A stretch of 64,000 bases of DNA from the NCBI GenBank assembly GCA_009192285.1, contig WBVU01000010.1:1052111-1116110 (forward strand), written 5' to 3'. This stretch comes from Morchella semilibera. Taxonomy: Eukaryota > Ascomycota > Pezizomycetes > Pezizales > Morchellaceae. Under the pieces are notes generated by a model. The model saw nothing but the letters and a program-made list of their open reading frames with translations, had not been told where the DNA came from and made no database searches. Shown here in pieces: positions 1 to 64,000 of this stretch. Numbering within the stretch: the first letter of the stretch is position 1; each line of letters starts with the position of its first letter. The position numbers were made by a program, and so were the translations under genes.

Positions 1-2583
1 TATTTCCACATTAGCATTTAGATAATTCTATGAGCATCTATATGAGGTTCTCTAGATCTATAGGCAAAGATGTCTCTGATAACTGAAGATCACAGTCGTC
101 GAGTTTCAAAACAGGGTCGAGTCTTGTTGGTGCTCAAGTGATGGTCTATGTCGGATGGGAATTTTGTGTTAAAAGTTTGATGCGTTTATCCGCCCGCCCT
201 TTAGCTAAATCCCGACTGGTTAGTAAATCTTGACCTGCGAAAGTGTGGCAATTCGTTGCTGGTTCACCGCCGCTCACTCGACTTGGCCTTGGGCCTGCCT
301 GTGGAAAGTATCCTATGACCTAGATGAGCCGGAAAGAAAGACGAGCGAAGATATAGGGGCAGTAGCAAGCTCTAGAGCTCATTAGGCGGGCGCTCAACAT
401 TCCAGGGAGCTGTTTCTCAAGCCGAGTGATATTGCATGACCCATAAATCTCCACCTTGCAATGTAATGTAGTTTAGCTTATAGAGGGGTTCGAGAAACGA
501 GTCCTCTCTAGTCGAGCTTCACTATCATTGTAAAGAGATTTGTGGCGATAATAGTCGAAATCTGGTCAGGCAGTTTCCCCCCGAATGATTGATGTGTTGT
601 AATTGATTGAGTAGTGCTGTAGCCTTCCGGCCATGGAACTTGGTAGCTGGATAAAACCAGTAAGCTTTTGCGTGTCTATTCAAGTAGAGGTATATAGCCG
701 CTGAATTTCGCCGACCTTCAACAAGGACTGGCAAAACAGGCATGTGGCGGTCTATGCCGCGCTTTAGCTACACCTATATGCACAGTAATCCAATATTCAT
801 GTAGATCAGTGGCCGTATGGACTTATGAGTACCACTTTTTCCCTACATATAGATACCTTGGACATAAGTCGTCTGGCGTCATGCATGAGAGTATAACTAA
901 CTATGGTTTAACTGTTTTGTTCAGTTCTTGGGCTAGTACTGTTTAGTATATCCGGTTTGAACCAAATGGTAGCCACATTAATATAATATAATTATATAAA
1001 TGAGGCCATGCGGTCGAAATTACTCTCCCTTTCGAGGACAGGAGTAGGACCTGGGTTGATCACCAGGTTATGTCAAGCGGACGAGTTACAGCACTGCATG
1101 TGCTTCTAGCTCTAACGCTCTCTGTGCTTCGGACCAAACTAGCCCGACATATCCTTCCTTGACCATGTGTGCACTGTGCATGCCTTGATATTGCCTTTCT
1201 ACAATGATTACTACTGGTGCAAGGAGGGGCTTCAGTTGTATTCCCGATTGTTTTGGCAACATTCCTGAGAATCCCGAGTGCCAACTGCCCCAGGGTTGTG
1301 TTTTGGTTATGGGGAACCCTGATATTCCTGAACCCTGGACTGTGCCGTCGTCGCTGGGGAGTTGGGATGTCTATGTCGAGTGTATTGTGTTGAAGTGAAC
1401 ATGCCGTGGCGGATGTACGACACGGGACTAGGTCGGATGTAGTCGTAGTCCTTCAGCACTGAGATCAGTTATATACTATTGCGAAGCGTTTTAACATAAC
1501 GCCTCTGAGTGTCCAAACGGTTACTGTGTCGCTACACCATGTGGGTGTTAGGGCATGCAGTCGGAAAGTCCCCTGCCTGAAGCTGGCATTTTCTTCCTGC
1601 TACACGTAGTTATCTTAACCCCTCCTTTTTGATGTGATTTTAGTTTTCGTTTTTGGATGCACAATCGACTAGCACAAAGCCGCATGCGCAACAATAGTCG
1701 TAATATCGTGGTAGAGTGCGATTCTCGAAGCGTAGCTACATGCTCGTAGGGGGGCCAGGGGAGAAGAATTCAACGTGGAAGTATAAGTTGGCCTACTACT
1801 GTAGTTGGGCAACGGAAGTGGAAAGGTTAGTTTTATACTAACAGGCAGGTATTATATGGTGTTAGCACCGGAGGGACTGTCAGCCACATGCCTTAAGGTT
1901 CGGTGCCCTAAATACATGCAGGTACATACATACATGTATTTACCCGTTGGCATCCCCCACGATATCTGCACAGGTGCACTCTTCTCTCCGTTGAATCATG
2001 ATTCATCACTCACTATCACTCCTCGCCCGACTTCAGCAACACCTTCTCCTCTCGCTCAGCAAACGGAATGTGGGAACAGCAAGGGAAGGGGCATCATCCC
2101 CGCAATCCCCGCGCTCCTCCCCCTTCTCCACGACATCGGCGTCCGGATCTCCCGAGTTTTGTCATTTGACTTTTGGTGAGGATGGAGTAGCCAATACGAA
2201 GCCTGATTGATTTGCTGACTACAGATATATAGACAGGTCCTATCCGGGTTCTTGGGTCCTCTTGCGGTTGGAATTAGAGGGATAAAACACCTTTGGCGAT
2301 CCTATACCACTCCTTCGTGTTTCTCCCTCGACCTGCGTTCTGATACGGTTGCGCTGCTTGGTTTTCTAAATGACAATTTTCAGTCTAGTGCTAAAAGGCC
2401 CAAATGAACCAACATTATATCCCGTCCATGCATAAATACGAGGTACGTATACACATACTTTTACTTCAACTACCAAATTACCCACCAATCTACATAATCT
2501 ATAGTTGCGCATAATCAATGCCACAAAACATTAAAACAAATTCATATCACCTTCCATATACCTCGTCCTATTTAAACCTAGGC
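1..2583. other. gene-poor left flank, no confident gene
   Basis: No exon chain with a recognisable domain was found on either strand. Short open frames exist, for example a Cys-containing frame at 1204-1398 (+), but none has a start context, splice partners or a family I recognise. The stretch contains three copies of the 17-bp CGAGTGAY-N4-YRTGA motif (264-280 minus, with a G at position 8; 423-439 plus; 1996-2012 minus) and a TACATGTA at 1931. Confidence 0.6.
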
Positions 2584-4696
2584 CTAAACCTTCTCATCAG
2601 CTCTCTCCCCCACCCTTTCCTCACCCTCAACAACAGTCTCGGGTACCGTCTCCGGCTTCTTCCTGCCCTCCAGCTCAACATCCTTGATAAGGAAGCTTGT
2701 CAGTAGGCAGAAACCAATCAGTGGGCATCCGATACACATGATGACATGGATGCCCTTCATGTATGCCTCTACCACACCGTTCCGCTCTGCATCTGTGAAC
2801 CCAGTTGCGGTAGTGAACTGTAGTGCTGTCGCCGGAGAGACAGTACTAGGGATATTGGAGAGAAGAACGTTGTTTAGAATTGCAGAGAAAGCTGGATTCG
2901 GGTGGCAGGTTAGCTTTCATTTAATGGGCTAAGGAAATTTTAAGTGGAGAGGTGAAGGAAAAGCTAACCAGCAAGCCCGACTGCTCCACCGACCGTCCGG
3001 ACAAAGTTTCTCAGCCCAGTTGCGGCAGCCCGATCCTCCTTGCGGGAATTTGCCAAGAGCACGATCATCCCTATAGCAGCTTACTATTAGCGCTAGGACT
3101 TAACTTGAGGGAGAATATATACTAACCGGGCTGGAAACAGCACCCGACGCCAACGCCTTCGATGATCTGTGTAATAACCATGACAGCTACATGGCTGGTC
3201 CTATGCAGGGCAATTCTTCCTCCGGCGCCCGCAGTCCAGAGGATGTATCCGGTCCTGAGTACCGCGTTGTACTTACCCACTCTTGAGATAATGACTCCGG
3301 AGGATGAGGAACCAAGTGAGAAGGCGAGAACGAGCGGGAGGATCATTACGCCCGACATGACTGGGGAATAGCCGCGGACATTTTGGTAGTAGAGGGGAAG
3401 GAAGTAGAGGTTTCCCCAGTAGACAATACCCGTCAGGAAGAAGTGCATGATAATAATTTTGGCGGCACGGATCTCGAATATACGCACTAGGAAGGGTAAG
3501 CAAGTGTTGTGAAATATATGGGAAAGGGTAGAGGTCTTAGAGTGGGCCGGGCACGGAATTGAGTGTTATGCTGGGTTGTACAGCATTATCTCTTGCCAGT
3601 CCACGACTCAATTGACCCCGAAGACACTGATGAGTGAAGTTGAACTTACTGGGCATAACAGGAACCCTTGCAACTTTCCACTCTACTGCTACGAAGAGGA
3701 TTGAAGCAACTCCACCAACTACCAGGAGGGCTATAACTAATGGCGAATCCCAGTTATAAGTACTCCCACCGCCACTGATCGGGATCTATACCACACACAA
3801 TCAGCACTCAAACTACTCAAAAGTCTTCATCACTCCATCGCATCAGATCACCTACCAATATAAATAGCACCGCTGTCAAGCTCAGAAAGATTCCCCAGAA
3901 GTCGATATGCCCTACCTTGACCCTCCAGCTCCCCTCCACCCTCGACTTTGGCACCATCATGACCACCACTCCCGTTGCAGCCGCCGTCAGTATAACCGGC
4001 AAGAAGAAGGTCCACCGCCAGCTGACACCCTCTGAGAAGGCACCGCCAATCAAGGGCCCTACGCCATTCCCGAGCGCTATGAAGGTCTCTAAATATCCCT
4101 GATACTTTCCACGCTCCTTCAGCGTGGTGATGTCACTGACAATAACCATGACGAGGGAGTTTATGCCGCCGGCGCCGATACCGGAGAGGGCGCGGAAAAT
4201 GAAGAGTTGGATGCTGGTTTGGGCAAAGCCGCAGAGGAGGTCGCCGACGGCAAGGAAGGCAAGGCATATTAGCAGACATGTCTTGCGGCCAAAGATATCG
4301 GACATGCGGCTATTTATGAGCAGGAAGGCGGTACTGGCGATAAGGAATGAGGTCCCTACCTGCGTTTCATGATCGCATTCAGTAAACTTGCCAAGAAATA
4401 GGGTAAATTTGGATGAGTAGTAATTAGTAGAAGAGGTGCAGATATATAAAGCTACTGACCCATGATATTGTTGATACTGCATCTAGATCTTTCCCAATCA
4501 CAGGTAGAGAGGTTGATACAGATGTCTGGTCTACGGTCGATATAAACAATGTCATGGCCAAAGCTAAAAATATGACAATGATGCGCTTTTTGGAGAGCGA
4601 GTTTGTCTGGTCTTGGGTATCCCGAAGCACATTCTCACCCTCACCAGCAGCGGTCGCAGCAGCAAGAGCCGCAGGAGCAACAGTAGGAGCGGCCAT
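2584..4696 (-). CDS. MFS drug:H+ antiporter, DHA2 (14-TM) family
   Basis: Predicted plasma-membrane proton-coupled efflux pump. Six exons on the minus strand keep frame: 4696-4460, 4359-3856, 3785-3650, 3486-3127, 3070-2969 and 2891-2584, giving 548 residues. The N-terminus is cytosolic and Ala-rich, followed by TM1 with the DHA2-type sequence around STVDQTSVSTSLPVIGKDL. The loop 2-3 motif A appears as SDIFGRKT, motif C-like GNGVGPLIGG follows, and a second loop-like segment SRVGKYNA is in exon 4. The C-terminal tail is Glu-rich and hydrophilic. All five introns have GT..AG ends. Length fits the 500-600 residues usual for DHA2 transporters. The substrate cannot be read from sequence. It stands alone, with no biosynthetic cluster around it in this window. 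Confidence 0.92.
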
Positions 4697-6458
4697 TAAT
4701 TGATTATTGACTGATCAACTACTTCTTTTGGTATTGAGCTACAATCAGGTCTTTGCTTGGCCCCGATTATATGTGCAGCTTAATACTTCTTCCCCGACAC
4801 AGCAGCAGCACAAACAGCAGCAGCACCGACAACCATTCTTATATAGAAAGAAAAATCTCGGAGTTTGCGTGCGGTATTAGGGGAGATACCCACTTTGACT
4901 ACTGGTAGCGGGACAAGGTACGATTCCCATTTCCGGTTACAAGTCGCCGGGTAGTTCGGCTGGATATGTAGCTTGGTGATAGCAGATTTTCTCGGTTAGT
5001 AATCCCGTTATCCCACTTCCAACTTCCGGGGAAGAGCTTCTAGAAGCGTAGGGCGTTGGGGAACCTTGGCTGTTGCTTGTTTGCCCTCCAGACTCTTGGG
5101 AGGTGTTTATCAATTGATATCTATGTTTAAGGACTGGTGGCGGTAAGTATCAACCATCTCTTCTCTTGAAGAGTTTTCTGAGCTATGCCCGCACCGATTT
5201 TCAAATTTGAAGCCTATCGAGAGATTCATTGATTCTAGTCACAGGGTTAAACGCCATGCAGTCTGCAGATCTCTCTGTTTTGTCGTGTGACGCATTCCCC
5301 CAAATGATATAGATTTAATGAAGTGCGGGACCCGGCCCGCATAAATAAGAGTGTGAATCACCTTCGATGTGCGGGCCCACCTGCATCGAATGTGTCGACT
5401 AGAATTGTGAATCGGTTATTTGATATTTGATATCAGGGATTGAACCCATGATAATGATATGGGATAACTGGTAGGACAATTCTCGGCTTGGCTTCACGTC
5501 CTGAGAATGGTTAGGGAGCCCGAGCATAACCTTACAAGCACCGGACGCCGGTATCATAATTAGGGCGATGTGTAGAAACTTTCACTGATAGCAATGAGCC
5601 AATTGATCAATTCGGCCCGACCCTGGAGCAAGGTTTATCAAGTATGTGGTTTCAGAAGACTGAATATGCACATGGATGCCCGCGAACGCGTGGGTATGAT
5701 GAATGGAAGGAGACGCGCCTGGATGTACTTGACTTACCCCGCAAACCGTCAATCTCAGTAAACTACAGACCAATCAATTAATACTCGTTTGATACATGCT
5801 TTGAGGGTGAGTTAGCGTCTGTGCGACAAGCTACCACTAGCTGAAGGGGTGTGCCTGGGGTCGGCGGTGGGCTGGCTACCGATGTTATAATGTTATAATG
5901 GGCAATGTGAGAGGAAGACCTATTAGTGGTTGATGGATCATAGGTAGTGAGGCCATAGTATAAGCTCCCAGATATAATGATGCTAAGTCTGCACGGCTGC
6001 CCCGGATACACCGTACGTTAAGAGACATGTGGCTGGCTATATACGATGTTTGGCTCTCACACGCGTATAACCCCAGTCTTTTTGGGTGTTGTGTTTCCCT
6101 TTCCTGTGCTGCTGTAGGGTATGGGTATGGGGTTTTATTTAGCTCAATGGTAGTTGTAGTGTAGTTTTCCGGTCATCAGAAGCCTGGGGCGCCCTTTTAC
6201 CAAGCGAGGGCTAGGGTCTTAGGACTTCGAGTGATACCGCATGATTTGACACACGGATGCACCCGGGAAAACCAAAGCGGTGTAGGATATATAGACCATA
6301 TCTCGCTGTAAAGGTTGATTTAATGCTAGCTTTGACCTTTTACACATAAAAGATGTAGTACAATGCCCTACGGGTAGCTTACTGTTTACCTACACGTACG
6401 TCCATGTATCCTTGTAGTGCAAATACCAGTTCCAAAACTACATGTAACTAACTAGCAA
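4697..6458. other. intergenic, no gene seen
   Basis: Between the MFS transporter start and the 3' end of the secreted-protein gene. It contains one perfect 17-bp motif (6228-6244, plus) and a TACATGTA at 6439. A B-box-like string at about 5434-5445 (minus) has no matching tRNA fold. Nothing else supported. Confidence 0.5.
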
Positions 6459-7273
6459 TTACAACTCACCGACCCTTTTATATCCTGAAAAGTTCTTCAA
6501 TAGCTTCTTATAGTCCTCTTCCATACCTTCAAATGACTTCTCCAGCTCCCCCTTCCGCATCGGGACCAATCGGACTATGTTTTCCGCAAGTTGCTGCACC
6601 AGCCGTATCAGCAGTGGGCTTACAAGACCGGGGAAGATTTACATTACATACCTGGACAGCCGTTTCAAGAACAACAACCGATGACCGGACGGGCTCTGAG
6701 AGACTAAAGCTTGATAGAAGCCCGTAGCGCCCGGAGAGACGGTCCATGAGCGCGCTTTGGCTAGAGATGAACTATGCACCATTAGTTTAAAGCAGGCGGG
6801 AAAGGTGGAAGAGGGATCGAGGAGGGAGGTACGGTGAGGGTGAGCTGGAAGATTTCTTCGCTGTCGATGGTGGAGAAGTTGTCATCGGTCTGGCGTATGG
6901 ATTAGTACCAAGACAAAGGAAGTCTGAGAGGGAGAGGGGGGAAGAGGCACGTTGGCGAGTGTCAACAATAGGTTCATCACGGTGCAGGTAATCTTTACGA
7001 GCTGAACAGTGATGGTCTATAGATGTGATTAGCGGGCGTCTCAAGCCGGAAGGAAGGGGAGGGGGGAGGGGGGGGGGAGCATACGGGTCCATTGAGGAAA
7101 AGGTTGTAGAGATCTGTGTCGGCGACGAGCTCGTCGACGTCGTTCGTCTGCTCAGTTGCAAGCTGGAACCTCTGGGTTACAATCCGAGCAGTGCGAGTTG
7201 TTGGCGATAAACTGATGAGGTGCGCACTAGAGAGTATAAAAAGTAGAAAGAGCGGGAGGACACGGAGCTTCAT
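6459..7273 (-). CDS. small secreted helical protein, HsbA-like
   Basis: Five exons (7273-7085, 7016-6951, 6889-6833, 6771-6652, 6593-6459), all joined in phase 0, encode 188 residues. The first 20 residues form a clear signal peptide (MKLRVLPLFLLFILSSAH). The rest is predicted mostly amphipathic helix with one Cys (in KITCTVM), and an acidic and lysine-rich C-terminal helix. Size, secretion signal and four-helix pattern resemble the hydrophobic surface-binding protein A / cell-wall galactomannoprotein family of ascomycetes. That family call is an inference from pattern, not from a diagnostic motif. Introns have classical branch points (ACTAAT, TACTAATCC) directly before the acceptors. No single exon is long enough to reveal the gene alone. 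It is followed upstream on the same strand by another small secreted-protein gene. Confidence 0.7.
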
Positions 7274-8504
7274 GTTTAAGTAGTGTGTAATGGGTTGGTT
7301 TGGGAGGATCTGTTTGGGCAAAGCAGGGGGGGGGTTCAATGCTCTTATATAGATCAACAGCACCGTCCAAAGATGGTTAAAGTAAGATATCGAGGCCCCT
7401 AAAACTGTTGACTGTCGATCAGATCCCCAGCTTCAATAGATGATATGTGCTGCAGGTGTCCGTCCGTGATTCCAACCAAAGGTTTTAAAAACCACACCCG
7501 GTCCTTCAGAGAGAATCTAATTTCTCGATATTCCCGCTATAGCACGTACATATGCGGGTAGAGAAACATTCAATACATGTACTCCATACTACCAAGATAG
7601 TTGTTAGATGCAAGATATGATTGTTAGATGTATGCACGATATGCAAACCTAGTTCAGTCCGGAAACGTAAAAGAAGAAACCAAAAAAACTGTCTAATACG
7701 TGTGGGTGCGGAAACCTACAGGAGTTGGTTTGTATGTTGGTTGTTGGAGATTGGGTAAGCGGTGTCCATTGGATCATGGTGGATCACTCGTCGTAAGCAT
7801 GTGCAGAATATTCGAATTCTGCTAGACCCCTATAGATTATCATCCGCTGAGACCCGCCGTTAGAATATAGACACTTATTTTGAAAGTAACCAGTCCTCGC
7901 TGTTTTCCCGGGACCTTTGACATCTATGGACAGTCGGTTCCAGTGTACCTAAATGTTGTAACTTCCCAGTTTTCCCAATGGGGCAAATAGAACTACTTTA
8001 TTATGTATATTTTAATGGTAAAGAGAGCACAGATAAAGTATGAGGACATTCTAATCTTTGGCTGTGGTTACTCGAACCCTTATGCTAGCGCACGATGGGA
8101 TACCCCCCACATTAATTAAACTTTAATGTTTTTTTAAAAGTCTTTGAGCCTTTCCCGCTTGCTCATCAATGGAGACTATACAAGGCTCTGGTTTCTTGCC
8201 TTTTACCATGGCGAGTGATAAATGGTGATTGCGTCTAACTACATGTATGTAATGCGCATATGTAATAATCAAATGATTACATGTGTATAGTCTGTAGTCT
8301 CGCTTCATCTAGCAAGAAAAATATTGATGTCATAGTGCACTTGGTTATATGTCTTATGCAGGAATTTGCGTGTTGACATTAATTTTGTAACCCGTCTGAG
8401 CCCCTGGGCCCGGCAATTAAAAGCTAGCTAGTTATTGAGTTTGTTTACAAAGCAATTCGATATATATTCGTGTCGCGACATAAATCACAGCTAGCGACTA
8501 GCTC
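7274..8504. other. intergenic between two secreted-protein genes
   Basis: Promoter side of the HsbA-like gene and 3' side of the CHRD gene. Contains a perfect 17-bp motif (7774-7790, minus) and TACATGTA at 7574 and 8241. No gene seen; a 61-codon frame at 8123-8308 (minus) is unsupported. Confidence 0.5.
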
Positions 8505-9381
8505 TCAGTAGCAATATTGACTTCCATCCAGATTCCTCACGAATTGAGCTCTCAGAGCCCCGACAGGAAAGTTTCTCGTATGAACATCGGCGAAAAAACC
8601 CCTGGGATCCTTCTCGATCTGACTCAAGTTAAAACCCTCACCAGTATCAAAACCATTTGATATGATACCGGTTTTGAAGGGACCTTTGAGGCAGCCGGCG
8701 GAATTACGACGTGTATCATCCCCGGTCTAGATTTAGAAACTTTTTTTTAGCAAAAGTTAATTTGGCAAGAGGGGGTATTAAGAGGGGAAAGAATATCAGT
8801 GAGATGAACACATACAGGATTTGGAAAGGTAATACGAGGAGACCCAGATTTTCCAATGGGCGCTTGATGGATATGGGTGGCAGTGAGAGCGGGTGACTGA
8901 TATTCTCCAGTCAACTTAAGGAGGGTGATGTTCTATGAAGCATACTACCTGTTAGCAGCTTTCTCCAGCTCTAGCGAGGGAAAGAATGGTAGACTTACGT
9001 AGCAAATAATATTTTCGTAGCTATTAATTCCAAGGTTATAATATCCAATAGCATTCTTCTCGCCCATGACAGGCATGTTGGTAGCATTGACTACTTGATC
9101 AGGAGTAGCAACAAGCGAGTAGGTACTAGTGAAACGGAAGAGCTGGAGAAGTTGAGATATGAATCCTCAGTATATGACTTAGCTGACAGAATATGACTAC
9201 AGAGACTTACAGTAGAGGTATCTCTTTTGCAGTCGTTTCCATTCTTATATCCGGCGGGGTTTGCCAGAGAAGAGGGAACGTAAACACGGGCTTTCTCGGC
9301 CTCGACCCCTCCAGTCTTAGAAGGAGTAGCGCTAAGGACAGTAGAAAGAAAAAGAGTCAAAATGATAGTGATCGATTTCAT
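8505..9381 (-). CDS. secreted CHRD-domain protein
   Basis: Four exons (9381-9211, 9142-8999, 8932-8816, 8726-8505), all in phase 0, encode 217 residues. Residues 1-18 are a signal peptide. The CHRD (chordin-like) domain spans roughly residues 58-210. It shows the fungal pattern YSLVATPDQVV, then GYYNLGINSYENIICYNITL, SPALTATHIHQAPIGKSG, AGCLKGPF, and a closing FFADVHTRNFPVGALRAQF. These are the hallmarks of secreted CHRD proteins common in ascomycetes; the molecular role is unknown, with cell wall or host and substrate interaction proposed. The protein ends in CY after the domain. The gene sits about 1.2 kb from the HsbA-like secreted protein, on the same strand, so the two may form a small secretome pair. 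Confidence 0.88.
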
Positions 9382-10530
9382 TGTGATGAGACTAGAGATT
9401 TTTATTAAAGAGCGTGTAACTGTTTCGAAATTTAAGAGATTGGAAGAGTGATGAAATGAACGGATGAAGATGGAGAGAGAGGGGGAGGAGGAAACAAATG
9501 GGCTTTATAACTCTAGTTTAGACCTAGGTGTCAGGATAGCTAAGGAGACAGAATGCCGTCTTTCTCTATACCTTACACGTATGTCCTTCTTACTCAAATT
9601 GATTTCATGTTCGCAAACGATTAAGGACATGTACATGTACCCCATAAACTATAAACTACATGTATACATGATGTATCCTATCCTCTCAAACAAATTTTCT
9701 GCAACCTCAATCAAAGCTTTCCGCCAACCATACATGTGACAAACATGTAAGGGGTACATTACATGCGCTACCCTCTATTATTTTCTTTATTATACTCTAT
9801 TAACTCTATTAGAATAATTCCAGGTACATTGCTGCTTTACCTACAGCCCTGTTCGAAAAGTCCTGGTACCCTACTACATGTATATTGTGTCTGCTTATGA
9901 ATTCTAACCCAACAACCATTTCTCCTGCGCATACTCAAAAATTGATAGGTATGGCCGTAATGAAGCTCTCTGTTATTATAGTCACAGTTATGGGAGAAGT
10001 AGAAATAGAAGAAACACCCTCGTACTTTTGACCCGGGGGTGCCAGGACTTTTCGAACGGGGCTGTACATGTACCTACACATAACTCAACCTTGGCGCGAT
10101 GTCCCCCCGCACTCTACTTGTATCCTATTCATCGGAATACTCATGCTAAATTATTGAAATTATCTCAAAGGGACCAAGATTCTCATGACGAACTGTCTCC
10201 CAGATTCGGTCCTATCCAAGAATAGCTCAATCTTATCAGATTCATGACGTCGAAGCTTCCCGAACCCCCCAATCCAGTTCCCGATCCCTGAAATCATTTA
10301 TCACGTGATTTCCCCAGCTGTCCTTGCAAGAGTCTCATTGCTACCTGCATCAAGTCAAGTTGTTATTTTAATAGTTACTCCATCATCATCATCATCAATC
10401 CTACCCCTTCCTTTCCTTCTGTATTCCCCACTAATTCGATCAAATAACAACCATTCCATCCCATCACCTCACAATCAAGCCCATACCCAACACGTAGATC
10501 CTACCTTCACCAAAAGCATTACCATTAACA
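9382..10530. other. intergenic holding a MITE
   Basis: Upstream of both the CHRD gene (minus) and the Gly/Asn-rich gene (plus). It is AT-rich, with four TACATGTA palindromes (9632, 9657, 9875, 10065) and the 221-bp MITE described separately. No other gene seen. Confidence 0.5.
9844..10064. mobile_element. MITE with Tc1/mariner-type termini
   Basis: Terminal inverted repeats of about 28 bp: the left end starts CAGCCCTGTTCGAAAAGTCC and the right end, read on the minus strand, starts CAGCCCCGTTCGAAAAGTCC. There are about two mismatches. The element is flanked by TA on both sides (9842-9843, 10065-10066), the target preference of Tc1/mariner/pogo transposases. The interior has no coding capacity, so it is a non-autonomous element. 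Confidence 0.85.
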
Positions 10531-11436
10531 ATGTCATTCGGCGGCTTCAGCGATATCGAACGTGATCGAGACAGAGCCCACTCCTCCCGGCATCGAGAAC
10601 GGCGTTTTGGCGAGCACGAAGAAGGACAAAACAACTATGGCGGCGAAGAGTCTTTCGATGGCAGAGATAGGGGGAACCAGGGCTACGGCAGAAACAACAA
10701 CGATGACCATGAGCGACGAGGAGATGATAGTGGTATAAGCGGAACATACCGTGAACGTGAGAGTGGGGTTGGCGGCGGAAGATCATACGGCGGCGGTGAC
10801 GATGGGTACGGATACAATTCTAATCGCGTAGAGGAATTCGGGAACCGTAATCAGTTTTACGGTAATACTAATCGTAGAGGGGAGTATGACAGCTATGAAA
10901 ACAGCAACCGTAGGGAAGAATTCGGAGACCGCAGCGGGGATCGACAACACAACCGTGAAGAGTATGGGGGCAATAGCGATTCACCATATGGAGGCAATAA
11001 CCCTCGCAGAGATGATTCTGGGAGCAACTTGAACCGCGACAAGTCATATGGAAACAACAATTACGGGGGTGAATACGGAAACACTCAGAACAATCGTGAG
11101 GAATATGGCAGCACCCAGCAATCCAACAGCTCGGGCTATGGCTCGGGCTATGGCAACAACAACAGCAACGAGAACTACTCAAGTCAAAATCAACCCAACT
11201 ATTCCTCCCAAACTGGACAAGCCAACCCAATAAACTGGGGGGCCGTGGCAGAAGCCGGCATCTTACATTTCGCTAAGGCCTACGAAAAATCCTCCTCCGC
11301 CAACCAAGAGTCCGGACCCAACAATAGTAATAATCGACCGGCCGAACAGAGCGAGTTTGCGAAACGGCTCGCAAACAAGCAGGAGGCGGAAAGTGGATCA
11401 ACCTTGGTAAAGCAGGCCTTCGGTGGTGGTTTGTAG
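10531..11436 (+). CDS. low-complexity Gly/Asn/Arg-rich protein
   Basis: Single-exon ORF of 301 residues; the ATG context (ACAATGTC) is good. Residues 1-215 are disordered and repetitive, with degenerate repeats of the form NRREEFG/NREEYG separated by Gly, Tyr, Asn and Ser. The C-terminal 70 residues look folded, beginning INWGAVAEAGILHFAKAYE and ending in a short Gly tail. Fungal proteins of this layout (disordered RGG/YGG-like front, short helical end) exist but I do not recognise a named family. An RNA-binding or stress-related role would be a guess. The TGAGTGATAAATAGTGA variant of the 17-bp motif lies 36 bases after the stop (11472-11488). Confidence 0.75.
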   Translation: MSFGGFSDIERDRDRAHSSRHRERRFGEHEEGQNNYGGEESFDGRDRGNQGYGRNNNDDHERRGDDSGISGTYRERESGVGGGRSYGGGDDGYGYNSNRVEEFGNRNQFYGNTNRRGEYDSYENSNRREEFGDRSGDRQHNREEYGGNSDSPYGGNNPRRDDSGSNLNRDKSYGNNNYGGEYGNTQNNREEYGSTQQSNSSGYGSGYGNNNSNENYSSQNQPNYSSQTGQANPINWGAVAEAGILHFAKAYEKSSSANQESGPNNSNNRPAEQSEFAKRLANKQEAESGSTLVKQAFGGGL

Positions 11437-12313
11437 CCCATTCCCGAAGGTATTGAGGATCAAGCACTGACTGAGTGATAAATAGTGAAAGCTACCATTG
11501 AAAAATTGACTGGTGAGAAGAAATGATCTTCTGTGGGTAATTCTCGTATGGAATTCGAGGTTAAGGGTACAAGGGAACGAGGGAACCAGGCGGAAGAGAT
11601 AGGTGGGATGAATGTTGATGGCTTGTGTGGGTACTTATATATACATGTACCACTGTGATATGGCTATATGGAGTTGAAAGTTAGGTTATGATGAAATCGT
11701 TTACTCAAAGAAAGTAGCAATCACAGAAGTTGATTTTTCTTTAATATTATTTTCTTTTTTGATTAATAAGCCCTAGTTGTCTAAATCGATAAAAGTTGTG
11801 TCGTATATTATACCTGGTATATCACGTAAAAATACTATCATACTTTTTAATAGATTTGGGTTAGCTAAATGACAACCATAGGGAAAAGCAGTTAGTCTCA
11901 TTGGTTGTTCTAGAGATCATCGTTCACCCTTCTCCCCCTGCACACCGCAGTACGTAGGTACTACGGTAAGTCTCCAGAACTATGGCCTGTTGCAGTTCTG
12001 GAGACTTTCCCCTATCTCCGTAGTACATCACAGTACCTTGCACTTCTACCAAGGCAAATGGCGGGGGGTGACAGCATATGATGTAAAGGGACTACAATGT
12101 ATCTCTACATGTACTTAGGAAGGAAAGTGGGCTATGTACCTATATGTAGCACAAGGCTCCCACGGTTGATTCCGAGCTTGTACTACCTCACACAAGTGCG
12201 CTGTTCTCTATCACATAAGGGTGGTGGAGAAGGTATAAAAGGCACTAGATAGGACAATATTTGCGTTCTGATCCAGAGCATGGTGATCACTGGTGTGAAA
12301 AGTACGATAGGAT
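11437..12313. other. intergenic with hairpin element
   Basis: 3' flank of the Gly/Asn-rich gene and promoter of the F-box gene. Contains TACATGTA at 11642 and 12106 and the short hairpin element at 11958-12026. No gene seen. Confidence 0.5.
11958..12026. repeat. short hairpin element, copy A
   Basis: Inverted repeat: the left arm starts GTACTACGG and continues TAAGTCTCCAGAAC; a 14-nt spacer follows; the right arm starts GTTCTGGAGACTTT and ends CCGTAGTAC. The left arm has lost about nine bases kept in the right arm. The same arm sequence recurs at 51485-51574. Confidence 0.7.
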
Positions 12314-12383
12314 ATGACCAATATGCGTTTAATGTAAGTGCCTAAATTCGTTATCGATAAGCTCTTCTTGAACAGTATACTGT

Positions 12384-14537
12384 ATGCATGTATCTAACTT
12401 GAATAGCACTTCCCTGTTATTCAGACCCTCCAAACCAGCTCTCCCGAAAACCAAAAAACCCAACCTAACCACCCTCCCTCTTCCCCTCCTTGAACAGATA
12501 GCCAGTCATCTATCAACAGAAGAACTCACCCGTCTTGGTAATACCTGTCTAGATCTTAAGGGAAAGATTTCCTCTTTTTTCTCAGCTCGTCGTCAACAAC
12601 GACTTATCCAAGCTCGCATCCTCCAATCTACAGTACCGGCCGCAAATCTTCCAACCGAGCTCCTTCAGGAGATCTTTCTCTATCTTGGCCCTCAAGACTT
12701 CTACTTTGCTACCAAAGTCTGTAAATCCTGGCGTTATGCTGGGGTTTATCCTCGACTTATAAAAAAACATATACACGCCCTGCGCCCAATTATACCGTTT
12801 ACAAGAGTCCGAGATACCCTCGATCTACAAACACTTTCAAGGAACCTTCATAGAGCAGGAATACTTAAGAAGGGAGTGCCGAAACATCTAGTTTCCACCA
12901 TCCAACTTGAACAACCTAGTTCTAAAATACCCCCTGCAATCCATCTTTCCGAAAGCGGCCACTACTTTCTATCCGCCGAAAGGGCCCCTCCCTACCAGGT
13001 TCATATCTACTGCACTTATCGACCAGTCATAGCAAGTGATTCCGAAATAATTCGAAATCAAGTTCAAATCAAAAATCCTAAAGCTGGGTCTAAGCACGTG
13101 CCAAACAGTTTATGGGGACTCGGGAGTGAACCTCTAGGGTTCAATGAGTGGGACTCGACACCAACCCATTTGGTGACGTTGCCATGTAAAGGGAAAGTCG
13201 TATCTGCATCTTTTTCACCCGCAGTATTTGGTGGCGTGAAGTACGATAGGCGTACGAATTCATATTCTAAAGGTGTGGATGTACTCGTATTGTTTGAGGG
13301 TGGTTGGGCAAGGCTTTTTAAGATACGGTCAACACCAATGGATAGGGGAGTGAGTAAAGATACGCAGTCATGGAGAAAGCCGTTACGCCCCAAGCGCGAG
13401 CCGGCCAAATGGTATATCTGGGACAGCATGGAATTCTCGGGCATTGGATCCGCGTTTCCTAACGAGAAGCCGATACTTGCGAAGCTAGAAGAAACTAATG
13501 GAAGAGCTGTTTTTGCATCGGAGGGACATTTAGAGGTTTGGAAAGGGATTTCAGGGTACAATTCAAAGAAAGTGGTAGAGGGGGGCCAACTCAAAGAGGA
13601 ATACTGGGATAAGACGACAGCTGTGAGGGGAATCTACCCTTTACCGGGAGCGCCAAGGAATTTGGAAAGAATATTTGTAGGGAATTCTTGGCACAGTGGG
13701 CTGTGCTTGAATACGACCTATATCATTTGTGCCAGTTCCCCATTTCCTAGAACAGAAAAACAGTTGAACAGGTTAGCTACTGGAACTGAGAATGATCCCG
13801 AAGAAACCCTCATATACCACCTTGAACCCGATCCAAGCGCGCTCAGCACCGAGCCTATCGAGATTTTGAGATCTTCTTCCACACTCCCATACAGAGTATT
13901 AACCTCCTGTGAGGACTACGACAGCACATCTCTCTACTTCGGTCTCAATCAGTCTAAGTCGCTAACCTACCTCAAACTCTGGCACAACCAAGAAATACCC
14001 TATAGGCCCTGCATGCTCACCCAGAAGCGCAGCTATTGCCATCCACACGCCCAACCAATCCATATGGCTTCCGTAAACATCCATTGGCACTCAATTCATC
14101 CTATCATTGCCACTGCAACTGCAGAAGGCAACATTTACATTTCATTCCCCCCTCTCTGTAACTCCAAGGAGCGTGCTTGTTTGCCTAAAAGGCTTCCAAC
14201 TCTATTTATCAGATGCAAGTCAAAATGTTCCTGCCCACCCCCGGAGTTCAAAAAGTTAGCTCGCATCCCACCCGACACCGGAGGGAGGATAACAGACATG
14301 AGAATTTCCTACCGCTCTCCAGTTTTAGACTCGCCAAGAAGAAACGTTCTATACTCAAAAGACTTGCAGGTCTTCAAGGACGAGAAATCAATGCTGGTAC
14401 TGTTGATAAGCACAGATAAGGGCAGACTGGAAGTCTGCTATTTTGGTGGTGAAAGGAGGAAGATTGGCGCGAAGCGATTGTGGGCTGTGAAGGGGTCAGA
14501 AATAAGATATAAAAGTGACTCTGGGGAGTTTATATAG
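12384..14537 (+). CDS. F-box protein with a second F-box-like segment
   Basis: ORF of 717 residues. A canonical F-box lies at about residues 85-122 (NLPTELLQEIFLYLGPQDFY, then ATKVCKSWRYAG). An F-box-like segment precedes it at about residues 27-60 (TTLPLPLLEQIASHLSTEEL). F-box proteins recruit targets to SCF (Skp1-Cul1) ubiquitin ligases. The remaining 590 residues have no repeat I can name, though beta-rich stretches suggest a propeller-like fold. An alternative start is likely. ATG at 12314 or 12323, spliced at 12334 (GTAAGT) to the acceptor just before C12408, would replace the first eight residues by MTNMRLI and stay in frame. A 17-bp motif copy sits 50 bases past the stop. Confidence 0.8.
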   Translation: MHVSNLNSTSLLFRPSKPALPKTKKPNLTTLPLPLLEQIASHLSTEELTRLGNTCLDLKGKISSFFSARRQQRLIQARILQSTVPAANLPTELLQEIFLYLGPQDFYFATKVCKSWRYAGVYPRLIKKHIHALRPIIPFTRVRDTLDLQTLSRNLHRAGILKKGVPKHLVSTIQLEQPSSKIPPAIHLSESGHYFLSAERAPPYQVHIYCTYRPVIASDSEIIRNQVQIKNPKAGSKHVPNSLWGLGSEPLGFNEWDSTPTHLVTLPCKGKVVSASFSPAVFGGVKYDRRTNSYSKGVDVLVLFEGGWARLFKIRSTPMDRGVSKDTQSWRKPLRPKREPAKWYIWDSMEFSGIGSAFPNEKPILAKLEETNGRAVFASEGHLEVWKGISGYNSKKVVEGGQLKEEYWDKTTAVRGIYPLPGAPRNLERIFVGNSWHSGLCLNTTYIICASSPFPRTEKQLNRLATGTENDPEETLIYHLEPDPSALSTEPIEILRSSSTLPYRVLTSCEDYDSTSLYFGLNQSKSLTYLKLWHNQEIPYRPCMLTQKRSYCHPHAQPIHMASVNIHWHSIHPIIATATAEGNIYISFPPLCNSKERACLPKRLPTLFIRCKSKCSCPPPEFKKLARIPPDTGGRITDMRISYRSPVLDSPRRNVLYSKDLQVFKDEKSMLVLLISTDKGRLEVCYFGGERRKIGAKRLWAVKGSEIRYKSDSGEFI

Positions 14538-17172
14538 CTTTCTGTAAGCATAATCTTGGGGTTTTTTTATTTTCTTATAATGATATCGAGTGACATTTCA
14601 TGAAGAAATGCACAAATATTTAAATTATGCACAGGCATTCTAGAGAAACGTTAGCGAAACATGTGCGTGCGATCGTTCCTGGATCTCTGATCTCCCCAAC
14701 CGACGAGAGGTGATACATAAGGAAGAAGGGCACCAGATTCACCAGGGATATTTCTTTAGAGGAATAAGGGTATATGTATATCCATGATAACTAGCCGTTG
14801 GTTGCGTCCTGCCAGCGGTTACTCCTGTTCTCAAGAAGCAGCTATTTCGATGGGCAAGAAGGGGCATATGGACACATCCAGGGCTAGGGATTGTAGCAAC
14901 CACCGTGGTGAAATAATACCGTTATTTATACCCTGTAATGTCACTTTTTATGGTAAAGTACCCAAAAGGGGCGCCAATATATGAACACCGCCACTGGTGG
15001 CAAGCATTTCACCACGTTCATAAGTGTTGGCATTAACGGTTAATGGGTTATAACGCAACATAAAGACTGAAAAGTTCAGTCTTTATACTGGCACAAGGAC
15101 TGAAATTCAGTACTTATACTACAACCGGTAGTTAATAATTTGCTCTTGACACATTTACCGCCCCACACTTGTCGGCCAACAGCGCAGCTCGGCCCCGACG
15201 GTATCCACAGGTTTAATTAGGTGTATAATGTATATATGAAATGCTTTATAGGGTAAAGTACTGGTGTCTCCGTCTTTGATCATGGCACGTTTGTTCCAAT
15301 TAATGCTAGCTAAAGTCCTCGGGGAAATCTCTATATCCCCCAGTTCTAGTAAGCTACTTAGTGGCCTGGCAAAGAAGACACATGATGTCTAACTCGGAAA
15401 TAGGTACGCAGCTACAACCACTAGGCTCTACACCAAACGACATCGCCTGGTTACCCAATTGGGCAAGTACGCTATACGACGTCATCAAGACCTAAATCGT
15501 TAAATAACCCATAAAAAGTGTTCTACATACATAGTAACTATACACCGAGGAAACCCCCGCAACCAATTATTACAGGTCAATATTCTGTGCCTTTACCCAG
15601 CCAACAAATAAACACAATTAAAAAGTTTACATTCTTAATACTAAATCCCATCGGCTCAGCCATCTACCCAGAAGGGATTAATACTTGAAGCCCAATGCAG
15701 CGGTATCAAAAAAAGGTTCTCATTTGTATGATACCAGTTGCAACAAATACCACGAGAAACAAAGCATCGGCCTGATCTCTTTTGGGGACAAGTAGAAACA
15801 TGACCTTGTAAGTTCTACGCGTAAAACATGACCTTTCCTGGAAGCTTACTGTATAAAGTATGCACCACCCACCCATTGATGGAGACCTGACTGATTTGTC
15901 CATTTCATATGGGGCCTCAAAGACGCCTTATAGATATGCCTACCCACTATCTTTTTCCTGCTAGTCGTTTCAATACGGAGAATATATGAAGAGGCTATTT
16001 AGTGCTTGGTTTTCTGCCTGTTTAATGAGTTCAGAAAATTTGACTGGGCAGCCTAGGTCTACCGTAGACATGAGAGCGCATGCATACCTATACCTATTAA
16101 AGATAAACAACGGGCCGTGGTCACTACAATATATATTGCCCGAACTTCCATTGACTAAGACAAAGGAGTTTAAGTCCTTTCGATACTGTGAAGAAAAAGG
16201 GGGAGGTATAATTGATATTCTAGCGCTTCGGATGAACAAATCATCATGTGCCGCATTAGAAATATGAACCCTAGACTACAGCGCGCGGCAAATACTAAAG
16301 CTGTATCATTGCATAATCATGCAGATGTTATTAAGCCGACGCCCCAGCGGTTGTAGGAACCTCACTATTCCCATCCCGTTTTATGAAGTTCTCCCCACGG
16401 GTATTAGCTTATAGATCAACTAGCTTCAGACCCTCTCCCTCAAGATGGAGCTTTAAATAATATCTGCAGCCATACGGCAATTTATATGCAAGGTCCTATG
16501 CCAAGATATCCTCTTGGTTGCCCATGGTCTGATCCTGACAGTGGCGCAGCAGCAAAATCTACTTGGAGTCACGATTTAACTGACGAACCTTTAATTTCTC
16601 TCGCCGTCAGTCTACTTTTGTGGAACATATAGAGTCTTACCCTCTGTTGGAAATTGTTAAACACTCCACCCCCCCATCTATGGTTGCCGATCTAGTAAGA
16701 GGAATGTGAATGCCAGGCTCTTTACTATCCCAGTAACCAGATCTAACCCCTTATATTCTGTTGTTGTCACACTGAACATGGTTCTAATAAGTCTTGGTGT
16801 TTTCCCATAGCCCTATGAGGTTCTAGGATCCGGAAGCTCACCGGACCTTCCGCAGCAAATAAGAGAATCCTTTCCACGGAACACCCAGGTTTGACACATT
16901 TGATTTATCCTACTATTGGGGAATACCGTGATACAGCTAACTCATTGTGGAATGTGGGCTGTAAAATAGACTATTCGTCCGTGTTTTTAGAACGCTTATG
17001 TAGCATGGCCCGCAGGTACTAACTACAGTAGTTTCTTACGGAAATACATTACTACTATTTTGTTCCAGATATATATTATGATTGACGGTGTTTAAATTCA
17101 CCTCGATTCCCCCCCAGACTGCAGAACCCCTCATAACTATCACAGTTGAACTCATTGAGTAGTCTCATCAAG
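14538..17172. other. intergenic with decayed repeat
   Basis: No gene found over 2.6 kb. It holds a 17-bp motif (14587-14603) and a decayed copy of the 48.9-kb TIR element (about 14951-15168), and is otherwise AT-rich sequence with no domain-coding exon. A 5' exon of the GH28 gene could hide near 17.0 kb. Confidence 0.5.
14951..15168 (+). repeat. decayed copy of a TIR element (MITE family 2)
   Basis: Aligns over its length with the reverse complement of 48901-49196. Shared blocks include CCAAAAGGGGC, a GGCA(A/G)GCATTT segment, GCAACATAAAGAC(T/C)GAAA and GGCACAAGGACTGAAA. Ends are eroded compared with the other copy. A small perfect hairpin (AAAGACTGAA..TTCAGTCTTT) lies at about 15062-15085. 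Confidence 0.7.
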
Positions 17173-18824
17173 ATGGTTTGCCCCGTTCCCAGCATCGCTC
17201 CCATAGCGGGCAGCATTGCAGCCTACACTTTTCCCTCCATCTACAACGCCTCCAGTTCATTCAACCTGAATGTTGGGTCCACTGACATCCCCGTGATGCA
17301 ATTCTACGAATACGACTATGCCCATTTCTCCATGGAAAGCAAGCCCACATGGATTGCAATCAGCATCCCCGACGACACCGACCTCACCGACGTCCGCATC
17401 TCCCCCAAGAAGCTTGGAATCACGCCCACAAAGTCCACCGGCTGTGTCTCCTTCACCATCCCCAACGACGAATACCTCATTGTCAAAATCGGAAAGCTCA
17501 AGGAACTAGTCATTGCCGCAGACAAGCTCGAGACCAACAAGCCCGTGAAAACCGCCTCCTACGTCCACAACATTCTCTCCAAGCCCTACAACGCAGACCC
17601 AACCGGCTCAGAGCTCTCAACAACCGCCCTGCAAAGTGCAATTGACACCGCGGCCGCAGACTGGGCGGAAGCCAAGAGTAAGGGCGTCAGCAACTTGCCG
17701 CCCAGAGCAACTGTATACGTCCCCAAAGGCCTCTATCTCATCGGTAACATTGTCCTCAAGTCCAACACGGAGCTCTATCTCGAGGCCGGGTCGTTCCTGC
17801 GCTTCACTGGCGTCAAATCAGACTACACCGTGCACTGGCACAAGAGCTCGCAGGGCCGCGACGTAACCTGGTGGATCCGCACCGACTTCAACAGCACCAA
17901 CATCAAGGTCTATGGCCGCGGCACCCTCGACGGGAATGGTAAATACGGCACCAACGTTGGAAAGATTAACAACAATATCCTTGTCCCCATCGCAACGAGC
18001 CACTTCGTGGCCGACGGCATCATCATCAAAGAGTCCTCGTCGTGGTCGACCATCCCCATGAGGTCGCAGAACGTCTTGTTCCAAAACATGAAGTGGTTCA
18101 ACTCGCTGTGGATGAGTGAGAACGACGGAATCGATGTCCTTGAGAGCGAGGACGTAGTCGTGAAGCACACAATCGCAATCTCACTCGATGATCCGTACTC
18201 AACCAAGGCTTACACCACTATATTCCCGAAATACAACGATCTCCTCCCGGCACCGAGGGCGGTCAAGAATGTTCTTTTCGACGACAATCTTTCATGGACA
18301 AGATGCTTCGCATTCAAGATTGGCCAGGGAGTGACGATGCCCCATTTGAACGTAACCTTCCAAAACGGCGTTGTCTACGACGCTGCTGTCGGCCTCGGAA
18401 TCCACCACGCTGTACGTAGAACCCCCTTCACAAGAGCTGAACCAGTGCTAACGAGAAACAGTGGGGAACATCATACATCCAGGACGTGACGTACAGACTT
18501 ATGCAAGTCGAGCGTATCACACTCTCCCTAGAGAACCGCAGCACCTGGCTCGGCTTCATCATCACCGACAAACCCGACGGGTCACCGGCCAAGTCTGACG
18601 GCGCCGGGCCCGTCTCAAAGGTCCGGATCAGGGACATCACAGTCTGGAGCAAAGGCAACACCGGAATCGCGCTGGAAGGGCTCAGCCCGACGGCGAACAT
18701 CTCTAGCATCTTCTGGAGCCATATCAAGATGCCGGGGGTGGACGGATACGCCCAGAGCTTGGAGGAGCTGAACAGTAAGACGGAGCCGAAGTATGTGTAC
18801 GATATCAAGTGGGACACGGATTAA
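17173..18824 (+). CDS. glycoside hydrolase family 28-like beta-helix protein
   Basis: Right-handed parallel beta-helix enzyme of the GH28/pectate-lyase-like superfamily, probably hydrolysing pectic or related polysaccharide. Two exons, 17173-18411 and 18462-18824, with a 50-nt intron (GTACGT..AACAG). The N-terminal 120 residues form a beta-sandwich-like region. A helix entry follows with ATVYVPKGLYLIGNIVLKSN, and VYGRGTLDGNG is the usual GH28 run-in. The catalytic zone reads NDGIDVLESEDVVV then SLDDPYSTK, supplying the Asp and Asp-Asp acids. FKIGQG stands where RIK is usual, and LGIHHAV at the exon junction may carry the His. No signal peptide is visible at the chosen ATG; the frame is open upstream to about 17146, so a missed 5' exon is possible. 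Confidence 0.82.
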
Positions 18825-20197
18825 TCCGCTGGCAAACTGGCCAGTGTGGATAAACATAGATATGTATTTTTAATCTTGAGATATTTCCTTTATATATGTA
18901 TTTGAGGGCATTGGGAATAACTGAATTCGGTAATAAAATACTTAATTTTACAATTTGATATTGCGAGTGATTTACTATGACCAACCAGCATTAAGCAGTT
19001 CCCGTTTCCTGCACGGTTATGAATGTGGCATCGAATAAAAGGAGCACATACATGTACTATAGCTGGTATCCAGTCAAACCAAGCACACTGTTTCATGTGG
19101 GTCAAGCAGGCACACGACAAGCCCACCAAAGCACCACCACCCAGCCGAGTGATATTCCATGCACGAACACCCTCCCACCACGCATTCCAGACAAACACCC
19201 CAACAGCCCCATCTTTTTTCATAAGAAGGCCTTAAATTATAAGCAGCCCTGACCAGCTCTATCGTACATAGATACAACCCACCAACACGTACCTACCAAA
19301 CACGGGGAATTTTTCTCTTTCTCTTGCTTCTCTAGCTAGCCGGCTATGAAAACCAAACCAAACCACCGCCCAAAATACAAGCGCAAACACAAACACAAGC
19401 TACATAACACAACATCACATAGCCCAACTAACTCTACGCCCCCCCCCCCCCCTCCTCCCCCGCAAGAACAGCGCGGCGGCGGCGGGAGAGAGCAGAACAG
19501 AAGAAGAAGGAGAAGGAGAAAGAGAAAGAAAAGGTAAAAACGTAATTCTGAAATATCTTAAGGGTAAACACTCATACAGACGCACACAGACACAGACACA
19601 GATAGACACGGACACAGGGAGCGGGAAAGGACACGCATGGACCGATCCCTCCCCCCCTTATAAAGAAGATAAAACGAAGAAATGAGAAGAAATAACCCCC
19701 AAGATAATACAGAAAGAAAAAAAAAGGCGCATGAAAGAAGAGGAAGAAAAAAGGGTCAAAAGTGTTTCGAACAGAACAGAATACGTAACGGAGGGGGAGG
19801 CGGGGGAGGGAAGAATAAGCTAATTAGAGTACTTTTAGTAAAATATGTCTACCAGCCGCACTGACAAGAAAAATAAAAAAGGGAAAGGGAAAAGGTAAAA
19901 AAAAAAAAAAAAAAAAAAAAGATAACACCATTCCCACCCGCCATACCATGCCCTCCTTCCGGTTATGAATTTTTGTTGACACTTTGATTTTTTCTTCTTT
20001 TTTCTTTCTCCCTCCCTCCCTATATATGATGATACTCTATTGTCGCGGCGCCTGGCTGTATGCATGCAATCCTTTTGACCACTCAGGTAACTGCGCAGTT
20101 TCGGCGTATGCTGTGCCGCAATTGAAACACAATGTCTTTGAAAAAAAAAAAATTAGCTTATGTCGCCCTATAAAAGGGGAGTAAATTCAAGGTGTTA
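18825..20197. other. low-complexity intergenic stretch
   Basis: Contains two 17-bp motifs (18964-18980, 19146-19162) just past the GH28 stop, a C14 run near 19439, long purine-rich stretches (19.5-19.8 kb), an A tract near 19899-19921 and pyrimidine runs. Short frames here are low-complexity artefacts. No gene. Confidence 0.55.
18964..19162 (+). promoter_or_regulatory. paired 17-bp motif, 3' of GH28
   Basis: CGAGTGATTTACTATGA (18964-18980) and CGAGTGATATTCCATGC (19146-19162), both on the plus strand, 140 and 322 bases after the stop codon. The function is unknown. Confidence 0.5.
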
Positions 20198-21626
20198 CTA
20201 TACCCTCTGTCCTTCTGGGCCTTCGCGGACGCCCCATGTCCCAGTACCACCTACGGCACACCATGCGCACCTCCAGTTTTGTTTCTCCCATTCGTTCAGC
20301 CCGCCATTAGCCACCCCATTGCTCTGCGGCGCGGCGCTCCTGCTCGGCGTCCCCCTACCCCCTGTCGGCGACAAACTTCTCTGCCGTTTCCTCTTGACCC
20401 TGCTACCACGGCCCATCTGCTCCTCGACATCGCCCTGCACAGTAGCACCCCATACCAGAGGCATTAATGATCCACCGCCACCAAGACGCGCAGTATCTCT
20501 CCTAAGCCTTCGGATCTCTCGTTCACGGTCACCCTCCCGCTTCTCAATCTCTTCGCGGGTGAGTGTTTCCACCCGACTCTCCCATTCGGCGCCGAGCGAC
20601 TCCAGGTCGAGCCGCCAGCCCGCCTCAACATCGGGGCGGTGTGCATCGTTCTCAAGATCCGGTGTAACCCCAGTTTCGCAGAGATCCTTCTTCTTCTGAA
20701 GGCAAAACTCGTGGATCGCGTGCGAAATCGCCGGGATGAACTCCCCAGAGAGACCCAGATCGCGCGCAACCCCGCGCGCAAAGTACTCTGGTGTCAGCGA
20801 GCCCGCGAGATCCCATTCGAACTTGTCCGCGTAGACGCGCTCGCCGAGGTTGACGTTTAGATTGCATACGACGCGCATCTCGCCGGAGCCCTCTGGAAGT
20901 GAGATTGTTGCGACAGGGGCATACTCGGATATTTGGTCCCGTATCGCTGCGGAGATAACGCCGGCGTAGGGCTGTGTTGGGATGTCGAGGTCGAGGCAGA
21001 GGGTGGCTGCGAAGGTGTCGGGGGTGATTAGCGTCTCGTGCAGGTTCCATAGAAAGCTGTCATGGAGGCGGCCTCGCGATGGAGGATCGAGATCGATATC
21101 TAGGCGTATAGGGATCAGCACTGTAGGTAGTGCCGATGCAGAGAGTAGCTGCTGTTCAGTTCTGAATGATTTGTTTGTGTGTGGTTAGGACTCTATTTCT
21201 GAGGGAGGGAGCAGATGGGGGGGGGGGGGGGAGGAAGAAGGGCAGAGTTGTGTAGTGGTGGTAGTAGTACCTGTGTACATCAGGTATATACATGTATCTT
21301 TGCGTTACTAGTTTTGGGTGAAGCTGTACCGGTCTTTTTATTGTCTCTACGCCTGGAAAACTCCCAATTGCCCCTGGGGGACCTCCGGCGGCCTGAGAAG
21401 CCATCGCTGACCGTGATTCCGAATCATTCTCGAAATCGTCATCACCATCAACCTCGGCGTAGCTGACCACCTGATTCCCGCGCTTCGTTCTACCCGACGA
21501 TCGCTCGGCCGTTGATGGAGTTCCAGCGGGACCTGTGGGCGTTGGGCCAGCGGGCGTTATGAGCGCGGTTGAAAATGTCTGCAGGCGCGCAGGGTATGTG
21601 GTCATGCAAGCTTGTGGAGGCTTCAT
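20198..21626 (-). CDS. SNF5/SMARCB1 family chromatin-remodelling subunit (Sfh1-like)
   Basis: Core subunit of SWI/SNF- or RSC-type ATP-dependent remodellers. Two exons, 21626-21271 and 21161-20198, with a 109-nt phase-2 intron, encode 439 residues. The SNF5 domain has two repeats: VLIPIRLDIDLD, LHDSFLWNLHETLITPDTFA (repeat 1) and GERVYADKFEWDLAGSLTPE, FARGVARDLGLSGEFIPAIS (repeat 2). A charged linker follows. The C-terminus begins a GATA-like zinc finger (WRCAWCAVGGTGTWGVREGP) but stops soon after the first CxxC pair, without the second CxxC normally seen in fungal relatives. The short length favours Sfh1 over Snf5. Met at 21605 is an alternative start. Confidence 0.9.
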
Positions 21627-22732
21627 GGTATTTTTTTTTTTTTCTGTACAAGGAGAGTTATGGAATTGTTTTTTTTCTCTTGTTTTTTTCTTGTTTTTTT
21701 AGAAGGAGGGGGGGAGGTGGATAGGAAAGATTGTTGTTCTTTTGATATTATTATTGATTGTTGAGGTGGTGGTGGTGGAGGTGGTGGTGGTGGTGGGGGT
21801 TGAAGTATGAGAGAGAGAGTGTGAGAGTTTGGATGGAAGAAAGGATGGAAGCGGGTGGCTGAGGTTAGGGTTGGGGGGAGAGAGAGAGAGGTGCAGGGGG
21901 GGGACCAGAATATTCAATCAGCGCGCGTTACTTGGAGGCACGAGAGAGAGAGGGAGGGAGTATTCTGGCGCTAATTGGTAACGCGGAGGGGGAGATTTGG
22001 GGGGGGGGGGATGTGAAAGAGGAGGAGGAGGGGGGGGGGGTGAGTGGAGGGGGTTTGAAGGTGGAATATAGAATTGTGATTGATATAGAGAGACGGTGTA
22101 GTGTACTTAGTGTACTTCTTGAGAACAAGGGCCAATAAATCGCGTATGGACATGTGACCTGGCGTTTGCCCTTTGTTCGGAGGTGCGTGTGTGGGATTAG
22201 GGATTAGGGATAAGAGAGGTAACTTTTTGATTCAGGTACGGTCTGTAATTCTTCTTCTGTCTGTAAGGCACGCACACACACACTCACAATTAGAAAAGGC
22301 ACACAGTCTATATACGGTGCACCTGTCGCTCTTTTTATATACTCAGTGCCAAGTAAGAAGTACATCATGTAGACGTACTGTACTTAGATCTTGTGGATCC
22401 GTTTAACCAACTTACAATAGCCCATCCATGCAAGCCATCATCACTCTTGTAGCGACGACATGACTTGATACACCGCTAGCAACTGTCAATCTGCCAGAAA
22501 TGATGCCAGATAGTGGATCAATGATTGATAAGATCAATCAGATTAGGTATTGATTCATGTGGCACGTGATATCATTATCCATCAGGTTCTAATCTAATCT
22601 AATCTCTGGGCGCGGGAGGGTAACAAGCACACCCCCCCCCTCAGGCTGGAGCTCTGCTGGATGCTTCCCGCCTTACCACCCACCTCATCTTCATATCCAT
22701 ATCTACAAACAAACCTTATAACTCAACTCATC
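21627..22732. other. divergent intergenic region, SNF5 / Rpn13
   Basis: Shared upstream region of the SNF5-family gene (minus) and Rpn13 (plus). It is rich in G runs (for example 21999-22010 and near 22030), GGT repeats and GAGA repeats. No gene seen. Confidence 0.5.
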
Positions 22733-24195
22733 ATGGCCTCAGTACGACCTCTCATTTCAATCAAAGCCGGGAAATGTACCCAAGTTGTTAGTGATCCCCC
22801 CAAACCCGTAGCTCCCCCCCCCCCCGGTTCTCAATGCTGACGATATAATCTCTCTCTAGGGCACTCGGGTCGTTCCCTCTCCAGAACCCGGTATCCTTTA
22901 CGTGTACAATGACGACGGTATTTTACCAATATCCTGAGCTTCTAGAGAGGCCCCCCATCATTATTGACACTTTTTCCTAGAACTCCTTCATCTCTGCTGG
23001 AGACGTCGCTCTGCCACCGAGCCCCAGCCCGAGGATGACCTGATCTGTTTCCCCTCGGACGTCACCTTCACTCCCTACACCGCCTGCACCACCGGCCGTG
23101 TCTTTGTCCTCAAGTTTGGGTCCTCCTCGCAGCGCCACTTCTTCTGGCTACAGTCAAAGGCCGAATCCGATAGCAACCCCGGACTCTGGTCCAGCCGCGA
23201 CCGCCGATGGGGCGAGACCATCAACAACATCTTCCAGGGTGTGGAGGACGAGGATGACGAGATGGGCGACCCGGATGCGGAGCTTGGGAGCGACGACATC
23301 GAGGAGGAGGGCAGCGCGAGCAGAAGGGGCGGAGCAGATGGCGGTAGGGCGTAGGTCTCCTCCCCCTCCTGAGTGCCCCCCCATGCTGCATTTCTTCATT
23401 TTTTGCCCCACAATCTTTTCTTTTTCGCTTTATGGAACGGTGTGCAATGTATCATCATTCTTTTTTTCTGCTTTCCCATTCCTGTTTCTTCTCTTTTTCC
23501 CACGGGGTCTGGCCCGATAAATTGGTTGTCAGAATTTCAGGATTAAAGGCATCTCTTCCCGTGGGTAACGGGCGTGTGATTTAATGGCGAATATATGGCT
23601 GAAGTGTATATCTGAAACGTCCCTTATTTTCTTTTATACCGTCCGCAGACCACTGTAAAACAAAAAAGAAAACCCCCAACTGACCGCTCCACCCTCCACC
23701 AGAGACTCCCCCAGCCCCACCGATCCCACCAACCCCAACGACTTCCTCAAATCCCTCATCTCCTCCATCAACGTCGGCAGCGCCCCTCCCACCTCCGGCC
23801 CCTCCCGCCACCCCCAACAAACCCCCACACTAAGCCTCCACGACCTCCTCTCCACGGGCACCACCGTCCCCCTCCTACGCACCCTGCCCACCACGGCACT
23901 CGACCACCTCTGCGCCAACCTCCCCCCCGCGCTAATCCCGCGCGCCGCAACCGACACGCAGAAGCGCGACGTCCTCCAGCGCATCCTGCAGAGCCCCCAG
24001 TTCGCGCAGAGCTGCGTGAGCCTGAGCGTCGCGCTGCGGGACGGCGCGCTCCGCGGCGTCGCGGACTCCCTGCAGGTCCCGCTGCGGCCCGGCGAGGAGG
24101 CGTCCGCCCAGGACCAGGTCGAGATCTTTGTCCGTGGTGTCCGCAGGGGGGTGGAGCAGCAGGAGGGGGAGGAGGAGGAGATGGATACGGATTGA
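22733..24195 (+). CDS. RPN13: 26S proteasome ubiquitin receptor Rpn13
   Basis: Four exons (22733-22786, 22860-22917, 22981-23343, 23705-24195) encode 321 residues. The N-terminal Pru domain (about residues 8-120) reads ISIKAGKCTQV, PEPGILYVYNDDELLHLCW, VFVLKFGSSSQRHFFWLQSK, and binds ubiquitin and docks on Rpn2. An acidic linker follows, then the C-terminal DEUBAD domain (about 160-300) with LCANLPPALIPRAATDTQKR and LRDGALRGVADSL. This domain activates the deubiquitinase Uch37/UCHL5 and is absent from budding yeast Rpn13. The last exon has no internal start codon, so simple ORF calling misses it. The third intron (23344-23704, 361 nt) is unusually long here; a shorter isoform ending at the in-frame TAG at 23353 would lack DEUBAD. 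Confidence 0.9.
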
Positions 24196-25493
24196 GGCGG
24201 GTACTGATGCTGCTTGTTCTGTAGAGGAATGATGATGGTTTCTCTCCCTTTTTGTTCTCGGTGACTTGTGTGATTTGTTGTCGTGAATGTAGCCCATAAA
24301 TGCCCGCCCGCCATTCCATTCTGGCACCGAGCCACGGACTCATGTAGACCGCCCATCCAGCGGACCTCCCTGAGAGTACTTGTATTTCCACTGTAGTCCA
24401 CCGCAGCCCGCAGCCGCAGTCCACAGCCGCAACGGGTATGAAGTATGAAGTATGTACTTATGTACACAACCACCGACAGCGGGCCACCCATATCTACATA
24501 TCTACATATCTACATATCTACATATCTACATATCTACATATCTACATATCTACATCCATACATGTATCTATCTATCTACACCGCATACAGACTTACACCG
24601 GGCCCGGTACGCGCGCCGAGTACGTACTTCATGCCCATCCACACCCGGGCCCGGCCCGGCCCGCACGACCCGACCCGCAGACCCAGACCCCCACATCCCC
24701 ATCTATACAGTACATAGCCAACCCTAGCCAACCCTAGCCGCCCGCCTGCACAATAACCGGGCGGGCTCGTGACACGCTACAACACCGAGTGATGCGCCAT
24801 GACGCCGCACTGCTACAGCAGAGGGGGCGGGCGGTAAACAAGCCCTTCTCTCTCTGTGTAGTAGTAGTGGTAATGGGCTGGGCTATGGGCTATGGGCTTC
24901 TATCTATGTACATCTATATTATATACGCCCATCCGGGGGGGTATACAGCCCGGCGCGCCTTACCCATTCCCTACCCATCCCATATATACCATACACCTAT
25001 CTACACCCGTCCGTCAGTCAGCCAGTCCGTCAGTCCGTCAGTCCGTTAACCAGTCGGCACCACACACACACACCCGCAGCCTCAGACTTGCCTTTCACCA
25101 ATCACAGCTCCCCCGCCGCCGGGCAGGCGGCAGGCAGGCGGCAGCCAAAGCAAAGCCCCCATCACGCCCCCCCCCCCTCCTCCTCCTCCTGCTCCTGCTC
25201 CTCCTCCCCCCATTCCGGATAGGTTACCCGCGGGCGGGAAACGCTTGTCGCGGACCGGCGGCAGCTCTAGCTGCGCAGCCAGCGGGGGAGGGAGAGGGAA
25301 GAAAAGAGAGAGAAAGAAGGGAAGGAAGGGAACGCCCAGGAACTCCGCACTGCGCCGCCGCCGCCGCCGCCGCCGCGGCCGCGGGGCCCCAGGGGCGTCA
25401 GCCCACCGGGGGCAGAGCTCAAAAGTATCTGGTGTCATCACCGGCCGCCTGCACCACCGTCCAAAGCAAAGGGGGGGGGGGGGAAACTCACAC
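24196..25493. other. GC-rich intergenic with tandem repeat
   Basis: Downstream of Rpn13 and of the asparagine-synthetase-like gene (convergent). Holds the octanucleotide tandem repeat, a 17-bp motif (24786-24802), CCGTCAGT repeats near 25015, CCG repeats near 25350 and a G13 run (25471-25483). Long frames here come from GC-rich low complexity, not genes. Confidence 0.5.
24490..24553. repeat. octanucleotide tandem repeat (ATATCTAC)n
   Basis: Eight uninterrupted copies of ATATCTAC, followed by degenerate copies. It lies about 300 bases past the Rpn13 stop. Confidence 0.95.
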
Positions 25494-27112
25494 CTACGCC
25501 AGCTCCATGGTCCCCTTGACCCTCCCGCTCTGCATCCTAGCGCTCCTACTCCCAAACTGGACAGCCCTCTTCGGCTCCGCCGCAACGCGGGGGACGCCCA
25601 CCGCCGCCGCCAGCGCCCTCAACAGGGCCTTATCCCTCTTCCCGCCGATGCGCACGCGCACGCACCACGCCACGACGGCCTCGTCCAGAAACGGGTAGCG
25701 CGCCTCGCGGCCCCAATGCGCAAGCACCCTGTCATCGCGGCCTAGGTTCCGGCGGCCCAGGCGCGCCACGTCCGTCTGCAGCTCCGCTGCAAGCCCCGCG
25801 GCGCCCGCGCGCCGGAATGCCGTGGCGTGGCGGGCATAGCCGCCTAGCAGCTCGTCGGCGCCGAGGCCCGAGAGCAGCGTGCGCGCGGGGGTGGTGTACG
25901 CGGGGCTGGCGCCGCGGGAGGCAAAGTAGAATGCCGCGGCGATGGAGAGGTCCATCTCCGTGTTGTGCGGGTGCATCAGGGACACTATCGTGTCCCTGTG
26001 CTCGCGCAGCGTGTGCAGCGGGACGTTGATGGCCACGAGGCGCCATTCGCGGCCGGGACACACCTGGGTGATTTCGGCGTGGGACCTGCGGCCCGTGATG
26101 CGGTCTGGGCAGAGCTCGTACGGGTCTTCGGCGTGGTGGTTGTGGTGGTGCTTCTTGCGGGCGTCGATGACGCGCGGGTTCTCGAAGGCGACGTTGAGGA
26201 GGTCTATGGGCTCGGCGGGGGGGAGGCAGTCGTGGGCTAGCCGGGCCAGGACCGTGCAGTCGAGGCCTCCCGAGAAGAGGACCGCAAGCCGGACGCCGCC
26301 CTGCGGCGGGGGCGGGATGTCCCTGACGCGGGTGTGGACGCTCTGCTTGAGGAGGCGGCCGAAGGCTTGCACCTCCTCCTCTGTCGGGCCCGTCTCTGCG
26401 TCCGCGTCCGTGACGCCGGTGTCCAGCTTCCCGAACGGCATTCTCTACATACAGGTAAGTATCAATATCAAAATGAGGGAGAGAGGTGAAATACCATATA
26501 TCTCCCAGTCCCCGCCTCCCCCTCCCACACCCAGGGCACCACCCCGCTGTCCCCGCCCCCAACACCCACCCAGCACACGCCCAGCACGCCGACCTCCTCC
26601 CACGCGGGCCCCCCATCCCCCACACTCGCAATCTCCACGCCGCCCCCGTCCTGCAGCCGCCTCCACAGCAGGCTCCTCCTGCCCAACACATCGCGGCCGT
26701 ACCACAGCGTCGCCGCCGGCGCGTCCCAATACACCATTGCCCAGGGGCCCTCTATGCTCTGCAGCACGCCCGGGACGTCCGTGTGCCCGCGCAGCAGCAG
26801 GCGGAACACCTCCTGCGCGTCGTTGACCCCCGGCTCGAGGGGCGTGCCGGCGATGCGCCACGCCTCGCCGTTCCAGCAGAGGACGGAGCCTGTTGCTGCG
26901 TCGGTCAGGGGCTGCCGGGTGAGGGGGTGCTGCGGCGGGCCGCGCAGGGAGAGCACCGAGGAGGTGAAGGTGAGGGTGTGCGAGGAGGGGAGGTGCTCGG
27001 TGCGGTGGGTGTGTAGATGGTCTGGGCCGCGCTGGGAGATGCGGGCTATGATTGTCGGGGAGGGAGAAGAAGAGGCGGAGGAGGGGAGGAGGGTGAAGTG
27101 GATTCCGCACAT
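25494..27112 (-). CDS. asparagine-synthetase domain protein (ASNSD1-like)
   Basis: Two exons, 27112-26495 and 26444-25494, with a 50-nt phase-0 intron, encode 522 residues. The N-terminus MCGI places Cys2 as the glutaminase (class II amidotransferase) nucleophile; SQRGPDHL and WNGEAW are amidotransferase motifs. The C-terminal half is an AsnB-type ATP pyrophosphatase with PP-loop VLFSGGLDC, followed by LLSGLGADELLGGYARH and REARYPFLDEAVV, then a final YPK-like segment EPKRAVQFGS. This matches the conserved eukaryotic group of asparagine-synthetase-domain-containing proteins, whose physiological reaction is not settled. The coding region is very GC-rich. It shares a 213-bp upstream region with the divergent CIA1 gene. 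Confidence 0.9.
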
Positions 27113-27325
27113 TGTGTTGGTGTGTGTTTATGTGTATTTAGTTTAATATTAAGTTGTTATTTATATAGCGATCGGTTGCTGACAACGGCATTGTGCGATA
27201 AGACGAATTTAAGCTGCGGGCCCCGGTCGCAGCGATAAGAAAGACGCCCCGCACCGACTCCAAGATAATTATAAAATCCGGTATAAACATCTCGATATAA
27301 ACCCGCACAAACAATTCCCAACAAC
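27113..27325. promoter_or_regulatory. bidirectional promoter, ASNSD1-like / CIA1
   Basis: 213 bases between two divergent start codons. The region is AT-rich next to the minus-strand gene and carries a GC-rich palindromic string GCGGGCCCCGGTCGCAGC near the middle. No TATA box can be assigned with confidence. Confidence 0.6.
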
Positions 27326-28393
27326 ATGCGCCTCAAACGCATCACCGCCCTCCCCCCGCACCAAGACCGCGCCTGGAGCGTCGCAGTGCACCCGACGCTC
27401 CCGCTCCTCGCCAGCGCCTCCTCCGACCGCACCTGCCGCATCACCTCCCTACGCACCTACGCCCCCCTGAGCACCCTCGACGGCGGGCACAAGCGCAGCA
27501 TCCGCGCCCTCTCCTGGCAGCCCACCCCCGCGCCCACCACCTCCTCCTCCACCCTCGCAACCGGCTCCTTCGACGCCACAGCCGGCATCTGGCACCGCCC
27601 CGACTCCAGCACCGACTGGGACTTCACCGTCGTCCTCGACGGCCACGAGAACGAGGTCAAGAGCGTCTCCTGGAGCCCCGGCGGCACGCACCTCGCCACC
27701 TGCAGCCGCGACAAGACCGTCTGGATCTGGGAGGAGCTCTCGACCGACAGCTACGAGACCGTGGCCGTCCTCCAGGAGCACACCCAGGACGTAAAGTGCG
27801 TGAGCTGGCACCCTCGCGAGCTGCTCCTCGCCAGCAGCAGCTACGACAACAGCGTGCGCCTGTGGCGCGAGGACGTGGACGACTGGGCGTGCTGCGCGGT
27901 GCTGGACGGCCACGCGGGCACCGTGTGGTGCGTTGTGTTTGAGGCGCGGGGCGCGCAGGAGCGCCTGGCGAGCTGCTCCGACGACGGGAGCGTCAGGGTG
28001 TGGGTGCGGACTGCGCGGTCCGATGATGCGCGCGGCGGGGGGGCGCCGCCGAGTATCTTGCGTGGGAGGCCGGTCGAGGAGACGTGGGTGCTGCAGGCGG
28101 TGCTGCCGGCTGTACACACCAGGGCTATATATTCTGTTGCCTGGAGCGGCGTGAGCGGGCGTATTGTCAGCTGCGGGGGCGACGGGAGGGTCGTTGTGTA
28201 TGAGGAGGTGGAGGCGGGCGGGGAGTGGAGGGTCGTGGCCGAGCTGGAGGGCGCGCACGGCGTCTACGAGGTCAACTGTGTGGCGTGGAGCAAGCGCTGG
28301 GATAAGGGGGCGGGGGAGGGGGAGGAGGAGGAGGAGATTATAGTGAGCTGCGGGGACGACGGGGTGGTGAACGTGTGGGAGCTGGCGGAGTAG
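27326..28393 (+). CDS. CIA1: cytosolic iron-sulfur assembly WD40 protein Cia1
   Basis: Single-exon, 355 residues, seven WD40 repeats forming a beta-propeller. Typical blades: AWSVAVHPTLPLLASASSD, SIRALSWQP with LATGSFDATAGIW, VKSVSWSPGGTHLATCSRDK, TVWIWEE, VKCVSWHPRELLLASSSYDN. The order and wording match Cia1/CIAO1, the targeting subunit of the CIA complex that inserts Fe-S clusters into cytosolic and nuclear proteins such as DNA polymerases and helicases. Length equals the family norm (330-450). The gene is strongly GC-biased at third positions, like its divergent neighbour. Two 17-bp motifs follow the stop codon within 175 bases. Confidence 0.95.
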   Translation: MRLKRITALPPHQDRAWSVAVHPTLPLLASASSDRTCRITSLRTYAPLSTLDGGHKRSIRALSWQPTPAPTTSSSTLATGSFDATAGIWHRPDSSTDWDFTVVLDGHENEVKSVSWSPGGTHLATCSRDKTVWIWEELSTDSYETVAVLQEHTQDVKCVSWHPRELLLASSSYDNSVRLWREDVDDWACCAVLDGHAGTVWCVVFEARGAQERLASCSDDGSVRVWVRTARSDDARGGGAPPSILRGRPVEETWVLQAVLPAVHTRAIYSVAWSGVSGRIVSCGGDGRVVVYEEVEAGGEWRVVAELEGAHGVYEVNCVAWSKRWDKGAGEGEEEEEIIVSCGDDGVVNVWELAE

Positions 28394-29895
28394 TTAGCAC
28401 TAGGGGTTAATAGACTAGATAGACCACCGCCCCCAAAAACAAGCGACATCAATCATTGCAGGGTCTACACATATGAAAACAGCAATATTCCGGGTACGAG
28501 TGACAGCCCATGACCCCTGCCTGCACGTACACCTTGCGGGCCAACGCATCGAGTGACGGCCCGTGAAGCCTCTGCCCTCCGTGCGGGTGTCCGGGTAATA
28601 CAGAAGCCCCCCCCACCATGCCGCAGCCAACAACCCAACACATACATACATACAGCCACAACTCGCCCGCACTATTATCCCCGGCCAAGAGTATTTACAC
28701 CGCCCGCCCCCTCCCCACGCCCGGGGCCTTTTCTCAGCACCCAGCCCAAGAGAGGGCGAGAAACGGGCTCCAGCAAGACCACGCGCAAAAAGGAGTGGTA
28801 ATACAGGCCGGCCGTAGAGAGGCAGGAAGCCCACCACCACCACCGCCGGATGGATAGATGGACCCCAACGAGCCTCGCCCCGCCGAACCGAAGCCATCCG
28901 ACCCCCAGGAGCGGGACGACACTACAAGAAACCACGAGTGAAAGAAAGCCAGCCACACGTACGTCCCGCCCGTCCCGCCGTGGTCCAGCCTTAAGGCCGG
29001 TACCGCACGTCAGGGTTCATAAGTATACGGGTGACAGCAAAGTCCGTGATGACCTACGACATGCCCGCCCATGCCCCCCCCCCCCCCCACCCCCATACGA
29101 GGTATGACCACCCATAAGCCACAGCTCCGTAGGGCCGCTTGCCCTCTCCATACATACCTACAGCCAACACAGCCCCGAGGGGCCACCACCAGCAACACAA
29201 ACACCACCCCTTCGTGAGCGGTACTCTCTAGATAGAGCCATCTATCCGCTGACAAAGTGTGGGGTTTGTTACATGCAGTTATTCAACAAGTGCGTAGGTG
29301 ACGGCACAGCAGTATGCGTTCGCTGCAGGTCGAATTGAAGGGTCAAAGGCCTCACTCTTCCCTTACCAGTCCATCCAGGACATTGGTTTTCACAGCCTTG
29401 CCATGATAGATATTAGATACACCCCGACCTCAGGTGTTACTGTGGCGGACATAAGATCTAGACACAGCCACCACCCACCTCTGAATGGCCGTCCGCCAAA
29501 CTGCTACAGAACGTACGTACCGTAGACACGAGCAGAAGGCATCCTACCAGGCCCCACACCGAACAGAGCAGCGGCCCCGAAAGTCTGTCCAGTTGGCTAT
29601 AAAACCCACCGAGAGTGTATGCCAAGCATCACTGGTAATCACTCGCACGCCGGTAATGATCGACCGGATAGCCAGTTTTTGTTTACATCCATTAATTGTC
29701 CGGATAGCTATATATAGCCCAGTTATCACTCCCAGTTGATTTCGTAAATACATGAAGCACAAAAAAGGCGAAACTATTTACCGTGTAGAAAAAAGTGTGC
29801 ACGTGAATAAAACGGAATATTAAACATGAAGGGCATGAAAGACATGAAAAAGAAAAGAAAGCCCCCAAACACCATATGCCCCCCCCCTCCCCCCA
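28394..29895. other. intergenic, no gene seen
   Basis: Convergent 3' flanks of CIA1 and the GT8 gene. Three 17-bp motifs (28497, 28550, 29629) and a C15 run (29074-29088). Frames on both strands are GC-rich artefacts without domain signal. Confidence 0.5.
28497..28566 (+). promoter_or_regulatory. paired 17-bp motif, 3' of CIA1
   Basis: CGAGTGACAGCCCATGA (28497-28513) and CGAGTGACGGCCCGTGA (28550-28566), same strand, 53 bases apart, starting 104 bases after the CIA1 stop. The closest pair in the window. Confidence 0.55.
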
Positions 29896-30909
29896 TCACA
29901 CCGGAGGAGAAGGAAGAGTACACACCTCCGCCGCCACACTCTTCCACTCCTCAAACAGCCTCCCCAGCAACGGATGCGCCTTCGGCTGCAGCACCTTAAT
30001 ATCCCGCACCTCAACATCCCACGGCTTCCCAAACGCCGTGAAATGCACCACCTCAGCCACGCCATACAGCCTCTCCATCTGCGCGCCATTGAGCGCAGGC
30101 CTCGTCTGCGTCCCCCCCTCGAACCACCCGGGCACGTCCAGCGACTCCCAGTGACTATTGAGCGTGCAGTAGCGGCCCGGGAGGACGAGGATCCGCTTCC
30201 CAAACACGCGGTTGACCAGATCCATGTCGTACTCGTTCCTGCGAATGTTTCTGAGGGCGTCGTCGACGAGGTCCCACAGCTGCGGCGACAGCTCCGCGAC
30301 AATCAGCGTCGTGGTCACGCCGCTCCCGTCCTGCCAGTATGCGAGGGGCGCCGCGAGCTCCGCGGGCGGGAGGTGGAAGAGGTGGTCGAGGTTCTTGAGG
30401 ATGAGCTGGTCGGCGTCGAGGACGATGATGCGCTGCAGGTCCGGCTGCACGGCGTGGAGGTGCAGGGCGCGGAGCTTGAGGAGGACCTGGCGGTAGTAGG
30501 AGGCGCCGCCGGGGGCGAGGGGGGGGGCCTCGTCGAGGACTACGGAGAGGCCGGCGGCGCGCGCGGCGGCGAGAGTGGTGTTTGAGACGCTGCGGCTCAC
30601 GAGGAGGATCCCGGGGTGGGTGCTGTTGAGGGTGTGGCGGAGGCGGTGGAAATTGACGATTGCGGAGCAGGCGTAGACGCTGTTGGTGGCGTAGAAGACG
30701 TAGGCGAACCTGGAGGGGGGGCTTGGTGGTGGGGAGGCGGAGGCGGAGGGTGGTGGTGGGGCGAGGAGGGGACCAGTGGGGATGAGGTCTGGGTGGAGCG
30801 GCGTGGGGTGAAGGGTATATTCGGATGGTGGGGGCCAGGAATGAGAGATCAGATACCAGGTTAGGAACACCAGGGGGAATATGAAGAGGGCAGTGTTTCT
30901 ATGCAGCAT
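29896..30909 (-). CDS. glycosyltransferase family 8 (Gnt1-like), type II membrane protein
   Basis: Single exon, 338 residues from the first ATG (MLHRNTALFIF). Residues 6-22 form a signal-anchor TM segment, so the enzyme should be a Golgi/ER lumenal type II protein. The catalytic GT8 domain starts FAYVFYATNSVYACSAIVNF; the nucleotide/metal DxD is in IIVLDADQLIL; later blocks are NEYDMDLVNRVFGKRILVLP and EVVHFTAFGKPWD. These match fungal Gnt1-type (glucose/alpha-N-acetylglucosamine transferase) and related GT8 enzymes. The donor sugar cannot be fixed from sequence. The linker after the TM is proline-rich. No intron is needed. Confidence 0.85.
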   Translation of the reverse strand: MLHRNTALFIFPLVFLTWYLISHSWPPPSEYTLHPTPLHPDLIPTGPLLAPPPPSASASPPPSPPSRFAYVFYATNSVYACSAIVNFHRLRHTLNSTHPGILLVSRSVSNTTLAAARAAGLSVVLDEAPPLAPGGASYYRQVLLKLRALHLHAVQPDLQRIIVLDADQLILKNLDHLFHLPPAELAAPLAYWQDGSGVTTTLIVAELSPQLWDLVDDALRNIRRNEYDMDLVNRVFGKRILVLPGRYCTLNSHWESLDVPGWFEGGTQTRPALNGAQMERLYGVAEVVHFTAFGKPWDVEVRDIKVLQPKAHPLLGRLFEEWKSVAAEVCTLPSPPV

Positions 30910-33848
30910 TTTGAGGACTGCTTCTGAAATCAGTGGAAACTCCCGGCGAGGGGGTGGGGGGAGGGGGAGGGGGAGGGGGAGAGAGAGAAAAGAGAGGACG
31001 AACAAAGGAAATATCGGAGGTTCTTATATATATATATTCCTATATAAAGCAAGTAAAACCCATGGCTGACCCACTATAAACCAGCAGCCAATCAACCGCA
31101 GCATCTCAGTAGCACATAAACCCCCTTTTCCATGATTACCTACAGGGATCAGCTTCACCCCCCGTAACCCTAATTTATTAGCAGCGGTGCCCTCCCTGGT
31201 CGAGTGATCAATACGAGCAGTCATGAGCTCATTGCGGAAGCTTTTCTCTCTTTCCCGGCGGTGGGCGGCTACCTGGTTCATGTAGTCAGTTGAGAACATC
31301 AATACTGGATATATCCGATTAGTCTATCCATACCTTTATATATATCCGGTTCCTCATATCTATGATAACGCCCAGCATCCGCATATATACCAACACCCCC
31401 AGCATGCTTTTGCCCTGGTACCTGCAGTTGCATGTACACTAAGCATTCCGGGTGCCGTAGTGTGTTAAATAGAGCAGAGTATCCGCCATACATATATGTC
31501 GGACTTTCCTGAGAACGGGCGTATAGGGTGTGGGCTCGCCAGAACGAGACTATCGACCACTTCCCGTCTATGGGCATAGCTAATAACTTTGAGCAAACCC
31601 CAGCACAGGACACTCTTTAGTTTAGCTTTGAGATGCTTGCAGATCGTGTATAAAGCCCCCCCCCCCCCCCCGAAAAAGTTCCTCCTACACATGAGCCTCG
31701 AACCCAGTTGTCGCGGCCAAAACCGGTTGCTGGACGGATGCGGAAGCGGAGCGGATAAGGTTTTAACAATAAGTAGCGTCACCTGAGATATGGGTTACCT
31801 GGCGGGTTAGCTGGGGTGGAGGATCGGATGTACCGATCATGCGGTATCACTCAGCTCTGTTCGGCGGTGCTGTGGTGGTGTTTTGGTTGAGGGGAGTTCG
31901 TGGGGCGCGCAGGCGGTTCTGCGTTCTGGAAACAGAGATTGAGAGCCATATCCAGGCTTGGTCAACGCCGTAGTTACTAGTCATAAACAAATCCAGTGTG
32001 ATTAAACACATCGCTCTGCTTGATATTCCTCTAATCCCTACATTCCGTCAGATCTGTCCATGCACTACTCTGTAAGGGGGGGGGGTAATATAGAGCAGTA
32101 GCGTAAATACAAACTTTGGCACTGAGATAGGAGCGGCCTGTTTAAATAAGTAGGTACATACATTGCTACTTCCTTGAAGTCTCGCGTACGACCAGTGAGT
32201 GGTCTAGCATGTCCCGGGCACGTACAAGTCCCAAGACAGCGGTTGTATGTCTCGATTACATGTAGGTGAGAAATGATGGTATGGAAGGGGGGTTCAGTAG
32301 TAGGGAAGGCTGTAGTCAGGGTTAGGTGTGATTACGGGCACTTTATAAGTCTAGCGACAGCGACTGGGCAGTTGACTGTCCCTACAAAACGGATTCGAGT
32401 GTAGGGTGCAGGGTGCATTGTGCCTACAGGTGAAAGCACGTCTTGAGCGTGCTTAGAGCCCGTACTCTAGAGTATATACATGCTGTGACCGGTCTACATA
32501 CACAATACTTTGCAGCATTCTCCTGTAAGTTATGGTGATACCTTACCTTCGATGGCGGTCGTCGCACATATATGGAGGCACATTCCTCATCGCGCAAGTG
32601 GGCACTCAGACCCGAAACAGGTCCTTAGGCGAACCCGATCTCCAGCTGGCGCAGTAAAAGTTTCTTCTTGCATAGTTCACAAGAAATCACTCGCCTCTGT
32701 GTCCCCGCGGTCATCGGGGGCGTGTGAAGGGACATTGGTACGATTCTCATCGCGGGCTGCTCTGTACATGTATGTAGGTACATGCGTGTCATCGGGGGCA
32801 GTACATGTAGGTACTCTACCTGTGTACGTACCTCGAGTACAAGGCACATTACTTGGCGTTTCGAGCTGCGGAGAAACAACCTCCAATTCGTCGGAGGAGG
32901 GTCCTGCGGTTGAAGAGTAAATAAGACTCAGGGCCTAACAGATATACAACACCAGGGCACCGGGTTTGGAATCGGCCTCTAACGAACAAATAACTACGGG
33001 GTGTTTCCGGGTCATTTGGAATTCCTCTGTAATTAATATAGCCGGTGGTCGAAGTGTGGGGTGCAGATTGCAGCTACTTGCTTCGGGATCGGGCTTCTAT
33101 GTACTCTACCTTCTATACATGGGCTCTAGATGTACCTGCTCTCGAACCCTACATACATACATACATCATGTACAGCCATGTAGAGTATCCTCGAAATGCG
33201 ATAAGGAACACGCCAAGGAAGCCAGCTCCCAAAAATAACAGTAAAAACAGGCTGGGTACATCGAATGTATCGATCCCCTAAATGTACAAGGGTCTCCTCC
33301 CTTCTACCAAGGGTTACGGTGACACCACAACTGGCAGTTTCGGTGCCGAACGGGTCAAGGGCATTTTCTCTTGGAATCAAGCATTCGAGGGGGCGCTTGC
33401 CTGGAGCTTTGAAACACCCACCAGACGGACACTGACAGTTTGGATCAAGGCGGGAAACAAAACCCTGCTCTTCCCTCCACAGCCCCGCCAAACCAAGGAA
33501 GAGAAGAGGAACCAAGAAGCAGAAGAAGAGAAGTATTAGTTACTTTCTTGCTCTCACTCAGGCACAACCACACCTGTCATCCTTCTGTTTCCCCCCCCCC
33601 CCCATACCCCAAGTTTCATTTAGTATTACTTATATACCATATTTCCTACTACTACGGCTCTCGGATCATAGTATTGTCAGCAGCTAAGCTTATAGAGGCG
33701 ATAACACAGACCTTTAAGACTTTGTCGATCAGCGGGGAAAAAGATAAAGTCTTGTACTTGCCTACAATCTATCCCCCATACCACCATACTGACTGAGCTA
33801 TCGTCGTTTATCCCTCCCTCCAGGACCCAAAAAAAATAATCGAGTCAC
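30910..33848. other. intergenic, no confident gene
   Basis: 2.9 kb between the divergent GT8 and Vps9 genes. It contains 17-bp motifs at 31837-31853 and 32677-32693 (both minus), a C16 run (31656-31671), a C13 run (33591-33603) and several TACATGTA. Frames at 32510-32920 and 33282-33539 lack domains and splice support. Confidence 0.5.
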
Positions 33849-36800
33849 ATGGAGCCTGGTGGGAATCATCAAACAGCAACAGCAGTGGGGAGTAGTAGTA
33901 ACATTACTCACCCTGTAGCGAAGGAAAACACTGCCGCTGCCGCTGCTACTGCTGCTAATGCCACTACTACTACTACTCCTGCATCTTCCTCTTCTTCAAA
34001 TACTGCTGGTGCTTCTACGGCAGAGCCGCATGGGAGCACCGCTACTAAATCCCTCGATGCAGAAACCACTACCGACAAAGTGCAAGTGTCCACCACGACC
34101 ACCACCGCATCGGGCACGGACGAAGATGAATGGGTATGGTCTAATGGGACAGTTGGCAATACGCCTGCTGCCGATCGGGACGAGCTGCGGTATTCCGACA
34201 CTGGCAGAAGAGGTGATGCTGGTGGTGGTGGTGGTGGTGGCGGCCAAGTAGGAGCTGCAGCAGCTGCAGAAGCAGCAGAAGAAGAAGAGGAAGAGGCCGT
34301 AGTGGATGCCTCGAAAATCTACTCGGTGAATAATGTTGCAGCAAACCTTAGTGGCTCAACCAACAACTCAACACACAACCTGATCCCAACGGCGTCGTCG
34401 TCGTCGACGTCGAACTTGACAAAAGAGATCTCCTCCCCCGAACAACATCTAGTACCTGAGATCCCCATGGAGTCGAACTCTTCAACTACCGACTATAAAC
34501 TCGACAACAATGATCTGCTCTCGTCGGATATTGATATCAACCAGGTCTCCACGCCTGTGCTTGGGTCGGCTACAGACCGTACTCTCCATATGCTCGCAAC
34601 ACAGGTCGCAGGGCTCTCTATGAACCCAGCGAACCCAGATTCGGCTCCCTCGGACTCTCTAGAACCAGTCCCTGACGAGCCCGAGCTGAAGGAGATTTCA
34701 CCTCCGACCCCAAGGAAGGATGATAATACAATTACTATCAGGTCGCCAATATCCCCAGCTTTGCTCCAGACTCTACCGCTGCCCCAACCTCCGCCAGCTC
34801 CTCCCCCAAAGGATGTACCCCCAAAGGACCGAGTCTACCTTGATCCAGCCTCTTTGACACCTGGCCCCAGTAGGTCAGTCTCCCCAACGCGGGATGGCTC
34901 TGATCGGGAGTTACCGAGAAATCCTAGGTCGGGTTCATCCTCAGAGGACGACGAGCCCGGTGACAGCACTCGCTCTGAGATTCACAATATATTCGAGCAG
35001 AGCAGCGAGAAGAGTTCGACATCGCTTGCTCCCTCAACTTCTTCGGTGTCTATAATGCACCCCGTAAGATCCTCCTCGCTGTCCAATGAGGGCGGCAGAC
35101 CCGCGGACACAACATCACCTTCCCAACAGATTTCTCCGCTGGTGACACAAACGTCAAACGTTGCTGGCAAAGCGAGGGAGGAGGTCGTACAGTCGCCGAT
35201 AGCGACGCAGCAGCAGCCGCCGCCACCGCCAGGCGAGGACCTGCCGTTCGATTTCCACCGCTTCCTGAGACAGCTCCGGAAGGGCTCCGCCGACCCCGTC
35301 GCCAGGTTCCTGTCGAGCTTTCTGCGCGAATTTGCAAAGAAGCAGTGGATGGTGCACGAGCAGGTCAAGATCGTGCACGACTTTCTGAACTTTATATATG
35401 GAAAGATGGAGAACTGCGACGTGTGGCGCGAAGTGGGAGAGGTGGAAATGGATAATGCGCGCGAGGGAATGGAGAAGCTTGTGATGAATAGACTCTACAC
35501 GCAGACCTTCTCGCCGGAGATTGAGCAGGCCTCGCCGCCGAGCGCGGGCGGGTCGCGACGGACTCCGAGTGATGATTTGTTCCCTGGGAGACGGGGGCAG
35601 CATCAGGAGGATGTGGAGAGGGACGAGGTGCTGGCGCAGAAGGTCAGGATCTACGGGTGGATTCGGGAGGAGCATCTAGACATTGGAGACACGGTGAGGG
35701 GTGATGGGGGAAGGAAGTTTTTGGACCTGGCAGTGAATGAGATGGTAAAGATAAAAAATTACAGGGCTCCTAGAGATAAAGTCATTTGCGTGCTTAATTG
35801 CTGCAAGGTTATTTTCGGTGAGCTCTTGATGAAATGGTTGTTTAGGGGAAATACCAATTGCTGATCTTGGGTTCTGGGACAGGGCTTTTAAGACATTCTA
35901 ATAGCGACGAGAGTGCGGATAAGTTTATTCCCTTGTTGATTTATGTTGTTCTCCGGGCAAATCCGGAACATCTAGTCAGCAATGTTCAATATATCCTTCG
36001 ATTTAGAAACCCGGATAAGCTTAATGGCGAGGCAGGGTATTATTTAAGCAGCTTGGTATGCTCATTCATGTTTCTTATCACTATCATTACTTTCTCATAA
36101 GATTGAGACTCTTTTAATACTTGGTTATGCTTTTTATAGATGGGTGCGATTCAGTTCATAGAGAACCTTGACCGCTCCAGCCTCACCATTACAGACCAAG
36201 AGTTCGAAAAGAATGTCGAAGCCGCTGTAGCAGCAATCGCTGAACGGCCTCCCCCGTCGCCCCCGTCACCCCCGCAACTTTCACCAAGGAGGCAATTGTT
36301 ATATAACAATGAAGTCGTCTCTGAGAAGGGCAGGAGATCTACAGAGGGAAGAAGTTCTACGAGCTCCAATGATTCTTCGAGCGGAGAATCTGATGAGAAG
36401 GCCGCCGTTGCTGGGCTATTAAGAACGATACAGCGGCCCTTAACGACTATTGGGCGTATATTCTCGGATGGAGAGCCATCAAACACTACATTATCCGTAG
36501 GCCCAAATAGTGGGCCAGCTCTGACACCGCGTGGCCGCTCTCCTGGTCCTGGCGCCGAGGATAGCCTGCTCACTGCCGTCGGTGGGCGCGGTCAACACGG
36601 TGGGCGGCGAAGACCCGCAGTCACTGCAGAAGAAGCTGCTGCTCGTCAAGCTAGTGCAGAGACTGAAGAGGCCCGTCGTATCCAAAGAAATGAACACGAG
36701 ACCGTGGTGGATATCCTAAAATCGATGTTCCCGGCTTTAGATAAAGAGATTATCGGAGATGTTGTCAGCATGAAGGAAGGGAGGTCGGTTTCTTCCCCCA

Positions 36801-37029
36801 TCCTATGTTCCTCCTCGTCGTCCCCGTCCTCCTCTCCCCCCACTTCCCTTGCCCCCTCATCCCCTTCATCCTATGCCCTTGCTTTGAGCTTGTTTGTCCC
36901 ATTCCGTTTTGTGTCGAGGAGGTATCTCTCTTTTAGGAAAGGAAGAAGGCTGAGAAAGATTCTGGGCGGGACCGTTTAAATAGGGTTGGTGAGGCTGTTG
37001 ATGCTTGTTTGGCGCTGAGCGCAGGTTAG
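33849..37029 (+). CDS. VPS9: Vps9: Rab5/Vps21 guanine-nucleotide exchange factor
   Basis: Four exons (33849-35817, 35883-36055, 36140-36783, 36942-37029) encode 957 residues. The first 460 residues are disordered and rich in Thr/Ser, Ala, Gly and Pro. The VPS9 domain, with its preceding helical bundle (from FDFHRFLRQLRKGSADPVAR), covers about residues 460-735. The diagnostic YRAPRDKVICVLNCCKVIFG spans the first splice junction. LRHSNSDESADKFIPLLIYV and YILRFRNPDKLNGEAGYYLS come next. A C-terminal CUE domain (ETVVDILKSMFPALDKEIIG ... VGEAVDACLALS) binds ubiquitin. The last junction is best set at AG|GTCGGT..GAAAG|G, which restores the usual CUE ending; reading on in the other frame ends earlier, at 36979. 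Acts at endosomes in vacuolar sorting. Confidence 0.92.
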
Positions 37030-38979
37030 AAAGATAAAAAATCATTATGGAGTTCATTTTTAAAGTGGTAGCTGGTTGGTTTGGAATTTCTCTATTTTTC
37101 TTGTTTTGTGGAGTAATAGGGAGCTCCAGGGTTAGTAGGGATAAGGTACAACGGACAGGATAGGGTTGGGATCAGTTAGCTCGTTGCTTGGAAGGCTTCA
37201 TTCATCATCATCCTTGTCAGGGTATGTAGCATTTTTGTTTTCAGGTGCATCATCTAGAGTTTGGTAGCATTAATTATTTTCTTATTTTTTTTTTTTCACT
37301 TACTTCCATGCCCTCCCCTCCCCCGCCTTCGATCACTGTCTCACATCTGGCCCTGGTTCCCTTTTTTCAAACCCCTGTCTATTCCTTATTGCGTCTCCTA
37401 TTCTTCCGATTGGGCCTCTGTCTGTCTTGCTGGTGGTTTCTGCTCTTCTCCTTCCTCTTTGTGGTGCTGGTGTTTGTATGGAAGGTGCATAATGACGATA
37501 TGGTGGTACGGAGTTTTTTTTTTTTTTACAAAGATAAAAAAAAAAAAAAAAAAGAATGGCTGGTTGCATATCACTCATGGTGAATGAATGATTGGCCGTA
37601 CCGTCCCGTCCGTCAGTGGGTGGTTGGTAGTAGGTATGGTGGTACATACACAACAATATGGTTATTATTATGTTTCAGTATATATACTAATCCCTTTTTT
37701 CTCCCGCGCTTTTTTTTTCTTTCCCTCCCGTGCGGGGTAGAGGAGAGGTCTGGGGAGAAATTCAGATTTCGACCAGACCAGAGGTAGTAGGGCGGGAAAA
37801 GTCGCACATGTCAAAACGGTGGTGGTTGCGTGGGTGTGTGTGTGTGTGTCGGCATGGGGTATCACTCGTTCTTGGCGGCGATGATCGGATACTTAAGGCA
37901 GCAGCGGATGTACATGTATATACATGTATATACATACCGCGAAGATTTGTACGAGGCTGCCGTTGGTTGGTCATATGGTTGAAGGGATTTATCCGTGAAG
38001 ACTGGTCGTCTACTTATGCTTGCAAGTGTTTGGCTTGGGCTTAGTTATGGCCGTTCTGTCACTATAGATGAGAGGAGGTCTTAGGTACCTGTATGTACTT
38101 ATTCAATGCTGCTACGGCTGGTGACTACATGTATATATACTTTGCCTCTGAAGATGAGGGGTCCGTATATGAATGACTTCTAGTGTATACAGAAACCAAC
38201 CAAAACGCCAAACCTGAAGGTGTTGCCCGTAACCCAGACGCAATTAACAGGCCAGCGGCACTCAACTGCCTTCTTCGGCTGGCTTGTACTAGGTACATGT
38301 AGTCTTTTCCACCATACAAAGGTGGCAACTGACTGTATGTAAAGAAGGATTGACTAAAGTACACACCTGGGTATCTTCGTGAATTAACGTCCACAGCGCC
38401 TCTAAGCTCCCTGCCGTACGTTGGGCATCGCCGGCCATCAGTGAGGAAGTAGAGTCGTCCCTGGAGCTTGTTTTCTGCGTTGTGTGTTGCAGCTACTTCT
38501 TGCCCATATGGTCTGATACAGAGCCTCTAGATGGGCTGCCTGTGCGCCTCACCCCAACGGGCGGGTGACAGCCAGCTGCTATTGAAACTGGCCAGGGTTG
38601 AAGGTACGGAGAGTTAAGACGCACGCTGCCCCCTCCTTCCAGGAAGTACGGGGGTAGCGTACATGGTGAGCTAGTTGATGCAGGAGCAATTCCGCAAGTA
38701 GTGATGGGCACGAGACGAGAAGAGACGAAACGAGACTTTCATCTTGGATTAGGCCTTGGAAATCTCGAGACAATGGTCTAGTCTCGTCAAAGCTTTTGGT
38801 CATGTGACCTAGTTTCTGGAGAACCTATATAACCACGAAAGCTAATACAAATTGAGGGCTGTGGAGAAGCTCGAACCGTGGCTGGGGAGTATCATCACTC
38901 CCCGCAAGCAGATCGATCTAATCTAGATAAGCAGTCCCGCGGTACGCCCATAATCCACGGGACGCCCATACCTGCAACG

Positions 38980-39165
38980 TGTCTGTGGCCTAACGGTCAC
39001 GGCACCACACCGTGTGGGAGATAGGGTCTGCAGCCACTGAGCGAGAGGTTGCAGGTTCCAGCCCGGGGGGTGGGAGTAGCAGGATTGAGGCATTAATAGC
39101 TATGCCTGCGTAGCTTTTTGTCGCCCCGTTTCACTGGCAGTTATACATTTGGTTATTTTTTCCCA
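38980..39165 (+). repeat. tRNA-derived SINE-like unit
   Basis: A pol III A box (TGGCCTAACGG, 38986-38996) and B box (GGTTCCAGCC, 39054-39063) lie 68 bases apart in tRNA-like order, with a CCACACCGTGTGG hairpin between them. Short T runs follow (39115-39119, about 39157). Anticodon-loop U33 and a paired T-stem are missing, so it is not a working tRNA. Only one copy is in the window. Confidence 0.5.
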
Positions 39166-39339
39166 CGCTGTGGTGTGGTGTGGTGTGTGTTTTTTGCTTG
39201 CGGTGGGAGGAGGTATACATGTTGGTCTCCCCTAGCCCTGGAACCGTGAAGCCTGAATGTATTTAATCTGACAGCCCACCAAACGCAGCCAACCCTAAAC
39301 CTAGGGTCCCATGCCGCCAGACCAGCCGTTATAAACGGC

Positions 39340-39687
39340 CGAGTGATACGCCATGAATGTCAAGACCGACACGACAACCAGCGAACAAGACAGGGGGCTC
39401 TATATGGAATTTGGGATTGGCGTGGGTCCTCAAAGTGATGCAACGGCGGTAAAAAAAAACAATAAATTTCGCATCTACTGGCCATCCATGCACTGTGCCC
39501 AAAAGTTGTTGATTTACACAGATCGAATTGCAGCAGACAGAGAGCTCTTGACTCAATACCTAGAAGAAAAAAAAGAGCTAACTAGGTCTAGGCCGCGGCA
39601 CCAGTGCATTGTGCTCGTTTAAGGACATGTATGTTCTGCTTCTGTCTCTTACTAAAGCTACATGTTCCACCGAGTGATACTCCGTGA
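39340..39687 (+). promoter_or_regulatory. paired 17-bp motif, intergenic
   Basis: CGAGTGATACGCCATGA (39340-39356) and CGAGTGATACTCCGTGA (39671-39687), same strand, sharing GAGTGATAC beyond the core. No coding gene lies between them. Confidence 0.5.
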
Positions 39688-40592
39688 CGCACACTCTCTC
39701 GCCATACCCCCCAAAGAAACCCCCCAGCACCATTTTCCCACCCCACCCCACCCCACCCCACCAGAAAACAAAACAAAAAGTCAACTTCACCATAACCAGT
39801 TCACCAAGTCACAGCACACGAAAAAACCAAATCACATAGCACATAGCACGTACAAGAACCGCGTCATGTCAATAATAAAACATCTCCTCATCCCCCCCCT
39901 TGCTATCTCTCTTTTTCCCGCCATCCACCATCCACCCCCCATCAGAAACAAAAAAGTACAAGGAAAAATGCTCAAACATCTTCAGAAAGTTGAAAGCAAT
40001 GTGGCCCATATAATCTCGCTCGCACGCTCGCACCAATAATCCAGCCCGACGTTGTTCATGAAGAGTAGTACAGACAGTAACGGACCGAGGAAAGGATGGG
40101 TAAAGATCGAAGACAAAAAACCAAAAAACGAGAAGCGCAGCACTGTGTCGCGCAACAAAAACTCAGAAAGAGTGAAATAGAAAAGAAGAAAAGAAGAAAA
40201 GAAAACGCAGGAAACACAAAGTACCAAACAATGCACGCAAAAGAAACTTCAACAGAGGGGAGGAAAGAGGGGGAGAAAAAATGGAGAAAAGAAAGAGAAA
40301 AAAAAAAGAGAATATCGCCTTTATCTATGCTACCAATATCCCTATCATACTCCCAACTAAAAACCCTTTCCCGTTTCCGTAAAAAAGATACAAGTACTCC
40401 ACCAAATTGAGACAAAGAGAACTCGTAACTTTCGTTAAAATACTCACCCACCAAAGTGACAAAATTTTTTTCCCCTTCTCACGCATTTACGGCATGAGCG
40501 CATTAACCTTCCTCCTTTCCCCCCTTCCCTTTCGTAACTGCATATCCATATCCCATGTGGTAGTCTCATAACCTACCCGAAGCTCATTATCA

Positions 40593-43307
40593 TCACATCT
40601 TTAACCTCCGCTCCTCACACCCAACACACACCGGAATCTCATTACCGCCCTTCCCCCTTATGAAGAAGCGGCCATCGTCGAAGCCCTTTCCACATTCCTA
40701 TACCATAATTAGCATCGCTTTAAACCGTCAACCCAACGCAGACAAACTTACAGTGCAGCAAAAACACTCCTCATGCCACTCTCCACCCAGGGCCTTCACC
40801 ACCGTCTCCGTGACCGGCTTCTTGCACTTCTTACACTTGCCACTATACCTATTCTGGTAGCAGCCTACGCACCACGCATACCCGTCCTTTTCGACGAATC
40901 TTGACTCGGAATTGAACGGCTATATTCACGTATTAGCAACTACCCAAATCACCCAGATAAAAAGGGAAGGGAAAAAAAAACTCACATCACCACACTCTGC
41001 ACAGAAGAAATGGCCGGCATGCCACGTCCCGCCACACGCCACGACCACCTCGCCCTCAATCGGTGTCTTGCAGCTGCGGCACCTCGGCGAGAACAACTCA
41101 TGGAAGTCAAGATGGCAATAGAAGCGCACCTTTCCACCCTTCTCACCCTCTGTCTCCAAACGCTTTTTCCTGTGCTCCTCAGGCTCGGGGAAGAAGCCGA
41201 CGTGCTCCAGCTTCTCATGGCAATGGTTACAGCGGAAGCACTCCGGATGAAACCTGATTGAAGATGCGGACACGACACGGCCCTCAATCGGGGTGCGGCA
41301 GTATGCACATGATGCTGTGGGGCCACGAGAGTTGAGGTAGCCGCTGGAGTTGCTGCTGCTGCCGCTGCCAGAGGAGTAGTTTGATGACGGCGGTTTTGAA
41401 GAGCGGGGGACTGGGAGGGGGCGGCGTGAGGTGGTTTCAGGCCTAGGTTCGCGGGCAGAGGCGCTACTGGGGGCTTCGTCGGGGACGGAGATAGTGGGGA
41501 TTGGAGGGGGTGGTGGAGTGACTTTCTTTGGTTTGGCGTCATCTTCATCAGGGAAACTGAAGGTGGGGATTGGCGGCGCGGGGGCTCGCGGGCCCTCGTC
41601 CTCGTCCGGTAAGAAGAGAGCTGGAACGGGAGGCATTTTAGAGGTTTGGCTAGAGGCTGTAGGGGGCGGTGTAGGCATTGTGACAAGTCCAATTACTGGA
41701 GCTGCAGATTGCGGTTGTACTTGTGCTCCATACCGAGTCCTATTCTTTCGCGCATCCGTATCAGTCCTACCAAATCCTCCACTTCTACTACCCAGCCCCC
41801 CAATCCTTTCAATTCCACCCGTAATAGCAGCCACGTTCTCGTTACTGCCATTCCCAGCTTTAGGCAATGGTCTTCGCCCAAGCTCCTTCAATGCCTCTGC
41901 TTCCGCGTCCTCTTCCTCAGACCCTGACATTGGTGGTGACGGCAATGGCACCGGATTCGTGGTATATTTGACTTTGTTATGCTGAGTCGGTTCCTTCTTA
42001 TGCGGGTCGATATACGCGCGTCTCCCTGGCGCCGAAAAGATCGGTGCAGTCCTCACCGATGACTCCTTCCTTGTCGGCGGTGTCGCTGCCGCACCCGTTG
42101 AAGATGACTCCGGCACAATTGGCAACTTCGTCGCGGAATCTGACCTCCCCAATGGCACTGACCTCTGACTGGGTGACTTGTTAATTCTTAGTGGGGCCAC
42201 GTATGGCAGAGGCGCCGGCGGCAAAGACCTAAAATGCGATGATAATTCCTCCTCAATCTTGGCCGACGCCGACCTTGGCGGCGGATGTGTCGGCGGCATA
42301 ACAACAGGGCTCGGAGAAGCAGGTCTTGACAGTGAGGGCAGAGCCCACGAGACAGTCTTCTTTGCGATGCCACCGCCGCTAGACGACGAAGATGACGTGG
42401 ACGCAGACCCAGATGAGCCCGTCCTCTCGTGGCGGTTACCGAATTTTGAGAACTCGCGGAAACTGAAAGAGCCCTGCTTCTTCAACGAGTTACCACGCTT
42501 CGTCGACGGTGCCTCCACTGCTGCATCTGTAGAGAATGAGTTCTTTGGCGGTGTATCGCCCATGCGGCCCTCCTGCAGGTCCTTCCCATCCCAACCAACC
42601 TCACGCTCTGTATCTGTTGCCGTCTCCGGAGGCGGCGCAAACGGTTGCGTAGCTGCCGGCGGGACAGAAGCTGTATTGGCTCTTGAGCGTGCTCGTGTGA
42701 GGCGCGTGGGCGTTGACGACCGCGGTAGTATCGATGACGCAATTGACGGCGCCGAGAACGTCTGGCTCCGCTTATGTGAATTGCGTCTTAGGAGCCAGCT
42801 GTCGCGTTTGCCAGTCTCCTCTGCGGTCTTTGTAGCGCCATCGGGTGAGGATGCGGCTTTATAGATTGCAGGACGCGGCGGCGAAGGGTGTAGGCGCGGT
42901 TCGTTGAGCGAGGGGGCAGCATCCATGAGGTTGACTGAGCTCTGGGGTGTCCATCGCGTCTTTACAGTTGAGAGGGGGCGCGCGCCGATGGGGCGTTGGG
43001 GCCGGTTTGAGCGGAGGTCAGAGAGGTAGGTTTCTGCCGGGTGTGTTAGTCAATTTGGGTGTGCGTGCTTAGGCGGGTTGATGGACGTCATGGACTCGTA
43101 ACGGGGCCGGTGCGAGACAAACAAGAGACGGAAAAAGAAATATGGGGAATGAAAATAACGAGGGGGGGGGGCAGGAAGACAGGTGGGGGGATATGTAGAT
43201 ATATGTAGATACATGTCACTGTATAGAGAGATGCTTGCTGGGCTGGGTATGGTATAAGTACCTAGCTGCTCCTTGGTCATGTACGAAACCCGAGCCTGGT
43301 CCGACAT
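40593..43307 (-). CDS. three-LIM-domain, paxillin-like cytoskeletal protein
   Basis: Four exons: 43307-43262, about 43033-40986, 40919-40752 and 40697-40593, giving about 788 residues. The short first exon encodes MSDQARVSYMTKEQL and joins ETYLSDLRSNRPQRPIGARP, so the Met inside the long exon is not the true start. The middle is a long Pro/Ser-rich disordered region. Three tandem LIM zinc-binding domains end the protein: CAYCRTPIEG..HPECFRCNHC, CRSCKTPIEG..HAGHFFCAEC and CKKCKKPVTE..HEECFCCTEC, the last two each broken by an intron. The layout matches fungal paxillin-like Pxl1 / Rga-associated LIM proteins acting at actin rings and polarity sites. The exon 2 upper boundary may be off by one base. 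Confidence 0.9.
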
Positions 43308-45453
43308 GATGATGTCTTTCCTTTCCGTTTCCTATCTCTTTCCTCGTGTGTCCTCTTCTTTCTACTCTGCAGGAAATGGACAGAGCAGTGATTGACCAAG
43401 TTGAAGGGTGGGGGGGCCCAGAGATAATAACAAACAAGAGTCTACGCTAGGGTTTGTGAGATTAGTGGTATTCAACACGATGTTGGGAAGAAGGCAGGCA
43501 GACAGTTTCGTGAAGGAAGAAGAATGGAATCCTAGGATAGATGATTAAGTGAATTGGTGGTAGTAGCAGTAGGCAATGGTAAGTGAGGATGTTGAAGAGT
43601 GAAGAAACCTTGGGGGTGTGAATATATGGGTTGGCTGGCTGGCTGGCTGGCTCCTCTCTTGTCCCTTGGATGATATGTAGGTAAGTGGCAGATCGATCTG
43701 TCTAGGCGGGATGATGGGTGGGTAGAAATTGTAATTGCAAGTATGGGGGGTGGTGATGGTGGGTGGCCGAGAGCAACTCGGAGTTATAGGTGTGTGTGTG
43801 GGTTAGGCGAATGTGAGTGGGCGGTGGGCTAAAAGTGGGAGAGAGCGGTGTGGATGGATGGATGAAGAGGAGGGCACTGGGTAGCTCACTCACTTTCTGG
43901 GCAACGGGACGAGACTCACTCTAACCTGATGGGCCAACTTGATAGACAGCCGGGATCGGTAATGGAAGGGAAGTAAAGAAGGGTTAGAGCAAAAAAGAAA
44001 AAGCCCGTGCTGCTGTATTTGGATTTGGATTGTGAAGAAGAAGTGGGAATTCAAAATGACAGAACGTGTGAGTGAGTGTAAATATGGGTAATGTATGGGA
44101 TGAAATGAATCAAACGCCCGATAGTAACCGACAATTTGGATCAACACTGGCAAAAGAAGAAGGGAACAAGCGAGTTGGGTATGTATGTACCTATATTGGC
44201 ACTGGAAGAAGCAGTAGCAGAGAAAGTTGGAGAAGAATCTGCAGAGAAGAAGAAATTGGAGAGATGGCTGGCTGGCTGGCTGGCTGGCTGTACGTACGGT
44301 ACGGTATCTGTAACTGTCAACCGGGGGGGGGGGGGGGAACGCAGACGGGGGGGTGCGAGAAATAATTGAGAAGGCAGGAAAATGTGTAACAGGAGGTAAC
44401 CAGGAAGAAAAGATTAACACCACCAGAGGAAAAGAAAGAAGAAGGCGGCGGCGGCGCTGCTACTGACTGACTGCTCTCTCAGCCTGGCGGGTAGAGAGTA
44501 TGTACATAACACACTGGACTGGCTATAATAAATGTTGCCTGGCATGTCACAGTAATTACAATATACCGAGAATAAGAAAAATACGTGCCCTGACTTGACC
44601 CGGTTGCGAATACATCCAAGTGTAACCGTCAACCTTAGACAGTGTACTAGAGTACCTCAACCTACCGTTGTGGGTGTTTCCCCTTCCCCCATGTCCTTCT
44701 GATCTTCTTCCCCTCCTGCCCGTCCCAGGTATCTCTCCCATGTCCTCGATCTTCTCCTCTCCTCTCCTCTCCTCTTTTTTTTCTTCTTTTCCCCGGGTGG
44801 GGAAATCGAAGAAAAAAAAACTTAAAGGGAGATCCCGAATGCTGGTTGGTCCAACACATTGTTTTCCTCCAAGATCGTGGATGGGCTCAGAAGATACGGT
44901 GGTACATATTATAGACAGACATGACCATCCATCTTGAACCAGTTGCAGATATGTAGCAAGGGAACGTTGTCAAGAGCTACTTCATACGCGTGCTAGTTAG
45001 ACTGCAATAGATGATACCCCCATGCGGTTAAAGAGCGAACGGGGAAGTTGCACATCAAGGAGTGCCCCAGAGTAGACTGGTTCTCACTGCATCTTGGCTT
45101 CCTATTGGCTCCTGCTTCAGCTGCCAAGGCTTCCCTACCACAATCAATGATTCCCTTGCAGGACCTCGGAGAGGAGAAGGGAAAGATCTAATCTGATCAG
45201 ATAATGTCACCAGAACCTGTCCCAATGCATGCAAGCGTGTGTGTTTGCCGCGTCTAAAAAAAAAATAAGGAAAGGTCGCGCCGCGCTTCCTATCCAGCCC
45301 AGTCGTCAGTAGTAAGTAGACAGTCAGTCAGTCAGTCAGTCAGTCAGCCCGACTCCAACATCAACCATCTCTCTCTAATCTGTACCTACATATACTGTAC
45401 ATACAGTTGCGACAATTCATCTCCCCCACCAACCACCACCACAATCCCCCTCA
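43308..45453. other. divergent intergenic region, LIM / LEO1
   Basis: Microsatellites dominate: (GGCT)n near 43635 and 44270, a G15 run (44323-44337), (CAGT)n near 45321-45346. No gene seen. Confidence 0.5.
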
Positions 45454-47085
45454 ATGTCTTCTCCAGGTACATAGGAATATATATATATACACTACACATT
45501 TTAGTCCCTGAAGCTAACCCCCCCCATTCCACAGAATCAATCACCGCGCCTTCCCCCGACGCAGAAGGGTCACCACTCTCCCCCGAGAGACCCACTGGAA
45601 ACAAGTACGACCAGATGTTCGGTTCTGACGACGGCGAATCTGCCCACGCTCTCAACGACGAAGATGAGGATGAGGATGCTGGGGTCCGCAAGCGCTCACG
45701 AAGAGTTGGCACCAATGGTGACGGCGCCTTGGACGACGACGCTGAAGGCGCGGAAGAGGAGAACGATGATAAGGGCCTCTTTGGAGATGACAGTGACGAG
45801 GAACCTCCCAGGCCGTGAGTTGTGTCCTACAAGAAGAAAGAAAGAAAAGAAAAACGCGTGGGTAATGGCTGCTGACTTTTGGTTTTTGGTTGTGTGAAGG
45901 AAGGAGCTCAGTGATAATGAGCTAGAGGGCACCCCCGAACTCGACGAGCAGGATAATGAGCCCGAACGAGTCTACAGAAGCATTGATGTTTCTCTCCCCC
46001 GACACCCAGTACCAAATCCCGGGGATGACGATGTATGTCTCTACTAGTATGCCTCAACCCCAGACCCACTACTAATACTCCTATAGCTTTACCTCCTCCG
46101 TATTCCCTCCCTAATTGCAATCCAACCCCAAATCTTCTACCCGGAGAACTTCACGCTCAAGAACCTCGCCACAACCGACTCCATGACCTCCCCCTACACG
46201 GCTGCTACCACCACCATCCGCGTCCGCAAATCCCCCGTCGATCCCAACACCCTCCAGTCCAACGCCCGCATAATAAAATGGTCCGACGGCTCTCTCTCCC
46301 TCCAGATCGCTTCCTCCCCCAACCTCTATGACCTGACCTCCAAGCCCCTTGCCCCCTCCCACAAAACCCCCGAAAAGTACGACGCCGCCCAAGACTCTCA
46401 CACCTACCTCCTCACCCCACACGAGTCTGCCGGAATGCTCCGCTTCCTCGGCCACGCTACCCAGTCTCTCAATGTCCTCCCTACTGGCGCCTCCCAGGCA
46501 AACGCCGAGGCTGTCAACCGCCTCCACGAGCAGCTCTCCGCCGCACAGGCAGCCCGTGGCGGCCGCAGGGGCGGCCAGGCCACAATGGAGATTACAGACA
46601 TGCGCGATCCCGAGGCGGAGCGTAAAGAGGCTGAGCGCATCTCCCGCGACAAGGAGCGCGCCGCCAAGAAGCTCGAGAACCAGCAGAGGAGGGCCCGTGG
46701 CGGCGCAGCGGGCAGCGGTGAGCCAAGGACGAAATTCACACCGCGCTCAACGGGCACAAGGAGTAAGCGCGATTCGCCTCCAATCAACGTGGGCGCGAGG
46801 AAGTCGAACCAGGACGAATATGATCTTGAGGATGATTTCGTCCAGGGCAGCGAGGAAGAGGAGGTCATGGAGAGCTCGGAGGAGGATGAGAGCGACGATG
46901 GGAGGAAACGGAAGCCATCGCATTCAGCAGGACATAAGAAGAGGCGAGAGGAGGTCGTCGAGGAGGAGGATGAAGAGGATGAGGCTGAGTTTACGGATGA
47001 GGACCGGGCGGGGAGGAGTAGAGGTGGTGGTAGGGCAGGGAAGAGGAGGAGGGTTGTAGACGATGACGATGAGGACGACGAGTAG
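45454..47085 (+). CDS. LEO1: Paf1 transcription-elongation complex subunit Leo1
   Basis: Four exons (45454-45466, 45535-45814, 45900-46032, 46087-47085) encode 474 residues. The first exon is only 13 bases (MSSP + 1 nt). The acidic N-terminus (YDQMFGSDDGES, DEDEDEDAG) leads to the Leo1 core: ERVYRSIDVSLPRHPVPNPG, then LLRIPSLIAIQPQIFYPENF, then RIIKWSDGSLSLQIASSPNL and HTYLLTPHESAGMLRFLGHA. The tail is rich in Arg, Glu and Asp, with basic clusters typical of Leo1. Paf1C travels with RNA polymerase II and supports H2B ubiquitination and H3K4/K36 methylation. All junctions keep frame, with classical GT..AG ends. Confidence 0.95.
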
Positions 47086-47388
47086 GGGGGTGAGGGGCGT
47101 ATTCTTAGTATCTTTGGCATTTTGTTCTTTCTTTGCTCTTTCCTTCTCTCTCTTTCCCCATTCTCTCTCTTATCTGGCCACCTGGATCAACCGGGGAGGC
47201 ATGTCATAAATAGTTTTTAAAAGTCCAGCGGAATCTGAAGTAATGGTTTCAACCTGAGTGTCTGTTCGATCTGTCTTTGGTTGGTGCCCTCCTCTATAGA
47301 GGTGACTTGAACCGTACTTATCCTTGATATCGATTAATTACATGTATTGAGCCTGCATACTGCCTTCCACACACGTGCCCCGCTGTCA

Positions 47389-47564
47389 CGAGTGACGCGC
47401 CGTGACCCACCCACCACCCACACCTCCTTACCCGCTTAAACCCAAACCACCATTCACTCCTCTCCCTCATATCACATCACCCATAGCCCGCCTGCCCACG
47501 ACCACATTCTGCCCGCCTAGCCGGGCCAACGTTTGCGTGAGCGCTAATCACAACCCATCACTCG
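47389..47564. promoter_or_regulatory. 17-bp motif pair in opposite orientation
   Basis: CGAGTGACGCGCCGTGA (47389-47405, plus) and CGAGTGATGGGTTGTGA (47548-47564, minus), about 300-480 bases past the LEO1 stop. Confidence 0.5.
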
Positions 47565-48900
47565 CCATCTAGGGGACGCTTGAGCCAGAAGTTCTGCCCC
47601 CGTCTGCATCAGTGGAAAACTACCACCACCTGCCCCATCGCCCGTAACAGCAGCAGCATAGCATCGAGACAACGATCATCGAGGCCGTGGCCAAGACGCT
47701 TCGTTATAGGCCATCACCAGCAGCGCTACGATTACCGCGTAGCATCAGATGCTGCCTGTATTGTATTCAGCAGGTAATTCTCTTTCCCCTATCTACATGA
47801 CATCACACATCACACGTGGGCTCCTGCCCTCTTTCTCCTTGCTTCTCTACCTCTTTCTCCGGATTTACACGCACTGTGACCCGACCATACTACCACTAAC
47901 GCGACTAGTGACTAGCGTAGATAGTCCTACATCGGACACATCACGTATTTCCCAGTGTTTTTGTTTACCCCCCCAGCCGCGGACCATTATCGTTATCCGT
48001 TACTCCACTAATGTGTAGTGTATATCGGTCTAGTGGGCCACTACTCCATGTCTCGAAACTATGTGTGGGAAAATATGTACAATGTACCTAACCCGCCTCT
48101 CTCCTGCAGGTGCTTCCGTCCAGTTCTACGGATGAGTGGTGATGAGGATCTCCTTTCCCCACCGCATCTACTCGCTGTGGAACTGGATTGAAGTAGCTGG
48201 GATCGGGATGATGACGCTTTTGCTGCCCTACGGGGGATGAATAGGTCGGGTCGAGCCCTGCAGTAATTCGGGTGTTGGAGAAATTCTTGCCACAACGTTT
48301 GTATGTCTGGCCTCCTGGAAATGGTCCGGGGTAGGCATAGGTTTTTTATTTGGGGGTAGGAGGTAGCGGGCGGGTAGGAAGATGAGCATATCGGAGGGGT
48401 AAGAGGCTACGAGATCATGTTACGGAAGATGCAGATTTTATAGGTACAAGTACTAGTGATGCCAAACATATAGATCGTGTGACCCGAGTTGTCTATTTCA
48501 ATCACCACATACACAATAATATGTTTTTTTTTTTGATGTCACTCTATATTAAGGGCCAACAGCAGGCCAAAACGGGGTTTTCACCACTCTAAAATCCGTT
48601 TCAACAATCTTTTTATTAGGCCTTGATCCTTTGAAACTTATGCCATTTTGTCTAGTTTCCAAACGGGCCCCAAACAGCGGGATGGTTTCTGCCTCCATGG
48701 GGAGGAGTTTTCCAGGTACCCGGCGCCCAAATGGGGCATGCGGAAATGTGGGGGAGTGTGGCTAAGTGGAAATGGCGGGCTTTAGTTCTCGGTTGGGATA
48801 TTCCATTAGGTCCTTAGGGATCGAACCCTCCAAGGGAAGCTTAGATTGGGCTGGATGCGAGTATGATGTAAACAAACAAAAAAAAAAACGGGCCCCAAAC

Positions 48901-49196
48901 GTATGGAGCCAAAAGTAATTTTACCAACGGTGGTATAAACGCTGAGTTTCAGTCCTTGTGCCACTACAAATGCTGAATTTCGGTCTTTATGTTGCACTAT
49001 ATACTACATTAATCATTAGTGCCAATACTATGAAGGTTCCCCGCCGGTGGTGTCACTGGTGGCAAAATGCCTGCCACCGGTGGTGAAATTCCCCCGCCAG
49101 TGGGCAATCTGACCCATAGATTGGCATTATATAGCCCCTTTTGGTATTATTTTCACCCGTGGTAAAATTACTTTTGAAACATTTACCGCACCATAC
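48901..49196. mobile_element. MITE family 2, intact copy
   Basis: About 296 bp. Ends are inverted: GTATGGAGC at the left and, read on the minus strand, GTATGGTGC at the right. A perfect 17-bp inverted repeat CAAAAGTAATTTTACCA lies inside (48910-48926 versus 49160-49176). AAAC flanks both ends and may be a target-site duplication. The interior is non-coding and hairpin-rich. A decayed copy in reverse orientation is at about 14951-15168. Confidence 0.8.
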
Positions 49197-49407
49197 AAAC
49201 GAAACGTTTTATTTGCACTTGTAGAAAACGTTATTTTCTTTTCTTTTTTTGCACACTCAACCCAATTTTCGAGAACCGATTATAGTTTGCGCCACAATGA
49301 TACATACAATATAAATAAAAACAAGCCAAATTGATATAAACATAAATAACAAGAGGTATACCATGGTACATGCTTTAACAAACGACTAATACAGGAACAA
49401 AAGATTT

Positions 49408-50183
49408 CTATGACCGAAATAGCCTAGCAAATCTTGCAGAAAATACAAATAGGAACATCAAAATCAACACAAAAACCACAAAATACGGAGACGTCGAGGG
49501 ACGAACTAGTAAATCCCTTACGTTAGCATTATACCAATTAAAATGGGAAAAAAAGAAAAAGTGAACTTACACTCCGTTTCAGGAGACGCTAAGTCTCTCT
49601 TGGTATGGCCTCCACGGACTGTTGAGGCCGGCCAGTTGGTGATTTGGAACGTCGGTCCGAAATCGAGGCCCGGTAATTGAGGCGGCGGCGCACTCGCCCA
49701 TACAGGGACTTGAAATACCGGGCCCAAATCAAGTCCTGGCAACTGAGGCGACGAATCCTCCACGAACGACACCAGCAACGGCACCAAAGAAGGCTCCGCC
49801 GCGGGCCAGCTTGGCGATGAAGCCTGAGGTGTGCCCGGTGCTGGTACCGGGGCAAACGAAGCCTTAGGAGCCGGAGCAAACGACACCCGGCGGGGCGGAG
49901 CACTCGATGGAATCCGAGGTGCTGGGGCAAGGCTTGTTGGAGTCGACGGATACGACTCAAAAGTTGGTGGTGGAAGCTCAGGCCCATCCCGTGTGAGAGG
50001 CCTCAACTCGAAATTCTCTTCGTACACTGGGTTTGAAGAAAACCCAGACCTTGACTGAGAGGACAATCTCTCTGGCGCTGGTTTGGAGAAGGAGAAGAAG
50101 TTGAATACCTCTCCTAGGCTCCAGAGGGGAATCGGGGTGGGAATTGGGGCCATTGTTTTAGATTTGTTGATAATCTTTGGCAC
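49408..50183 (-). CDS. proline-rich protein with predicted C-terminal tail anchor
   Basis: Two exons, 50183-49571 and 49505-49408, with a phase-1 intron (GTAAGT, branch GCTAACG, acceptor TTTACTAG) encode 236 residues. Residues 60-185 are Pro/Ala/Ser-rich with an imperfect internal repeat, PQLPGLDLGPVFQVPVWAS versus PQLPGLDFGPTFQITNWPA. The spliced C-terminus reads SPYFVVFVLILMFLFVFSAR, one strong TM helix with a short basic tail, which is the layout of a tail-anchored membrane protein. Without splicing the frame ends in a different hydrophobic tail. No family recognised. Met at residue 11 is an alternative start. A MITE ends 211 bases beyond the stop. Confidence 0.6.
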
Positions 50184-51891
50184 AGAGAGCTTAAGGTGTT
50201 TGATGTGGATAATCTTTAAGACCGAAAGCTCGAGAGATGGGTTTGTATGAAGAAGGAGGAAGGAGTAAGGAGGGGTAAAGCGGGCCTTTTTATACCCCGA
50301 GTGTGTAGACTAGACACTCTGTCCATATAGATCTGTTCTAACGTTCTTAAAGAGGATGTTGCAGTTGTAGTACCGTGGAGTGTCGCTATCGACGTATCTA
50401 TCGGGAGTCTACGCACATGTAATCTACATCTAGATGTAATTGGTATACGTATTTTTTACCACATGTAGTTCTAGTATACGTACTAAGAAGTATTTTATTT
50501 GTTTTAAAACAACACCCAGATAATTCATGACGTACTACAGGAGAAAAGAGCAATAAGGCCACTCACGCGTAGTTAGGTTGGTTTAGCGCAAACCAGAAGT
50601 CAATCATTCCATCAAGCAAAAAATCTCTCTAGGTATAGTGAGACTCTATTTCATCACTGTAAGCCTTGATAAAACCCAACCTTGCCTCTTATCGACACTT
50701 ATTTGATGCTAGTCAACATGTTGAAGCGAATTTCAGAGTCAGAATTTATTCTTATTACATCACTATGTAGTGTACAGTGACAGGAAATAAGTGATGAACG
50801 CTCTAAGTACAAACACCAAATGTTGGTGGCGTTTTACCAAAACAGACATCACTGCATTCCATCACGTATTACCTATCGCTGTACAAGCTACTCAACTAAA
50901 ACACAATTATCAGTCTTAAAGAGGCTGTTTTTTATAACTGTTGCACATACCTGCCTAACTACACACCCAATAAGACGTAAGTACCCTTAAAACGGTTAGG
51001 GTGCTCTACTGATACCGAAAAAAATTTCGTAATCTTGGTCTAATCCGCTATTATTTTCCGGTCCGTGGTAATTTCGTCCTAATTCTTCGTACTATATCTA
51101 AATTTTTTCCAACGTGTCATAAACTACATGATTACATGCGCTCGCTTTTTCCTAGGGATTCGGTTCTTGAGCCTCGGCCTAAAAAGAAAAATTACAGAAG
51201 CGACAATCATAAAAAATCACTCGAGTAAACAACCCTAACCCTGGTAATTGATATGAGACCAGCTTGTTGGATAGCTACGTCATCTACCCACAGATACATG
51301 TATCTTACCGGAAACTAGACAAAGCGTCACTGGTTTCCAAATCTGGTGTTGACATGAATATAGTAAACCAAATATCCCCAGGCTAGGAGGCATACCCATA
51401 TCTCAACCAACTCGAACAAGGCCACTAGTTCCCCTTTTATTTATTTTTCATCTCACAGGTTTTCTGAGCCGACGATAGCTACATGTACTACGGATGTAGG
51501 GGTAAGTCTGTAGACGGTGGTCGTGGTTTCAACAGTACTAGGTGTCTACAGACCTACCCCTACACCATTAGTACATACATAAGTACATTTACTTACATAC
51601 ATGGGAATTATCCATAGATATCAACAGACCAAGTCACTGGAAGAATAGACTATTTATTTTTGGTAGCGACTGGTATTATCATATGAAGACATTATAGCCC
51701 ACCCAACAAATTCAATCAAAGTGGTTCGAATAGAGTCATTGATTTTGTACAGTGAATTAAACTCTGGATCACAAATTATAGAAAGAGTAGTATCTAGTTT
51801 AAAGATACTTAGCATGAAAATAATTTCAACGAAGAATGAGGTAGCACAAACCCGGAGAGATTTTGGTTTAATAATCCTATTGACCAACGTC
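50184..51891. other. intergenic with hairpin element
   Basis: AT-rich, no gene. Holds a 17-bp motif (51207-51223, minus), TACATGTA at 51295 and 51480, and hairpin copy B. Confidence 0.5.
51485..51574. repeat. short hairpin element, copy B
   Basis: Left arm GTACTACGG then ATGTAGGGGTAAGTCTGTAGAC; right arm (minus reading) GTACTAATGG then TGTAGGGGTAGGTCTGTAGAC; about 28-nt loop. The arms match the right arm of the element at 11958-12026, so this is a repeat family. Confidence 0.75.
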
Positions 51892-53613
51892 CTAGTCCTC
51901 GTCCATAGCAAAAATCGGACAAGTCTGTATTAGCGATGAAAACGAAATGTTAGCTCTCCGAATAAGAGGCGGGATGGGTTTTATGGGTGCACAAACATTA
52001 ATGGGGCTGTTCCGGACCCTCATGACCCATTTATCTACTCCGAACTCTTGGCATGCACTAATCAATAGTTGATCTTGGCTCTTTGCCATATCGCGCGCCA
52101 AATCTACATCCCCAAGCTCCATACACTTTGTGCATTCACCAAATTTGCCTTTTCCCAAAGAAGACTGGAAGCTAAAGCTTCTAAGATTTGGAAAAGCCCC
52201 AGAAGAAATTTTTCTTGCTAGCCATTCAGTATTGGTGCGTGCTGGAAGTGACAAGGACATGCTCCGAAGGTTTGCGGCAAGAATTGTGTTGGTGATCGAC
52301 TGCTGTTCAAGCTCTTGTGCAAGATCATTCACTTCCTCAATCCCGATGCACCGTTCATGATAAGTTGCTATGGTCAAGTCTAGCTCTTCAAGCATTGGGA
52401 CCGAGCTGAAGATTGATGATATGAGTTGGCGGAAATTCATCCCAGAGCTATATGGCTTGTCTTCGTCATTCCACCATTGAAAGTTAATGCTGATTCTCTT
52501 GAGAACTGGCAGGATCGAGGGCGAGGAGTTCGTATCTTCCAAAAATTTAATTAGTGGTTTAAAGGGCTCTGAACTCAAGTAATCAGGACCTTTTGAGCGG
52601 AACTCCTCGGCATGTAGTTCCACACAGTTGTATGACAGCGACTGCAAGTTTTTTGCTGGAATGTGCTGGAAAACTTTATCGAATTTTGTGAATCCGCTCG
52701 CGTTGATAGTCACTGACTGTAGTTTCGGGAGGGAGTGAAGAGCGCCTTGCAACCAAGCTGTTTCCCTCAAAGTAACGTGTTTAAGGCTTTTCCAACCCGC
52801 AAAGGTCTGTTGAAGTCTCCCGATGCTCCAACCAGGATCTACCGAAAGGTCTGCAGGCGGGAACCCAAAAACATTAAGGCCAGGAAGATATGCCAAGGAC
52901 CAACGAGTGAAATCCCACTCCTCCCACTTCTTGTTCCTCTCTAGCGCTGCCCACAACTTGTATCCAATGTCCAGCTTTAGGCTACCATGATCGAGAAGCT
53001 CCGCCAACAAATCATCCAGTCCCGAAATAGTATTTAGTCCGGGAGAGCAGATTCTGAATATCTCAAACCACTTTGCGGTAATTGGATTTGGACCATCTGC
53101 GCCGGGTGGCTGCTCTATGAGCTTGGGAATGGGGTACTCGTGTGGAAGTTTCAAGTGTAAAACGTTTCCAGCCAAATTTGGGCGAGAACGGAGGCTTTTA
53201 ATGAGCCTATTGAGTTTATTCCTGAGGGGGTGCCGTTTTCTTGGCCTGTTTGATTCGATTGCTAGCTTTTTATGGACAGAGCAGGTGCATTCAGTTATCC
53301 CTGAATCTCGCTCCCCGTGGTACTGCAGATCAAGAGTTTGATAGAGGGCTCTTGTGGCGAATTCATTGAAGAATCGACAGGTCAAAGAAAGTGAGTGCAG
53401 TGTCTTCTGCTTTTGGTAGAGACACACACTGTTATCGAGATATCCGATTATTTTTAGCCATATGCTCTGAGTAGCAATGCGGCCATTGGGTCGGCGACTC
53501 GCGGCCCTCCGGACCTGGCGAAGAGGTATGTAGGAGTATGTAAAATGTTTCACCAGATCAGCCTCTGAGAATGTTTGGGGGTCCATTAGGGGCACGATAT
53601 GTGTCAATGCCAT
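51892..53613 (-). CDS. F-box protein
   Basis: Single exon, 573 residues. An F-box-like segment lies at about residues 45-95 (IWLKIIGYLDN, LHSLSLTCRFFNEFATRALY). After it come stretches with leucine-rich spacing (LQSVTINASGF, LQSLSYNCVELHAEEF, LEELDLTIATYHE, LRSMSLSLPA, LRSFSFQSS), which suggest a degenerate LRR solenoid. This is the common fungal F-box/LRR-like layout for SCF substrate receptors. The target is unknown. A Cys-containing acidic segment (KFGECTKCMELGDVDLARDM) sits near residue 500. Confidence 0.8.
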   Translation of the reverse strand: MALTHIVPLMDPQTFSEADLVKHFTYSYIPLRQVRRAASRRPNGRIATQSIWLKIIGYLDNSVCLYQKQKTLHSLSLTCRFFNEFATRALYQTLDLQYHGERDSGITECTCSVHKKLAIESNRPRKRHPLRNKLNRLIKSLRSRPNLAGNVLHLKLPHEYPIPKLIEQPPGADGPNPITAKWFEIFRICSPGLNTISGLDDLLAELLDHGSLKLDIGYKLWAALERNKKWEEWDFTRWSLAYLPGLNVFGFPPADLSVDPGWSIGRLQQTFAGWKSLKHVTLRETAWLQGALHSLPKLQSVTINASGFTKFDKVFQHIPAKNLQSLSYNCVELHAEEFRSKGPDYLSSEPFKPLIKFLEDTNSSPSILPVLKRISINFQWWNDEDKPYSSGMNFRQLISSIFSSVPMLEELDLTIATYHERCIGIEEVNDLAQELEQQSITNTILAANLRSMSLSLPARTNTEWLARKISSGAFPNLRSFSFQSSLGKGKFGECTKCMELGDVDLARDMAKSQDQLLISACQEFGVDKWVMRVRNSPINVCAPIKPIPPLIRRANISFSSLIQTCPIFAMDED

Positions 53614-55511
53614 TTTTCGATTGAAGATCCTCGATTCGTTGCTAGTCGTGAAGAAGGCCCAAAGTCTCTGACATGAGTGTTAAATGCTACCACACTTGGA
53701 AACTTATACTTAAAGATAAAGGTGGTGTCATGTATATAAGTATTTGCATGGTCATAACACGCAGAGCGGGGAATCAGCGGGGAACATGCAGGTGCATGGC
53801 CCAATGACGCCACATTGCGGATATGTGTTCAAAAAAAAATAAAACAACTTAACTTGAAAGGCGCAGTTCGAACTGGATTCTCTCAACAGCATGATCACCG
53901 TTTTTTTGTGAGTGCTGCTACAATTTTATTGGTTACCAAATGACATCGAGTGATTTTGGACTATACCTGTAGAGCAACTGATAGGCTATAATGCAGACAC
54001 TATTATCAATTACAAATCCACCTTCAAATAGAACGATGCAGCCCGCCGAAATCACCGGCCCCTTAGTTTAGTCCACATCCACGGTTCAATACCTTCGTAT
54101 TATTATTTCACCTTTTGAAAAAACTGGCCGGCTGCCCTCTTGGGGCAACAAGCTAAGTAGCCACCGACTCCTAAATTCTGAGAGAAATATCACCTCAAGA
54201 CTTCTCAACAAATTCCTCCGCCCCCCTCCCCCCCAATGAATAACCCTCATAAGAAACCCGGGGAACTTATCTGATACTAAGACTATGTTGTCACCTTGTA
54301 TGCTGCTGAGTACGGGCCAAAGGTGAAGTGGGTCCATACACCCTTACGCGCTCTGCGAGTCGACTAGAGTAGTAAAGTGTTGAAAACACTAAAGCATATG
54401 TGAGAATCTATTTGCTAGAGAATTTGAAATCGATAACAAGTTCTAATTTGGGCATGCAGTGGAGCTCCACATCTCCATTTATTACTACAATCGTGACACC
54501 AAGGACAACCCTGGTAATTGTTAAACAAAGCTGCTAGCCTTTATGGTCCATGCGCTATACAAAAAACGAAGCCGCTTTTTCGAAAATGTTTACACCCACA
54601 GGACCTAGTCTCATTTTCTAAACGGAGCAGTGTTTATTGGTCAAAAATCTTGTTACTGTGCCGCAATTGCATCAAGGAGACGAAAGAAAGGAAACAAAGA
54701 CCCCAAGACGAGAATATTTTGGACGAATCAATAACCCAGGAATCCGGAGTTAGGCCCAATAATTAAGATTGAGGTTGGGCCGGGAGAGGGCAATCCCGGA
54801 GGCGGATTTAGTTGGTTTAACGGATGGAAGCGAACCGGGGTACTGTCTACATGATAACTACATATATGTAGCTGTGGTTGGGTTGGAAGAAAACTAGCCC
54901 AACCTTCAAGGGAGAAATTTGAACAATTGCATGCAATTTCCAACACTGCGTACTTATCATACCAAGGTGGCAAGAGAGGTTCCCCAATTCGTACTATCAA
55001 CATACTCCAGTGAACTAGAAGAATTGATGAACGGCGGTATCACAGCGGATCACTCGATTTATATTCATGAATGTAGGGTGCGACAGCTAAAAGGACAAGC
55101 TCGGCTTGAACCCAAAAGACTTAGTACTAGTATCTTGGGTTTGGTGGGTACATGGATTTAAGATTGCTAGGTGTTCCAGTGGTTTCATATGTACATGTAC
55201 CTCTTTTGGGCATATTCACGACTCATAAGAGAGTGCCTGCATAGCACTAGCGGCATAATTTAGCGCGGTAACCCATAGGCGCCCAATAACGTAGTTTCTC
55301 TTTGAACCAATCAGCAAGTGCTAATTGTTAAACGGCCGTGATTGTAGCTCTCATTCCCTTCGTCTCCCACCATAAACCTTTAGAGTATCTGCGGCTCTAA
55401 CACAAGCGCTAAAACCCTTCATAGCTCACAGTCTACAAACTACAAGTGAGCAAACTATCAAAAAAGTGCAAGTCCTATATAACAAAAACAATAACAACAC
55501 ACGTGGTCTAA
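53614..55511. other. intergenic, no gene seen
   Basis: AT-rich, between the F-box gene start and the Trs120 stop. One 17-bp motif (55040-55056, minus) and a TACATGTA (55192). Frames at 54518-55161 have no domain signal. Confidence 0.5.
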
Positions 55512-58500
55512 CTAATCCAAATCCCTCGCGACAATTACACACATCTCTCTCGATACCCATGTCTTCCTTCCTATCATTTTTGAAATCAGGTCGACTGGAA
55601 TTCCATCCGGACCCAGCTCTCCATCACTGAGCTCGTCGGAGCTTGATTCCGCAGTCCTGACCTCCTCTACACTTCCACTGATTTCAAACTCCCCTCTACA
55701 TAACACGACAAAACCCATTTCTATAGTCAACTCCTGTTGCGACTTCAACGGCGGCAGGCTTTGCTGTAAGAGACCGTTAAATGCGAGCCTTCTAGCGAGA
55801 TCTAATGCAACCGCTGTGGCCTGATTTCGAAGTGCTGGAAGTAGACGTAGAAGGGGCTTTATAGTTCGATTAGTTCGGTTCGTCAACTTGACCGTAAGGG
55901 TTAGGAATTCGTCTGTGGCGACTAGGTATTTCGATGGTCCAATTCTCCTCATAACTGGATCAACTCCATCCACCATATCCTCGGGATTGGGCTCCTTGAC
56001 CCCGATATTGATGCCAATATCTTCTACTCTGATTGTTTCCACCATCCGTTGGCTGAGCCTGATGCCCCTCAGTTCAATATCACCCACTCTAGTTGTCCCG
56101 ACCTCCTCCCATGTGCCCCGGATATACTTCAAGACCTCTTCCCTATACCAAAATGCCTCTCTTGTTTGTCTCTCCTGTTCTGCGGTAACTTTCGCAGCGC
56201 TGACCACAAATTGTCTCTGACTAGCTGAGAGGGACGGAATCGCTGCGGTTGGCTCAGTCAGGAATATCCGTTTGATAGGGAGTATTACACGTGACGTGTG
56301 TCCCGCCTGCAGCACGTCTTCAGCGTAGAAAGCGCCTTGCCAGCTTTCTTCACTGTCTTCTTCAGCTGCAGGTGAGTCTCGGGCGTAAAGTTTTATTTTC
56401 AATGCTTGCGGCCAGGCATTCCTTAGATCAAGCAACATAAGACAGTACTCGCCAGGGTCGTTCTTAACGCCCATCCGCCTGAAAAGCTCTTTGAGTTGAC
56501 CTTCTTGTCCCACGCCTTCCTCCTCTTCCTCCTCGTCACCACCCTTAGCTCCAGGAATTGACTCGAACTGAAGGTCTGTACTGAATGGGACAAAATCTAC
56601 TCTTGCGAGTTCGATACTTGCATTTACGGTGACAGTGACAGGGAAAACAACCTGCCTTGTATAGAACTTGTCTGTGACCTCGTTTCTGTGCATCCCCAAA
56701 TGCCCATAATCTGCTTGAACACTTCCGTGGGTCAGGCCAGGCTTTCCAAGTACCATGATCTCAAACGTTGCCTTCCCAAGTCCAGGGACAAATATGGTCC
56801 TTTCCTGGTTCCGTTTTACCACTGCTCCATTGAGCTCAGATTTGGTATCCGCGTTATCATTAGTTTTGGTTTCGGTATCTGTGTCCTCAACCTTGACTTC
56901 TGCATCTGCAGCTCCATCGCTGCTTGTAGCATCTTCGACCTCAACCACTTCACCGGAATTTCCCATTTCCAGCACCCTCCTTGAATTCTTATCGTGCCTG
57001 TGCCAAGTAAATGCCCTCTTCTTGGCGAGCATCAACTCCAACTCGTACATCTCTGCCGGACTATTCCCTTTTTCGTTCAATGCCTGCTGGATCCTCCCAG
57101 TGGTTGAATCCCTGAAACTAAATACCAACAAGTCTACATCTGTCGCACTTAGGTTGTGGAATGTGATATCAAAAACTCTCCGTTCCCCCTCTAGGACCAT
57201 CAGTGCACTTTGAGAAAGACTTGTAGACTTAACCACCAGCAGTGGCTGCGGGTCAACGACCGTTAAAGAGAGAGTCTTTGGAATAGGATGTAGCGGGGCA
57301 GGAACCTTTGAGGATCGCTGGGTCGTTGAGATCGCCGAGACGGGTCTGTTGCTCTTAGGCTCGGCCGCCTTCAAGCCATACCGTTTGGTCTTAATATCAC
57401 GCTCCCGGTTATCCAGCCCTTCTGTGAAGATCGGGAATGACCTTTCGACACATCCAAACACCTTGATTTTGCATCCAAGGATTTTGATATTCCCGCCGGC
57501 TTTGGGAGTCGCAAAGACGGCAATTTGGTAAGTTCTGAACGGGTTTATGATAACTCCTACGGGTTGTACATCAACATCGACGCCTGTGGTATCCAAAGTG
57601 ACACTTTCAACCTCGATGTCGAATTCGAAGGGGTTCTGAAGTGTTACTCTGAACTCTGCTGCTTCTCCGGTAACAAGAACCTGATCTACTGTTTCCGCTT
57701 CCGCTTTCTTCAGGAAGGGGTTATAGATGAATGGGTTTTTGTCCACCTCTATAGGTGCTGAAGGTGGTGCATCGGCATCGGCATCCATCAGTTCGTTTTT
57801 CGAATGCGCTATTGGAGGCCTCCACATGCTATTCTCTATAACCTCCATATCTCGCAGTAAGAACTGATCCCAATATCCAGCTTCGACATTCGGGAGCCCA
57901 AGCTTCCGCGCAGCGCCAACTGTGCGAGAGATGGTTGTGGAAAGCCTCATTTGCTCCTCCTTCGTAAGATCATTATCTGCAGTTCGCAACAGCTGGGCGG
58001 TGAACCGCAAAACACCGTGAAAATCAGGAAGAGCTTCGCAAAGAGCTGTACAGTTCCGTAGAACATGGATTTTCAACGCCGGCCATCCAAAGGATCTGAT
58101 CTCTTGTTCGGCAATCACATCCCTAGTTGCCATAGCCGCTCTTAGAGCTTCGGCACCATCTTCGTCAGTTGCCGCAGGGGGATCTTCCGCTTTTCCTGTA
58201 GGAAGCACCCCATAAGCTCTACAGAGGTCTTCTAGTAACTCCATGATGCCACTCTCTGCGTCACCTTCCCCTAAATCTAGTGGAGAGCCGCCCAAGGCTC
58301 CTCCGCTTATTGCACTTAGACCCGCAGCGGGGTGTACACCCACTTCCGCAGCGCCCACAACTCGGGCCTGAATTAGCCCTGGGATCAGAATCTTCACTAG
58401 CTCTCTCGTTACCAGCGCTTTCCGGCGTCTTGCGCCAATTGCGCCAAGAATACTTGCAATACCACTGAGAACCCGTGTAGCATCTAGGGCCGTCATGTTC

Positions 58501-60187
58501 TCTACAGGGAATGGGTATGCTCGCATTACCGTGGTAGCAATCTCGGAGCGGATGGGAACAGCTTTCCAGGTCTTTGTAGGAGGTATTGGGGTATTAAGCA
58601 CGATATGGGCGAGCGATTCATCGTTCAATCCGCTTGCTAAATAGCATGAGGCTCTGAACTTACAGAACCTGATCACAGTCTCCGAAAAGCATATTTGAGG
58701 AATACTTTCGGCAGGGACAATGGAAGAACGCGAGTACTGGTTTAGGATGATATCAAGGTGCTCATTTAGGAGCGCGAAAACTTTATCCGGCGATGTGGAG
58801 TGGTTTTCACCAAGATCACCGCTTTGGCCAGGGATGGGGGTTCCGGGCTTGGATCCGGCGGGGGAGGACCTTGAACCCTTGAGCGTCTCGACGGTGGGTA
58901 ACGGGATGCTGGGAATCTGCACGTGGGCGTCTGTTACCACACCGTATGGTGGGGTGAAGGACTGGGTGCTAACCTGGAAGTCAACTTTCAGGTGAAGAAG
59001 TAAAACCATACAAATCCCAATACCCTCTAATGCTTTTCCATACCACAAATGATCACCAGTTGTCCTTGCAGCTTCAGCACCCTCTATAAACCTATGAATC
59101 CCAGGTAAAAAAAAACATTAGTATCCGGCCCCAGTCCAAGGCCTAAATATCCCGATATACGAAGAGACTCACTCCTTCAACGCATCCGGTATCCTCCCAA
59201 CCATTAAGTATAACTCTGCGACTGCGATTGCGATTCTTCCCTTCCCTTTGTTTCTTGACCTCTCGCTGGCACTAGCACTCCCGAACCCCGTCATTGTCAT
59301 CCTTTTACTTGCCGCAGCCGCGTTGGCCCCTCCTACACCTAGGTTTGAGCCTAGAAGTCCCGCTGGCATACTCATTCTATGCTCTCTAGGCCCAAGCGGG
59401 CCACCAGGCTGCCCGTCGGTCGACAATGGCGACTCGATAGTCGGAAGACCTTGGATTGAACGCGCAAACGCACCAAGTTCCGATAATAGCATGGTAGTGA
59501 TATCACACATTATGGTTCGCATGGAATTGATACGGGACTCGTGCTTTGTAGGTACGGGGATGAATACCGGTCGCTCATCGTGAGCATCCTTTGAGTGCGG
59601 GGTGGTTTCTGGAGGGGTTATTGAAACAAGAGGTGGGGAGTCGAAGATAAGACAAACATGGTAGAGAGCGCGAGGGTACTAATTCGAGTACGAGTGAGTT
59701 AGTCGGGAGGCTTGTGCTAAGGTCCGCGACCCAAGACATGGTGGAGTTAAATACCAAGAACTTCAATTCCTCGAGCTGTGTAGAGAGAGCTTCTGAATCA
59801 TTCCCTTCTATATGGTCCGCTATCGCAATAACTAGATATGTACGCCGGTAGAGCTCAAACCCCTCCAGATATTCATGCTCGCGATCAATCGATGTTGTGA
59901 GGTCGTAGACAATCTGACCACTCGGAAAGCCCTGTGGACTGAATAATGCTATACATCCCAACATTTAGTCTCTTGTATCCCATCCGCCCATGCCCCACAA
60001 GGAAAGCAAATAATCACATACTCCGGTTTGGTCTTGTGTCCGGGGTGACATCCCCAAGCCTTACCACATTTGAGCTCTGGAGGCGCTCTACAAAGTGGAG
60101 GAACCTAGAACGCTTGATCCTCCCGAGCGGACACAGTAGGGCCTTTATCCGGGACGGTGCTGTGTAGGAGAGTGAATCCAGACCCAT
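55512..60187 (-). CDS. TRS120: TRAPPII complex subunit Trs120 (TRAPPC9 homologue)
   Basis: Four exons (60187-60022, 59948-59755, 59678-59173, 59091-55512) encode 1481 residues. It is a membrane-tethering and Rab11/Ypt31 exchange subunit at the trans-Golgi. The N-terminus carries the family signature RLGDVTPDTRPNR, joined by splicing to TLFSPQGFPSGQIVYDLTTS, and YPRALYHVCLIFD follows. A TPR-like alpha solenoid includes GRIAIAVAELYLMVGRIPDA, FIEGAEAARTTGDHLWYGKA and LEGIGICMVL. The C-terminal third is beta-sandwich (ASPM/SPD-2/Hydin-like) with NPFEFDIEVESVTLDTTGVD. A Thr/Asp/Glu-rich low-complexity insert is near residue 1000. Length compares with 1289 in budding yeast and 1100-1400 in other fungi. 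All introns keep frame. Confidence 0.93.
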
Positions 60188-60825
60188 GATGGAGGGGCTT
60201 TGGAGGATGTTTGGTGTTCCGTTTCGTCGTTATTTCGTTGTGATTGATTGCTGGATAGGGGGGGGGGGGGGTTGAGCTAGGTGAAGTAGGATATAGGTAA
60301 GGTAGTTAAGTATTGTATTCACATACGGTTCAATAGCATGCGGTGGCTCTGGGGGACTTTGGATGGCGGGGTTTTCAAATCATTTGCAAGCGCGCATCTC
60401 CAGTAAACAAGAGATATATTGACAGAGCCGCTAGGACCGCGAATTGATTGTCGCGGGGGTGTGCCACTCTGTGTTGTACCACAGTAAAGTACACTATACA
60501 ATGGGGGGTGCCAGCCGCAATCTTTGGAATCGTTACCCTACTTTATGGGGTGTAATAGATCCATCTACAGGGGTTTGATATTGCAGGGCCCAGGGTGGGA
60601 GTTTATTTCAACATCCAAAACCATGTTGAAGTGGGGAAGGTGGGGAGCACTCTTCATTTATGTCGATCATAACCGGTCACTCGGCTTAACAAATTTGTAT
60701 CAAATTACTGATAGCTACTACACCCAGTTCATTATCATCCTTCTACGCCTACTTCCTGAAAGCGCGGAGCTCTCTTCTCCTGTAATGGCAATATTGTCAA
60801 CGAAAATGGCTCGTTCGCGAAATCG
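60188..60825. other. intergenic, Trs120 promoter side
   Basis: Contains a G14 run (60258-60271) and a 17-bp motif (60667-60683, minus). No gene. Confidence 0.5.
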
Positions 60826-62164
60826 TTAAAGAACACTTGATACATACCACCAATCCGCGAAAGGCACTGTGTGCACCGGAATACCGATATCCTTCAACGC
60901 CTTTGTTGAAAGATGGCAATCATACGGCCTCACAACTAACACATACCATTAGCAGCTAAACCGGGGACTCTACTGGCAGTGAATTGGTTTACCTGCTGCA
61001 TTAGGGTCGTTCGAGTCGTTGCCGACCATGTGCTCCAAAGGAAGACCATTCATCTCGGCCAGTAGCTTACAAATCTCATATTTGGTCATACGATCTTCGG
61101 AGCTGAATTGGAGGATCTTGGGGAGAGGTGCAGTGTTTTCAGTAGTGTACTTGTCTGTGGAAAACGCAGAGTTAGTAATCACTAGTGAAGGAGAAACCAT
61201 TACTACTCACTTACGACATCCTTCAAAACTCTCGCAACATCCGAGGTGTTCCTATCAAACACCAGCATTAGCCATCAATGCTTTTCTAGATTAAACTCAA
61301 CTCACGTCGGGTATCTGATGCTCCAGTGGTCCATCTCAATCTTTTCCTTTCCCTCCTTATTCCACACAGCATCCAGCAGCACGTTCACCGCACTCTCGGC
61401 GTTCTTCTCAACCTCTCCGTAGAGGACTGGTACCCTCATGACAACAGCCAAATCCTTTCCGTTCGCTAGAACCGCCTGCTCACCCGCATACTTGGTCTCC
61501 CCATAGAAGTTTGGGGGGTTAGCGGGTGCATCAGCCTCGTAGGGGGCAGCACCAGGTTTGCCGTCGAAAACGTAATCAGTTGAGATATAGACCAAGAGGA
61601 CGTTACGGCTGTGGCACTCTTGTGCAAGACGTCTAGAGGCTTCAACCTAGGGGGTGTCAGGAATGTCTGAATAAGAAGAAAGAAAAAAAAGAAGTGGGTA
61701 TACATTGAGGCGTTTCACGCCCTCGGGGTCGGCAGAGCACTTATCAGGGAAGCGCTCGGCAGCGCCTGAAGGTTAGTTAGTATTTTGATTTAGAATCAAA
61801 GGCTCGTTATATAGAGATGGACATACAGTGGACTACAGCTTTAGGCCTGTGAACAAAGGAATCCATTAGCACATTCCTACCAATTGGGAGTCATAGCTAC
61901 TAACTTGACATCATCCAACAACTCCACGACCTCCTCAGCACTTCCCAGGTCCACCTTTCTAATTGTTGGAGGTTTTGCACGCGAAAACCCTTATTTTCAA
62001 GTATTTAGTATATTGCTTTCCATACTTGGTTTCAGGGTTGCAGAACGAGTAGTCATACCGGTTCCAATAACGTTCCAACCGTCGGCCTCGAAAGCCTTGA
62101 CACATTGACGACCGAGCTGGCCAGTGGCTCCGGTGATAAGGACGGTTTTCTCAGTAGAAGTCAT
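60826..62164 (-). CDS. RmlD/MAT2B-like NAD(P)-dependent SDR
   Basis: Eight exons (62164-62059, 61989-61905, 61846-61827, 61765-61704, 61646-61306, 61251-61211, 61154-60993, 60935-60826) encode 308 residues. The third exon is a 20-nt microexon. Extended short-chain dehydrogenase: nucleotide motif VLITGATGQLG at the N-terminus, PKAVVHCAAERFPD, then VYISTDYVFDG with YGETK as the catalytic YxxxK. The substrate-binding half includes MRVPVLYGE and ends FADWW. It resembles dTDP-4-dehydrorhamnose reductase and the MAT2B regulatory subunit of methionine adenosyltransferase; fungal members are usually named one or the other without proof. Every splice junction keeps frame. The final TGGTGGTATGTATC could instead be a further donor. 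Confidence 0.88.
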
Positions 62165-62653
62165 TTTTTCAGTTTTTGTTTCTGATGATGAAGATGGAGC
62201 AGGTTTGTTTCGTTTGAGGGGAAAAGTAGGTACTCTACATGTATTAATAGTACTCAGGTAGGTATGGTTTCGGATCGGATAAACTCTTCGGGGCTGGGGT
62301 GACGGGAGCCAAGGCTCTTCTGGTTACACTTGCGGGATTTTGGCTCATCTGGGATCACTCGGTGGCAGTTGTGGTTAGGGGTATCTTTACCTTTTTTTTT
62401 TTTGTTTAATTCATACTCGTATACAGCCTTCCGGCTATGACGGCTGGGGTATCTTTACCTGCATATATACATGTACTTACGAAGCACGAGTTACTGGTGG
62501 CTATAGTACTAAAATATGTCGTCAAGAATAACAGATAAATTATGCAGAGCTGTTTTTGATAACTACATGTATACAAGCATGTTCATATTTCTGACAAGTG
62601 ACATATGTACATAGATATTTGTAGGTATAGGTATAAGTACAGCTTATATGTAT
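62165..62653. other. intergenic, SDR promoter side
   Basis: 489 bases between two minus-strand genes. One 17-bp motif variant (62345-62361) 181 bases upstream of the SDR start, and TACATGTA at 62236, 62468 and 62564. Confidence 0.5.
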
Positions 62654-64000
62654 TCAATCCTTGAACCGGATTTCATACTTCGCATTCTGGAACTTCAATC
62701 CCAGAGATGGCAGGGCAGCTATAACCTCGTCACCCTCGCCATAAATATCCTCATGCACATCCACTTTCCAGAATATAGCCGGTACAGTGAATCTCAAGGG
62801 TCCCTTTATCTCGGAACCGAGGGCCTCTCCAACCCTTTGATGCATCCTTACGGAGATACTTTTTGCTTTACTCCTCAATGCCTTCATATCCGAGTCCTTG
62901 AGGATACGGATGATGCTGCGGTGTCTCGGCGGCGTCTCTACTCTTATCCACCATCGGCCATCCCACAAAACCCACTCACTCATCCCCGCCCCTAGTACAT
63001 ACTCCTCCTGTTCCTTGTCCTGGTGCGAAAATGGTTCCCGCCTCAACTTCCAACTTTGGTCCCCGTAATAAGTCCATGTCAAACCCGCAGAAGTGAACGT
63101 ATTTATACTCTGTCTGTTCTGTGCGCCTAGTACCATCTTAAACGCATTTGTCATGTGCCTTGTCTCTACTCTGGCTGCTGGCGTCACCTTTTCTGTAATC
63201 ATGATCAACAATCTCTGAAGCACTGCAGGACTGATGTCCTTGAAAAGCTCCAGTCGGTTCTTTGGGAACTTGAATTCGAGCGCGCCAATTCTTTCTTTAA
63301 CGGTGATCTCACAGTGCTTTTCGATGAGGCTCTGCGCCTCCTCTCTTACGGAGCGATTACGATCTTCAGCGCGGGTTGCGAGAGAGACTAGGGATTCGCG
63401 CTGGAGGGCACGGGGGAGACGTGAGGGTTTCGTGAGAAGATGGCGCACAGTATTACGGCGGGTGTAGGTGGGGTCATGGTTTGTTTTGTCTTCAAACCAT
63501 TTAACTCCATTTTCGTCGCATGTTGCTTGTAGACGGTCCTGTACGCATGTAAATTATGGTAATTATTATAAGCCGTATAGACTTTAGACTTATGTAAGAA
63601 CTAAAAGGGCGTCAACGGATGACCATACCTTTCCTACAGTTAAGAAGGGCCTTCCCACAGCTATTTTATTCGCACTATAGATATCTCGAGACTCTGGAAT
63701 CCTCGAAAGATACTTCATGCCCCCCAGCCCATCCAACCTACTCCCGGAGATCAACCTCAGCATGACCGTTTCAGCCTGGTCATCTCCATGGTGCGCCAAC
63801 AAAATGTTATCCACTTCGTTCTTAATGCACGCCTTGGCCAGTGCTTTAAATCGGGCAGTCCGGGCTCTTGTCTCAAACCCCGCCTTGTCTATGTCATCCT
63901 CGCCCCAGGATAGCGGTATCACATGAGGGAGAAACCCGTATGACTCCAGGATGTCTGCGACGGAGGAGGCTTCATGCGAACTATCGGGCCGTGCGCCGTG
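62654..64000 (-). CDS. tRNA(Ile)-lysidine synthase (TilS/MesJ), 3' part
   Basis: Partial: the 5' end lies beyond 64000. Two exons are seen, 64000-63629 and 63538-62654, joined in phase 0, giving 418 visible residues. The PP-loop ATPase region gives NILLAHHGDDQAETVMLRLI, SGSRLDGLGGM and VGRPFLTVGKDRL; then WFEDKTNHDPTYTRRNTVRH, the well-kept TilS signature. The SGGxDS loop itself should be off the edge. The C-terminal 250 residues are fungus-style and diverged. The bacterial enzyme changes C34 of tRNA-Ile(CAU) to lysidine using ATP and lysine; the fungal protein is presumed to act on mitochondrial tRNA. Confidence 0.92.

Follow-up and report, generated by a model that had tools for sequence, protein, structure and literature searches.

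A 17-bp bipartite motif confined to intergenic DNA in Morchella semilibera resembles the docking site of a putative protein that may help to separate adjacent genes

In yeast, Reb1, Rap1, and Abf1 occupy specific sites between genes across the genome, the Reb1 site being TTACCCG, and the known genome-wide fungal factors are found mainly at promoters. The fission yeast proteins Sap1 and Reb1 read long sites and have roles in chromatin and in fork or transcription arrest. The CTCF site is likewise long, information-rich, and found genome-wide, and the CENP-B box is a 17-bp bipartite site read by two modules. Reb1 and Rap1 at high-affinity sites are reported to block Pol II, and CTCF to be able to pause it (PMC10310618).

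Here we characterize a 17-bp motif, CGAGTGAY-N4-YRTGA, in a 64-kb stretch of the M. semilibera genome (hereafter the window). The motif resembles the sites of yeast Reb1, Rap1, and Abf1 in being specific, intergenic, and genome-wide, those of fission yeast Sap1 and Reb1 in being long and apparently protein-read, that of CTCF in its length, information content, and genome-wide occurrence, and the CENP-B box in its 17-bp bipartite form, but it differs from all of them in sequence. Its half-site CGAGTGAY resembles CGGGTAAY, differing from it at two positions. The Reb1 word TTACCCG occurred 16 times on both strands of 149 kb of non-coding DNA, which by our estimate is approximately the level given by base composition.

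A preliminary description had listed about 24 copies in the window, and a 17-mer of the kind described was present at all 24 coordinates and strands. Under the strict pattern used for mismatch counts, 16 of the 24 were exact and six had one mismatch, while those at 264 and 11472 had two. The core GAGTGA was invariant in all 24, as had been claimed. An additional site with one mismatch at 8212 (plus strand), absent from the earlier list, brought the number with at most one mismatch to 23, far above chance as had been proposed: 100 dinucleotide shuffles of the window gave a mean of 0.33 such copies and a maximum of four. The sites are as follows.

423..439, plus strand, exact motif, ahead of the first predicted gene
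1996..2012, minus strand, one mismatch (first base T), ahead of the first predicted gene
6228..6244, plus strand, exact motif, centre 223 bp beyond the stop of gene 6459-7273 (minus)
7774..7790, minus strand, exact motif, 723 bp beyond the stop of gene 8505-9381 (minus)
8212..8228, plus strand, one mismatch, 285 bp beyond the stop of gene 8505-9381 (minus)
14587..14603, plus strand, exact motif, 57 bp beyond the stop of F-box gene 12314-14537 (plus)
18964..18980, plus strand, exact motif, 147 bp beyond the stop of GH28-like gene 17173-18824 (plus)
19146..19162, plus strand, one mismatch, 329 bp beyond the stop of GH28-like gene 17173-18824 (plus)
24786..24802, plus strand, exact motif, convergent gene pair with stops 598 and 700 bp away
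28497..28513, plus strand, exact motif, 111 bp beyond the stop of WD40 gene 27326-28393 (plus)
28550..28566, plus strand, exact motif, 164 bp beyond the stop of WD40 gene 27326-28393 (plus)
29629..29645, minus strand, one mismatch, 259 bp beyond the stop of GT8-like gene 29896-30909 (minus)
31837..31853, minus strand, one mismatch, divergent intergenic region
32677..32693, minus strand, exact motif, divergent intergenic region
37852..37868, minus strand, one mismatch, 830 bp beyond the stop of gene 33849-37029 (plus)
39340..39356, plus strand, exact motif, convergent gene pair with stops 2,318 and 1,245 bp away
39671..39687, plus strand, exact motif, convergent gene pair with stops 2,649 and 914 bp away
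47389..47405, plus strand, exact motif, 311 bp beyond the stop of Leo1 gene 45454-47085 (plus)
47548..47564, minus strand, exact motif, 470 bp beyond the stop of Leo1 gene 45454-47085 (plus)
51207..51223, minus strand, exact motif, 677 bp beyond the stop of gene 51892-53613 (minus)
55040..55056, minus strand, exact motif, 464 bp beyond the stop of TRAPP II gene 55512-59964 (minus)
60667..60683, minus strand, exact motif, 74 bp beyond the stop of gene 60749-62164 (minus)
62345..62361, minus strand, one mismatch, 301 bp beyond the stop (62654) of a minus-strand gene, with the start of the next gene 188 bp off
264..280, minus strand, weak match with two mismatches, which may be due to chance
11472..11488, plus strand, weak match with two mismatches, inside a predicted intron and probably due to chance

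The same excess was found genome-wide. The whole assembly (56.8 Mb) held 6,282 exact copies against six for a control with the reversed pattern, a ratio of about 1,000, and 11,031 against 280 when one mismatch was tolerated. These counts include haplotype copies, and those of unique sites must be lower because some contigs are duplicate haplotypes. Contigs C9 and C10 were identical across the 1.5 kb compared. The spacer was almost strictly four bases. When spacers from 0 to 10 were scanned in 264 kb, N4 gave 38 matches, N3 one, and all others none, and spacers of 11 to 30 gave three single matches, at 12, 13, and 14; N5 occurred 27 times genome-wide against four for its control. The near-exclusive use of N4 supports the earlier suggestion of a bipartite site of fixed spacing, of the kind that a protein may read. 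The motif carries about 22.5 bits, and a site of this information content with thousands of near-perfect copies is, to our knowledge, unusual in a eukaryote. The four middle bases, previously described as varying freely, proved not wholly free, with A favoured at position 8 and C or T at position 11 (0.21 bits each). A compositional bias was also seen in the two bases 3' of the motif (0.28 and 0.24 bits), and its reach into spacer and 3' flank is as in protein contact sites, which we count in favour of such a site.

Genes were predicted on 264 kb of contig C9, the window included, and occupied 43.5% of this stretch; distances were measured to the start and stop codons of predicted genes, not to transcription starts. 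With no more than one mismatch allowed, this stretch contained 61 sites, all of them intergenic by the gene models, and at 30 loci on another contig, C1, sampled out of the 6,282 exact sites, none of the 30 central sites fell within predicted genes. The preliminary description had placed every copy outside coding exons, and the gene models bear this out. Matches with two mismatches numbered 39 in the 264 kb (26 intergenic, 10 in exons, three in introns), compared to 18 for the reversed control (nine, seven, and two, respectively). The excess in this class is thus intergenic.

In the C9 stretch, the sites were concentrated behind genes. Eighteen of 59 lay 300-500 bp beyond a stop codon, compared to 4.6 ± 2.0 for random intergenic positions, a count reached in none of 20,000 random draws; the expectation was 6.8 ± 2.3 when the number of sites per interval was kept. 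The peak held when the window was removed (13 of 38 vs 2.5 ± 1.5) and when only genes of at least 200 aa were considered (17 of 59 vs 4.0 ± 1.9); in the window alone it was not significant (five of 21 vs 2.6 ± 1.5). Sequence 3' of stops was T-rich and C-poor out to ~240 bp, which places the peak just past the likely 3' UTR; nine sites lay less than 300 bp from a stop, where a location in the 3' UTR is possible. In tandem intergenic regions divided into thirds from the upstream stop, 18 sites fell in the first, 11 in the middle, and five in the last. A site was present in 31 of 49 non-divergent intergenic regions and in four of 19 divergent ones, and among regions of 300-2,500 bp in 21 of 33 and two of 11, respectively (P 0.014). 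Site density was 0.57 per kb in tandem, 0.33 in convergent, and 0.24 in divergent regions, so that convergent regions were hardly above divergent ones. A site was found 50-1,000 bp away from 33 of 67 gene 3' ends and from 14 of 69 5' ends, and 16 of the 59 sites were closer to a start codon than to a stop. The motif showed no clear orientation preference relative to the gene: 50-700 bp beyond stops, counted per site and gene end, 19 were in the same and 15 in the opposite orientation. The location 3' of genes that had been noted before was thus strong in one 264-kb stretch but did not repeat in the 30 loci of contig C1, where two of 20 3' distances fell at 300-500 bp and the nearest predicted end was 3' for 16 loci, 5' for seven, and absent for seven, indistinguishable from random C9 intergenic positions (62%, 36.4 of 59).

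The observation made in the preliminary description is therefore confirmed, neither of the two refutations that it had proposed being borne out, and its interpretation is partly supported, with termination and insulation standing as candidate roles. Tentatively, we favour the reading that the motif is the site of one abundant, highly selective putative binding protein that would serve behind genes as a Pol II roadblock or boundary. This protein would touch the DNA through two modules separated by roughly one helical turn, would be deployed genome-wide like a general regulatory factor, and would bind in the intergenic zone behind genes, where the site could function in either orientation and most likely would mark or enforce the end of the transcription unit. 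Once bound, the protein could block or terminate Pol II that has run past the poly(A) site, and could hold open a boundary between adjacent transcription units. Judged by the properties of general regulatory factors, the motif showed genome-wide excess and intergenic confinement and no promoter enrichment, as a start codon was found within 300 bp for only four of 59 sites, a weak deficit relative to the 7.7 ± 2.6 expected; unlike sites of the yeast factors, the morel sites in C9 favour gene 3' ends rather than promoters. It is doubtful, though conceivable, that morels, and perhaps Pezizomycetes at large, have a dedicated sequence-specific DNA-binding protein of this kind, different from the general regulatory factors known in yeast, which acts at gene 3' ends with about one site per gene and, in either orientation, terminates Pol II or sets a boundary to it.

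Alternatively, a protein site of this kind might open chromatin and regulate transcription start, as for a promoter or enhancer factor, with the 3' bias a by-product of the positions of open regions, including the starts of non-coding or antisense transcripts. The palindrome TACATGTA lay within 250 bp of 32 of 59 sites, compared to 20.8 ± 3.1 expected (the maximum of 2,000 permutations was 32), and was densest in divergent intergenic regions, so that some sites may belong to ordinary regulatory regions; the sites closer to starts than to stops and the absence of a 3' excess from the C1 loci point the same way. However, divergent regions, which contain 5' ends only, were the poorest in sites, the vicinity of start codons showed its weak deficit, and poly(dA:dT) tracts were not enriched around the sites, and we consider this explanation rather unlikely. 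An architectural or insulator site with a CTCF-like role, separating domains or anchoring loops with no need to stop the polymerase, would suit the long, information-rich bipartite form and the intergenic-only location in 264 kb with a mean gap of 4.1 kb between sites, but the sites were mildly clumped instead of evenly spaced (CV 1.2), and such a role seems quite unlikely.

Yeast replication origins prefer intergenic places at gene 3' ends, and the intergenic, 3'-biased location of the motif would fit a site for ORC or a fork-blocking protein, serving as a replication origin or fork barrier. This is very unlikely: the G-C skew at the sites, which changes from G>C to C>G across them from left to right and does so at TACATGTA sites as well, runs opposite to the usual switch at origins, and the motif is unlike the A/T-rich yeast origin consensus. 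The two-module, 17-bp form recalls the CENP-B box, and the genome contains 44 matches to the CENP-B-type domain HTH_Tnp_Tc5 (haplotype copies counted, none tied to the motif), as might be expected if the sites were dispersed mobile-element remains or the ends bound by a transposase, preserved perhaps through a domesticated pogo/CENP-B-like protein. CENP-B boxes lie in satellite arrays, whereas the morel motif is dispersed between genes. The earlier statement that the flanks are unrelated and the motif is not a transposon also held: among 91 flanks (61 C9 sites and 30 C1 loci) there was no repeat family and, beyond overlapping neighbours, only two short matches (29 and 49 bp), and five of the 91 had more than two matches, self counted, in the 354 kb compared. 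Inspection by eye revealed neither a second end nor a constant distance between pairs, and exons and introns in the 264 kb were free of sites, so that a mobile-element origin is already disfavoured and highly improbable. A strand-specific signal in the RNA that directs 3' processing would explain sites just beyond stops, and conserved, strand-biased downstream motifs are reported in Fusarium (PMC2853525). Such a signal is unlikely because of the 19 same and 15 opposite orientations, and most sites lay past the compositional 3' UTR; this reading, too, is already disfavoured and extremely improbable.

Thousands of near-perfect copies of a 22.5-bit site imply strong selection across the genome on a cognate protein. 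If this factor is indeed devoted to gene ends, the motif would offer a compact and clearly delimited element for transcription-unit separation and make testable how filamentous fungi keep adjoining units apart. Genome searches for the Abf1 family (Pfam PF04684) and Reb1_MybAD (PF21559) gave no matches, with the controls likewise silent, and the 17 Myb-domain matches in the genome were not tied to the motif. No published description of the motif was found in the freely available main texts searched. CGAGTGA did not occur there as a whole word, and for ATCACTCG and CGAGTGAT as fungal motifs, none of the matches listed dealt with an element of this type, judging by titles and opening lines of abstracts. 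Among the matches listed for motifs in Tuber and Morchella, the one followed further was the Fusarium study of downstream motifs. The search for Morchella with cis-regulatory elements found no study of such an element, the name Morchella appearing only in a reference list, and that for general regulatory factors in filamentous fungi or Pezizomycotina found no paper in the literature searched.

The window contained no match to Rfam and no tRNA match, and positions 1-8000 of the window did not match phage records. Five neighbouring site pairs in C9 were 146-182 bp apart, a nucleosome-length spacing that we dropped as post hoc; no such pairs were seen by eye among the first 100 exact matches listed (same-strand pairs on the plus strand). 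A skew switch as proof of 3' location independent of gene models was also set aside as weak, being partly common to TACATGTA. The T-A skew switch at the sites was not significant in C1 (0.009 ± 0.011) and was modest in C9 (0.020 ± 0.006 vs 0.003).

At all 24 coordinates listed in the preliminary description, the described 17-mers of the bipartite motif CGAGTGAY-N4-YRTGA were present. The strict pattern gave 16 exact and seven one-mismatch sites in the window; the earlier list missed the site at 8212 and included two matches with two mismatches (264 and 11472), which may be chance. In 100 shuffles of the window, the mean was 0.33 matches with up to one mismatch. A genome-wide count, as the description had proposed, upheld the motif: the assembly (56.76 Mb, 23 contigs; window at C9:1052111-1116110) contained 3,104 + 3,178 exact matches, against 1 + 5 for the reversed pattern. 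With up to one mismatch there were 11,031 matches vs 280 for the control, with unique numbers below these totals because of apparent haplotype copies among the contigs. A T-first variant (521 vs 8) and a variant with a 5-bp spacer (27 vs 4) were also counted. Contigs C9 and C10 matched at 100% over 1.5 kb, and the pairs C9/C10, C12/C13, and C21/C22 had matching hits in co-linear order, which suggests that two haplotypes were retained for some chromosomes.

In the 264 kb formed by the window and 200 kb of adjoining C9 sequence, the spacer was 4 bp at 38 sites and 3 bp at one; the remaining lengths from 0 to 10 gave no match, and lengths from 11 to 30 gave one match each at 12, 13, and 14 only. 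Motif structure was examined in 91 sites (61 in C9 and 30 at loci on contig C1), numbering the first base as 0. Positions 1-6 and 14-16 were near-invariant, position 7 was mostly T or C, position 13 was A or G, position 8 favoured A, and positions 11-12 favoured pyrimidines, while G was avoided at position 17 and A at position 18. Summed across 26 columns, the information content was ~22.5 bits, a value inflated in the fixed columns because the sites had been picked by the pattern itself (exact or one mismatch). A less biased view came from all 73 CGAGTGA words in the 264 kb: 57 carried T at position 14, 57 carried G at 15, and 59 carried A at 16. The two RTGA blocks lie 10 bp apart in direct orientation.

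A simple spliced gene finder, self-trained on the sequence, predicted 69 genes across the 264 kb. When ten ORFs taken from window genes were searched for Pfam domains, eight hit one or more families (WD40, F-box, Leo1, LIM, and Asn_synthase among them), whereas the other two hit none. Over the 501 residues searched, a TRAPP II protein of the window shared 90% identity with one from Morchella sextelata, pointing to a morel or close relative. All 61 sites with up to one mismatch were intergenic by these predictions, in line with the earlier statement that copies avoid coding exons. Introns total 13.2 kb and, at intergenic density, should by our arithmetic hold ~5 sites; none was found. Two-mismatch matches were in excess in intergenic DNA (26 vs 9 for the control) and hardly so in exons (10 vs 7) or introns (3 vs 2).

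Distances were tested for the 59 sites in intervals flanked by two predicted genes. In a bin 300-500 bp past the stop, picked post hoc from the observed profile, there were 18/59 sites vs 4.6 ± 2.0 expected. This held for exact (11/37 vs 2.8 ± 1.6) and one-mismatch sites (7/22 vs 1.7 ± 1.3) and for the 264 kb without the window (13/38 vs 2.5 ± 1.5), and was not significant in the window alone (5/21 vs 2.6 ± 1.5). The broader 50-700 bp bin held 32 sites vs 15.2 ± 3.4. Counted in thirds from the upstream stop, tandem intergenics had 18, 11, and 5 sites (13, 8, and 5 outside the window). A site lay 50-1,000 bp from 33/67 gene 3' ends vs 14/69 5' ends. Among length-limited intergenics, 2/11 divergent vs 21/33 non-divergent ones held a site; site density was highest in tandem intergenics (0.57 per kb), with convergent (0.33) close to divergent (0.24). 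The 30 C1 loci showed no 300-500 bp peak (2/20 distances) and a 3' share no higher than the random share, a weak test because the loci were short (3 kb each), came from one contig end (the first 0.35 Mb), and had partial gene models. The earlier claim that many copies lie just 3' of genes held in 264 kb of C9, but was not confirmed in C1.

Sites in the 264 kb had no clear strand preference relative to genes, which, together with the fixed bipartite form, argues for a putative DNA-binding protein. A protein that serves as a roadblock or boundary would fit the position of the sites behind genes, their absence from exons and introns, and their lack of a clear orientation. The compositional 3' UTR signal fades ~240 bp past the stop, so the site peak would lie, we infer, where a fail-safe terminator would. 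Yeast Reb1 and Rap1 at high-affinity sites are described as blocking Pol II (PMC10310618). The motif resembles general regulatory factor sites in its proposed working but differs in showing no promoter enrichment when tested, and was therefore kept out of that class; it is not assigned to the Reb1, Abf1, or CENP-B families. A Fusarium study describes strand-biased downstream motifs, and GAGTGA and TCACTC are absent from its main text (PMC2853525). We found no description of the motif in the open PubMed Central literature. The nearest known kind is the genome-wide site of one specific DNA-binding protein, of which this motif would be a previously undescribed form.

The most over-represented 8-mer in non-coding DNA of the 264 kb was a palindrome, TACATGTA; once 8-mers overlapping either motif were set aside, those that remained (e.g., CACCACCG) were weaker. 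Examples in the window are:
1931, 6439, 7574, 37911, 62236: copies of the palindrome TACATGTA
It occurred 22,206 times genome-wide vs 3,723 for its reverse, and 134 vs 17 times in the 264 kb, where 131/134 copies were intergenic and 22/134 had flanks matching elsewhere in the 354 kb of both samples. Its density was 1.56 per kb in divergent, 1.01 in tandem, and 0.53 in convergent intergenics, and it co-clustered with the bipartite motif. One reading is a two-factor punctuation, with the palindrome towards gene starts and the bipartite motif towards gene ends.

Other repeats were observed. A dispersed repeat of ~80-90 bp at 48560-48650 in the window had at least 38 further genome matches at 76-88% identity, haplotype pairs among them; it resembles a short interspersed element. 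A perfect 8-bp tandem repeat, CATATCTA, with 8.4 copies, lies between convergent genes at 24489-24555. A Tc5/CENP-B-type HTH domain had 44 genome matches, some interrupted by stop codons, which suggests pogo-like transposons, possibly with domesticated copies among them.
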